From Asterochloris sp. CNOR1 (lineage: Eukaryota > Chlorophyta > Trebouxiophyceae > Trebouxiales > Trebouxiaceae), in contig OZ017761.1 in the NCBI GenBank assembly GCA_963969365.1, forward strand, positions 1,240,001 through 1,304,000: DNA of 64,000 nt, given 5' to 3'. The notes beneath the pieces are model-generated. The model made no database searches, was not told the origin of the DNA, and saw only the letters and a list, made by a program, of their open reading frames with translations. This document shows positions 1 to 64,000 of this stretch, piece after piece; the first letter of the stretch is position 1; each line of letters begins with the position of its first letter. The position numbers and the translations under genes are program-made.

Positions 1-506
1 TAAGGATTTGAGAGATGAGTCAACAATGCGGGGGTTCGCTGCAAGGGGCAACAAGTTTTATGTGGTCATAGCTGTACTAGGCAGGCAGCATAAAGCATCA
101 AATCCCAAGTCCAAATTACCTCCACTCAATGCAATTGCTTCTGCACGGCAAACAAATCGTTCTGGGGAAGAAGACCCGCTGGAAGTAGTGGCCCAGGTGG
201 CCAGTGCAAGAGTGCAGCGGAGGAGCATGCCCACAGGGCCACAGGGTGGAGCAGGCTTGCCAGCATGGGACTGGCCTGCGTGTGTATTGATGGAGACCTT
301 CACAGGAGGGGGGCTGTCTGCCGACACAGTGTGGGTAGGTGGGAATGAATGATGAACTGTGCTGGGGATGAATGATGAACTGGGGGCAGCGCCTGGTACA
401 ATGAGATGTGGTGCGCGGTGCCGCATGTTCGAAGGCCCCTTAGTCCCCCTTCAGCCTGGCAGGGCCAGCCTGCTTTGCAGCACTACGGATCGGCATCAAC
501 ACATCC
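1..506. other. 3' flank of the first bZIP gene, no gene seen
   Basis: This stretch lies downstream of the stop codon of the minus-strand bZIP gene and probably holds its 3' untranslated region. Open frames exist on both strands, but they overlap each other and show no recognisable protein. A 15-bp direct repeat occurs twice, at 345-359 and 368-382. I see no clear algal polyadenylation motif (TGTAA) on the minus strand here. Confidence 0.5.
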
Positions 507-3500
507 TCACTTGGCAGCGCCGGCCTGCTGGGCAGTGGTTTTACGGCACTGCTCCAACTGGGCAGCCAGCCTCTCGAGAGCCAAGTCCTCCTGACTCTTC
601 TGGGCACCTGTATTAGTGGCATCCATGGCGGGACCACCTACAGCAGCAGCACCCCCTGGCTGCTGCTGGGATGACTGGCCCAGCTGCTGCAGCCTTTGTT
701 GCTGCACCAGCAGGGCCAGCAGCTGTGCAGGCAATGGGCCCGGGGCTCCCTGCAACATGGTCGGCTGCTGCTGCTTCGGGGCCAGCAGCTCAATCAGACG
801 GTCATGGGTGCCTGCAGAAGGATAAGACTCCATGCTGAGGGGTTTGCCAGTGGCAGGCACAGAGGGAAGCATTTCACAGGGGCAGGCACCCACCCTGCCA
901 TTGGCAGGCAGGGTGCGTAGCACTGCGCAGGCAGCAGCGTTTGGTTGCGAGGGGGCAGACCACGGCAGGCGGAGGGGTGAGCAGACAACAATGATTCACG
1001 CCGCCGGCGGTGAGAGGTGCCTGACCTCTTGCTGGCTTAATGTTGGCATTGGCATGTGCAGCTCACCTGCTCCAGCACCAGCCTGCTGCTGATGCTGGGC
1101 ACCAGCACCTCCCAGCCCACCACCAGCCATCAGAGCATTCATCTGCTGCCCCGCCAATGGCCTGACCTGCTGCTGCTGCTGCTGGGGCAGCATGGAGCCT
1201 CTCACAGCCATTTCGGCTGTAGCAGCGCGCGGCAACTGCTGCTGAGGCTGCGAGGCCTGCTGCAGGCTGCCCCACAGCATGGTCTCGGCGCTGCTTTTGC
1301 CGGCCAGCTGTGCAGCCAGGGCAGCCAAGGGGTCTGTCAGCTCCTGGGCGACTGCTGTCTGCGGCAGCTGCTGCTGCCGCAGCCCAGCAGGCTCGCCAGC
1401 GGCAGCGCCCAATATCTGCTGCCCGTGGGGCTGCTGATGGGGGGCTGGGCTGGCCCCAGCCTGAGCCTGAGCCTGAGCTTGCATGGTCTGCTGCGTTGGC
1501 TGGGTGATCGGCTGGCACACCAGGCCGGTGGAGGCAGCACTGCTGGTGCTGTCAGAGTTGACACCGATCTCTTTAGCTGGACCCGCAGCCGCCCCTGCAG
1601 CACAGTGCAGACCGGTGGAGAGGGCACAGTCCCATCTGGCAACCCCTCCATGTTGGGCCTGCGGCCACGAAGTGGCCTCCACAGGTCTTCTTGAAAATGC
1701 CACGACACACCTCCACCAGAGAGACCTGGCACGGCTGACGCGCTCAAGAAGCCACACCAGAGGCGCCTGGCCTCGAAACACTGAACAGGCCATGACCCGA
1801 CCTGGGGCTTTCCAAACACGCAGTGAGCATTGCTAGAGGCCCACATCAGCGCCGTTCAGAACTCCAGGGCTGAATCTAGTTCGCATGCAAGATCCTGACC
1901 TGAGGGACCAGGCAGCCCCTCATGGGTGGGCCCCGCCGCGCCCTGCCCGGCCAGCATGGCAGCGATGTGGCTGCCCCCCAGCTGCAGAGCCAGGGAGGCC
2001 AGGGCGTCCCCCTGTTGCTGCTGGTGGCACATGCGTGCCATGGAGCGCTCTAGCACCTGCACCTGGGCACGCAGGGACTGGTTCTCTGCCGTCACCTCCC
2101 TGCAGGCAGCACAACTCAGGATCTGAGAGACTTGTGTGATTCAGGCACAGCATCTGTGTCAGGTAAGGCAGCAATGCAGATCGATGGCTGTGCAGCCTCA
2201 TGTGACAAGCGCCTTGCATATGGCAGGAGGTGATGCTGCAAGCAGTTGTGCACGTCATGCCCCAGTGTCCCATGTTGTGTCTGTGTGGCCTCAGCCCTGC
2301 TGAAGGCTTCATGATGTGCAGGCAGGGCAGATGCAACATTTCATGCCACAGCGCTCATAATAATTGGAAAAAATAAACACCATCCAGGGCATACCGCAAC
2401 GTGCTACTAGACAGTTGCGATTCCCGGTCACATCCCACTTGCGATACCAGCTGACCACCATGACCTCATCCTATACCAATGGTTTGAGGCTGCTACCTGC
2501 CCAACTAACACCTTGAGCTGCACCTCCAGGGACAATGACAGCAGGCTAGGCTGCAGCCAGCACACTGCATCTGACTGACGCTCACCGATAGCTCTGGCTG
2601 ATCTGGGGGACGCCCATGACCAGCAACTTGTTGGCATTGGTCAGCTTGGTCACCTTGTCCTGAAGCCCTGTGATGAGCTTGGTGGCTTCACCCAGCTGCA
2701 GACATGGCAATGGAAAAGTGTGAGTGTCTGTGCGGCCAGTTCAGCCGCGGGGACCAGCAAGAGCAAGCCTGGTGCAACAGAACTGACAATTGGATAACCT
2801 GCGGACAGGGGCAAGGGTGTGAAAATGGGTGTTTGTTAGGTGTGGCAACTTAGCAAAAGCAAGCGTAGTCTCGGACACCTTTGCTGTGATTGGTGGCCCA
2901 GCTGCAGGCCGGCTGAGGAGGCAAACTTGGCAGACTCAAGAAAGGAGCTCAACGGGATGTCAGGCATCGCAAAGGCAAGTGCATGCTAGGGCAGCAGCTC
3001 ACTGAGCTGAGGTGAAGCCGGACCTGCAGCACAGCCTGTGATGCGGATCAAGGGCAAGGAGGAGCCTGCCGCACAAACAGGGCGGGGTGCCCCAGCTTTG
3101 CATTTCAGGCACCTGCACTTTGCCAGCAAGGCAGCCCTACTGCAGCAAACAGCAGGGAATCATGCAGAGCAGCAGAGCCAACCGCAAATGCACTAGCGGT
3201 GACAACGCACCACGCTGATGCGTTGGAGTCACACCAATGGCTCTGCCTGTGACTCACCTGCTCCCGGAATGCGTCCAGTTCCCTTGCCTTGCGCATGCGG
3301 GTGCGCCGTGCGGAGTCCCTGTTTGACAGACGCCTGCAGGGACACGGGGTTGCAGTGAGACGACAGCTCGAACTGCTGAGGCTCTGCTGGGGTCAGCCCT
3401 GAGAGCTTGCATGAAGTGGTGCCGAACACCATTGCACACTGACGTGACTCGAGGGCACAGAGCCCCACTGCTGTCCAGCCAAGGTCATGCGCGCTCAACC

Positions 3501-6500
3501 AGCCCTTGTTCAATGTGGCGTCACCTCTTCTTCACTCTGTCGTCAACGTCCTCTCCCTCATCCCCAGTCATGCCCTCATCCCCCGTCAACAGGCCGGTCT
3601 CGCCTGCAGGGAGGGGAGAGATGGGCGGGAGATGCTCTCAAGCAGAGCACAGCTGCTGACACTGTGTGCAGCATGGCCACAGCTAGCCATGCTCCCTGCC
3701 AGCGCCTGGCCAACAGTATGACGCTGGCCAGCTTCATTCAGGACATGCATCATGCAGAGCGGCCCAAGGTGTCAAGCACATCCTGCCTGCTTTACCTGAC
3801 AGATATGTAATAGCGCACGGTGTAACCATGCTGGCCACGGCGCGCTGAAGCTCGCAACCTGAAAGGGCCCCCATGCCCAACAGTGTACCCCTGCGCTGTC
3901 ACGCCGTGGGCAAAACAGACATGCTGCAGGTCATGCATGACGCACAGCCATCTGCTGACTTGTGCCCCCTGGGGCAGACAAGGCATGATGGATGTGATGC
4001 ACAGCCAGCAGCTTACCTGTACCGGGCAGCGACTGTCCTCGTTCCAGGTTATTGCGATCCTGCCTCGGGAGGGGGCCGTCAGGCCTCTCGCTCTGGGACT
4101 GCCGCGGGCGCTTTCCCCTGCTGCGGCCGCTCATGGCTGGCTGAGCCTGCACAGGGGCGCTCATGACAGAACGTGCCTGCAACGCACAGCAATTGTCCCC
4201 CTCTCAGCCCTGCTGCACGATGCGTAGCCTACAATCGATGGGAAGCCCGTGCGGCTGCCTCAAGCCCCCCAGTGCTGGCTGTCGGACCATGCATGCAGCC
4301 TGTTAACCACGCCCGCCATTGCAGGGGTGCAGACTCGTCTGCAGCTTCCACCTGCAGACCCTCCCGGTGGACGCAATACTGCTCACTCAAGAATGGAGGG
4401 CTTGCAGGACAGAAGGGGCTGACATGATGGGAGCAGCCAACCAGCAAGCTGCCACACCCATTCCCCAGGACTACCATCCCCCCCCCCAGGCCCCTCAGAG
4501 ATGCAGTTGTTCACCTTCCTGCCCCTCTGGCGTCCCTGAGACCCACCAGGCTCCGGGCGATCATGCTCCTCACGCTCCAGGTCCTCGATCGACCCCGGCA
4601 CAGGAGGGAAGCCCTCAGTTAGAATGGTGTCCAGGTCTAGTTCCACATCAGGCTGCAGGCACAGAGAGGCAGGGCTCAGCAAGCAGCAGCCCTGCTCAGG
4701 TGCCCTTGACGCACACACAGCATGCCAGAACAGGGGTTGCACACGCGGGCAGTGTGAGCTGCCAAGGCTGCCAGGCATCATCAGGCTGTGTTTCACCTGC
4801 ATAAGCTCCCCTCACCCTGTGCATGGCAGCCTCCTGGGCAGTCGTCCTGAAGTGCCCAAGGCAGCTATGGAGGACCAGGCAGGCATCACATGCAGCCCCA
4901 CAGCAGCTTGCCAGACGATCGAAACCACGAGCAGTCTTTGAGAGGAGCCTCATGTATAATGTTGGGCCCCAAATGCGGCCCACAGCACTCATGAATACCT
5001 GACATGCAGCACCACAGCAGCCAACCACCGGCTCTCATGCGCTCGGCAGCCCACGGGCTGAGGTGGACACTTCAGGTGGCCATGCATCAGCCCCTGGAGG
5101 AACAGGCGCAGCCCACAAGCGGGCGCCAACCCTGAGGCTCACCCGACGCTTGGCAGCTCGCCGGCTGGTCAGCTGGTCGCCCCCCTCAGGTGCCCGCCCC
5201 GCGGCACAGGTCTCCGAGGCCCCCGTCAACTTGCTGCCCGTCCCCGTGCTGCGGCTCATGCTGCTCCGCAACAAGCGACGGGGCCCTCCTCCATCAGCTG
5301 CAGAGCGCGCCAGTCCAGGGCTCAGCACCCCGTGCTTGGCGGCAGCTGAACGCCCGGAAGTCTCTTGGGCAGCGGCCGACCCTGCCGGGGTCTGCTCTGC
5401 ACCATCCTCCTGCGCAGCAGAGGGCAGGGATCTCTGGCATCAGGGGTGCTCAAGTATCAGCCCACCCTGACTTGACGTCTCAGATCAGCAGGCGCTGACC
5501 ATCACCAACTTTGCTTGGCTTGTGACCCTGCTGCAGAGACACCCCAGAAGCTTGCAGCCAGAAGCTGTAAAGGTGCAGGGATGGTGGCTGAACCAGCCAG
5601 ATCCCCCAGGAGTGGGCCAGGATGCTGGCCAATTGCCGGTGCGCAAACTCCTGCCATCAGGTTTGCTTACTGGCGGGGTGGCTTCGCTCCGCTCAGGAGG
5701 CCCTGGCTGCAAGGGGGCATCTGGCTGCGACATGGACGGGGTTCCTGTGGCCGACTTGAGGGCCGGAGGCTGCCGAGTGGGTGGCGGCGGCCGGCGCCCT
5801 GACCTGCCGCGCTTGAGCTTCAGGATGGGCAGCTGCCTTTGACTGCCAGACGTTGTGCCCGAGGGCTGGCCTGTCTGTTCATCTGCAGGGCATCAGAAGG
5901 CGGGTCTGACAAGCACAATTCAGCCAGAGTGAGCAGGCCCCAGGCTGAGTGCCAAAGGCAAGTCTGTTCACGCATATGTAGGGCCACACTGGGCCAGAGA
6001 GCAGCCAGGATGGGGAGCTGTCTGTGGCAGGAGCAGAAGATTCTGCCAGAGGGCTGATCTAAATGGGCATCTGCAAAAGCTGTCGGAAGCAGGCCCTTTG
6101 CCCTACATTGCACAACATGGGAAGCTGCATGTAGCCAGCAAGCTTGGCGCCCAAGGCGTGATCTCTTCCTGCTGGGCATCTGCAAGGGCAGCTCAGCGCG
6201 CTGGAGGGCCAAGTGATGGCCCCATCATGGCTGTGGTTCCTGGAGCAGCCAGATGATCTGTGCATCCCTCTCGTGTTATATGCAACTGTGCATGTGGGCT
6301 GTTGTCATGCTCCAGGCAGCCAGTCTGGGCTTTGTGTCAAGCCTGGATCCCGCACATGGCATGGCTCATCTCGGCTCACCTCACCTCTTCCTCACATGTG
6401 CACTGCCGTCCCAAGGCCCTCACCTCAGCCCGTCCCCATGCCCGCCAGCACACGACTGTGCATGCAGGGCACTCACCAGCAGGAGGCTTTGCAGCCCCTG

Positions 6501-9499
6501 TGACATCATCCCCGTCACTGCCCTCCCCAGCATCGCCACTGATGCCATGCAGCACCGCCCCGTGGCTGTCCCCCCGGTCCTTGTCCGCCACCTGCTGCTG
6601 CTGCTGCTGCCTGCCAGTCAGGGCAGCCTGCACCTCAGGCTGGCCCTGCCCCTGGCCCGCAGCCGCTGCCAAGCCGCCCTTGCCCCTCGGGGGGCCGCGT
6701 GAGGACGCCCGTAGCTCCCCCTGGGGCGGGGCAAGCACCAGCTGCTGCTGGGGAGCAGCAGGCCCCGCCGCCACGCTGGCTCCCGCCAGCAGGCCTGGCC
6801 CAGCCAGAGGGCCTGCCCCTGCAATCACCCCTGCCCCTGCCAGAGCCCCTGCCCCGGCCAGGGGGCTTGCCCTGGCCGCTTGCTGGTGCTGAAGCTCCTG
6901 CTGAGGCGCCTGCTCCAGGGAAGCCAGGGCAGCCCCGACAGACTCGCCAGGGAGACTGCGCGAGGGGCCGCGCTCCAGGCCCAACCCCAGCTGTGGGCGC
7001 TGCTGGTGGGGGCCGGCAGCAGTTCTGCGGGGGCTGGGGCCCAGCAGGGTGGCATCCCCCGGGAGCTGGCGCTGGTCAGGGAGCAGCTGGTACTTGCTGG
7101 GGCTGTCCCGGGACCCAAAAGCTGCCAGCGCCTCCCGCTCCAAGCTGCTGAGCCTCAAGTCTGCAGCCAAGAGAGGGACAGCAGACCGGTCACACGTCTG
7201 CACCACACAGACTCAGGCTTGTGTGACTGTACACAATGATATGAGAGCTGCTGGGCCCTATGTCTGCACATACATGAGCGCACATGAGTCTGCTTGCCGG
7301 CTGGTGCAGCAGGAGGGCTGCTGGGTCTTGGGTCTGCAGGTAAGAGCAACCGAGGCTGAGTTCGTACATCAAGAGATCTAGCGCGGCTTTGAACCACCCT
7401 GCCCTTGAGGTCAAAGCAAAATGTTTATCCAGGAGGCATGTGGCTTTGTTGCCACCCCTCATCTGCACATGGCAGCAAGATGCCTGCAACAGGCAGGCCT
7501 CAGCACAGGCTTGCGTGAACATTGTGAGACGATCTGCTGACAGCGGCCATGCAAAGAAACAGGCACAGCTCAAGAAAGTAGGACAGGAGTGGAACACTCT
7601 CGGAAGTAAGACGAGACTGGAACACAACACCTCCAGGTTATGCAGGCAGGGCTCACCTACTGGGGCGGCATTCTGCAGACCACCTCCAAACTGGGCAGGC
7701 AGTGGTTCCATGTCCATCACATCTGCTGGGAAGGCATCAATCCAGATGTCCTCCAGGGCAAGGTCTGCAGCAGGACAGGGGTCGGCTGCCCTTCATGGCA
7801 TGCTCATGCTTTCGAATGGCAAGCAAGGCAGGCCCCGGTCGGCAGCAGCGAAGGACGCTTCAGGACCGAGATTATCTACGAACAGCGGCAATGCTCGAGG
7901 TACCTCAAAGGCCAGGAAGGCTGCAGACAGATTTGTAATCCATCTGAAGTTGCAGAGTGTTCCCTGAACGGGTGCTCACCAGGCACCTCCTGGCGGCTCA
8001 GCTGCTGCCCTGGCAGCTGGGCTGGCTCCTGTACCCTCTGCCTGAGCTGAGGTCCCGGCGCCAACAGCTCCTCATATCCTGTCACAGTGTCCGAGTAAAC
8101 AAAGTTGTGGCTGTTCCTAGCCTGCAGGGCAGAGGAGGGGACATGCTCGAGTCCCTACAAAGCAGTCTGGCTGATGCACTGCAGGTGCTACACAGCGGGC
8201 AACAGGTCATAAGAAACCTGCAACAGACCACAACCACATGCAGCAGACTTCAATCTCAGCAGTCTGCTAGATATGCAGGCAGCAATGCTGAGTAGCTGCA
8301 ACATCCCGTTTTGGTGACACAACCCCTTCCAAACTAAGCAAGGCTGGGGTGCTATGGGCTGGCCTCTGTCACTTGCCAGGCCCTGCCTCGAGCCTGAGCA
8401 CCTCAGATCAAGCTGCGATAGCAGGTCTGATCAGCAGCTGGCCCCATGGCTGGGACTGTTGGGGGTTCAGCACAGGCATCCCCAGCCTAGCAGGCCAAGC
8501 TGCCCCTTTGCGGCCCTTGCCATCTCTGTAAACATGACAATGGCAGCACTGGCTGCGTCCTTACCAAGGGCTGCTCCATGGACTGCAGAGTGCGCTGGAA
8601 GGCACCAGGATCCACTCCCATCTCCAGCATCAGATCCTGCATGGTGCGTGCTGGCAAGGTGCCGCTCCCGCCAGCAGCCTGCCGCCTGGCACTTTCGCTT
8701 TGCCCAGGCCCAGCCTGGGCCTGCTGCTGGTGGTGGCCCCCTGCCGGCAGGCCGGCGTGCTGCTGGGCCAAGGGATTGTTGTCGCTGCTGGGCCACAGGT
8801 GCTGCTGATTATGGTGCTGCATCTCCAGGCCCCCTGCCAGGGGGTCCAGCCCTGCATGCTGGACATGGATGCCAGTAGCCTGGCCCATGGCGGGCACGTG
8901 TTGCCGCTCTCCGACAGCCCTCGGCTGCTGGTGCCCCAGCCACCTCTCACTGTGCATGCTCTTGCTCTTGTCTCCAAATACATGCTGGTATTCCTGCGGG
9001 TCACAGAGGCAGAGATCGGGATTGAGCCATCAACGTTGATGACTGGGATATCTGACACCCAGATGCTCCAGCAGCAGCATGCATGCTCACCTGCTCAAGC
9101 ACATCAGTTTCGTGCACTTGAGGGAGATGCCCCCGGCGACTGCTCAGTGGAGCGCCTGCAAGGCCATGTCATGCAGAAGTGAGGGACTGGAAACTTGCAA
9201 GCAGGTGCATGCCAACAGAGCAGATGAGGGTGCAAGGGGGACGCATGACATGGAGTCGCTGATAATGGCAGCTGAGTGGCCCCATAGTACATGGGCAGAA
9301 AGTGTGCACATGCAAGGCAACCTGCGCCGATTGGAAGTAGGCGGGCGTCTGGCAACAAGCTGAAGCCTGTGTGACTGCTGTAGTGAGACGCATCATGGCC
9401 GCTGTTGCTGCGCATGCTGGGGTTCACGTCCAGCAGGGAGCCGTTAGCTCCCTTTGCCCCAACCCCTTGGCCTCCATCTTCCACTGAGCTGCTGGACAT
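507..9499 (-). CDS. Large bZIP transcription factor, 16 exons, 1226 residues
   Basis: Predicted DNA-binding nuclear regulator of the bZIP family. Exons run 9322-9499, 9091-9155, 8565-8993, 7980-8121, 7657-7764, 6477-7160, 5671-5882, 5143-5409, 4515-4652, 4017-4176, 3525-3603, 3258-3333, 2586-2695, 1900-2099, 1067-1594 and 507-811. All phases agree and the total is 3,681 nt. The start ATG follows an in-frame TGA 13 codons upstream. The basic region (about residues 818-836) reads KKRRLSNRDSARRTRMRK and keeps the N-x7-R pattern. A zipper follows (about 839-880) with heptad L, L, I, V, N. N-terminal regions are Gln/Gly/Ala-rich with acidic patches such as LEDIWIDAF and ELDLDTIL, possible activation segments. 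The C-terminus is Gln-rich. Most bZIP proteins are far shorter. The DNA target is unknown. The bZIP identity is firm; the N-terminal exons rest on phase only. Confidence 0.85.
2586..3603 (-). other. bZIP domain of the first bZIP gene, split over three exons
   Basis: Three exons encode the DNA-binding and dimerisation core: 3525-3603 (acidic lead-in and the first basic residues), 3258-3333 (basic region NRDSARRTRMRK) and 2586-2695 (leucine zipper). One intron falls inside the basic cluster, between KK and RRLSN. The join restores the Arg codon as AG plus G, which is strong phase evidence that these exons belong together. Confidence 0.9.
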
Positions 9500-10304
9500 C
9501 GGATCTGGGTCACCACCAGCTGTGTGAGCGCCTCATGGCCGGCAGTGGGCGAAATACACGCTCACGACGCAGGGGCATCAATCAAGCCAACACTTTCTGC
9601 CTGTTTGTACGGGCTTAAAGGTCGGGTGTCTGTGGCAGAATCGAGGACACTAACGAAGGGGCACCTAGCAAGGGTCACCGTGGTGCTCAAAGCTCTTAGG
9701 TGCTGAAGCGCATCACGGAAGGTCTACTGAAGCAGTCTCAGCAGTAAAGCCTCCTACAGCTTACAATAAACCCACCAATCTTGTCGCAAAACTTTTTGTT
9801 TGAATTTTTAGTCCATATTGAACTGCAAAAATTTGCCAATTGTGCAGGAACAATCGCCTTCACAGCTGAATGCTTGCTCAGCTGAGCACAACACTCAGCA
9901 TAGGGTCACATATTGTTTGGTTCCTGTCGGCAACATCTGTTCTGCTGTGGTGGGGTCTGAATCCCTGGGCTATGGAGCACCAGGGTCAATGCAGCTGTCA
10001 CTGTAAGGTACATGTGTCGAATCTGAGGAAGATTGTGGTCTTTAGTCTAGTCAATCTGAGATCAGCCCTGGCCCGGTCCAGATCTGCAGGAAAATGAAGG
10101 AGGTCGTTCCTCAGGCATCCAGCGGGGGGTGCACCAAGCGTTGGACAAGCAATGGGCTCTGCTGTGCGCACGAATTCGTCGAGCAGCAGGGCTTGCCTCA
10201 GAGGGTAGCACCAGGTGTAAATCATGCCCTGCATGGGCATGGAGTGCCTCCAGATGCACACAGCAACCTCATGCAGAGTGCTTTTGCCTGCAGCTTGTGC
10301 CATT
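9500..10304. other. Intergenic: 5' flank of bZIP gene 1, 3' flank of bZIP gene 2
   Basis: No convincing coding segment. An AT-rich stretch at about 9755-9840 contains the minus-strand pentamer TGTAA (plus-strand TTACA near 9759). TGTAA is the usual green-algal polyadenylation signal, so this could end the transcript of the upstream minus-strand bZIP gene. The part nearer 9500 should hold the promoter of the large bZIP gene, but I see no TATA box. Confidence 0.4.
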
Positions 10305-12391
10305 CTATACACCAACGATTCGGAGTCCCCGACCTACCGGCAGCGCCAGGGGCAGGGCGTGCTCTGCATGGGCCGCAGGGCTTGAGATGGCACCGGCCAG
10401 TGGCATGAATTCGTCACAGGATGGCACCCCTCCAGGGAGCCCTTGTGGCGGTGCTGGCCAGGCAGGAGCCCCATTGTTTCCAAACATGCTGCCCTGCAGT
10501 GCACAAGACAGCCAGCTGATCAGCAGTGGCGGCTGCAGCCAATGCAAATGCCTGGTAGGAGACCAGCTGCTCTCAGAAATGCTGCCTTCAGTGCTCCGCA
10601 CCAGTGCTTTGTGCAGCATGGGACCCTCAACACCTGCCCAAAAGAATTGTCAGGCATCAGCAGGCATTGCTCTGCATGGCACGACACAGCCATTGCTCGA
10701 TGCCACTGCGTTGCTGCTTGTGGGCAGATTTGCATTCCACTTCCACCAGACCTGCCCCACCCAAGGCAGAATTCATCACAGCTGTTTCACCCCATGGACA
10801 CCCCTCCTGACCTATGAAATGCTAGACTGCATGGCACAAGCCCAGCAGTTTGGGGCCTGCAGCAACACAAAGCTTGCGCTTGATTTTCAGGGTCAGACAG
10901 GAGAAAGACGCCGCCAACAATGCACGGCTTGTCACTGAGAGTTGGCAGACCCTGCAGGGCAGGCCCACAGGCAGGGCTGACCTGCTAGAGCTGCCGGCAC
11001 ACTCCGTGCATCTCTCATGCTCAACACAATGGGCCAGACTGCACATCAGCAGGCAGGCCTACTGCATCACCGGCAAGTAGGCCAACAGCAGGAGCTGCCC
11101 CATGGCTCAAGGAACCGTGCACCCAGACTCAAGGCCAACCAAGTTGTTGAGAGTGGGCACCTGCAGCTTTGTATCTGCCATGCGCCGGCAGCTGAATGAG
11201 TCCCAGCAGGCATGCCCGCAGCCTGTTCATGCTGCACCAGCCTTCAATGGATGCTGCCAGTCCAGGCTGACCTGCGGGACTCCTGGGATGGCCGGCATCG
11301 TCATCAAACCCTCACAGGGACTGCCCACCCTGACAGCGGCAGGCAGCGCCGCTCTGCCGGCTTGAGTGGGCTGAGCGGGCTGTGGAGCCATGGGGGCCTG
11401 CAGCCCGGCTGCCACGGAGCCAAGACTGAGGACTGCTGAGGCAGGCGGCTGCGGACCAGTCCTGAAGCTCAGCGGGGGAATTGCCAGGCCAGTCAGCCCC
11501 GCACATGCCACAAGTGTGCTCAGCGAAGGTGGCTCCAGTGCGCCAGTTGCCGAGCGGGCGCCTGTCTGATGAAGAAGGCCTGTGCACCCTGCTGCTGCTG
11601 CTGCTGCTGATACTGTAGCGCACTGTGCTGAGCTGAAGGGGGGCTGGGGGGGCTGAGGGGCCTGGAGTCTCTGAAGCTGCAGTGTCATCTGATGATTGTT
11701 CCTCACAATGGCGTTGGAGAATAGCAGGAGTTGGGTCAGCTGAGCCTGCACAAGTTAGCAGGTGCAATTCAGCTGTATGGTGCGACTGCTCTGCTCAAGG
11801 CAGCAGCATATTCTTGAGGCAGGTGTGCCTGATGAGCAATGCAACTGAGATGCAGAAGCTAGCCACTCAAGTGATGGACATGAGTCAAAGCCCACCTGGA
11901 AATGCTGATTCTCTGCATCCAGCACCATGAAGCGTCGCTGCACACACACCACAAACTTCAAGGGTTGAGGCTGCTCTGAATCATCTGATCAAGATGAGCT
12001 GCTCCAGGCAGCGATCAGGGTCCTGGCGAACAAACCCCTGCCACACAGACCAATGCTGCCTGCAAGGGATGCTGTTGTACAGTTTCCTGCATGCAGGGGT
12101 CAGCCCTTATTCACCTGCAGCCTCTGCAGTTCCTGCTGCCTCCTCTGCCTCAGCCTGGCTGCAGCCTGCCTGTTGGCTGCACGCCTGGAAGGCAACATGG
12201 CAACACGTCAGGCCAGGCGGCGCCGTGAGGTCTACATGTTGCATTGGGATCACAGGAAGCCGCATGCTTGATGCAGACCTTGATGCTGCAATCAAACCAC
12301 TTGAAACATGTGCACACCTTTTCTGTGGCCGCTCTGTGAGATCCCCTCACCTGCGGTTACTTCTGTTCTGCTCATCTATGTTTCGAGTCAT
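10305..12391 (-). CDS. Second bZIP transcription factor
   Basis: Predicted nuclear bZIP protein, about 271 residues from the ATG at 12391. Exons are 12351-12391, 12115-12184, 11896-11937, 11272-11745 and 10305-10493. The basic region includes NRRRAANRQAAARLRQRR, where N-x7-R is kept but the usual Ser/Ala positions are Ala-rich. Heptads continue through QELQRLQ, FMVLD and LTQLLLF. The long exon encodes a Pro/Gln/Ala-rich tail. An upstream extension is possible: exon 2 stays open to 12438, and a phase-matched exon 12513-12693 would add an N-terminus and give 347 residues. That puts the start only 165 bp from the transporter stop and makes the AT-rich stretch 12478-12520 intronic, so I prefer the shorter form. 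It is not a close duplicate of the other bZIP gene. Confidence 0.72.
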
Positions 12392-12858
12392 GATGAGTTT
12401 GGCTTCCAGCCAACGGCATGCAGCTAACCGATGCAGTTCTGCAGGGTCACCATGATGTGATGGACGAGAATCAATTTTGATGATGATTTTTGTAAAGTTT
12501 TGTATACTTTACGTGAAGGCTTGGTTTGCATATCAGATGGGCTCCTACAGGGGCGTAGATGCTTAATAGTCTTCATGACTCTGTTGCTGTGCTGCAGCCC
12601 TCGAGCGCGACACCAAAGTTGCTCCATGCATGGCATCCGCAGGGATTTGTCTGTAGCTGTCAAAGAGGCAAACTGTGGGCTGTCAGTGCTCATTGAAGGC
12701 TGTTGTCACCTCTGAGGCTGCAGGGGCTGCAGGATGGCTGCTAGCTGCAGCCTTGTTGGCAATGCCTGTGTTGAGTTGGCGGATGCGATGCTGCGTGCCT
12801 GCAGTGGCACTTTCACCATCATTGCAATCCTTCTTTACTGCTGGGTGCACAGCGCCCC
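12392..12858. promoter_or_regulatory. Presumed promoter of the second bZIP gene
   Basis: This gap separates the transporter stop from the second bZIP start, both on the minus strand. It contains the most AT-rich stretch nearby (about 12478-12520). It probably holds the transporter 3' end and the bZIP promoter, unless the longer bZIP model starting at 12693 is right. No specific factor site is recognised. Confidence 0.35.
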
Positions 12859-15800
12859 TCACGTGAGCCCCGAGGGCAGGCTGCAGCTGCCAGGATTGAG
12901 CTGCAGCAGCCTGTCTGAACGTTGCAGTCCATGGCCGCTATAGCAAGCCGCTTCATCTGTCTGAAATGCAGCAGTCCAAAAAAGGGCAGCTGAGCATTGC
13001 AGCCTGCCACGTGGCACATAAGCACAACAGGCCTGCCCATCAACGCCTGATGTATGCTCACCAGGGCCAGTGCGCTGGAGTTGTACCCTGCTGCCAGCCA
13101 GGACGTCAGCAAGGTCGCCTCCTTGCCGAGGTCCCTTGCGTCTGGCAGTGAAGGGGTTTGGGTGCAGAAGGCCATCAGCCCCGCAGAGATGCTGATCAGT
13201 AGGGGCCAGGACAAGAACCAGACGCTGATGATGGTCATGATTCGCAGGCCATTGAAGCCCCTGCGCCCCTCCAGGACTCCAGCAATGAAGATTGCACCCA
13301 CCTGCAGGCAGTCAGAGCATTAGTGGACGCACCGTTGAGGTCTCTGCACCCCTCAGGCACAGCAATTGGTAAGTCTGTCACCTGCAGAGAAGGCAGCTGC
13401 ATATGGAGACGATGAGCATTCTGTGTCCCTTCAGGAAGCTGGCGGTATGCAAGGGGTGGGCACCAGGTTGTTGAGATGATTTGTAAGCTCGAGGTTGCAG
13501 CAGGCCAGGCAGCAGAGTGCGACATGCATGCACAGGCATGCTGAATGGCATGGGGGCAGGAGTCCAGACTTCAGGCCTGCAACGCCAGCGGCATGGTGCC
13601 GCACAGGACTGGCCGCAGGAAGAGAGATCATTGGAGCAGGGTCTGCTGCATGAGACAGCAGACAGCATACTACAGGTGCATTGCAGCAGGAGCTCATGTG
13701 AGCTGCATGAATGCTTTGATAAGAACTTCATGCACAGACCATCATCACACTACAGGGAGCTTGTACAAGGACAGAAGGCAGCTCGCTGTGCAGTGGAGGC
13801 CTGCAACAGGTCAAGATGCCCTTCCAGCAGTCAACATGTGCAGTGCAGACAGGAGGCTCACTGCGCAGTAGATGCGTGTGATGGGCAGGGACACCCTCCC
13901 TGCGCTCCAAATTGCCAACAGGGTTGCTGTGGTGGTCACCCAACCCCTGGCAGGTGTCAGGCAGGCAATGCGCAGACCTGCACGCAAGCAGAGAATGCTT
14001 TGCCTGAATGAGCAAACAGGGACACTGGATGGGCTTCTGCACAGAAGGGCAGCAAGAGGCCCAAGGCATTGCATTGCAAGAGCAGAACAGCCATTGACTG
14101 GAAGAAGTGCTGTGATGGCCACAGGTTCTGAAGCTGGGGAAATTCCTACTGCACAGCAGGGTGTCTTTTGGATGTGTTACCTGCTCAGTACACCACCAGA
14201 TCATGAAATGACCCTGCCAGCCCTTCGTGTCCACAAGTGGTGGCCTACAGCGGCGCACACAGCACCCACCTAAGGCTGCCACGAGCCTGTGACTCCAAAA
14301 CACGATGCCGCATCCCATGCCAGCAGCTGCAATTGCGCGCATCCAGAAGAGGACTGGCACTTCTTCAGGCACAGTTGCTGTGAACAGCGCATGGTATGTG
14401 GTGGCGAGGGGCCCAAACGCAAAGGGGCTGGCCACGACTCCGTTTATAAGTGAAAGGAGCATGGCTGCTGCAATCTGCAGCACAGTGTGCAGCACTCTTT
14501 GCAGAGCATGAAGGGTTTTGGGAAGGTACAAGGCGCAGCATGGGGCGCAGCACAGCTTGCGGAGCAATAGGGAGCATGGCTGTAGCAAGTTACAGCACAA
14601 GGTGCAGTACACAGTCCAAAGAGCATGCGCAGCCCAAAGCAGCACGCATGACACGAGGCTGCCCAGCTGGACTGCTGCTTGCAGATTGGCGAGGGCATAA
14701 CCTGATCCTGCGGCCCAGGCAGCAGCACTAGCTGCAGCGCGTGCACGGCCCAGACTGCACAGCCCAGATTGACAGGCACGGCGTGATGCATTGCACGTGC
14801 AGCACTGCTTCCAGAGTGACAGGTACATGACGGCGGCAATGTCTGGGTAGAAGCAGTATGAAGGCCACCGTGAACCCATGCACAGCCACTGCTTTGCTCA
14901 CAGTCTTCCAAGCATCCCTGCCCAGGGTCACGCCAGGGCCATCTGGTCAGTCAAGTAAGCTGAACAGACAGCAGCCCTCACTGTCTCCCTGAACACACCT
15001 GAAGCATGGTGAGAGAGGCTCCGACTTGGGGATGAACTGCTCTGCGCTGATGTGGAATGCAGCCATTGCTTAGTCTTTGGAACACACACACAACATGGAG
15101 GCCTTCCCACATGCTTCCCCTGATCAGTGACAATGCAACACACCTGAAAGGGGATGAAGATGGCTTCAGTGCTGGGGTCAAATTGTTCTGCGCGGTTGTG
15201 CATGGCAGCCACCTCCCTGTCCTGTTCCCGGACAGCATCTAGCTCCAAGGATGAAGCCCAGGCTTGCAGCTTGTGGATGGCCTGCCTGCCACCCGCATCT
15301 GTGTCCAGGCCGAGCGCTTCCCACTGCTCTGGCACCAGGCGCTGCGACTCAGCCTGGAAACAACAACAGCAGAACGCCATGCTGGCACAGACTTGAGGTG
15401 GGCAAGCTGCTGCCTGCAACGCTGTTGAGGCCCACAGCCCCTCACTGCTCAGGTGCCAGGCGCTACAACTTTGCCTGCACATGCAGGGTACCATCGGGGC
15501 AGGTGCAGTCTGAGGATGGGCATCAGCAGGACACAATGAGCTGCCTGCGCTGGGCTGTGGCCCAGACATTCCCACTTCTGGTGTAGGCGCTATGACTCTG
15601 CCTGCCCCTGTGGTCATGGGAAGGGGTGGGCATTGGTGATGAGACTGGGGCAGGCCCCTGCAGCCTGCTGCTCTCGCCTCAGGGCTGCATATGCGCCTGT
15701 TCATGCGTGCAGGCGCCAACACCACCCCTCTATCCTACTTTTGCACATGCAGCAACAAGCACCTGAACAGATGGGCACATGCACAAGCTGGCTGCATGCT

Positions 15801-18800
15801 GCCCTTCTTTGTGTACAGGGCCCATTGCTGCTTACTGCTCTGACGCTGGCACTGTGTTCAGCTCGTGCAGCCAGCACAGCCATTCCAAGGCACGGCAGGG
15901 AGGGCCTCAGCAGAGGTGGGCAGGCTGCTGATCTTTGGTGGCCTCGACCCAGCATCTTGCACTGACTGCAGGACCTGCTCAGCACAGCGTGAGGCACAAG
16001 CAGCACCGCGCTGGAGGTTGAGCAGCACAGCCGTCTGCCTTCATCAGTTTGAGTGCCCCTCCAGCGCTGCAGTAATGCGATTGCCCTGCACGCTGGCTGC
16101 GTGCTTGTGAAGGGCCAACCAGAGTCACAGAATCTGCAGCAGAGGCTCAGAAGCAGATTGCAAACTATCAAAGTGGTGGCTGCCCAGCTCACCTTGAATC
16201 AACCTGGATGATGCCGGGCTCACACCAGCGGGTTACTCACCACGATACCAGCTTCCAGCTTACCCTACCAACCTTGCAGAAGTTGACGTTGGCACCATAG
16301 GGCGGGGCAGACTTCGCCTCAGCGGGAGCATGCAGCAGACCACCAAGGTGCCATTTTCTAGCTGACATTGCCGACCCCTAGACGCTGGCTGCCCTCACAT
16401 GGCAGTTCTTCAGCGCATCATCAGGAGGGTGCAGCATACCACCGTGATGATTGTGCGCTCATCCCTGGATATCGACTGCAAACACTCCCACCTTGCCTAC
16501 ACGCTGGCCGCCTCTGGATGCAGATCCAGGTCGCGACGCAGCAGGCAGGCAAAGCAGACCATGATGCAGGCAGCCGCCACACCCCAGCCAAACTCTCACC
16601 TTGCCTGCGTCCTGCACACTGGCTGCCCTCAGATGCTTGGCCAGATAACGGCGTAGCAGGGGCGTGCAGCAGACGACCACAATGCAGGTGACGAGCGTCA
16701 TGGAAGCATAGTTGACCAGCACATTGCGCTCCCCCAGGATGAGTCCCCAATTGGTGCGGTCTGAGGGCATCAGGTTGAACAGGAGGATGCCCATGCAGGT
16801 GACCACTGTGAAGGAGGCGATGATTGGCAGGGCCTGCAGGCAGGGTGCTATGGGACAGCATCATTGGGATGCTGGCAAAGGATGAGCGACTAGTACTGCA
16901 TGCGCAGTGACTGGCAGAGGCTGCAGGCACAGCGGCCTGCAAATGAATGTGGGCCACGGGGGCCGGTCTGAGGGCGTCAGACCAAACGAGATGAATCTCA
17001 TGCAGATGGCTGCCGGCGGGACGCAATGACTGGCAGGAGATGCAGGCACAGGGCCATGGGCTAGCGTCCAAGGGCACCAACACAGGCAAAGTGACATGTT
17101 TGCAGGGGAGGGTTGCCTTTTGGTGAGCAGGATGTGAGATGCAATGGTATGGGGAGCAATGACACAGGGATGCTGCACGAGCTGAGGAGCCACACCGACT
17201 GTGACAGCCGCAGCAGATCATGAGGGCGGGACTCCTGTGCGCAGAGACATCATCACGCATCGCCTCCATGGCCACTAGCAGCTCTCGTCTCAAATGACAA
17301 CCTGGCACAGCCTAGCAGCCTCACCCAAAGCGTCCTGTGCAGGGGCTTGTCCCCACGAAGCAGGCAGCTGCGCAGCATCATCAGCAGCAGGGATGCCAAG
17401 ATCCCGCTCCACAGGGGTGAGAACGGGATGGTCATGAAATCACTGATGCAGCCTGACACGTAGGGAAACACCTGCAGCACAGCATGATATGCCAAGGCAT
17501 CAGCCAGGCGCCTCCTCCTGAAGCTTGGCAGGCAAGAGGTTGGACAGCTGGCCAGACAGGACCAGTTGCGGTGCTGAGAGATGTGTGACGCTGCTAGGTG
17601 CTGGTCTGCAGTCTGCAGCCCTGCCTGCTGCTGCCGCACCAAATAGCACCCATGCAGCCAGACACAGCTGAGGGAGGTTTGACAGCAGAGATGTGTCTTT
17701 CGCTGAGAGCCCTATCAGGAGGGGGGCGCCTGCTGCATTGCAGGCTGCCATCTTTGGTAGTTCTGAAAAGCAACAACACACTCACACAGAGTTGCTAAGG
17801 CACTGCAGGTCTTAGTCTTGCAGGGCTTTGACGAAGCAGCTGCACAGAAACATGGCTGTATCAAGGCTGTCGCAGCTGCAGGCATTGGGAAGGGACCGAC
17901 CTTGGTGCCTGAGTAGCCCCATAAGATGCTGTTTCCACCAACCGCTGGCAGCGCAGCCCCCAAGAGGGTGGCTCCTGCATGACAAATGTAGCAGCTTCGC
18001 AAACATCAGGACCCTGGGAGGCAGGTCTGACAGCATGCAGCTGGGAGGGGCTGCTGCATGTTTGTCAGGGTGGGGCACCTGTCGGCACAGGATTTTGCTG
18101 CCGCCATCTGGCAGTTCAGCCCCAGCAGCAGCCTGACAGTCAGTGCTTGCGGTCGACCTTGGGAGGCTGGGCGGACAGCATGACACAGGCAAACCAGCAG
18201 CTCAATGATGGCCTGGAAAGGCGTGAGATGCATGCCTGATCATTGCGTGCCTGGGTGTCTAGCATATACTGTAGGGCTGGCTTGTGGACAGGTGCACACA
18301 CCCCCTCAGCCTGCGATCTCACCAAGGGCCTGGTTGGGGGCCAGAGGCAGGCCTGCCCACCCAGCCACCAGCAGGCTCACGGCTGCCACCCATACTGCCA
18401 TGGTTGAGCTTGCCATGGCCAGCTCTGGCTCCTTGGCAAAGCTGCTGACCTTGATCACTCCAGCCTGGAAGCTGGGGGTCAGCCTGGCCCCTGCAGAGGG
18501 GGTGAAGGGTTGCTGACTGGCTGTGTCAGGCTGGCTGCTGCTGCGCCAGACTGCTGCTGAGCATCAGACTAGGATGAGCAGGCAAGGCTGTGCCATTTCA
18601 CAAGTGCTGACATGTTACTAGCACCATGTCCAGCAGCCAAGTTTAGGTGCAGGGCGCGTCCTGTGCGGTGCTGCTGCACTACAGCATGAAAAAGGATGGC
18701 ATCCTGTGCTGTAGTGCATGCCTGGATCGCCCAGGAAGGCACAGAGTGTGGAGATCTGCAATTTGTGCTCACCAAGGAACAGTGCGCCACAGACCTCGCA

Positions 18801-19124
18801 GGTCATGCCAAGTAACAGAGCTGTCCTGTACTTTATGCTCTGCATGCAGTTCCTGTTGTTGAGATTTTTTGCAGATTGGTGGAGTGTGGCATGTGTGGTC
18901 CATGCTGGCAGCCGCTTGGCTCACGTTTCCTCCAATGAGTGGGGCCCATGCTGCAGCAAAGGTTTGAGCTCCTGCAGGAGGGGCCTGTGGTGAGAGGCGA
19001 TGTTAGTGCAACAACTGCCAGGACTGCAGCATGTCAGGGGCCTACCAAATGCAAATCCATGTACAAAACACCCGACGCCTGACATCACCATTATCCAGGA
19101 GTAGGACTCGGTGACGCGAGGCAT
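12859..19124 (-). CDS. PiT (PHO4) family phosphate transporter-like protein with degenerate signatures
   Basis: Multi-pass membrane protein of about 562 residues, 12 exons: 19046-19124, 18925-18971, 18773-18839, 18323-18490, 17901-17974, 17325-17471, 16600-16833, 15144-15353, 14270-14474, 13862-13977, 13062-13301 and 12859-12960. Phases agree, and an in-frame TGA lies two codons before the ATG. Family landmarks are clear: the two inverted PiT repeats, a loop ending FDPSTEAIF, the second-repeat segment FGPLATTY, the LTPARGW segment and a VGAIF...W C-terminal helix pair. PiT proteins carry sodium- or proton-driven phosphate. Both copies of the GANDVANA signature are altered: GAQTFAAA near residue 27 and GVVASPFA near residue 354. 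The first-repeat Glu (TCEVCGA) is kept, but the second repeat has Thr in that region. The last exon is the least certain. Phosphate transport should not be assumed. Confidence 0.82.
14999..15066 (-). repeat. Degraded copy of transporter exon 8 end inside the next intron
   Basis: The intron after exon 15144-15353 contains a diverged copy of that exon's 3' end and donor site. Both stretches share the GCAGAxCAxTT...CCC pattern and end CTTCAG|GTGTGTT or TTTCAG|GTGTGTT. The copy no longer keeps the FDPSTEAIF reading. The gene model skips it and joins FIPFQ to the next exon in phase. Confidence 0.6.
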
Positions 19125-20620
19125 TGCTCAGGATGCCTTGATGTTGAGGATATCCTAGAAGGCAAGTATCTCAGTGAGTTATTGTCGCCATGCTAGCAGT
19201 TTCTTGTCCTTGGACTGGGACTGCTGCTGATCTCTGCAATAAGAGACCATCTAGACAGCTTCTCGTGCAGCTATTCGCTCAGCCAGCCTGCAGAAGTGGG
19301 TGGCATCAAACAGCTCTGCACAGCAAGGTGTGCACAGATCACATGTTCTGCTTTGGCCTTCTGCAGAGCAGAACGGGAGCAGACCTAAGGTGTCATGCAG
19401 TGTGGTGCAGGTGCTTGCCAGAGCTGAAGGTAATGCAGCATCAGGAGGCGACTATCCTGCGCAGCCAACGGCAAGTCTGTCTCAGGCTGCTGCTTGTGCC
19501 TGACAGCCACAAGGCAATGTGTACAAACGCCCTTCACCAGCACTGTGCAGGTAGCCTTGCCTGAGCGGCTGCGCCATGTCACAGCAGAGCACACCTTCGT
19601 TGTGGCCCTGTTCCTCAAAGCCCAGCTGCTCCTTTTTACACAAGGTGCACACAGTCTGCAACAGCCATGCTCCTCGTCTGTCAGCCCCACTGTACTCAAG
19701 CTGCACTCCCTCCTTTTTGCAGGCATCGACCTGTGGCTGAGCATCCCCTTTGCCACTGGTAATGGCAGCTTGCACAAAGGATGCCAATGGGCAAGCCCAG
19801 AGTATTGGCAACCTGGCAGAAGGCATGGCCTCAGACTCTGCCACTGATGCAGGCCTTGTGGTGCTGACCAACATAGTACTCTCGCGGAAGTGGCACACAC
19901 AGTGAGCTCCTGTCAAGGCTTCCACTTCCTGCTGTGCGCCACTGATACAAATGTGTCGAGCACGGCGCATGGCAGGTTGCTGAGCAGGGCTTGTCATTGC
20001 AGGCGCTGGTTCCAGATGGTGCTGCTGCTTGGGGCCATTGTCACCCTGTTTCCCTATAGCCTCTTCCAGCAGCGTCAGCGGCCGGCAGCAGCGCCGGAAG
20101 CACAGATGCAGATGCAGCAGCGCCGCCCCTCTCCTGAGCAAAACCCATCTAGGCTTCGCACCCCAGAGGAGGCAGAGAGGTGGCTGCTCAGGCTGGTGGC
20201 AAATGGCATGAAGGGCTGCTGCAGCCGGCACTGGTGCTGCCCTGCTGCATTGCTCTACATGGCCACAGAACTGGCTGGCCCGGCTGCACTCCTTGAGCTG
20301 GCAAACTCCTTTAGCTTGATCGTGTGTGCACTGCAGAATGATTAGTGCAATGCGTGCTGCTGAAGCCGCCCGGAGGAGATGACATGGTACAAGGGGTCAT
20401 CATACAGTCAGAGGTGTAAGGTGTTTATGGAACAGGCATCTGGCCTGCCTTGAAAGCTGATGACGTCTGGGCTACCTTAGGACGGGGCTGCAAGACGCAT
20501 CAAGCAGAGCTTCTTGAAAGCTTCAGACACATGTAGCCAGACCCTGTTCAGAAGACCAAGCAGGTAATTCAAATCTCAGGCTCTCGCCTGGCAAGGACCA
20601 AGATGTGGGGATGGCAGGCG
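19125..20620. other. Intergenic, presumed transporter promoter and cyclase 3' flank
   Basis: About 1.5 kb between two minus-strand genes. The left part should carry the transporter promoter and the right part the 3' end of the receptor cyclase. A 249-codon open frame on the minus strand (19482-20231) and a shorter plus-strand frame (19890-20345) overlap here. Neither shows a domain or supported splice structure, so I do not call them genes. Confidence 0.4.
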
Positions 20621-23600
20621 CTAGCCTTTGGCGGCTTCACGGCTGACCCTGCGGCTGGGACTCGATAATGTGTCACCACCCAATGGACGTGGTGTGCAGC
20701 GTTGATTGCACACATCACACCCTGCTTTTCTTACAAAGCTGTAAGTACTCACTCCACACCCAGCACTCTCTGGAGAGGTGTCAACCTGAAGGCCCAGGCT
20801 GTACATGGTCGGTCTCGTCCTCCCGTATTATGGGACGAACCATCTCCAGGGACTCATTCACTGTCATCAGGCTGCCCAGCTGTTCTGCCAGCTCGGCCAT
20901 GTTGCTGTGCTCAGCATCCAAGAATGCCTGTAGAGCAGAGACTAGATACAGTCCAAAGCCAAGTAGCATTGCAGGCCAGTAGCAGGAGTTGTGAGGGCAG
21001 GCATGAGGCTAATGCCGTGAACACGCATGAATACCTCAAGGAGTAATGGCAGCAGGCAAGACAACAAACACAGAAGGAGTTGTCTGCCTGCTGCAGCTTC
21101 CAACACTTAGCACCCAGGGGTGCTGTTTTGCAAGACCACAGTAGCCTGCAGCTGGGTAGCTCTTTGCCACATTGTCTCCGAGTTGATGCAGAACACAAGC
21201 TCAGTGCACTCTCCTTGCTTTGCACCAACATCAGCTGGGTAACTGCATCAAACAGTCACCTCATTATCCTCAAAGGTAATGCAGAACACAAGGCCAATCC
21301 CCTCCTCTGCCCTCTGCGCCTTAGCGCTGGCAGCTGCTGCAGGGAAGCTGCGCCCGGACAGCCTCTTGCTGTTGATCTGCCACACAGCCTGGGGCTGGGG
21401 GATGCCCTTGAAGGTGAACTTCCCAATGTGGCGCAGCTCGATGTGCGTGACGGTCTGGCGCCACTCATCCTGCAGGGCAAAGGTAGCTGTGGGAGGGTGG
21501 GCTGCAGGGGGCCAGACAACAGTCTGGCGCCCTCATCCTGCGGGACGAAGGCTGCTCCGGACAAGCGCCTGCAGGGGTGCAGCGTATTTGCGTGATGGTC
21601 CCCGTGCCCCTCACTGTGCGGGATGGAAGGAAGGGTAGAGAGTGCAGCAGAGTTGTGCTCTGGGCAGCTGACTTGGAGCAGTGTGGGACCGTCGCTACTT
21701 ATGCTGCAGTCTGAAGGCAGGGCACATGGGTCAGCAATCATTTTACAGCCCTGCCTTGTTGTGAATGGCAATGCAGAGAGGGGACGAAATGCCACCACTA
21801 CCTCACACAGACCTGCTGAAGATTCTCCAGAGTGAGCTCTGCCGTCCAGCCGTAAAATGCATTGCAATGCACAGCATGCAACCTCAACTGAGACAGACCT
21901 GCATCATCCCCAGTAGGGCCTCATCATGGCACTGAAAGAACAAAACAAAACCCTGCGGCTTGACGCACTCCTTTGGCAACATGTTACACAAAAGAGGCAG
22001 TCGACAGATTACCTGCTGCAATTCACAGGGCAAGGCGTGCCTCCTCAGCCCTGTCCTAAACCCCAACTCTAAGCAAGCGAAACATGATACATGCACACAG
22101 ACCTGCTGCAAATCGTCGAGAGTGAGCTCTGCCTCCTCAGCCATGTCCATCGTGGGGGCTCCCTCGGCAATGGTGCGCCCCTCCTTGTCAGGCTGCTCCG
22201 GCTTCTCTGGCTTAGCAGCATGGATGCTGGAGCGCCCGCCCAGGGCAGCGCTGCACAGCACCACACAAGGACATTGCTTGCTAGCTGAGCAGCATAAATG
22301 GTGGCTTGGCACCAGCTGCACAGCGCAGCATGCGACATCAGCATGGCAATTCAGCATGGGCAGCTTAGCAGCATAAGTGCTGGAGCGGCCGCAGAGGGCA
22401 GCCCTACACAGCATGACAACTCTTGTCGTCGTCATCTGGGCAGCAGGGCAGCGTGTGTGCCAGATCACCTGCCCCAGACAGGGCTGCACAGCTCATCAAC
22501 AAGGAAGGACACTGCTTGCATGGCTGTTTCGTGGACTGGAAAAGGCCCTTGGCAACTCTGCATAACACAGGGGCACATCAAGCCAGTACCTGATTGTCCC
22601 CTGCCTGTTGCAGGGAGCAGCTGCCAGCAGGTGCTTCTGGCCACCACCACACAGATGCGTCACAATCAGACTGTTCAGGCACCCAGAAGCACTGCCCGTC
22701 GCTATGCTCAGAGACACATTGCCAGAACTCTGCTCACTTGGGGCGGGTGCTACCCAGCAGGAGCTGCATCCTGGCGAGGCCCTTCTCCCGTGCAGTGCTC
22801 AGCATGCCCTTGGCAGCCCCAGTTCCTGCAGCATCCTCGCTGGCATGCTCCAGCGACCTGCGCACCAGGCCCGCAAGTCAGCCTCGCCTGCACTCCCATG
22901 ATAGAGGTCTGGCAGGCCTTGCTCTGAGCAGGGCGCTGCTAAAGCAGTGTGGCCCCTCTGAGAGGCAGGTCTCGGGGTAAGTGGCCAGGCAAAGGCTCTT
23001 GACACCTCCAAGAGGCAGGCTTTGGTCAAGAGTAAGCAAGTTGATGTCTTGAGGCTCACTGTTGTGCAGTGCTCGTGGAGGCTTGCAGAAGGTTATTGGT
23101 GGTGGATTCTGCAGAGAGCTCGATCTCAGAAGGTGCCAGGCTGCGCCCGGTCACTGCATGGCTGAGGGTGGACCTCTTACTGCCAGGCCAGCTTGCCGCG
23201 ATGCTCTCATTCAGGGGCATGAGCGGAGACGCCGAGTCCACCTGGAGGATGGGCAGAGCTCAGCCTTGGAAGATGGTGTCAACAAGTGGGCTGACGCAGC
23301 TGTTGAGACTGTCGGGACAGTACTCAAACTGCCGATGCCAGCCTGCAGAGCTGTGGCACACAGATGGCAATGACTTCAAGTTTATAATGCTCAGCCCAGC
23401 CTCGGTGTGCCAGCTGTAGCCATGACATGCTCTGTTGTGAATGTGGCCTAAACACGCTCATGGTAGGCATGACAACAGCAGCTGCTGCACCCACCTCACT
23501 TGCGTGTTGGCAGCACAGCCTTCCCTGCCCACCGTGAGACCAACAGCCACATGATTGCACACAGAGAGGGCAGCTGGCCCTGCCTGTACTCTGGCAATCC

Positions 23601-26600
23601 CTGTTGTGGGAGTGACGCAAGCCACAGCCTCTGCGGCCTACAGTTGCTGGTGCCTTGCTCAACTCGCGCCGGCCGCTGGTGCCTTCCTAGTCCAGATTGC
23701 TCACCATGGATGCCCCAGCCACAGCTTCATCTGCAGTGGTCCGGGGGGAGTAGTCCCGCACTCTCCCCCCGTTCTCCTCGTCGCCCACTTCCTGGTCCTG
23801 CGTGGAGCGCACAGACATGATGCGTCGCAGCTGGTTGCTGAGGCGCCGCGCCAGCTGCCTCCCCAGCTCTGAGCTGGTGAACAGGCCAGAGGGGCGGCTG
23901 AGGGTTCTGTCCGGCGAGCCAAAGTTGGGCCTGCACAGACACGCAGAGTAACTTCACTGCGCTCAGGTGAGAGAGCTGCGTCCCCAGCAGGTGAACAGGC
24001 CAGGTGGGTGGTTGCTGCGAGACCACAAAGGTGTGGCCTGCAGGGGCATACAGCTTCACTGAGGGAGAGTCCAGTGACGCAACAGAATGGCACATTCTGC
24101 AAGCTAAATGTGTGCAGGCTGGCTACCACCATGAACACTGCCGCACCTACCACCATGAACGCTTTCACACCTCCCAGTAAGTCAGAATTCGTCTGCCAGG
24201 AAGATGGGTACAGCATTATGCATGCACTGAGGGCTGATGAGCAAGTGCTGCTGCATCCGCTCTTGAGTCACGATATCAAGCCACAGGTAGGTGTGCACGG
24301 TGTCCAGGCCTGCCTCTAGCCATACAACGCTGAGCCTCTGCACCTCTCTCTGAGAGAAGTGCTGGGCCCCAGCCTTGCAACAGGGATTTTTCCCACCCAG
24401 AGCTGCTGCTGAGACAGGGCTGCTGCAGGGCGTGCACCAGCAGGGGGAACAGGGGGGTTAGTATCATGTGCCAGCCTGCAATGGGCGCTGGCCTGCTGAC
24501 GTGCAGCTGGCTGCTGTGGGGTGCAGGCCTGCCAGGGACACTGCCGCGCAGGGCAGGCGCCTGCAATGGGGTGCAGGCCTGCCAACAATGCTGCCCATGC
24601 ATCTGCTGAGGCTGCCTGTGGGCGCAGGACGAGTGTTTGCATGCAACCTTTGACAGATGCAAAGCGCTCACGCTGGCATCGCCAACATGTTACGGATGAT
24701 GCGCTGCCTGTGCATGAGATGTCTGAGGTACTGGGCTCTGATCTGTATAGGCTCAGCCAGGAGCTGGCTGGGCAGGCTGAGGTTGACCTGCAGCCAAATA
24801 GCAGCGTGTGCAAGCAAGGTCTGTGGCTGCAGAATCATGATCACTGCATGGCAGCAGGACCAGCAGGAGGACTGGGGCCTCATGCAGCGCCAGTGGAGGA
24901 GACTGAGGGGTTGCAGCAAGCCCAACATGCTGGCTGTGCTCCTTGGGCATTGCAGTGCACTCACATCTGGAGCCCACGTCTTCAAAATGGCCTGGATGAC
25001 CTCTGCAGAGGTACAGATCTGACCACCATGGGCTGCAGAGATCCCATATCTGGCTGCACGGTTGACAAACCTGCAGAGCCAGCGCTGACCTGTCAGCAAG
25101 GCTGAGGCTCAGGTGAGATTGCATGACAAGTGCAGAGTGCCACATTCAGGCAGTCATGCATAGAGCCACAAAAAAAAAAGCAGCATTCTCACGGGCCAAA
25201 GTAGTCAGCACGTCCTGTTGTGGTGTGAGGCCTGCAACACAGGGCAATGGTTTACGTTCTGCTGGCGGCATGCATGCAGGCTCAGTGCGCATGAGATGTC
25301 ACGGGTTCACATGGGCACTCTGCCAGCAGCATGCATGCAAGTTCATGTTGCACTTGAGATACCGCAAACAGTCAGGGATGCTCTGCTGGCAGCATGCATG
25401 CAGGTTCACGTGCCCATAACATTGTATAGACATGTTGCACTGCCACAGGGCGCCATAGCAGCCAGCAACATGCACATCGCAGTGATAGCCAGGGTATCAG
25501 ACATGTCCCTGTTTGACGCAGCACCTCTTACTGAAGTGCAACATGGGCAGAAGGACCTACAGGTGCCAGCTGGGACTGCTGCCAGCCCTTTCAAGCGGTG
25601 GGTGCTAGGCAAGCTCACGTGACTTTGGTGGGCCTGCCAATGTACACCCCCAGCTTTACCCGAGGCCCACGCAGCACGACCTGCACCAGAGGGGCCCCTC
25701 AAGGCCAGCTGCAGCATGCTGAGCCATGCAGGTATGCTGGCGGCAGTAGCGCAGTGCATCTGCATGCCTACAGTCCAGCAGGATGGTTTGCAGCAAGGCC
25801 TGCCAAGCATCGTCAAGGCTAGGCCTTTGAGCACCCTGGTCATTTGCAGCTAGCTCAACAGAGCTACAGCATGCTGACACTGGCCAGCTAATGGCTGTGG
25901 TGCAGTGCATGGTGGAGCACTGCCGTACACAGTGAGACTGGGGCACGGCACACACCTCATTCTTTCCAGCCAGCACTGTGCGACAAGGCTCCAATGCCAG
26001 CACTGCTGAGCCCCAGGACACCTCCAGCAAGTCCTCTTGAACCTGCACTAAAAATGCCCTATAGGGTGCAGACTTTGTCCAGCATACACACATGATGGGA
26101 GCTCTGCTTGGGGCTCTGGTCATTCCATCACATGCATGGAGAGCAGCCATCTCATAAGGCGGACCTCAGAGGCTCTTCAAGCTGAGGCATTCTCATGACG
26201 CACCATGAGAAAACCCCAGCTGTACAAAAGGCTGCTTGTGTGCTGACGCAGGCACGCTGCAAGCACATGATGCTCACTCACCAGAACACAGAACTTGACG
26301 GCATCAATGGGGTCGGTAAAGGCCAGCATGAAGCTCCCCTGCAACAAGGTCAGCCACCACTCAGCTCCCACACTGTCCCATAGATGGACTGCAGTTCCCA
26401 CAACCAGTACGCTCGTGCAATGGCAATGCCAGCAGTCAGGTCCTGCTTGAGCAGCCAGCCCCCCTGGCCAAGCATGGAACAACTCTGCTCATATGCAAAG
26501 CATGACAGACACCAAGGCTCGCCTCTGCCTCCTGACATTCATAGCCCCTCTGGAGCCTCAGACATTTGCGCAGGCAGTCCCTGCAGTTGGCAGGCAGACA

Positions 26601-29600
26601 GGTGGGTGGCTGCCATGAAGCTACACCCACTTCTTACTGTTGCACCAGCAGGTCTTTGCAGCATGCGCAATGCATTTGCAAGTGGTGTGACATTTTGCCT
26701 GGAGCTTACCTAAACAGTGTCAAAGCCACCTCTGCAACTGCAGCATTCTCAGTCTTCATTTCATGCCACCTGAGGGGAACTTGTCAAGCTCAGCACCTCG
26801 GGCGGAGATGGGAGCCATTTCAGTGCAGAACAGCTTTGACAGCATGCCAGCTGACACCAGCCTGCTGCACAACTGCTGCAAGCACCATCAACGTGAAAAA
26901 CACTTCCTGCCATGCGGACAGCTGATGCTCACTGTTGGATTGCAGTGAAGACGAGTGTGACAGGCTCTGCTGGCTGAATAGCCCGTAGCTGATCTGTCAG
27001 CGTGGCCACGCTAGCACCAGGGGCATCAAAGTAGCCTGCACAAGGCAGTGGCCAATGTCACACATGCGTGATCATTGGGCAAACATGTAAAAGGCCTCGA
27101 CAGATGGGCTTCAGATGTGAGTGTTGGTCGGTACCCACTGCTGGCAATGGCTAATGAGCGGACAAGGAGCACTGCTGCAGAGCTGCTGAATGCACCTCTG
27201 TGTGGATGCCAGTGGACTGCAGGACATGCTGCGCTTGCCACACTGACTGGCTGTCAAGCTCACTAAGCTAATCAGCAGCAGTGAGCCCAGCTGCTGCATG
27301 GACATGTCCTAGCCGTGCATTCCGGCAAGGCTGCCTGCTGAACTCTTTGCCTGGCGGTCGTACACTGTCATGTTGCGGCATGCATGGTTTTTCTGGCGAG
27401 ATGAAGCTGTGCACCCATGCGTGAGCTGTCCTCTGCTCCTCGACTTCCCACAAAATGCTCTGCAGCGGAGTCATCGGGTGCTCCATGCTCGCAAGCAATG
27501 TGATGTGCACCCTGCTGAGCAGGCAGATGTCATGCGGAAGGCACCTGGCATGAGCTGGCGTGTCGTCCGCAGGGGTGGGACATGACGGGCTCGTTCCTCC
27601 AGCCCTGGTGGCAGGATCTGCTGCAGCTGCTGGGGCTCAGGCAGCCCTGGCACCACGTGCAGGCCCATGTCCATCACCATGACGCCACCGCGCGCCGACT
27701 GGGGGTCCCTAGCAGGGTCGTCTGCAGAGGGCAAGGGCATGTCAGGCTTGAAGCTAATCAGCAGCAAAGCCACACAGCCCAGCAAGACGAAGTCAGTGGC
27801 ACCAGCATGCTGCTGTGGGCTGACAGGAGGCAGCAGGCAGGGCAGGTCAAGGCAGGCTCGGAAGGTCATGTGCAGCAAGGCCGCAGAGCAGGGCAGACCG
27901 GCATGTTCACAGGCACAGTCAAGTTGCCATGGGCTGACTGAGTTTACTGATACTGCTCTCTGCAGCAGGAAGGGTGGGATGGTGTTGGTCTCCCAGCAAC
28001 TATCTGCTGGATGGCTTCTACTACAGCCTCATTGGCTACTGGCAGCCAGGCACGAGCACCTGTTGCTGTGGCAGGGGGTCTCCCTATCCCTGACGGGAAG
28101 TGTCTGCATAGCCTAAAGCTAGCCCTGATGCATCCTGGGTGTCGTCAGCATGCTGACAGGCCACAGCAGGTAGTCACTGACATCAGGCATCAAGCTTGCA
28201 TCACCTCTTTGACACATGTAGCTGCAACAACCCTTTGCAGTGTTGAGGTGCATGGCAGTGGTTTCCACAAGCGCAGCACATTGTTTTGCCATCCAGGCAG
28301 CCTGAGGAGACCTGTGTTGCAGGCGCTGTTTGAACCAGCCCATGCACACCCATCCTGGAAGCGTGCCCTGCCGCTGAGGCCCTGTGGTGCCACAGGCACC
28401 TGCAGATGGCAGAGAGCAGCACCAGGCTGCTGAGTCGAACACACGCATCCACCTTGAGAGTGCGCCCTGCTGGTCAGCTGGCCCCCTGTGTGGGGGTGCC
28501 ACAGCTTGTCAAAAAAGGCTGACATGGATCGCTCTGCCTTCTCTCCAAAGGAGCTCCATCGCGAGGCTGCACTGGTGCTGCGCGAGGGCAGCTCGGAGTT
28601 CTGTGCACTCACGGCGGCACTATCTGCTGCATTGTGTTGCCCCTGTGGGAGGGCTGCTGCGATGTCAGTCAGCCGGCTGTTCACCTGCGGGGTGCAGGTG
28701 AGAAGTGTGGCTACTCTTGAGGTTTGCCACTTGTGTGAAGTGCAAAGCCGCTGCAAAAACTGCAACTGACAGGGGTGCATGGTGTGCCATTCATCGAAGA
28801 GAGGCCACCACCTGTTCATTAACACGGCAGCACGGGTGGAGGATGTCAGGACTGATGGCACAGCCGGTGGCATGCACTGACACAGATGGTGCTGAAGACT
28901 GTCAGCGGCACTGTTGCACAGCATAACTCTGCCTGCATAGCGGCTTGTGCTGTCCAGCAACGCCACTCACCTCAGCACAGTGGGTACTTGGCAAATTTCT
29001 CACCTGAGCAAAGGCTGTGGTTTTGCACAGGACCCAACTGGTGTACATGATGGCAACAAAACACCTGTGGTGCAATGCAATCATTCCAGCTCTAAAGCAG
29101 TGCAACTACCCTCAAGAGCAACCTCTGGTTCAAGGTCACACTGCACGAGGAGTGAGGGTCACAAGCGCCTATTACCTGGGCAAAGGTGGCGCTGCTGCAG
29201 AGGACCTGCCCGCCGTGCATGGTGGCAATGAGGCCCTTCAGCTGGTCAATGATGGCTGAGTAGCGGTCCAACACCTTCACAGCAGGGTCCCGCGAGCGCT
29301 GCACTGCCCCCGTGTGGATGCACATCCGCACACGCACGCCCTTGAAGACACTGTGGTCTTCGTGGGGGGCGACGATGCCCTGCAGGCTGGCAAGCTGTCA
29401 GAGGAAGCAGCAGGCAGTGTTTCTGGGCGACACCTGCTGGAAGCGCTCAAGCTGGAGCTATAATGCAGGCATGACAGCAGCCTGGCAGATGCATGAAGGA
29501 CCTCCCTCACATGTTGTGACCACCCAGAGAATCTGGGCCTTCACAACATACATGCTTCATGGGGGCAAGCAGTGGCAGTCAAGAGATCAGTGGAACCCCT

Positions 29601-32600
29601 GCCCTCCCTGTCACCCAGCACGCCATGCGCACTCAAGCATGGCTGCTCCCCACACAATCTACTGTAGATGACCGCATGGACCCAGCCCTACAGCACAATC
29701 TGGGATTCTATCACCAGCTGACCTCTTTATTATCCACCTCGCCTGGGGCATCCAGAGACTGCTGCTCCCACACGACAGTCTTCTTCCCCGGCGTCCTTGG
29801 TGTCTCGATCTCAAGGCTTTTGGCAGACTCCACGCGAGAGGTGGAGGCAGTAGCCCTGCTGGCAGCGGCTGCAGTGGATACCTTGAGGAGGGTGGACAGC
29901 GTCAGGGTGCGGGTCTTCTTGTGCATCTGGAGCTGAACAGGCCACTGTGCGCTCACCAGGGCCTGCAAGCATGGGCACATGCTGTGCTGTGCTGGTGCTT
30001 GCAGGCCAAGTGGCCAGGCACCAGCAAATCAAGTCAGGGGTCATGGAAGGCCAGCAGCATGAAGCAGCGCCAACTTACAGAGGAGGAGGGCAGGCATAGA
30101 AGAAGCACAGTTCACCTGCTAGGTTGTCAGGCACAAGCCACCAGCTGCACCACACCTTTTGGGTAGCTAGGCACCAGCACACTGCATCGACGGGGTCCAA
30201 GAAGGCCAGCAGCACGGCATCACCCTCCTCGTGCAGGTGGATGGCCTTGTACCGGTCTTGCAGGGAGGACATGACCTTGCTGTATACGGAGGCAGTGGTG
30301 GCCATCACCTGCAGCCCAGTCAGTTCCAAGACTTCAACACTGCTGTCAAGGCGGTGTCAAGCATGCCTGCCGTGCAGGCGTGAGGCCTACTGCCATGACT
30401 TGCAGACGGAGCTTATGAGAGGTGCCATCCTGCTGTCAAGGCGGTGAAGCGTGACTGGCAGTCTTGCAGGGAGGACAGTGTTTGCTGGAATGATTGTGGC
30501 ACCATAGCCTGCAGCTGAATGCCAATTGTTCTCTGGCAGGCAGGGGCAAGCATGAGCTGCAGGTAGGCCTGCAGGATGGGCAGCGCAAAGTGCTGGCGGT
30601 GACTGGGGTTGGCTTGGCGGCAGATGACAACAGGGCACATGCAGGGCATCAGCGCTGTCCATGCAGCATAGCAGACAGAGGCTGCAGGCTTCAAACAGTA
30701 ACACTCAGCGGCCTGGTGCATAGAATACACATTTTGGGCGATGGAACTTCTAGCGGAGCAAGTCCTGGGCTGCTTTTAATTGTGCCGTCACTTAAGGCGC
30801 TTTGCCTCGCTTGAGCTTGGGCAGCTTGAGCAGTTGAGGCCCACCGAGGGATTCCACTGAAACAGCTCCTTCCAGGCCTCTGCATCTGTCAGCACCAGCG
30901 TGATCTGCTGCTTGTTGGCGGCCTGCAGCTTGAGCTGCAGCGCGGTGGCGCTCTCGCTGGGCAGGCGCCAGCGCAGCCAGAAACTGGCAGCTGCCATAGC
31001 CAGCAGGACCCCCACCAGGAAGGGCAGCACCAGCTTGTACCAACTCTCCCTCTTTGCCAGAAAGGGAACCTTGACAGGGGTGCATCTGCAGACAGGGCTC
31101 AGGCTTGACTGCAGCTGAGGTGTGGTCAGGTGAGGTGGCCAGGTGAGGTGCGGCCAGAGGTGCACCATGACAGGTGTGCCTGCAGAGAGTTGTCAGGCTT
31201 GGAAGCAGCTCAGGCTGGCAGCGGGGTCAGCAGGTGTGGTCAGGTTGCTCAGCAGGGGTACACCTTGACAGGCACCTCAGCTGCACACAGGGTGTGGGCC
31301 TCTTTTACTGCCAACTGTGACTGCAAGCGGCGCAGCTGAGGATGGGCACAGCTGCGCCACGCGCAGTCACAGGCACGGGCACAGCGCATTAGGTGCAGCG
31401 GGGGAAGGTACTTAGGGCCATGCATGCAACATGTTAGATTGCAGGCAGATGCAGCGCCAGCTTTCCTCAGCTGCAGCTGTGTCATGACGAAGATGCGCTG
31501 CAATATGGTGCTGGCTGAGTAGCCAGTCTGCGAGTGCAGAGTCAGGGAGCACAGCTCTGAGGCGGCCTCAGTAGGGGCCAGCAGGCAGCTGGCCATGCAC
31601 CGCCGCCTCACTTGAGGTGGTTGGCGTCAGTCCAGTGTGTCACGAATCCTGTTGAGCACTGGCACTGGTCGTATCCCACGTACTGGGCATCAATGCGGGC
31701 ATATCTGAGGCGGGGCATGAGCGTGTAGTTGACATCCCAGGGAGGGCATAGCACCCCTGAGTCGCCAGCAGTGCGCTGAAACACCTTGGGCACAGTCCTG
31801 CAGGGGCGATGGGGACATGGAGAGGCCAACTACACTGCAACCGTCCCGGCCGTTAGGCACTGCAACCACAGGAGCGAGCGTGGTGCAGGCCAGCAGTGCG
31901 CTGGAACACCTTGAGGACCGCCCTGCACTGGCAGTGGGGTTGGTTGGAGCTGAAACGCCAGAGCTGCGTCAGGCCACAAACGGCAGCAGCATGCCCTGAG
32001 TGGTCTGGCACCTTGTCTATGCATGCAGCTCTGCTGCCTGCATGATACTCTGGAGCCTTCCTTGAGCTGCCTGGCTGCCTGTGAGACTAGGGTTGCATGG
32101 GCTCACATGTCTGAGTACATGAAGGGTGGCAGACGCTGCCCATATCTGTTGCGCGTGACCTGTTGCATGCCGCTGCCACGGATGTTGAGCAGCAGCAGCA
32201 CCTTAGCGCCTCCCAGGCCGGGGGGCAGGGGGCCCCTGCACGCAGCCCAAAGGGTTTCAGCAGGGAACAGGGCACATCGGGCAGACGGTATTGATGCATC
32301 TGATGCTCTTAAGGGGGCGCAGCCTCTGCACCAGCACAGCACAGCTTCGTGCTCCACAAGAAGAGTTGCCAGACCATTTGGGCACACCTCAGAGAAGCTT
32401 TCCGAGTGAGGCTTCGGCAGACAGCAGTTGAGAACGCATTGCCAAACTAGCTTTGCACGCTCACGACATGTTGTTGTCTGTCAGAATGAGCTGCTGAAGG
32501 CCACTGCTGTAGGTCAGGCTGGGAGGCAGAGTGCCTGTCAGGTTGTTAGACCCCAGGTGCAGCACCTGCATGCAAGTATATGTGCAGGAGCTTCGACAAA

Positions 32601-35600
32601 TTTGACAGAACTGCCAGCAACAAGCTCCGCCAGGCACATAACAGCATGTGGGAAACCCCTGAAGCCCCCAAAGGGTGGGCAGCAGGGTGGCTGCCAGTCA
32701 TCAAGTAGAGCTGGGTCAGGCAGCTGAACAGATGCGCTTGACGCCTCCCAGCAGAGTGTCACAGGGATGCCGCTAGTCAGCATGTGTTGCTGGGCACACA
32801 TCACGGAATCAATGGAACCCATTTGGCTCAAGGACAGGCAGTGGACCGTGGGTTTGTATGCTGCCGGCGTGCAAATCATGGCCCATGCACGCAGCTGTCC
32901 AGTTGAACTCAGCTTACCGAAAGAGCAGGCAGCAGGGTGTCATTTGAGATGGTGCCAGTGAGCATGTTGTGGTGGGCAAACAGCTGGGTCAGGTAGGGCA
33001 TCCTCATCAGCACCGCTGGGAGAGTGCCAGTCAGCTGGTTGGAGAATACCAGAATGTGCTGCAGCAAAGGTCGCAAAGTGGTTATATTGTGGCATGTGCA
33101 CGACTAGGGGATGTTGTGGTGGGTTGATAACAAGTGTGTCTAAGCGCGGCTGTCATGCTTCCAGTAGATGGTCAAATTCGTTTATCCCCCCTCCCAGCAC
33201 TGCACTAGCAGAACTTTTGGCATGTGCACACAGTTCAACAGTGTCCTTGAGCCAGTCCAGTTGCTGCGAGGACAACACCTCAGCAATGCTGTCGCATGCC
33301 CCAGCGCCATGGCTGATGGCGTACTCAGCTCAGGCGTGCCACACTCACAGAGAGGGCCAGGCTAGCAAGGCCAGGTGGGATGCTGCCTGTCAGCTTATTG
33401 TTGTGCAGGTGTAGCCGGATGCGGCGGCTCTGCCCATTCTCAATTGCCATCACGCGCTGCTCAAAAGCGCTATAAGGGTCAGGCGGAGCAGGGATGGTTC
33501 CACTGCAGCCGCAGGCAAAGTTGTCAGACAGAGGTTCAGACAGCAGTGAGGTGCAAGCGGCAGGTCAGGCATAGTCGCCCTGCAGCAATCATAAGCCATG
33601 AGATGGCCAGATGGCGGCATGCTGCACAGGCACTGCTGTTGACAGGGCAAAGCTGCATCTGCTACAGCTACAGGCCATGCATTATTGGTGCAGCAGCGCG
33701 GTGCAGAGTCACGCATTGAGGGCAGGCCAGGTAGGCAGGGCAGGAGCTTTGGTGCCACAGGCTTTCAAAGACTGCAAGGTGCTGCTGGGGCCAGCAGAGC
33801 ACGCATGGTCAAGCGGCAGCAGCTGGTAATGATCCAGTGAGGCAGGTGCAGGTCACAAGACAGGCAGCTGCCTTGAGGCAAAGTTTGGCTGCAGCAGCTT
33901 TAGCCAGCGGCCGCAGCAGCATCCCGCACCAAAACAAGTGGGCCACACCTATATGGTGAAACTTTGTGGTCTTCATGCCTCAAAAGCCGCTGCCTACATG
34001 CCTGCTGGTGCTTTGTGGACATGTGCAGGAGAGGCTGGGCGCTGCATGCAGTCCAGACCAGGCTGCCCCACTCATTCACAGTACCCAAAGTTGCACTCTC
34101 GGCTGGCTCTCACCTCAAATTATTGAAAGCCAGGTCCAGCACCTGCAGCGCTGGCATCTGCCACCAATCTGCAGGGACGGTCTGGGTGAGCTGATTGTTG
34201 TCCAGGCTGAGCTCCTCACACCGAGTCAAGCCGCTAAGCGCTGGCAGCGAGCCAGTAAATTGATTGCGTCCCTGCAGGAGCAGTGATGCACTGACCCCTG
34301 CATAGGTCTCAGGCATGAAGAACCAGGATGCCTACAGGATCAGCAATGTCAGATGTGGTGCGGCAACAGCAGCCATGCAGCCTGGCCCTCCAGCTGCCGG
34401 TGCTTGCTGACGCCACACCATGTGCAGCCGCAGCCAAGCAGGTGCACAAAAGGCAGAGGTGGCTTCATTCCTCACCAGGTCCACTGTACGCAGCAATGGC
34501 CACTCGAACAACCGGTCTGGCAGCGTGCCTGACAAGCTGCAGGGGGTGGACATGATGTATCACCGCAAGAAACAGTGGAAGGCAAGAAGCAGTGGGTACA
34601 CAGGCCGGCACATGGGCACAAGCAGTGCAAGGGCGACACACAGGTACTGCACAGGTTGCCATGCAGACACAAGCAGCCCCGAGTGAGTTGCAGTCACTCA
34701 CAGGCTGCCACGCTGACTGCAGCAGCAGGATTACATGCAGCCAGGACAGGTGCCCACCTGTTGTTCCTGAGGGTCATGAAAGCCATCAATGGCCACAAAG
34801 TGTTGAACTCCACTGGCAGCGAGCCAGTCAGGTTGTTGTCTGCATAACACCACCAGAGTCAGCAGCAGAGCAGATTGGCGCCATGGGCACACACGTCTCT
34901 CTGAGCAGCACAATGGTGAGCTTGATGGCAGCCTGCACGCATCCACGAAGTGCCTGTGCCCCAGAACCAGCGGCCACTATCCTGCTGGGAGCCAGGCTCA
35001 AGTGACTGCACCTGCAACACACCCTGAAGATCAGATGGATCAGACATGCGGGGCACCTCCGTTGCCCAGCCCAAGTAGCGGCGCCCCCAGCCACCCAGGC
35101 ATAGTCAAGTGTGTCGCATGAACAGCATGGACTGCACCTCATCCATTCCAAAGAAGATTCTGTGAGAATGCTGCCTCACCCTCCCAAGAAATGATCTGTA
35201 GCGACGGCACCAGAGGGGCCAGCGCGCCATCAGGAATCTGGCCTGCAAGACCAAAGCTTCCCAGATAAACCACATACACGCCGCCTTGAACTGCACAGCC
35301 CTGCAGGCTCTGGTTGGTGCAGCAGTAGACGCCGGCCCAGGAGCAGTGCACGTTCACAGGCCAGCTGCCTGCATGCAATACAGGTTGAGGTAAGTCAGCT
35401 GCGCAGGGCCTGTGAAGGGCTTGAGAGGATGGCAGCATGCACATAAATGCCAGGAATTGTGAGAAGGCAGCAGTCATGGGCACAGGCACAGTGGAGGAGC
35501 ACAGCAGCAATCGCACCATTGGGATTGTGATAGTACTGCAGCCACCCCTGCTCAGCCACAGTCCATTTTGGCCCGCCCAGGGCTGTGAAGGCTGCAATGA

Positions 35601-35703
35601 GCCCGGTCCTCTGCTGTAGCTGGCAGGTTGAATTGCATTGTACTGACTGAGCTGCACTGAGAGTTGCCCATGCTGCAAGCAGGATGGTACACAGGACCTG
35701 CAT
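20621..35703 (-). CDS. LRR receptor-type class III nucleotide cyclase, tandem C1-C2 (gene D)
   Basis: Predicted single-pass membrane receptor of 1,467 residues making cAMP or cGMP. There are 33 phase-consistent exons, total 4,404 nt: 35517-35703, 35180-35368, 34758-34839, 34476-34536, 34114-34271, 33349-33502, 32918-33058, 32465-32565, 32107-32235, 31612-31797, 30845-31085, 30156-30308, 29738-29962, 29176-29379, 28453-28684, 27545-27721, 26933-27035, 26770-26861, 26710-26731, 26523-26580, 26282-26338, 25956-26042, 25619-25680, 25193-25231, 24965-25070, 24672-24787, 23705-23930, 23060-23241, 22103-22250, 21899-21931, 21260-21469, 20786-20927 and 20621-20721. Order: signal peptide (1-19), LRRs, Cys-rich juxtamembrane segment, membrane span (about 478-500), C1 (about 524-873), C2 (from about 898). 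C1 keeps both metal aspartates (LTDAE, EEGDA). C2 lacks them (FTAIQ, EGSFM) but has VNRAAR near residue 1050. Closest relative: the plus-strand neighbour. Confidence 0.88.
21519..21546 (-). repeat. Degraded copy of the start of exon 21260-21469
   Basis: On the minus strand this reads CGCAG|GATGAGGGCGCCAGACTG. The real exon begins CTGCAG|GATGAGTGGCGCCAGACC. The copy sits about 75 bp upstream in the preceding intron and keeps the acceptor-like CAG. Confidence 0.6.
21806..21848 (-). repeat. Degraded copy of the end of exon 22103-22250
   Basis: The stretch matches the last part of exon 22103-22250, including its donor. It reads GCAGAGCTCACTCTGGAG... and ends CAGCAG|GTCTGTG, against GCAGAGCTCACTCTCGAC... 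and the same donor in the exon. It lies about 300 bp downstream in transcription order, past a small 33-nt exon. Confidence 0.6.
22361..22415 (-). repeat. Degraded copy of the start of exon 22103-22250
   Basis: This intronic stretch resembles the first 40 nt of the following exon: the pattern GGCCGCTCCAGCACTTATGC here against GGGCGCTCCAGCATCCATGC in the exon, each followed by TGCTAAG. The copy lies about 140 bp upstream of the real acceptor. Confidence 0.6.
25255..25405 (-). repeat. Intronic minisatellite, about 60 bp x 3
   Basis: Three imperfect copies of a unit centred on CATGCATGC lie in the intron between exons 25619-25680 and 25193-25231 (near 25262, 25330 and 25392). Each is flanked by GCTGGC/GCCAGC-like sequence. 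A 10-base A run sits just beyond the next exon at about 25170-25179, which is a T run on the transcribed strand. Confidence 0.6.
26523..26731 (-). other. 22-nt microexon and inferred GC-AG intron in gene D
   Basis: A 22-nt microexon (26710-26731, encoding VALTLF plus split codons) is followed by exon 26523-26580, which encodes the strand before the lost second metal site. The next intron must begin with GC (CAGAG|GCGAGCC) to join QEAE in frame to GSFMLAF at 26338. No GT donor gives the right phase. The joined product aligns well with other class III domains, which is the main support. Confidence 0.6.
27545..30904 (-). other. C1 cyclase domain of gene D
   Basis: Six exons encode the first class III catalytic domain. 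Landmarks: the start TLVLTDAEAWKELFQW with the first metal Asp, HEEGDAVLLAF with the second, VRVRMCIHTG, HGGQVLCSSATF, and the C-terminal strand LHVVPGLPEPQ. The usual glycine-serine after the first Asp is replaced (EAW). The Asn/Arg transition-state pair is absent, as in animal C1 domains. An insert rich in Thr/Ser/Ala lies at 29738-29962. Confidence 0.85.
30429..30516 (-). repeat. Degraded copy of exon 30156-30308 in the intron before it
   Basis: Starting after a CTGCAG acceptor-like site, this stretch parallels the first half of the next exon. Both contain a GTCCTCCCTGCAAGAC core (30461-30476 and 30255-30270, 206 bp apart) after a similar lead (VMATTAS... in the exon, AMVPQSF... in the copy). 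The copy runs into a stop and lacks the EEGDA metal-binding motif. Confidence 0.65.
32107..35703 (-). other. Signal peptide and LRR ectodomain of gene D
   Basis: Exons 1-9 encode a hydrophobic N-terminal segment, then a Cys-flanked cap (CNST C, HCSWAGVYCC) typical of plant-type LRR N-termini. Repeats follow with LxGxLP or LxGxIP cores, for example NNLTGSLP, NQFTGSLP, NKLTGSIP, NQLTGTLP and NNLTGTLP. Several introns fall near repeat boundaries, as in plant LRR receptor genes. The ligand is unknown. Confidence 0.88.
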
Positions 35704-35970
35704 GGCTGGCTAGCTGCAGTGACAGCTGCCTATGCTGCTGCTGCCTCGCAGGCTGTTATGCCATCACTGCATCGAGGTAGACGCCATGATAATGTTGCAT
35801 CCTCAGCATGAGTCGACATTTGTGTGAAAGTTACCAATAGGTCCGGGTGCGGCTTTGGCAGCATTGAACGCTCACGGGATACAGGCTGGCAGTCAGATGC
35901 CAGCTCTCTGGCAGTTACAACTTACTTGCATCATGATTTCTCCCAAATCTGATCAAGCAGCTGCAGCCAC
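35704..35970. promoter_or_regulatory. Shared divergent promoter region of the two receptor cyclases
   Basis: Only 267 bp separate the start codons of the head-to-head cyclase genes (303 bp if the plus-strand gene starts at 36001). Both promoters and both 5' leaders must fit here. A CCAAT box sits at 35834-35838. No TATA box is obvious near either gene. Bidirectional co-regulation is an inference from spacing. Confidence 0.6.
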
Positions 35971-38900
35971 ATGAGGCCATGGCGCTCTGGTAGAGGCAGT
36001 ATGCTATTGCAGCTGGTTGTAGCAGCAGCATGCGTTTCAACCTGCAGGGCTAGCATTGCCGCAGCAAGCTATACCTGCAACAGCTCATGCCAGCAGGCTC
36101 AGCAGGCAGCTCTCAGCCAGCTGTATGCTGACACAAATGGGGCGTCCTGGCAGGAGCAGTCAGGCTGGGCCAACTTCAGCAGTCAGATCAGCCCCAGCTT
36201 AGATGCACATTGCAGCTGGCAGGGCGTGGTCTGCTGCAACACAGACAGCGTGCTAGGGGCCTTGGGGAATGGCTCCTTGGGCTGCAGCAGCCCTGGAGCA
36301 GTCCTGGCGCTGGCCTTGCCAGACAATGGCCTTAGTGGTAGTCTGAGCAACTCTGTTATTGGAAATCTATCATCGCTAGTTCAGCTGGATCTGCAAGGTC
36401 AGCCTGGCGGCTTGAGCCTCTCCGGCTGCAGTGCTAATGAATGCTCGTGACTTTCTGCCCTGTCCAGTCACGCATGGTCGCACCCTTGACCCTTGTGGCT
36501 GCTGCAGGCAACACCCTGACAGGCACTTTGCCAAGCTCTATCAGCAACCTGACTCTGCTGGAGGGCCTCCTATTGTCCCAGAATAGGTGGAGTCTGCTTT
36601 GTTTATGCAAAGGCAGCCCACTGGCAGAGCTGTGTTGTCGAAGTGGTCGACATCCAGCGTTCAGATCAACCTGCAGTGTGGGCCTCACAGTGTGCTGCAT
36701 GTGTTCAGGCTTCGAGGGACAATCCCTGCTTCACTTTTTGCCCAGCCCAGCATTCAAGTGCTGGACCTAAGTGCCAACAGGTTCAGTGGCACACTCCCAG
36801 AGTCGCTTCTGGAGATGACCAGCCTGTCATATCTTGAACTGGGCGCCAACAGATTGTCAGGTTGTTCAGCCTTGCTCCTGTAGCCTGCTGCCCAGCACCT
36901 GCTGCCTTAGCCCTGGCACTGCCAGCCTGAGCTGACGCATGAATGCCCACTCACTGCAGGACCGCTGCCGGCAGACTGGAACAGCCTGCCAGCGCTGCAG
37001 CACATAAGCCTATACTTGAATGCCATCTCAGGCCCACTCACAGCTGGCGCCCCGCCTACATCCATAGCTGATGTGCTGAGGCACATCATCTTCCCTTCCA
37101 GCAACCTCAGCGAGTAAGCAAGAAGCAGGGACTGTCCTGTCAGGCAGCTTTGATGTGGGTGCTGCAGTGCATCTCTGCCAGCTCCTGATGCGTATTGCCC
37201 TCCCGCTGCTGGCAAAACGCAGTGCTAGATTGACGCTGTGCTGCCGCTTGCTAGGTTGTCAGTACGCTACACAAATCTCAATGCTAGTGTCCCACACGCC
37301 TTAGCGCTGTATCCACTGCGGGTGAGCTGCTGCACAATCAGCTGGTTGCTGCAGCAGCATGTGCTAGACCTTGCTCCAGCTGCTCACATTGGCGAGGCTG
37401 CCGGGAGTGCGTGTGTCACGCCTGAACCACGGCTTGCTAGTAGCGTGCCTCGATCGCAGCTGTTGCTGCTGGGGCTCACGATCAGTGCTGCAATGGCCAT
37501 TGAACTGATGGAGGTCATTCTCTGCAGGCGCTTGACCTTGTCGGCTGCATGTTCACAGGCACCCTGCCTGAAGAATTCTCCTATATGTTTTGGATCAGGG
37601 AGCTGTCGCTGGCGGGCAACAAGTGAGCTTCACAAAATGCACACAATGCTGTTTGCTGCTCACGACGGTTGCAGGAAGACAAACATGCGCCCCTGATCGC
37701 AGCTTGTCTGGCCCAGTCACTGATCTGAAGGTGGCCAGACACCTCACAAAGCTCTCATTCTCTGGTAACTCCTTCACTGGTGAGCAGGCAGATCAGACTG
37801 GCAGCACATGCAGTGGACTGGGGGCCAAGTATGAGGACTTGGAGTGAGCCTCCATGTGCAGGTCACTCGCCATGCAGCACTGTCCAACATGGCCAGCAGT
37901 CTGTACGCTGCAGGCACTGTACCAGCTTCTTACGACAAGCTGAACTTCCTCCAGCAGCTGAGCCTGGGAAAGAACAACTTCACGTGAGGGTTCTCTGGGA
38001 TGCCCTGCGAGCATGCCCAGAAATGTGAGCCTCATGCTCATGCTGCTGCAGGGGACCAGCCCCAGCACTTGACACCATGACAGGTGCGCGGCCAGCAACC
38101 TGCATGCTGCGGTCTGCCTCCTGGTGCAGTCTTCAAGGGAGCAGCTGGCTTGCCCGCCTCCAGGTGCTGCCAGCAGCACTACTTTGCTGCCTCAGGTAGA
38201 CAGATCAAGCTGCTTTGCTGCCATCTCTACAGGCCTATACCTCCTGGACCTAGCCAACAGCGGGCTGCAGGCCACACAGCCAGGCGCTGCTGGGAACTGG
38301 CTGCCAGACGAGCTTGAAGTGCTCCCGTAAGTCTGATCCCATAAGTCTGAGTACGACGTTGCATACAGCTCAGTCAGATGTACATTTGCAGATGTGAACC
38401 ATTCTGTGACTCTGATGCACACTGATGGGTCTAATGCTGCACACAGCTCCATCAGTTGCACAAAGCTGAGATTGGGGAAGACGGTTGAGTCTGATGAGCC
38501 TCAAGCTCAGCCTGATCCACATAGCCTTGTCTGTGATGCAGACAGCACTTGCTGAGTCTGATGCAAACAGATTGGGCTGCTCCTTCAGGCGGTCCAGGGC
38601 ATCCTGTCTAAGGTGCTGGTTGATGCTCCACAAAGGTGGTGCAGTATGACCAGCGCTCTTGGTTCTGAGCCTCTGAGCACTTTGCCTGCAGCTCTGGACC
38701 TACCACCACTATTGAGAGCTTGAACGCTGTATGCCCTGACATAGTGGCAAGCCCACCTTTCCCTGCCCTAGAATTTTTGAACATCAGTCCCAGGCAAGGG
38801 ACTCCACATTGCTCAGCAGTGCTCTCTAGTACTCCATTGCTCATCAACACAAATGCTGTAGTCTCCGACATTGACCTTGCTGAGACCCACGTGACCCTCC

Positions 38901-38974
38901 TGCAGCTACTATCACTTTGAAACATGCACATGTCTGCCAGGTTACAAGGTGGACCTAAACAGCACAACTTTCAG
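35971..38974 (+). other. Signal peptide and LRR ectodomain of gene E
   Basis: The N-terminus has a hydrophobic LLQLVVAAACVS segment, then the Cys cap (CNSSCQ, HCSWQGVVCC) shared with gene D. LRR cores include NGLSGSLS, NTLTGTLP, NRFSGTLP and GCMFTGTLPEEF. The ectodomain ends in a Cys-rich segment (HFETCTCLPGY) just before the membrane span, matching DQCQCSTGF in gene D. Confidence 0.85.
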
Positions 38975-41900
38975 GTGGGGCTGCTCTCTGCTTTGTTTGA
39001 TCTTTAAGCAGCAGATAATCTGCAGTTGTCATGCTGCATGCACTTCTCGCTTCTGCACCTTGTTGTCATGCATGCACCTTCTCATCTGAACCCCAGATTG
39101 TTGCAGCAGTCCCTGACTGCTGCTGACCTGCAGGTGCAACGCCATCCCCCCCCACGCGACTCCCATCGCCATTGTTGTGATCATTGTGGGCGTGCTGGTG
39201 GTGTTTGCCAGCATTGCAGCAGTGTGGATGCGCAACTCTCTGCCCCTGTTCCTGCGGGCACGGGCAAAGAATCTGGGCCCTCCAGAGCTGGGCAAGCCTG
39301 TCACACTGGTGCTGTCAGATGTGGAGGGCAGCACGGAGCTGTGGGAGTGGAACCCCCGGGTGGGCCTCGCAGCAGCGCATGCGGCAGTGTTGAGCCATGC
39401 ACAGGGGCACACAGAGCACCGTCTGTGCCCTGCAGCAATGGAACTGGCAGCCCGCGAGCCTTGCAACAGCACCCTGGGGAGCTCCTGATCATGCTGTCTG
39501 GAGACTTCTCGGCGCAGGGTGTGGGCTGAATCTCTGAGTTTGGGGGTCGGTTCGGGGGTGCCATGCAGCCACATTGTTGCCCCAGCATGGTCTCGCTGCA
39601 ATGAGACGGAGTCGCTGGCTGCCTGCAGGTCATGGGGGAGGCCCTCAGCCTGCATGACCAAATTATGAGAACCTCACTGACCTACCATGGCGGCTACGAG
39701 GTAATCACTTGGCCCCTGTTCACCTGACGCTCCCTCAGAGGACTTGTTATCTACCTGCTCGCCTGATCTGATGCCCCTGCACACAAGTCTGCCTCCTGCG
39801 CAGCTAGACATTCCTGTCCTGGCCTTGAAATTGGCAGACAGCGCCCCAGATGCCTGGGACCCTGCCACCATTGCACATCAATGCCATTACCTGATCCTGT
39901 GGCTTCAGGTTACCACAGAGGGCGACGCTTTCGTTCTGGCCTTCCATGACGCACAGGATGCGGTGGCCTGGTGCATGTGAGACCCGAGTGCCCTTCATTG
40001 TGAACCAGGCTGGTGATGACAGGCAGGGCACCTTGTGTTGCATGTCTTGGTGGCCGACTGCAGCTTGGGCAGCCCTGTCGACGCCTTGTCAGCGCCCCCG
40101 GGACCGGCATGGTTCTCCTCTGCACATAAGACCATCAAGTTACTTGCGCCTGCAGGACCACCCAGCAGGCGCTGCTGACCGCTCCCTGGCCGCTGGAGCT
40201 GCTGTTGCACCCCAAGGCATGCATCCGCACTGCCAAGGCAGATGCAGTCATGGCAAAGACTGCCCAGTACCTGCAACCCTCTGAGGTGTTGCTGAGAGGT
40301 AGGTAAAACCTTGCTGCAGCTGAGGGTTTCATTCAATGTTGAGCTGAGCCGAGCTGCATTTCACATCCTGGTGGTGCTCTTGCCAACCACACTTCCCTGA
40401 GGAAGAAGCTAAGTGAGTTCATCCCTCATATGTCAGTCCAGGCCTCAGGGTGCGCATGGGCATAGCCACAGGCACTGCAGACAAGACAGCTGTCCACGCC
40501 GTTACCAGGCGCACAGAGTACCCAGGACAGATATTGGAGCTGGTGAGCATCTGTTGTTGCATGCCGCTGTTGCGGGGTGGGTGAGCGCCCTGTGTCCTCA
40601 TTTCCGCCTCACCTGCGCACCTCGGTATGTGGTGTTGGTCCTTAAAGAGCCGCCCTGCCACTTGTCACACTATTTGATGTCCAGAGACCTCATTCCATGC
40701 CTTTACCTGCCCACTGCAGCAGCCTGCATGCACGTGTCATGCCTGTGAATGCTGCAGGGAGATGCCCAGCTGGCCTATAAAGAGCACAAGCAAGATTTCA
40801 CAGCGACGCCTAGTGCAGATCCCTCCTCCCATTTGCAGCCTGTCTTGGCTGCCTCAGCAGCATGCTGATGAGGACGTTGACAAGCTCCAGTGTCCAGGAC
40901 TGCGCTGCAGGCCAAGGCAATATCTGAGATGCCCAGTGGCGGGCAGATTTGCTGCTGCGCCCAGACCTTCACGGCTCTGCAGCAGTTGCCTGAAGATGAG
41001 GTCAGCGCGAGAGTGCTAGACAGACCAGATCAGGAACTGCTGGCCCGGGCACTCAGGCAAGCTGCATGTCCCCACAGCATGCATGAGCTATGTGGGCAGC
41101 CAGATGACACACTGCTGGCTCAGGCTCAACCAAGCTGGGTGCAGTGCTGGGTCCACAACCACATCCGTCCTGGGAACACATTGCTGGGCACAGCAATCAG
41201 ACTGGCTTGATGCAACAACAGTCTGCAGCCCTGAGACCACCGCAATACAGGCCTCTGATGCTTGTGTCCAGCCACACAACGCTGCATCTCAACAAGCATG
41301 CGCACTCCACTGTTGAGCTGCTTGAATATGCCAGATAGGCCATGATGTGGTTACTCCACACCCCCTCATGCATGCAATTGGGAGACTGGAAAGGCTGCCT
41401 CGGTCAGAGCTGCTGGCCGCTGCAGGGTTCAACGGTGTGCAGACAGAACGTGTGTGACACGACACAGTCAAGGATGCTGGCCCTTCAAGGACCCACGGTC
41501 AGCACAAGTGGCGGAAGAGGCCCAGACCTGTGAGCCTTGCCGTGCAGGGATCCAGGCTATGCAGGCCGGCACTCCTTGGACACAGTCAGCAGCGTGGTGC
41601 GCAAGGCCAATCAGGTGGCACCCAGCAACTCAGCAGTAACCTCGAGGGTGGCCGCCGTTCTGTCGCGGCGGGAGAGGGAGGCTCTGGCACGCAGGGAGGC
41701 TGCTCAGTCTAGCACTGCGCCCGCCAGCTACATGTCCCTTCGAGATGCTGCTGACTTGTTGGACCTGGAGGGCTTGCCGTCAGGTGGGAGGGACTGACCC
41801 TTGGCAGGGCCTGCTGCTGAGGGCAGTGGTGCTAGGGCGCACTTGGAGGGCTTGCCTTTGGGCCAGGGATCCCTCTTGTATCCCTGAAATGAGGTCTGCT

Positions 41901-44900
41901 GCATCACAGCAGTGTTCAAGACTTTGATTGGTGCAGAAAGCAGCAGAGTTGACAGGCTCAAAGGGCTTGCCTTGAAACGCAAGCTGCCTTACCTGCTTGG
42001 GGCTGAAGGCACTGCTCAGAGTGGATGTTGCAGCCCAGCTGTTGAGCTTGCAGCGGTAGCCTTCAGTGAATGTGCGGGGCACATCCAGGCGTCTGAAGCC
42101 ACAAGCTGCTGTAGAGAGCAGTGCTCAGAGTGGATGCAGCTGACTCTGAGGACTTGCTTTCAGGCTTCTCACAAGCATCTGCTCTCATGCTCCCGCTGTT
42201 GTGCTTTGAACATGCAGCTGCAAGCTGAATCTGCTCAGGAGTGATGTGGGTGCAACAAGCTGCTGAACAAGAGAGAGGCTTGCCTCTACATAAGAACTCC
42301 AGCAGTCAGATTCCCACTGCAGACAATAGTGCTCATGATGAGTTGCGCGGGATGCAGCTGATGTGCTTGGCTCCGGCTCCCAGTGCCAAGCTGAGTGCAC
42401 CCCACAGCTTCAGGCACCTGGGCACTCAGGCAGCCCGCAGCGCCCATGCCAATATTGCACCGCCAAGGGTCTGGGCCACAGCTCAACATGATAAAGCGTC
42501 TGCAGCTGGCTTTGTGACTGCCTGCAGGTGCAGCTCAGCAGCGTACAGCCCACCGCGTGCTGCTGCACATGGGGCAGCACATTTTGTCCGGCATGGATCG
42601 CCCCCAGATGGTCTACCAGGTGAGCCCTGCTGCTTCAACACGCAGAAGAAGCTCTGCTCAACTGTCATCAATAGCAGACTGCGGCCTATGTCAGCCACGC
42701 CCTGTCCCAGTCTGGCCCCAGCCTGTGCAGGCAGCGGTCTGGTGACTGCAGTGCCCCACACTCACCGCTGTGGGTTGTGAAGGAGCTGGCAGCTGCCGTG
42801 CTGCAGGTAGTCTGTGCTGCACTATCTTTGACCCTGATGTTGCCTATGCTGGCCACTGCCTGGGCCATTCATCGCCCTAACCCCTGCGGCAGCACCTTGC
42901 ACACAGCGTTTTGCTGCTTGCACAGCGGGCCGAAGCCACTCATATGTGGGCAACCTGGCTCCTAGACTATGATTGCAACAATCAAGTGGCTTGAGTGACC
43001 GTCAGGCAATCAAGATCTCATGGGCACAGCTGTTCAACCCTCTTCAGACTGGAGGGCACTGCAGGTGGTGGTCCCAGGCCTGGAGGAGCGAGCCCACTTG
43101 TTCAGCAAGCTCTCCAGTGTGGAACAGATAACTCTGGGTGAGCATGCCAGCAGCACTGTGTCTTGTGCTCCATACCCTTGCATACCTTACACTGAGCTGG
43201 ACAGGCTGGGCAAGGGCCCCTGCCAGCACAGCTTGGCTCCCCCGCTTGTCATGCCACAGCTGCCTTTGCTGCTGCCATGAAGCCAAGGCGTCCAGGTCTT
43301 CCGAGTGAGCATGCCCGTCAGCACACAGCATTGTCCCCTACCTGCAATGCCAACGCTGCCTTCTCCTTGTGTGTTGGGCGCGTAGTGCGCAGGTCAATCC
43401 ATGTTGGCACCAATGCTGCAGAGCACTAAGCGTAGCTTGCTGGCAGAGCCCCCTGCCTCTGCTTTGGGCTTGCACTGAGCAGGTACCTGCAAAAAGAGCA
43501 CTCAGCCTCTGCACCCCAACATTGTTGCTCAGAAAGCATCCCGCCTGCAGGCTACTTTCAGGCGCCTGGGGCAGCAGATGCCTGGTCAGCATTGTGGTCC
43601 CCTGCTGTCAGGTGCGCTGTCTTCTGCAAAAACGCAGCGCCCTTTGCACCTCTGCCAGCACGCTCTGCAGGCCTTTGCGTTGCCAGTTCAATCGGTTGAT
43701 GCTGGGGCTGACCCTGCTGGCGCTGCACGCACACCAAGTGGCCAGCAGTGCCTGACGCTTGGTGTCTTCTTGCCTCCACTCCTTTCTTGGATGGACAGAG
43801 CAGGTTATCAACGGGCATCTGCTGCCCAGCAGGCCTTTCCCCAGGGCCATCACGGTCTGCAGAGCATGCAGCTCACACGCAGCAGACGCAACACAACCCA
43901 TGCTCCTAAAGCCCCCAGCGGTGCATGCTTCCTCAGTTGCAGCATCTGGTTTGAACTTGGAGCTGTGAGCCAGGCCCCTTGACAAGATGAGTGGTCCAGC
44001 CCCATGGCCACCATGGTCTGCAGCAACATGCCGTATACCCAAGCCCCTGAGGCAGCTTACTGTGAGCATGCAGGGCACACATTGCTCCTTTGGCTGTGTC
44101 GTCTTCTGCATGCCCCTCTCCGAACCCTGAGCCAGGCCGCTGCCTCCCCTGCAGGGCCCAGCTGGCGCTCAGTCACCCAAGCCAGACCACTGCCTGCAGG
44201 TGCCAGCTGGCACCCGTGGCCATGGTGGTCAGCAGCATTGAGGGCTACGCAGAGCTGCTGCAGCAGGACCCAGTGGCGGCTGAAATGGCGTCCTCTCAGA
44301 CTCTTGACCTGATGCGCATGACGGGGCGCCCCCTGGGGGCATACGGCTGTGGCATTGCCCAGGACCGTTCCTGCGTGGCCTTCCCCACTGCCAGTGCAGC
44401 CATCCAGTTCTGCTTGACGGTGAGATGAAGGCGGGGCGTGGTGGCTCTGCTCGAGTATGGCGCTGTTCATCAGAAAGCCGCCCAGCGGGGGCGCGGCAGT
44501 GCAGGCAACACTGGCTTTGCGTCCTGTACAGCCAGGTCTGCCGGGGTGTATGGCTGTGCCGGCTGATTTTGCTTCACAGGCAGCAATGGCAGGCTCATCT
44601 GCCTGGTGATGCGGCCAGCAGCAAAGGCCTCCACAACATTTTTTGGCGTCCTGCTGTCTGAACTCCGAGACTATCACACTGCCTGGCGGTTCGGGCTTGC
44701 TAAGGCCACTGCACTGCTGGAGCAGATCAAAGGTGTGTGTCGCTGTCGTGTAGAGAGCAGAGATTGCACCGCCACTGTCCCGCACTTGCTGCAGGTACAG
44801 GAGGGTCTTGTGCAGGCCACTTGGGTCGCAAGGGTCCTGCAGCACCCTGCCTGCAAGCCCAGCATGAGCCCAGCTGATGGTAGCCTGCTGTTCTCTGGGC

Positions 44901-46954
44901 CACGCTTGAAGATGGGGGTGGCCTTTGGCGAGCCAGAAGGAGGAATCCGCCCTGATGCAGTGACAGCGCGGGCATCATATTGTGGTCCTGTAGTCAGCAG
45001 GTAGGCTGCATGCTGCCCCGCAAGAAATTCATCTTAGCTAGTCCCAGGGCAAAGGCTTGTGAATTTGCTGCTCAGGCACGCCATTGCACCGTAGGGATAG
45101 TGAGCGGTCAGCATGCAAGTGCTGCACAGCTGTGTCCCTACAGTGCCTCATGGGCAACTTAGCAGGCAGATGACTGCCCTCCAAAGCTGACCTGTGTGCA
45201 AGGCATGTGCATCTGCGTTTGCAGGGCAGCCCACATGAGCCAGTACATTGCACATGGCGGGCAGGTCATCACAGACCTAAGGACAGTGCAAGCAGCGCTC
45301 CAGGACTGGCTGGGGGAGAGCTTGCCTATCCCAGCAGAGGGAGAGATCATCACCGTGTCTGCTGGCCATGCCAAGCAACATCCCAGCAGCACAGCCCCGT
45401 CTAGGCGCATCGGCAGCGAGCCAGCGCCAGTGTGAGCGTGCACACCCCAGGGAGCCCATGCTGCACAAGGTCCCAGCCGCATGGCATGGACTATGGTTTG
45501 AATGGTCCTGTCATGCCTCCCTGGCATGCATATCAGCAGCTGTGTGCCATTGATTTATTGAGCATGCAACTCTTGCACATGCCGGTGCCGACTGTGAAAC
45601 TCATAGGACTCTGGCACATGCCTTTTTCTTCTTCTGCAGGGGGGACAGCCCCAACCTGAGCTTGGGCAGTCAGGGCCTGGAGCAAAGTTCTCCCAAGGAG
45701 CTGCCTGAGGGATCTGAATCGCAGCACTACGAGGGGACCAGTTCGGCGGCCAGGGCTGCACAGCCCCCCAGCCCCAACCTGCAGCCTTGCCTGGTCACAG
45801 AACAAGGCACTGGCGGCTTGGCCCCATGCATGGCTCAAAATCACCCCTTTCAACCCCCCAGCAAGCTCCCGGCCCTGACTGAGCAGCACCACAGCAGCGA
45901 CAGGCCCCTGCCCCAACTGTTCAGCCCCTTTGCAGCTGCTGCTCAGGCTGCTAGGCTGGCCTTTGGCCAGCCAAGCAGCAGCAGCAGAGGCCCTGCAGCA
46001 CCTCCTGCAGCTGGCGCCTCACATCGGCATGACCAGCTGCAGGGGCTGCAGGGCATCATGCAGCACCCTCGCATCTCTCCTCAGCACTCCAACCCCTCAG
46101 CCCAGGCAGGGAGCCCTCTGCCACTAAACCTCCAGCGGCCCAGCTTCACCAGGCAGGCTGTGCCAAGTGGACCCCGCACTGTACATTCAGGTGCGTTCCC
46201 ATGCAGCAGTATCAGCCTAGGCACGCTTCTGAGCGCATAGACAGCCTTGAACTCCTAAACGGTCACCCGACAAAGCTTCTGTTTGCAGAGTCTGAAGAGA
46301 ACCAGGGGCCTGAAGGAGCAACTCCATCCCCAGCTGATGAGATGTCGCCTTCTCTGACAGCTCCGACTACTGTCACCCCGGAGAGAAGGAGGGCAGGCCG
46401 CAAGGCTGGCAAGCAGGTCATGGCCTGCAAGTGTACTACAATCCATCCATGGCCACAGCCAACTTGTTTTCACAGCATACATGCAACCTGATTGAGCATG
46501 GATAGATGAGTGTTGGTTCATCTATCAGGCAGCTTGCTGTTTCTGCAGGATTGCTGAGCAGGCTGGAATGCTTCATCAAGTGACTGCACGGCAAGCACCA
46601 ATCATGCAGCTCCTTCAAAGGTTTCTGAGGCATGCACAGAAGCCTCCCTCTGTGCCAAATTGTGGCAACTTCCCTCCTGCATTTGCATCACTCTCCCTGC
46701 AGGACATCTGGGCAGGAGTGGACGCTGTGGAGTTTTCCCACCTGGGCACGTTCACAACAAAGGGTGGCCCTGCGTCCCTGCTCATCATTCAGGCTGCGAC
46801 AGCCCACCTAGCCTGGCGCTCTTTCCCTGTCAGGCCAGCCATGCCCAAGAAGGCGCGACAGGAGTCCACAGGCCAGGGGCTGCTGTTCACGATCCTACAG
46901 GACGAGTGTACAGGGAGCGCCGGCAAGTCAGGCATGCGGGCTTGGCAGGACTGA
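35971..46954 (+). CDS. LRR receptor-type class III nucleotide cyclase, diverged paralogue (gene E)
   Basis: Predicted single-pass receptor of about 1,430 residues with the same domain order as gene D. Exons: 35971-36397, 36508-36586, 36709-36860, 36960-37113, 37255-37321, 37528-37622, 37703-37779, 37878-37983, 38084-38163, 38233-38326, 38692 to about 38890, 38906-38974, 39134-39359, 39629-39700, 39909-39976, 40156-40298, 40442-40542, 40911-41000, 41615-41783, 42528-42619, 43065-43137, 44136-44419, 44795-45000, 45225-45431, 45640-46190, 46289-46430, 46549-46579 and 46703-46954. C1 is canonical (SDVEGST, TEGDAF, LRVRMGIATG). C2 lacks both aspartates (SSIEG) and has VVSRAAH where gene D has FVNRAAR. 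The ATG at 36001 is an alternative start. One junction near 38890-38906 does not keep frame. Exon 38084-38163 and the acceptors at 41615 and 44136 are the weakest calls. Confidence 0.82.
39300..43137 (+). other. C1 cyclase domain of gene E
   Basis: Follows a membrane span (PIAIVVIIVGVLVVFASIAA) encoded in the same exon. Motifs: VTLVLSDVEGSTELW with the first metal Asp and phosphate-binding Gly-Ser, GGYE|VTTEGDAFVLAF with the second Asp, GLRVRMGIATG, PSGGQICCCAQTF and HILSGMDRPQMVYQ. The Asn and Arg of the transition-state motif are absent here, as expected for a C1-type half. Confidence 0.85.
44213..46954 (+). other. C2 cyclase domain of gene E, probably inactive alone
   Basis: Begins VAMVVSSIEGYAELL, with Ser for the first metal Asp. 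The second metal site is unrecognisable (GCGIAQDRSCVAF). Later segments are recognisable: LKMGVAFGEPEGG, RASYCGPVVSRAAH, AHGGQVITD and HLGTFTTKGGP. Exon 45640-46190 inserts about 180 Gln/Pro/Ser-rich residues before the last strand. Loss of both Asn and Arg is the main difference from gene D. Confidence 0.8.
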
Positions 46955-48623
46955 CCCTTGAAGCCAGTTGACCACCATGTCAGGCGTGTCTGGGAATTTG
47001 ACATAGAAGTCTTGATTTTTGCATCATTGCACAGACAAGCCCTCGTGAGATGAAAGTCCAAACACAGATCAAAGTTATTGGACATGTGCTCATGTTTGCT
47101 TTGCAGTTACTAGAAAATGGTACACACTAGGAAACAGTACACACTGTCCTTTGTAGAGCTGGGCCATGTTAGACTCCTCCAGATGCTTCTCCCTCCATAA
47201 TTAGTACTTTCTGCAAGCCATAAACTCACTGGCACAAGCGTTGTAATCACCGATCCTGATGGGCCTCAACGAGCAGGTGATTGTGCTCAGCTTGTTCTGT
47301 GCATCGGTGGCCGTTGTTCCTTCATGCCCTTGTTGTACAAGCCAGAGGTAGACCCTCCGTTCTGCTCCTAATGCAGGCTGGCTTGGCTGCCATCTGCCCC
47401 TGCAACCTGCGCCTCCTGCTATTGAGGCGGGCTCAGGTGCAAGCTCTGTGGGAGCTGGAGACCGCCCTTGCCCAGCTTCAGGGGGTGCCCCAGCCAGCTG
47501 CTCAGTCTGCAGACAGGCAAAGCATGACACAGCCTGGTACCATGATCCCTGTAAGCGCTGCTGCACAAGACAATGACCCCACGTCCCACAGTCAGGAGGA
47601 CAGTCTGCAGTCTGTGCACCCCCAGATTCAATGTACCTGCCAGCCAGGGGCCTGAGCCCACAGTCGATAGCGTGCAGGACTCAGATGTTGCGCCTGTCAG
47701 CTGCCTAGTGGGAGCCTATATCAGGTGACAGAGCTAGCTACATAGGGGCTGCAGCAATAGGCCTGTTGCCCTTCGGAGAGCATGTGTGTATTTGTAGTGT
47801 ACACTTGCACTCAGCAGTAGTTCACAGATCCCAATAGCCACTCTGACTGTGTGTCCTGCAAAGCCTTCCCTAGGGCCAGATCAGGCTGCTGCTGACCCAG
47901 TGGCTGCCATGCTGTTGCAGGCTGAAAGCTGAGGGACACTCTCCGGCCTACCACACACATGAGATCACTCACATCAGAAACCTGGAGCAGCCATGGGAGC
48001 AGGCAGAATTCCTTGTGGAGGTTAGCTGCACAATGATGCACTACTGCTTATTGAAGGAGCCAGTTGTGGGAGCTGTTGAAGCTTTCTTACTGTGGGCGGC
48101 AGCCATCAAGCACAGCAGGGCTGAAATGTGGGCGAATTTGAGCTGGGGGTGGTGCCAAGGCACATCAGGTGTGTAAGTGACGCAGGCTCCCTTGGGTGCT
48201 GCTCATTTCATCACGTGCCGGTGGCCTTGCCTCCTCCCAGGGTGGATCTGAGAGGCACACCACGTTGCAGAAATCACCCTCACATGGTTCTGCCTGCTAC
48301 AGGTTGTCTCTGGGGTGCTTGTTGTCACATGAGCAGCCCGATGCAAATTGCTGGTGCTGCCTGGCATATGAGCACCAGCATGCAACTCATGGCCCTATCT
48401 GCCTCACCATGCTGCAGGCTGGGACTGAGGTGCCCACTCCCCACGTCAGCCTCAGCAGCAAAGCGAAAGCCTGACTGATGTCTGTAATCTGCAGGAGTTC
48501 ACACCTGGTTTCTTTTTGCTGGAAAACTGAGATGCCAATATTCTCTAGCAATGCTAGCTGTTGACATTTTGGCCTAGCCATGCTGCAGGATGGGACTGAG
48601 GTGCCAGGCACATCAGCAACAGC
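46955..48623. other. Mostly non-coding interval between gene E and the next gene
   Basis: AT-richer sequence follows the gene E stop (46980-47160). One probable coding segment lies at 47430-47655 and is described separately. The rest to 48623 shows no supported exon. It includes a duplicated block, CATGCTGCAGG(C/A)TGGGACTGAGGTGCC, at 48408-48433 and 48579-48605. Confidence 0.4.
47430..47655 (+). CDS. Orphan coding segment, possibly the last exon of gene E
   Basis: After a GGGCTCAG acceptor-like site, the frame reads VQALWELETALAQLQ and stays Gln/Ser/Asp-rich to a stop at 47655. A donor-like CCT|GTAAGC lies at 47549. Gene D has a C-terminal helical exon in the same relative place (20786-20927, LAEQLGSLM), so this could be its counterpart and gene E could be longer. 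I could not find a phase-compatible splice from exon 46703-46954. It may instead be a remnant. Confidence 0.35.
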
Positions 48624-51600
48624 ATGACCTTCACTGACTGGGAGGAGGGCTGCTCTGAGATGTGCCTGGCACAGCGTGTCCTACGTGAACGCACATGCCA
48701 GGAGGTGGGCTCCACTGGCTTGGTGCCAAATGTACCTGTGAGCATTGCTCTGCATGCCTGACATGGGTTACGTCAAATGGTCTGCTGCTGGGTGCACAGG
48801 GGGCAGTTCTAGTACATGTCAGGAGGCCCGTCACTTGTTCTGCAGCCGAAGCGGAGGGCGGTTGTAATCCTTGCGAACGCCAGTGGGTAAGCTCTGGCAC
48901 TTGGTCTGGGGCTGAGCTTGGTGGGAGGCTTTCAGTGGGTCGTTGGCACACTGCAGGCGTGGCCTCACTGTGCAGGGGCGCATCTCTGCCTTCCATGAGG
49001 GGTCAGGCTTTGCTTTGTTTAAGCAGCGTTGCTGCCCGCGGGTTGAGGTGTTGGGCTGTGTGTTGCTGCATTCAAACCAGCACTGGCACGTTCTGCAGGT
49101 GGCTAAGGCAGCCGAGCGGCTGCAGTGGGCACTGAAGTACGCCGTCTGGGGACAGTCAGCAGCAGATAAGGCCAGGACTAAGCTGGCTGCAGAGCACCTA
49201 CTTCGCCAGCTGCAGCAGAGGTATGCCTCTTGCTCATGGCACACTGGTGTGGCTGCTTGCACTTGCCGCTTGCAGCCAAGGCTGACAGCAGGCGCTGCTT
49301 GTAGCAGCGCACAAGCTGCAGCAGAGGTGTGCCATGTGTTGTACAGCACGCCAGAGCACCTAGTTTGCCAGCTGCAGCAGAGGTGTGCCTCTTGCTCATG
49401 GCACACTAGTGTGGCTGCTTGCACTTGCCGCTTGCAGCCAAGGCTGACAGCAGGCGCTGCTTGTAGCAGCGCACAAGCTGCAGCAGAGGTGTGCCATGGG
49501 TTGTACAGCACGCCTGACTGCAGAGCACAGCTGCTTCAGAGCTGCCTTGTGGGATGAAGTGGGCTGCTGCCGATACATTCACTTTGCTGGAGGTCGCAAG
49601 CTTTGCTGACTCGTTTATGCTGCCCCCACTATGCTGATGCTGGCACTCCTTTGTTGACACATGTCTGCAGGGGGCCACCCAAGCTGCTCGACAAAGTCCA
49701 ACCCCGGCAGGAGCCAGAAGCCCAGCGGATCCCAGACACACCTGAGGCTGCTGCAGAGTTGAAAACCTGCAGTCAGCCAGAGCAATTCCTGCTGCAGCCC
49801 TCGTCGACAGGCAAACAGCCCGCCTCTGCTCCCCACCAGGTCCTGTCAAAAGAGCTGGCTCCTGCCCTGACAGGCGAGCCTGAGGCGGTGGCTAGGGAGC
49901 ATGCAGTGGAGACAGCGGCTCAGCCTGGCCAGGCACAAGCCGTGGCTGAAGCTAACGAGGGCGCCACTTCTGCCCAGCTGGCTCCTGCAGAGGCAGTAGC
50001 TACTGCATTTGGCAATGGCATAGTTGCCCAGCCAGGTCTGGCAGAGACAGCGCCTGGGCTGCATGGCATGGGCATAGCTGCCCAGGCCACAACTGAGACT
50101 GCACCGCTCTGCCATGACCCTGCCTCAGGGTCAGCTGAGGCAGGCAACCCAGCAGCGCCTGATGCAGCGCAGGACTCATGCCCTGCTGAGACCTTGCTGA
50201 CTATCCCGGTGCCAGGCGCTGCAAAGCAGCCAGCAATTGGGACACAGGAGGCAGATCTGCTGCCAAGGTGCCCACTATCTGCGGGTGGCTTGAACCAGAG
50301 GCCCAGCATGACGGCAAGCAGGGGCAAGGCAGAGGGCGAGCAGCATGTCCAGGCGGCTGGCAAGGCGCCAGATGCAGTGCAGGGCGCTGGTCTTCCAATC
50401 AGTTGGCAGTCCCCTGCTGCTGCTGCTGAGGACGGGCAGCTGCCAGCAGGCATGGCTCCAGAGGTGCACAGCAGCGGGTCAGTTTCTGGGTCAGCTTACT
50501 GTGACGGTTCTCAGCACCCGCATGTCAGCTCTGCTGCAGTGTCACAAGCTGCTGCGCCTGGCAGTGCAGGCCCTCAGGATGCCTTGATGGCTGAGGCAGC
50601 AAAGGCAGAGGAGCAACCAGTCATTGCATCTCCACGGGCTGCAAGGGCAGGGCCAGCCCGGGCTGAGGAGCAGTCTGCCAGGGACTCTCAGGAGGCTGCA
50701 CAGGCTGAGGAGCAGCCTGCCCGAGGGCCTCAGGGGTCTGCAGGGGAGGCGCCAAATCCCAAGGCCACAGCTCGCCTACCTCCAGCAGCTCCTGTTGCTG
50801 GGAGGCAGTCTGTCTCTGCTTGGCTGCGGCCACAGGTCGCTGCTGCGGAAAGGGTTGCTGCTGGAGCGGCCCCTCAGGCTGCTGGCTCAGAGGCAAATGC
50901 AGTTGGCACAATGCCGCTCTGGGGGGCTGAGAAGGATGCAGTGCCCCATAGAGCTGCAAGCCCAGCAAATGAGCCTGCTCCAGAGGCAACAGGCTCAGGG
51001 CAGCTGCCTGGCAGCGCTGCCATGCAAGGACACGGCAGCAAGCCAAGGGATGGTGGGGACACAGGCTTGACTTGTGAGGCTGGTGCAGTGCATACAGCTG
51101 CTGTGCTTGCCAGCAGGCATGCTCAGGCGAAGGCAGCTGCTGGGCTCTCAGCTAGAGGCTCTGCCATGCAAGCAGATGGAACGGGTGACAACAAGGGCAC
51201 AGGTCCAGTCGCGCCCCACTATGACTCACGGGAGCTCCCAGCGACATGCCAGGCGGTGCTGCCGCACTGTGGTGGCCAGCAGCTGGCTGCGCCTGCAAAG
51301 TCTGGTGCTCAGCAGCTGGCTGCAGAGAAGCCACTTGAGCCTGCCACCTCAGGTGCAGAGCAGCCTGCTGTGAGCACAGCACCCATGCTGGCCACCTCAG
51401 GCGCCCAGCAGCCCGCTGTGGAAGCTGGCTAAGCCTGCCGCCTCAGGCGCTCAGGAACGGCCTATGAGCCAGCTACCTCAGGCTGCCACATCAGATGCCC
51501 AGCAGCCTGCTGTGAGCGAGTCAGGCCTCCTGCCAGGAGTGATGCCTGCTGCAAGCTGTGTACAGGAGCGTGTAAGCCCAGAGCCCACAATAGCATCCAG

Positions 51601-54600
51601 TGAGGGGATGCCACAGGCGGCGGTGCACCCAGCAAAACATGAAGATGCCCCAAACAGCAAGGCAGGGCTTGGAACATCCTCGGAGCCCAAGAGGCTGCCA
51701 GGGTCAGAGGGCAATCTTGGCGCCAGGCTGGCTGAGCTGAGCTCCAGTGGCAGCGGCAGGGCTCGGCAGCGCCCAGATGCAGGGAAGACACTGCTGAGGG
51801 CAGGTGGCAGCCTGCCAGCTGATCAGGGCCCAAGGCGGGCTGATGAGGCTGCTGAGGGCAGCCAGGGGCCCAGGCTGTCAGCTGAGCAGGAGCCTCCACA
51901 GCCACCAGCTGCCACTGCTGAGGCAGGCAGGGAAAGCAGCTTGTCAGCCGAGAGGGGCTCCCCGCAGCCGCCAGGTTCCCCTGCTGGCCACAGCAGGGGC
52001 AGCAGCCTGCCAGCTGATGAGCACTCCCCACAGCCGGCAGGCCAGCTGCCTTTGAGCAGCAGGAGACTCAGCCTGCCACTTGGGCAGGGCTCTGCACAAC
52101 CTGCGGAGTTCTGCGCCCAGGCTGATCAGGGGCGCAAGCCGCGTCTGCAGCAGCTGCCAGGCGGGGTGAAGCAGACAGTGCCGAGCAACACCCCTGACAT
52201 GCTGAGGCCCCTGAACCCTGCCCAAGTGGCAGCAGGGGCTGGCCTGCAGGCTGGCAGTGCGTCTCAGGCTCCAGCTCAGGCCGCAGAAGCATCCCAGCAA
52301 GCATCAGCGCCAGGCAGAGAACCCAGCAGCAGTCCAGTTGCTCTGAGGCAGGGCCTAAAGCATGCAGCAGGGTACTGCCGGAAGAGCTGCGCTGCTGAGA
52401 GCCTCCACCACGCATTGGAAGGGGGCTTCTCCATCCCTGCTGCCTGGGGAGGGGCTGGTAGACAGCAGAGTCTCAGGGGCCTGCGGGAGAGGGTGGCTCC
52501 TGAGCATCAGGAGCACACTGCTGCCATAATGTCCCACAGTGCCCTTGGTAGCACGCTGGCCCAGAGAGGCAGCCAGCTGGCCCCTCAAGGCAGCCTCAAA
52601 TCGCAGGCTGGTGCAGAGCAATTGGCTGCACATGCAGACCCCCAGAGGAGACATGGGCAGGCCTGGCTGGGGCCCTTGGACAGCCTCAGGCCGCAGCAAG
52701 GGCCCACTGTGGAGCAGCCTGCTGCAGGCGCAGACCGCCCCAGAGGCCCCTCAGGTGGTTTGCCAGCAGGCCAAGTGCCCAGGCAGCAGGTCAGCCTGCC
52801 ACCCCCACCACACGCAGCCTTTAACCTGCGTGGTCCCGCATCCACCATGGAGCAGGGTCCTGGACAGGCTTCCCCGGCTTCACCACACACCTGGCTGCTG
52901 CCGTCATGCTCCCCAGCACTACCACCACCACTGCCACTGCCACCATCGCCGCCAAGGGTGCCTGCCCTGCCCCACCCTGCAGCTTCTGCTGGGCCTTTCG
53001 GTGCCTCTGCTGCCCAAGTCCGACAGCGGGAGCCGTCGGAGGCAGAGTGGCAGAGCCTGGCAGACTCTGGAAGCAGCAGGCTCATTGTGCAGTGGCAGCT
53101 GCCCAAGAATGAAATCATCCCCCGGACTCCCTTCACTGCTGCAGTGCAGACGCTGCAGTGGCACCAGCAAGGTGAGGGGGGGCTGCAGCTTATGCACTCT
53201 TGCCGAAGATGCCCATGTATGCAACATGCTGGCCCAGATCTAGTTCAGGTCTAACACATGCAGCTCTGAATGCATGACCCCCAAGTGCCCCGAAGACGGC
53301 CACATGTGCTTGAGGCCGCACAGCAGACAATTCAGGTATTTTCTCACTCAAGATGTGGCAGCAGGAAATGTTGCCCACACTAAGACAGTAGCACCCTGCT
53401 GACCTGCAGGCAGGTTGCAGCAGCATGGTGTAACCCACACAGCTGTGCATTGAGAAGCCGCAGTATGTGTAGGTCTCTGAAGCCAATCTGGCATTCTGCT
53501 GCCCTGCAGACTCCCAACACAGCACAGTGCTGTCTGAGCAGCTGTACCTCAACAAGCTGGGCCACATGGAGCTCGAGGACTGGGCTGCCAAATTGGAAGA
53601 GAACTGGGACGGCAACATGCACATCCTGCATCCTCAAGCACTGCCCGACCTGGGGGCCACCCCTGCACCAGGGCAGGCCCGGCTGGCGACGCAAGTGCGG
53701 CTGCGGCGCACCATGAGCTGCTTGGCAGGCCATCGCAGCTACTACGAACTGCAGGGATACCTCAGGTGAGGCCTGTATGTGCTCAGGGTACCTCCCACCA
53801 GTGCTGGCCTGTTGGCCAGGTATTAGACGGACATGGGAGTTGCTAGTGCTGGTGGGGAGGCTCTGGCCGTCACTCTAGCCTGTTGGAGTTAGCCAAGTGT
53901 AGGCCACCGGTGCAGATATGATGATAACCTTCATGTCAGCCGTGGCAGCTACTGCAGCCAGCAGGGCATAGGAAAAGAAAGATGTGCAGGCAACCTTGAC
54001 TGTGTCAGATGCCGTCCAGCGGGTCGCTGTGTTGCATGCACAGAAGCATCAGAATGCTCTCTGGGCCCAGACGCTACTGCAACTGTGGCGCTGAAGCTCT
54101 TTGGCGCTTCAGTGGCAATTCTTTGGCATTGCTGTTGCAATATGCACAGCTGTGAACAACCTAAAAGCCGTGGCCAGCACAGCTCCTGTAAGACTCGCCG
54201 CAGCAGCCATCATTGCCTGTTCAGATCTGATGTTTAGCTTGCCCGCAGGGACTCCTGCGACCACTTCAAGACCAGTCCGCCCAGCAGCGGTGGCGACCGG
54301 CTGATTGTGCACTCGCACCCTCAGGTCCTGCAGCTCATGGCCTCACGCCCACGGGTGAGCCCTTGTGCTGTCTTGTCTCGACATCGTGATCGCGTGTCAT
54401 TTGCCGGACACCCAAAGAATGCTGGCATCTTTGCCACACGAGTGGGGTTGGATTGCTTGAGCTCAACAGGGCACTGCCATGCAATGGGCAGCCTGCATAA
54501 GGCTATGCAGATGCGGCTGACTGAGCACTGCATGGCTCTGTGTCAGCTGCGCATGCCTTTCTGTCTTACTTGCTGGTGCTAGAGCTGGGGTGGTGAAGCA

Positions 54601-57600
54601 TATGGCTGCGTGCTGCCTGCCGGCTTGCATGAAGATGCTTTGAGTTCTGGCACCAGACACACAGAGCACTGGTCTTCAGGCTGCAGCCGGCCAGTCAAAG
54701 GACTCAGGATGTGGCAGCACGATGGCAGCTCGGATCCTGCATGCCACCAAGGCTGCCTGATCCTTCTGTGGTGTGATGCAGGCGAATGGGAGGCTGCCGG
54801 CCATCCTGACTGGTAGCGCTTTACTTGCTGCTGAACTAGGCTGAGAGATTCTTGTGTGGTGCTAGCAGGCGTCTGGGAGGCTGCAGGCCATCCAGGCAGC
54901 CAACAGCCTGAGCAACAGGATTGTGGTGATGCGCCTATACAAAAGGAGCAGAGCCAAGATGCGCAACATGCCCTTGGGGAAGAGGGTAGGCCACGGCAGC
55001 TGGGCGAGTGAAGCAGGGGCTGCTGCTGCTGCTGCTGCCCAGCCTGCCGCTAGCAGCGCAGCCGCGGCAGGCAGCGTGGCAGGCTCCCACAGCAGAGTTG
55101 GGGGCAACACGGGAGGTGCCTCAGGCGAGGCTGCTGAGGCCATGGCAGAGGCAGAGCATGGTGCTGTCGATAGAGCAGCTCATGGTGCTGCTGGCAGGGC
55201 AGCTTGGGCTGTTAGCGAGGCAGGGTCCCGCAGCAGGGTGCAAAATGGCTTGCAGGGCGCTGCTGGCGGGGCTGCTGAAGCTGGTGGCGAGGCAGCGTGC
55301 CCCTGCAAGGCTGCGGCGGCTGCTGCTGCTCAAGCTGGCGCTGGTGGGGCTGCCGGGACTGGCGCTGAGGCAGGCCGGCCCAGCTGCTGCAACTGCTGCA
55401 CAGCGTGTGCATGGCACCGCTGACAACCAGCCTCGCTGCATGGCAGGTGCTCTGTCAGCATCGGCCAGCAGACAGCGCCTCTTCTCACTCTGGCCAGAGC
55501 TGCTGCTCCCAGCATGGAGACAACAGGGCGCAGCACAACTGGCCCCTTCACAGGGACAGCAGGCCTTGGGGTCCACACAGGGGCTGTGGTCAGCACAGAG
55601 GCAGCAGGGGCTAAAAGGCAAGACAGGCTCCCGCAAAGGACAGACATTGCAATGAACCTGCAGCAGAGACCTCCTCACAGCAGGTCGGGCAGCGCTGAGA
55701 AGGCCTCCCCTTTCCCGTGGCCCCTTCTGCTCCCCATGAAGCAGCAGCCTGACCCTCTGTCCCCGCCGTGCTCTGGCATACTCGTGCAGATTTCATCTCG
55801 CAGCTGCAGGCCGCCCTCGAGCAGCAACATGCCCCTTCTGGCCCTGGCAGGCGCTGCATTGTCAGGGGTTACCAACCTGCAGAAGGCTGCAGGGCCCCAG
55901 GCCTCTGAGGGCGGGCTTTGGGCTGCTGCCGCTTCTGTTGGACAGCATCAGCAGCTTTTGGGGCAGGAGGCCACCGGAGCCTACGCTTCTGCCACTCAGT
56001 CTGGTTGCCAGCATCAGCTGCAGGTGCAGCAATCTCCTGAGAAATTGGATGGTGGGACTGCCCGGCAGGCACTCCCTGTATCAGCTCCTCAGCAACAGGG
56101 CTGGTGCCAGGGGCCCCTGGGAGCCCATGCGGCCAACACTGGCTACCTCACTGCATCTGCATCAGCTGGCCAGCACCCATGCTCAGGCAGGTCGCCAGAC
56201 TCTGGCCCTCCAGTGCTGGGTGGGCCAGGCTCACTGGAGTCGCCAGTGATGGCTTCTGGCCCCGACCCTGGCAGTGGCCCTGCTCACCGGCTAGAGCTCC
56301 CTCCTGTGTGGCCATGGCAGGTCAGCTGAGACGCATATGTGCCAGAGCCCCAGTGGGGAGAGGGGGGCAAGGGCTGCAGCCCGTCATGCTCTCATCATAC
56401 TCATCATCTATCAGGCTGGGCATGGTGCAACAGCAGCGCAGGCCATTGCTGCTGGCAGTGCTAAGTTGGCATGCACCAGGCAGGCAGAAGTGCAAAACAC
56501 TGCAGCAGCAGACGCTGCAGGCACATGTCAGGCACCAAGTGCCAATTAGACAAACCCCTTCATCTACCTCACTCACTTCCAGCCGCCTTCACTGCATTGC
56601 CTGCTTCCATTTTCTAGAATTTCACCCGACTCAAACAAAGATATTGAGTACAAAGAGCAGCAGGCCAAAGCTGGTCCACCCCCTGCTACCATTGTTGGGC
56701 ACCGCCACTGAGAATGACACCCAAACAAGTCAGAGTGGACCAGTCTGCCTGTGCTCGGCAAGGTTGCTGCCAGAGGTGCGGTGCTCAGTCTATCACCATG
56801 CCAGGCTTCCCTTCATGACGGGTAGGGGTGCAGCCCTACATCACCTTGCTGTCTACACTAAGCTGCAGCAGGTGCAAGCTCCAGACATGGGTAGGGTGCT
56901 GCCCTGTGTTTATTGCACTAACCTATAGATCCTACTTGCTGCTCCTCTGTGTCAACCTGCACAGGCAGAGCTTACGAGCTGTCAACCTGATGGCAGCAGC
57001 TGTGTACTGTAAGCTGCCAACAGGCTGCAGGTGTAGCTTCCAGCAGGATGATCAAAGATTTTCTGCACCCCAAGCTGAGCCAGAGCCGAGTGCACCATGA
57101 AAGTGCAAGGTGTTTGCAGCTTTGCATTGTCCTGTGCCTGACATGAACGCGCGGAGCAATGCTGTGCCCGAAGCCAGCTCCTTATGACCAAGAGCACTGG
57201 AAGAGCTTTTGTCTGGACGTCACTATGTAGCAAGTCTTGTTGTTGATCTGCTATGGTTTCAGCTGCACAGATCAATGCTGGCAGCCAGTGCCAAATCGGT
57301 TCATGTCAAGGTGGCATGCTGAGCCTGCACAAGGATGACGATTGCTGCTGGTTGGAGTCGGAGCAATCACATTGGTTGAGCAGACGTCAAAAAGCAGTTT
57401 CACTCCGCCTTCTAGCTTGGTGCAAGCAACAAGCTCGTTGCAGCAAGCCATATGACAGCATGAGGGGCAGCAGGCTCAAGTCTGCTGAGCAGTCACTTTG
57501 TTTTGAAAGCTGTGCTGCAGCAGAAGCTGAGCCTGGCAGTGACGCTGATGAAGAAGACCTGGAAGCCACTGGGCAAGCTTGCCCCATACAGAGATGATGA

Positions 57601-60600
57601 GGCTTGCAGCATATTGTGACAGTGTGGCCGCCTGACATGCAGGACAGACCTGCAGCATGTCAGGTCCCTGCATGAGGCCCATCAAGGCCACGAGCCTGAA
57701 CGCCAGCAGACAGTCAGCAACCTACAGAGCTGGATTGCAGAGGTGGCTGCCCGCGCCAAGAGCCCAGGGCGTCATGAAGTGGATGTTGGCGACAACAGCG
57801 CCAACGATGTGGGTGCTCAGCCTGTATCGTCACCCAGCTTGCGATGAAGAGCAGTCACAACCCCAGCAACATATCCCAACTCCAGAGCGCAGTGTCCTCC
57901 GGCGGGCAAGTTGTCAGAATCGGGGTTTTCCTGTGGCGCGCCCTCAGCTCATTGCCCATTGGCCGGCGAGCACACTGGCTGCCACCTTGCTGCATTGAAG
58001 GAACACCAGGCCTTGGAGCAGGGCTTTGCGGCTGCTGGCAGCAGCATGTCACCCTTATCAAAACATCTCTGGTCCTAACCAGCACAATGCTCTCCCATCA
58101 TGCTGCCCTACAGGACTATGAGGTTGACATCCCAGTGCCCCACGGCATCGGGGCGGAGCTGCGCAGCTACTGGCTGCAGACTGTGCGGGAGGAGGTGGAT
58201 CGCCAGTGCCGCACCCAGCAGGAGCGGTGGCACCAAGAGGGGCAGGACGCTGCGGCCAAGGAGGCTGCCAGGCAGCAGGAGGTCAGCAGTGTGCTGCTTG
58301 CGTACTGTGCCCAGCTGGATGGATGGCGCCCAAGAGGGGTGGGCTGCTTGGATCAAAGAGGCTGCTCAGCAGGGCGGGTTCAAGCCTGAGGGTCTCTGAA
58401 GCTCTATCGGCTGGCTGACTGGATGCTGATCACAGTGGGTGAGGCACGCAGCTGCAACCAAGGAGGCGCATGGGGTCTGCAAAACTTCAGTCTGAACTGT
58501 GGGTTCCCAGCAGGATGAATAGCAATGGGCAGGTTGCTGTCGCAGGGATCTTGTTGCACTCTGATGCGCCTCGCTTGCTGGCAGGACCATGTTCAGCTTG
58601 CTGCGGGGCACGCAGGGCATGCCTGCTGTTCAACACATGGCTAAGTCTGTCTGCTCTTTTACGGCTGTGGCCTTGGGCTGCTTGGCCTTACTCTGTGAAT
58701 GTGGCCTTTCATGTAGAATATCTCTCGCAGACCGAGGCCCTGCAAATAATCGCACTTCTCCCTGCAGGAGCTGTCAGCAGCCTTTGCCCAGCAGTTGCAA
58801 GAGGGGCTCCAGCAGCGGCAGGCCCTGGAAAGCCAGCTGCAGGAGGCAGCACTGCAGCGGCAGGCCCTGGAAAGCCAGCTGCAGGAGGCAGCACTGCAGC
58901 GGCAGGCCCTGGAAAGCCAGCTGCAGGAGGCAGCACTGCAGCGGCAGGCCCTGGAAAGCCAGCTGCAGGAGGCCGCACTGCAGCAGCAGGCGCTCGAAGC
59001 TGAGCTGCAGGCTGCCCAGGACCAGGGCCGGCTGCATCAGCAGCAGCTGGCTCATGCTGAGGCGGAGCTGGCAGGGCAGCAGTCTCAGCTGCAGCAGGTG
59101 GTGGAGCAGAGTGCAGCAGCCCAGCAGCTTGCACAGGAGGCACAGCAGGTGTGGTGCGAGGTCTCAAGATTGTTGGAATGCAGCAGCTCAACTGGCACAG
59201 GCCTGCCCAACAAAGCAGCCACATTGGGTCTAAGTTGATCATGGTAGAGATGGCTCTCATGTTTGCCTCTCATGCCCCGTCACCGCTCATCCACGCAGGG
59301 CCGCATTGCACTTCCAGACAAGGTCATCGATGCCAACACAGCAGTCTGCCTGTGCAGGAGCAGCGTATGGACCAGGCGGAACAGGTGGAGCTCCTAAACA
59401 ACTTCAACATGCAGAGAAGCACAGCTGAGAGCAGGTGACCCTGCATTTGCGAAGAGATGAGAGGTCGCTCTGTCGACGCTTCTGTGCGAGACTGGCACCA
59501 CATGACCTTACCAGAAAGGGACTTGACAGCCGCCTCACAAAGGAGGTTTCTGTGCAGAATGTGATTCGGGGCCTTCTGACAGTCAATCGTCTCGGCCTGC
59601 AGGTGTGCTGAGTTGCAAGTAGAGCTTGCTGCAGCAAGGGCAGGCCTGGCAACTCAAGCTGAGCAGGCAGCAGCCCAAAAGGCAGAGGTTGTTGAGGACT
59701 TGCTTCGGGCCCTGCAGTCTGCCTTACAAGCTGCTTCCCAGCCATCCCAGGTAAGCGGTCCAGCGCTGCAACTGTCGACTGCACGGTGGCTCCCACTTGT
59801 GCAGCCCTTTTTGTTCAAACAGGAGTGTACAATGTGCCAGGCACCTGCATCCCAGTCCTGTGTCTGGAAGCTGCTGGAGGGGTCCACAGTGTAACAGTCT
59901 GCCCCCCAATCCCACAGGGTCTGAAGGGGCCACCCACAGGCTTTCAGCAAGAGGAGGCGCTACAGACAGCCCTTGAGGCAGCCCTCTGCAGCGCAGTGCC
60001 TGGGCTGGGCAACATGCCCAAGCATGTGTCAGTCTTAAGCAACAAGCCCACTGGAGGCCAGCTGGAGTTGCCTGCAACCATGGCTGATGACCCTGGTGGA
60101 ACTGAAGGTTTCCATGGGGGCCCAGAGTCTGTATTCAGTGAGGCCTCTACAGAGCCTGCTGCACCAGGGGGGGCACAGGAGCAGCCTGGGATGACCACTC
60201 AGTCTAGAACAGCTGGGATGGCAGGGGGCCCTGCAGCAGCTCCAGAAGATGTGGAGGCAGAGGCAGGGGGGCCTGCAGCAGCTCCAGGTGGTGTGGAGGC
60301 AGAGGCACGCGAAGCCTCGGCAGCACCCAGGGGGGCCCCGTCTGGGGCCAACGATGCCTCTGTGAGTGGGACACTCCTGCAGCCAGATGCAATGGAGGGC
60401 ACACGTGCTGGTGAGGCCATCACCCAGGTGCGTAAATTATGGCTCTGCATGGGACATCCGTATCCCCCTGGCCACCAGCAATGTCGGCAGCGGCCAGCTG
60501 CATGTGCTATGCACAGCGTGCCACAGTTGCGTGGAGTGCCAAAGGTTCTTCTGAAGAGAACACAGAGCTGTGCTGTGCAGGTGCAGGCTAAGTTTGCAGA

Positions 60601-63210
60601 GCAGGGCTCTCGCTCCTCCAGTGCTGGTAGAGTCAAGCAAGCACAGCCTGGATCTGGAGATGCTTCTGAAGACCAGCCTGGATCTGAGGAGTCTCGCTGG
60701 CCCTTGTTGTGCACCCTCACGCACAGTTTGTGGCGCTGGCACTGTGCAGCCGCTGGCCATGCGCAGCCAGCACAGCAGGACGCTGCGTCGCCCAGTGAGG
60801 GTGAGATTGGCGTGGCCCATAATGCATACTCTCCAGGTAGACGCTGGCTCTGCCTCACACATGCAAAGTCAGAGCAGCTGTGCGCAAAGAGGTCCACATC
60901 AGGCCCCCATGACTCTGATGCACCCTGTGCTGTCTGTTGCATGCTCCTTGGAGAGTCCCATTTTCCTGAGCTTGGGCTGGTGCACAAGCTGTTGCAGTGG
61001 AGGCATGCAGCGAGGCAGAAGTGACAGTGACAGAGTACTCCGGCCCTGGCAGCCCCGGGCCGCTGGTGCCACCTGGCCCCGGCAGCAGGGCTGACAGCCA
61101 GCACAGGAGCTTCCGCCTGGATTTGAGCAGGCAAGTACCATGTGTGATGGTCCGGCGTGCGGGGACGCCGGCCTCTGTGTGTATGTGTGTGTGTGTGTGT
61201 CAAGCGGGCTGCGTGAGGGAGCCTCACACACTCAGCTCGGCCTGCTCTATTGTGTCGCATTGGGTGCATATGCTCTGGGACAGTTTCATCTGAAGCTGAG
61301 CAGGTGAGCGTCATGCATGACGACTCGATGCCCGACCCATCTAGGCTCAATCCAGCAGCTCATGACAGAGACAGCCTCAGGTACTGATAAGCCTCAAACA
61401 GGCAGGTCCAGAGTGTGAGGCTGACAGCTCTCTGGTACCTACTTCTTCCTGCATATGCATAGCATGTTGACTTGTCCTCATGTTTCCCAAAAACCTAGCC
61501 ATGTTCTCTGCAAGTGCTGCTGCCAAGACACTCGCTGGATGGTGCAAGGCTGCTTCAACTCATCTTTGTGCCTTGCTCAGGGCGGGCTGCCCCTCACAGG
61601 TCCAAGGGGCGGTGTCCTCTGATGGACGGCTGCTGGCAAAGCATTGCTGCGTGTCACTGAGGCCTGCAAGTGCCTTGGGAACACCCTGACCAGTGTCCTG
61701 AAGGTCTTGCTTGGTGCAGGCTGCTGCCAGGGCAGGTCAAAGGGGTCCCGGCGTCTGATGGGCGGCTGTTGCCGCCGATGCCCAGCCCCCGAGGGGACAG
61801 TGCTGTTGGTGCCAGAGAGCTGGGACTAGAGCGGCATTCAGAGGCGCCAGAGGTCGATGACCTCATACGGGTTGCAAGGCCCCACCTGGCCCGGTCAGTC
61901 TGATGTCATGTGAATTCAGGTCCCAGCTAAGGGCATGGGGATAGGGAGGGATGCGTACTCTATCTTGCCTGGGGCACATTTTGTGAGATACCTTCCCCTG
62001 GTCAGGTCACCTGCGGCACAATGAGAGCAAGGAAGGCATGGTGCGAAGTGACGGCGGGTACCGCTTGCCTGTCCAGAGGGCCGGCCCTGCAAGACATTGA
62101 GTGAGGCCAAGTGCAGCCTGCCTGCCTGAGGTGGCTGTCTGCAGGGTTGTCCATGATCTGGCACTTCTGTGTGGCAGCACCCTTGTTGTGCATCATTGCT
62201 GGGAGCTCTGCGGCGTCATGCGTCATCAGCGCTCTTAGATGTGCCCCACTCCTGGCCTCTGATGTCCTGCAGGGAGCTGGCACGCCATCCCACTGTGGCT
62301 GTGTCCCCTCACACTGCCTCCTACCTCACCTATCGGCGGCCCGTGAAACCACTGTCAGCAGAGTCAGGTGCACCGCCCCTCTGCCGCTTGCTTTGCACAT
62401 CTGCTAGAACCATCCCCTGCAATCACTTATTGCCCCACTTCAGGTGTCACCTGCCGGCTGGACACGCCCCCGCTGCATGCAGGGCAGGGCATCAGCGCTG
62501 CCCAGCTGTTGCAGGGGCACAGCGCAGCTGCCAGCGGCAGGGTGCAGCTGCCCTTGGTGCAGCAGCCTGTTGGCAGCGATGCACTCCCCAGACTGCACAG
62601 CCCGCCCAGGCCCCACCCCTTCAGCAGCAGTGAGGCGGACGGCCGCCCTGCAACTGACCGGCCCTCGGCCACAGATGAGTCCCCAGCAGTGCGCCTGCAC
62701 AGTGCCGCTCCGCTGCACCGTCACCAGCTTGGCGGCTCCAGCCCTCGCCCTGTCAGCAGCTCCTGGGCTGCACAGCCAGGTGCTGTGCCATCGTTCAGTC
62801 AGACAAGTGTTCTGCATAGAGTTCAGGCTCCAGATGGACCGCCCAACACCCCAGCAAGACTCAGCCCAACAGCCACAAGTCCTCTTCCAGAGCACTTTGG
62901 CACGAGGATGCACTGGCCAGCGCAGCCCCTTACGTGCTGGCCTGCCACAGAGTCTGCTGCTGCGAGGCTGAGGCGCACCACCAGCCCCACAGCTTCGCCA
63001 CGGCCATTCAAACAGAGCTCTTCCCGAGTGGCCAGACAGCTCACCCTGAAGTCAGCCTCCAGCAAGTCTTGCAGCAACACCATGCGCCTTTACGGCATCA
63101 ATGGCTCCCGTGGTGCCATGAGAGAGCTGGGCCCAGACCTCAGCATACTTGCCACCCCAGTCCTACAAGGCCTCACCCCAGGGCAGACCTGCGACCAACT
63201 GTCCAGTTAA
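48624..63210 (+). CDS. Long low-complexity coiled-coil protein, function unknown
   Basis: The start MTFTDWEEGCSEM follows an in-frame TGA. Exons: 48624-48704, 49099-49220, 49671-51352, 51447-53171, 53510-53765, 54249-54354, 54869-54985, unresolved coding up to 56320, 57521-57615, 57643-57823, 58114-58281, 58768-59148, 59358-59434, 59603-59750, 59918-60427, 60581-60800, 60998-61134, 61304-61380, 61786-61897, 62006-62100, 62273-62367 and 62444-63210. Phases agree outside 54985-57521. The product would exceed 2,300 residues. The N-terminus is helical. Two long exons are Ala/Glu/Gln/Pro-rich with SGAQQPA-like repeats. Conserved-looking segments surround LEDWAAKLEENWDG and RIVVMRLYKRSRAKMR. Coiled coil spans 58768-59750, and the tail is Ser/Pro/Arg-rich. 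No enzyme, kinase or membrane segment is recognised. A scaffold or cytoskeletal role is a guess. Confidence 0.6.
49202..49520 (+). repeat. 162-bp tandem duplication carrying exon end and donor site
   Basis: Two near-identical copies, 162 bp apart, begin at the 3' end of exon 49099-49220. Each includes GCCAGCTGCAGCAGAGGT. A similar CTGCAGCAGAGGTGTGCC also recurs inside each unit, so four donor-like sites are present within about 280 bp. I use the first donor (49221) because it gives phase 2, matching the acceptor at 49671. Confidence 0.8.
51352..51447 (+). other. Frame change inside SGAQQPA repeats: short intron or frameshift
   Basis: The long frame from 49671 stops at 51432, and coding continues one frame over. 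A 94-bp intron from TCAG|GTGCAG (51353) to CCTCAG|GCGC (51446) restores phase. Both sites arise from the repeat unit itself. A single extra base near 51430 would explain the change equally well. Confidence 0.5.
54986..56320 (+). other. Ala/Gly-rich coding of uncertain splicing
   Basis: After exon 54869-54985 the same frame stays open as Ala/Gly-rich sequence, with one TGA at 55421, and continues as Gln/Ser/Pro-rich coding to a donor at 56321 (CCATGGCAG|GTCAGC). An alternative frame (55008-55655) is Leu/Gln-rich. One or more introns must remove the TGA, but no single solution stands out. The donor phase at 56320 fits the acceptor at 57521. Confidence 0.45.
56321..57520. other. Long intron or intron cluster with no clear exon
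   Basis: I see no confident exon in this 1.2-kb stretch. A segment at 56620-56760 has modest coding character in two frames but no matching pair of splice sites. In the gene model the flanking exons join in phase 0. Confidence 0.4.
58814..58985 (+). repeat. 42-bp in-frame tandem repeat, about four copies
   Basis: The exon 58768-59148 contains about four nearly exact 42-bp units encoding QRQALESQLQEAAL. The 14-residue unit is two heptads, so the array lengthens a coiled coil without breaking register. Copies differ by very few bases, pointing to recent expansion or homogenisation. Confidence 0.9.
60222..60306 (+). repeat. Short in-frame duplication, GGPAAAP..VEAEA x 2
   Basis: Within exon 59918-60427, a block of about 42 bp encoding GGPAAAPEDVEAEA is followed at once by GGPAAAPGGVEAEA. 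It is a recent small in-frame duplication in a disordered region. Confidence 0.75.
61176..61200. repeat. (TG)n microsatellite
   Basis: A run of TG dinucleotides with one TA interruption lies in the intron after exon 60998-61134. Confidence 0.95.
61597..61770 (+). repeat. Diverged tandem duplication in an intron
   Basis: CAGGTCCAAGGGGCGGTGTC...TGATGGACGGCTG at 61597 recurs as CAGGTCAAAGGGGTCCCGG...TGATGGGCGGCTG at 61733, about 136 bp apart. It lies just upstream of the acceptor at 61786. Confidence 0.6.
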
Positions 63211-63556
63211 AACGGTGCAGTCATTCCCCATCAGACTTCACGTTGCAGCTCTGGTTCATGTATCATGAGCAAGCTCAGAGAGAGTAACAGATTTTCAGAA
63301 ATAAGAAACTAATCTGGAGTTGACTGGGATTCACAATCCGAACCGAGGGGTCTGACTCCCGGGCCGAACATTGAGCCACTACTGGGTAGCTGTGTTCACC
63401 GGGTCGATGTCTCTTGACCTTTCAGGGCGTCGCCAGCTTTGAGTTCAGGGAAGCTTGGTGAACCCCCCGGCAGCTGCATTGCGTTGTCGACGGTGGGATC
63501 CGGTGCTGAGCTATCCGTAGCCTCAGATAATACCTGGGGACGCGCAGAGCTGTGGC
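63211..63556. other. Intergenic with a tRNA-like relic
   Basis: This separates the coiled-coil gene from the next plus-strand gene. It should hold a 3' end and a promoter. AT-rich sequence at 63285-63320 is followed by the tRNA-like relic listed separately. No other feature is clear. Confidence 0.4.
63322..63387 (-). repeat. tRNA-derived relic (SINE-like or pseudo-tRNA)
   Basis: On the minus strand TGGCTCAATGTTCGG resembles the pol III A box. About 34 nt later GGTTCGGATT resembles the B box (GGTTCGAATCC). The T-arm looks interrupted: GATTC and GAACC on the plus strand are separated by 7 nt. No acceptor-stem pairing is found, so it is not a working tRNA. Confidence 0.3.
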
Positions 63557-64000
63557 ATGGCACAGCATCGCAGCGGATCAGGAGACCTGGCCTCACGCCA
63601 GCCGTCCCAGACACATCTGCCAAGACTCTCGACTGATGAAAGTGCTTCGGAGCACTCTGGGGCAGAGCTGGTTGCAGATGTCGATGGCTTGTCACTGGTA
63701 AGTGAGAGAGCTCCGTCTGGAATGGCTGCAAGCTTCAAGTGGGTGCAGCAGGTCCAGTATCACACGCCAGATGCACACTAACATTGTTGTTGCATGCTCC
63801 ACCAACCTCAGATCTGCTCTAAGTGCTCTGCAGGACGAGGGGGGTTTGGATGCAGTGGAGCAGGACATGTTCCTCAAGCTCAACACTGTGGTGCTGCTCA
63901 GGTTCCTGGACAGCTGCTGCGACTATGTGAGTCCAGTGCGGAGCAGGCAGTGCAGGGCTAACATGCAACAGGATCCTGAGGCGGCCGTGGTCTGCAAAGC
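63557..64000 (+). CDS. 5' part of an unidentified gene, cut by the window end
   Basis: Exon 1 (63557-63697) starts MAQHRSGSGDLASRQ, Ser-rich and probably disordered, and ends at a strong donor (GTAAGTGAG). Exon 2 (63834-63926) encodes EQDMFLKLNTVVLLRFLDSC, an ordered helical segment. A third exon starts at 63972 (DPEAAVV) and leaves the window. All three junctions are phase 0. I do not recognise the family. The start is the first ATG of this frame and could change with more upstream data. Confidence 0.55.

Follow-up and report, generated by a model that had tools for sequence, protein, structure and literature searches.

A head-to-head pair of predicted LRR receptor cyclases in the green alga Asterochloris sp. 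CNOR1

Two diverging genes in a 64,000-nucleotide stretch of Asterochloris sp. CNOR1 DNA (contig OZ017761.1, positions 1,240,001 to 1,304,000; the window) raise the question of whether an LRR ectodomain and a tandem of class III cyclase domains (C1 and C2) are encoded as one membrane receptor and, if so, whether both cyclase domains of each gene can work.

Gene structure and domain order of the pair

An earlier note on this DNA had described a head-to-head paralogous pair with a 267-bp upstream gap, which the start codon positions bear out: gene A starts at 35971 (forward strand) and gene B at 35703 (reverse strand), with exactly 267 bp between them. Gene A (35971–46954) has 28 exons encoding 1399 amino acids, a frame open without a stop up to 46954, and GT–AG introns plus two GC–AG introns. 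The gene B model comes from spliced alignment and has no stop in frame from 35703 to about 20781; the earlier note had carried it to 20621, and the modelled end lies instead near 20781 or 21248. The features are as follows.

35704–35970, no strand: intergenic gap (distance measured), presumed to act as a shared promoter
35971–36397, forward: gene A exon 1, with start codon, signal-peptide-like stretch and cysteine-rich LRR N-cap (HCSWQGVVCC) (sequence reading, hydropathy)
36508–38326, forward: gene A LRR ectodomain (coding blocks, splicing model, Pfam), exons 36508–36586, 36709–36860, 36960–37113, 37255–37321, 37528–37622, 37703–37779, 37914–37983, 38052–38083 and 38233–38326
38692–38974, forward: gene A juxtamembrane cysteine-bearing exons 38692–38793 (GC donor) and 38906–38974
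39134–39359, forward: gene A exon 13, membrane span (IAIVVIIVGVLVVFASIAA) followed by the start of C1 with metal Asp 1 (VLSDVEGST) (hydropathy, family alignment)
39629–42619, forward: rest of gene A C1 (splicing model, family alignment, Pfam), exons 39629–39700, 39909–39976 (TEGDAF, metal Asp 2), 40156–40298, 40442–40542, 40911–41056 (GC donor), 41548–41783 and 42528–42619
43065–43611, forward: gene A linker exons 43065–43137 (VVVPGLEERA) and 43551–43611
44200–45431, forward: gene A C2 exons 44200–44419, 44795–45000 and 45225–45431 (splicing model, family alignment, HMM)
45640–46954, forward: gene A C terminus, low-complexity exon 45640–46190, then 46289–46416 and the last exon 46703–46954 (end of C2)
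35180–35703, reverse: gene B N terminus, with start codon at 35703, signal-peptide-like stretch and LRR N-cap (HCSWAGVYCC), exons 35703–35517 and 35368–35180 (spliced alignment, hydropathy)
31644–34839, reverse: gene B LRR ectodomain (spliced alignment, Pfam), modelled exons 34839–34758, 34536–34476, 34271–34114, 33502–33349, 33058–32918, 32565–32468, 32235–32119 and 31797–31644
30845–31108, reverse: gene B membrane span (LVLPFLVGVLLAMAAASFWL), then the start of C1 (TLVLTDAEA) (hydropathy, family alignment)
29176–30308, reverse: rest of gene B C1 (EEGDAVLLAF, metal Asp 2 kept), exons 30308–30156, 29962–29882 and 29350–29176, the short exons between them being unsure (spliced alignment, family alignment)
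27545–27721, reverse: end of gene B C1 and linker (PPGLEERARHVPPL) (spliced alignment)
24965–27035, reverse: gene B C2 with base Asp, Asn and Arg kept (spliced alignment, family alignment), exons 27035–26933, 26769–26710, 26580–26523, 26338–26282, 26042–25954, 25680–25619, 25231–25193 (GRADYFGP) and 25070–24965 (FVNRAARY)
20781–21469, reverse: gene B C terminus, exon 21469–21260 with the end of C2 (HIELRHIGKFTFKGIPQPQAVWQI), read by eye with an uncertain end (stop at 21248, or a further possible exon 20927–20781)

As the earlier note had proposed, a signal peptide (hydropathy only), an LRR ectodomain, one membrane span and two cyclase domains can be read in each gene. Hydropathy gives one strong hydrophobic span just before the cyclase in both A and B, and N-glycosylation sequons, counted in A, B and a third gene on the same contig (gene C), lie nearly all before the start of the cyclase (10 before and 1 after in A, 9 and 0 in B, 8 and 1 in C). 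The features of plant-type LRR receptors are present, namely the signal peptide, the N-cap (by eye), 24-residue LRRs and the single span; about 12 repeats of the LxxLxLxxNxLxGxlP type were counted by eye in gene A.

Pfam was run on three of the 14 family members as spliced proteins (1072 of the 1399 residues of A, 1032 residues of B, and a third member, C8b). LRR_1, LRR_8, LRR_4 and the cyclase family PF00211 exceeded their cut-offs in both A and B, LRR_8 and PF00211 being among the profiles that the earlier note had proposed for such a check, and the LRR families and PF00211 did so in C8b as well (PF00211: 37.8 bits in A, 26.9 in B and 41.8 in C8b; cut-off, 21.9). The LRRNT profile also proposed there did not appear, no LRRNT model matching these three proteins at E ≤ 0.5, and their scanned parts contained no kinase family. 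Pfam recognized one PF00211 stretch per spliced protein, C1 in A (residues 528–700) and C2 in B (862–1025); C2 of A and C1 of B were recognized solely through family alignments. Single open frames (proteins 2–4 of 4) gave no Pfam match and, exon by exon, PF00211 had no match in the window at E ≤ 0.001, a negative that is misleading because the spliced proteins exceed the cut-off.

Genes A and B are two members of a family that numbers at least 14 loci, spread over nine contigs of the genome; the pairing described in the earlier note stands, but the pair is not isolated. That this genome is of the green lineage is also indicated by its gene content: one multi-megabase contig has three separate RuBisCO small-subunit matches that look like exons, two of which exceed the cut-off, and chlorophyll-binding proteins were matched 31 times. 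Because the chain of coding blocks from LRR to C2 recurs in gene C and in further copies, the architecture of A and B is more than chance. Of the 27 introns of A, gene C shares 20, C3p 9, B 7, C8b 5 and C14 4 (modelled), and 10 of 33 modelled introns coincide between B and C3m; apart from A and C, few coincide between members. The models of B, C3p and C3m come from homology-guided splicing. These models were built from DNA alone and contain many introns and some short exons, which would suit an origin of the LRR and cyclase exons in separate neighbouring genes fused by modelling. We consider this highly improbable: the LRR–span–cyclase chain is repeated on other contigs, and in A, B, C, C3p and C3m a single open frame encodes the span together with the beginning of C1, which upholds, as far as sequence tells, the claim that LRR and cyclase are joined in one gene. 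In A and B, a single gene thus almost certainly encodes the predicted LRR, one span and C1–C2 tandem.

Catalytic residues and reciprocal erosion

The two cyclase domains differ in their catalytic residues. In C1, metal Asp 1 and Asp 2 are both kept in all 13 copies; in C2, Asp 1 is absent from all 12 readable copies (11 of 11 aligned rows covering the position, plus C3m), and the triad of base Asp, Asn and Arg is present in 9 of 12 (B and eight others). Read from these residues, the tandem is a single composite catalytic set, in which the metal aspartates would come from C1 and the triad, for base binding (Asp) and the transition state (Asn and Arg), from C2. The Lys–Asp purine pair of adenylyl cyclases is missing from most C2 domains: at the purine-reading Lys, 12 aligned rows have Gln in eight (B and seven others), Gly in three (A, C and C3p) and Lys in C4 only, and C3m has Gln.

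A second head-to-head pair, C3p and C3m, lies on contig C3. C3p resembles A, and its model has one stop in the C1–C2 linker that we take as a probable missed intron; C3m resembles B. By type, the C2 triad is found in none of three A-type genes (A, C and C3p) and in both B-type genes. In C2 of A, C and C3p alike, Asp 1 and the whole triad are gone (in A, VSSIEG, AQD and ARASYCGPVVSRAAH at the metal and catalytic positions). C1 of B is eroded compared with the family, its start keeping metal Asp 1 and losing the EGST motif. Because C2 of A has lost its catalytic residues and C1 of B is eroded, two cyclase domains per gene do not amount to two working ones. The LRR–span–C1–C2 layout of the distinct receptor design put forward in the earlier note matches what the sequence encodes.

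With the reference set, the core and the comparison pairs all picked after the pattern had been noticed, core identity between A and C3p is 68% in C1 and 36% in C2 (P = 1.4 × 10−7), and between B and C3m 38% in C1 and 67% in C2 (P = 4 × 10−6), the last value being biased upward since C2 of C3m was pieced together from exon fragments similar to B and is about 11 residues short. The four unpaired controls are about equal in the two domains (C1/C2, 58/59, 50/50, 47/50 and 85/78%), and C2 of A and C is 57% identical. Scores against an HMM of six unpaired family members follow the same division: 238–245 bits for C1 and 107–136 for C2 in the A-type, 130 and 221 in B, and 143 and 184 in C3m, compared with 196–251 and 197–229 for the unpaired members left out in turn. 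C2 of C3m is slightly under the unpaired range despite the assembly bias toward B, and C13 and C4 match neither pattern. Both pairs, two in one genome, thus consist of an A-type gene with a conserved C1 and a dead-looking C2 and a B-type gene with a conserved C2 and an eroded C1. C1 trees leave A-type and unpaired genes unresolved and cluster B with C3m at 96–98% ultrafast support.

Candidate mechanism and its alternatives

Each partner seems to have only one good enzyme half, so the two may have to act together. The best explanation overall, which we would give close to an even chance, is that A and B are two subunits of a heteromeric cell-surface receptor cyclase. Cyclase activity of the pair is likely, and phosphodiesterase and cNMP-binding families are present, which counts in support of a cyclic nucleotide reading. 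The shared promoter would yield both subunits together, and these may pair through their ectodomains or cyclase domains. A working site could then form in trans from C1 of A and C2 of B, a step we infer and find plausible, if a little short of even; that the complementary decay makes a split receptor enzyme, whose site forms only between paired receptors, is a shade more tentative. C1 of B and C2 of A would make a second interface, non-catalytic or regulatory, and a ligand on the LRR domains would alter the C1–C2 fit and thereby set cyclic nucleotide output. The product would probably be cAMP, though Gln replaces the purine-reading Lys in most C2 domains and makes this uncertain. Gene C counts against the paired-receptor reading: it is A-type and has no neighbouring partner, no family member being found in the approximately 9 kb read upstream (up to C16:1346000).

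Since neither B-type copy has lost a metal aspartate from C1, B might be a self-sufficient enzyme working in cis. The role of A would then be to sense ligand and regulate B, as a pseudocyclase co-receptor or a decoy, an arrangement we regard as rather unlikely. It accords with the metal aspartates and Asp–Asn–Arg triad kept in B and with their loss from C2 of A, but B-type C1 is only 38% identical between the pairs, against 47–85% for C1 in the four unpaired comparisons, and the 68% conservation of A-type C1 is not needed by a mere pseudoenzyme. The loss of all four C2 residues in three of three A-type genes would also follow if these were decaying receptors with an unconstrained C2, signalling by another route or not at all; this is improbable given that their C1 scores at family level, that all 28 exons of A are open and that C2 of A and C retains its similarity. 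Less probable again is a tandem that binds cyclic nucleotides or nucleotides as a sensor and produces no cyclic nucleotides. The Gln or Gly at the purine-reading position in 11 of 12 aligned copies and the dead-looking C2 of A would fit such a role, whereas a tandem without catalytic function would hardly account for the invariant metal aspartates of C1 and for a triad kept in most C2 domains.

Relation to known receptor cyclases

The link from extracellular recognition to cyclic nucleotides has long been disputed in plants; in the green lineage, an LRR receptor cyclase that crosses the membrane would connect the two directly. The mirror-image erosion of paired copies would be a testable example from nature of two receptors sharing out a composite active site; if the split-enzyme reading is true, cyclic nucleotide signalling would require recognition by two receptors, so that the catalytic site would itself contain a coincidence detector. 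In the accessible text of a survey of 101 eukaryote genomes, including chlorophytes, LRR and class III cyclase occur in one gene in fungi only (PMC2939053). In our literature search, with most subscription journals outside its scope, fungi were the sole group for which an LRR fused to a class III cyclase domain was named.

In kinetoplastid receptor-type adenylate cyclases (GRESAG4/ESAG4), a single span connects an extracellular domain to a cytosolic class III cyclase; the ectodomain is not LRR and each chain has one cyclase domain. The algal proteins share this layout, and the nearest solved structures for both C1 and C2 are the Trypanosoma brucei receptor-type cyclases GRESAG 4.3 and 4.1 (1fx4 and 1fx2; profile match E about 1e-31 for C1 and 1e-20 for C2). 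They differ in the LRR ectodomain, in a tandem of two domains with divided labour after the span, and in the mostly Gln purine position of C2. This nearness is not exclusive: a C1 relative occurs at 76 loci in bacterial genomes, with identity as high as 42% across most of the domain and 47% in shorter segments. Viral contigs yielded 82 pattern matches, none of them confirmed.

Mammalian transmembrane adenylyl cyclases have twelve spans and no LRR, and divide one composite site between the metal aspartates of C1 and the base- and transition-state-binding residues of C2. The algal tandem resembles these animal cyclases in its division of labour, but in sequence the algal domains are closer to the trypanosome type. 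NeoR/RGC proteins are light sensors with one cyclase domain per chain. The available part of the source describes these chytrid rhodopsin-cyclases as paralogous membrane cyclase subunits that function solely as heterodimers (PMC8815786); the algal pair differs in consisting of complementary C1–C2 tandems.

The fungal LRR adenylate cyclase (Cyr1 type), described in the accessible text as a fungal means of sensing bacteria, likewise combines LRR and class III cyclase in one protein, and the fungal proteins are reported there to have no predicted membrane crossing save one, judged a gene-model error (PMC2939053). The algal proteins, by contrast, begin with a signal-peptide-like stretch, have glycosylation sites and two cyclase domains, and are predicted to cross the membrane through a strong span that separates LRR from cyclase. 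Plant LRR receptor kinases (BRI1 and ERECTA-like) share the plant-type LRR ectodomain and, in the parts of the reports available, are claimed to have hidden cyclase centres with a cyclic nucleotide output (PMC1867859, PMC12185792). Such centres are embedded in kinase domains, whereas in the algal proteins class III cyclase domains occupy the position of the kinase.

Gene models and family members

The genome comprises 56.4 Mb in 21 contigs, with the window at C16:1240001-1304000. Gene A, the plus-strand member of the head-to-head pair, was spliced by hand, guided by a paralogue from the same genome:

Contig C16, LRR N-cap near 1336850; minus strand; gene C, paralogue of A

The 28 exons of gene A all join in frame to give a stop-free protein of 1399 aa, and its introns are GT-AG except for two GC-AG introns (GC donors at window 38794 and 41057). 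The start codons of A and its minus-strand neighbour, gene B, were measured to lie 267 bp apart, bearing out the distance claimed in the earlier note. Models of C, C3p, B, C3m, C14, C12, C8a, C8b, C13, C9, C4, C17 and C14b (mostly named after their contigs) were obtained with a spliced-alignment script. The A and C models have 20 of 27 introns in common, a count biased towards agreement given that C was modelled by alignment to the A protein; the matching coding blocks of A and C are independent of any gene model. Fewer modelled introns (4 to 10) coincide in the other comparisons. The gene C region (C16:1322001-1338000, minus strand, A-type) has 54% identity to gene A across 1064 residues, and no partner was seen as far as C16:1346000.

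Searches with queries from the first and second cyclase domains (C1 and C2) found at least 14 family loci across nine contigs, a lower bound because the search was exon by exon. LRR-like repeats were recognized by eye in 11 of the 14 models (the Pfam run covered A, B and C8b); the C9, C17 and C4 models start at the span and so take in no ectodomain. Members C14 and C14b lie in tandem on the minus strand (C14:2021840-2046000), and C4 (C4:2087173-2095861) is the most distant member.

Proteins A and B both begin with a hydrophobic stretch and an LRR N-cap bearing the plant-like motif HCSWxGVxC. The LRRs follow, then a neck with cysteines, a single strong hydrophobic span and a pair of cyclase domains. 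A weak additional hydropathy window in B (561-579; 1.72) was rejected as a second span, given its position in the cyclase core of C1. Sequons are concentrated before the cyclase start (before/after: A, 10/1; B, 9/0; C, 8/1), which fits a probably extracellular LRR part. Other features of the window are:

49190-49514; 162-bp tandem repeat, two copies, 96% matching
49558-51432; long open frame of 624 aa, low-complexity, Ala/Pro/Glu-rich
58812-59011 and 60220-60324; 42-bp repeats

Catalytic residues and mirrored conservation

Profile searches placed Trypanosoma brucei receptor-type cyclases as the nearest solved structures for both domains, and catalytic positions were located through alignments to 1fx2 and 1fx4; the residue roles follow the class III cyclase literature. 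Both metal aspartates are invariant in the 13 C1 rows (C14b, whose model ends early, was excluded), and none of these rows has Lys, Asn or Arg at positions matching the C2 purine and transition-state residues. The first metal Asp is absent from C2 in all 11 covering rows of the 12-row alignment (the C13 row, with a weakly modelled start, does not cover it) and also from C3m. An Asp-Asn-Arg triad (GRADYFGxxVNRAAR) is present in 9 of 12 readable C2 domains: B, C14, C8a, C8b, C9, C12 and C4 in the alignment, C17 in its own frame read, and C3m. It is missing from A, C and C3p, and the C13 model, which stops short of it, is outside the 12. The purine-reading Lys position holds Gln in eight aligned C2 domains and in C3m, Gly in the three A-type genes (A, C, C3p) and Lys in C4, the sole aligned C2 with this Lys plus Asp, Asn and Arg.

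Contig C3 carries a second head-to-head pair, an A-type gene on the plus strand (C3p) and a B-type gene on the minus strand (C3m). Taking the likeliest start codons (3674625 and 3674541) gives a gap of 83 bp, a distance that is not firm because C3p has a further in-frame ATG upstream. The two B-type genes group together in C1 trees; in the C2 tree, which does not include C3m, the three A-type genes group at 100/99 and B falls among the unpaired genes.

Bit scores with an HMM built from six unpaired genes (C14, C8a, C8b, C12, C9, C17; each left out in turn for its own score)
Genes; C1; C2
A-type; 238-245; 107-136
B; 130; 221
C3m; 143; 184
Six reference members; 196-251; 197-229
C13 (outside reference set; C2 truncated); 239; 134
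C4 (outside reference set; distant); 122; 105

C13 and C4 fit neither pattern. Core identity between the two pairs, computed without the variable middle of the domains, is 95/139 in C1 and 51/141 in C2 for A-C3p, repeated by C-C3p (97/139 and 51/141), against 52/138 and 86/129 for B-C3m. A and C share 71% in C1 and 57% in C2 (p 0.016), and four unpaired comparisons gave no significant C1-C2 difference. Ectodomain identity is 33-35% in both cross-pair comparisons; hence one type is not just evolving faster than the other throughout.

Location of the catalytic site

The A-type C1 and the B-type C2 are thus the constrained halves, and one class III site needs both; the most economical reading would place that site between an A-type and a B-type protein. 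An exclusively in-trans site is opposed by B-type C1, which still holds both metal aspartates, and by gene C, for which no neighbour was found. The main rival is that B is active in cis with A as a regulator. A site shared between the two proteins is the reading we prefer. The mirrored conservation, the second pair, the gene structure and the domains with their residues are read from the sequence; an extracellular LRR side, co-expression and association of A and B, control by a ligand and the identity of the cyclic nucleotide that they would make are inferred.

Cyclic-nucleotide surroundings and known LRR cyclases

The genome encodes phosphodiesterase (36 exon-level matches) and cNMP-binding domains (23), in principle supplying both targets and an off-switch; cyclic nucleotide phosphodiesterase-like exons lie at C16:1189967-1191896, ~48 kb before the window. 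Matches to the class III cyclase family PF00211 outside the LRR family lie at C10:1611830-1612938, C10:1944656, C14:1883539-1884442 and C12:2398500-2403136, the last on both strands within 5 kb. Bacterial class III cyclases reach at most 42% identity to the algal C1 across most of the domain, the best from Myxococcales and Deltaproteobacteria, with many from Planctomycetota and Chloroflexi. The word "cyclase" does not occur in the main text, as available, of two Trebouxia genome papers (PMC12712428, PMC11523091). According to a survey of 101 eukaryotes including chlorophytes (Chlorella NC64A is named), LRR and PF00211 are combined in one gene in fungi only, and these fungal proteins have no span, the one exception being judged a gene-model error (PMC2939053).
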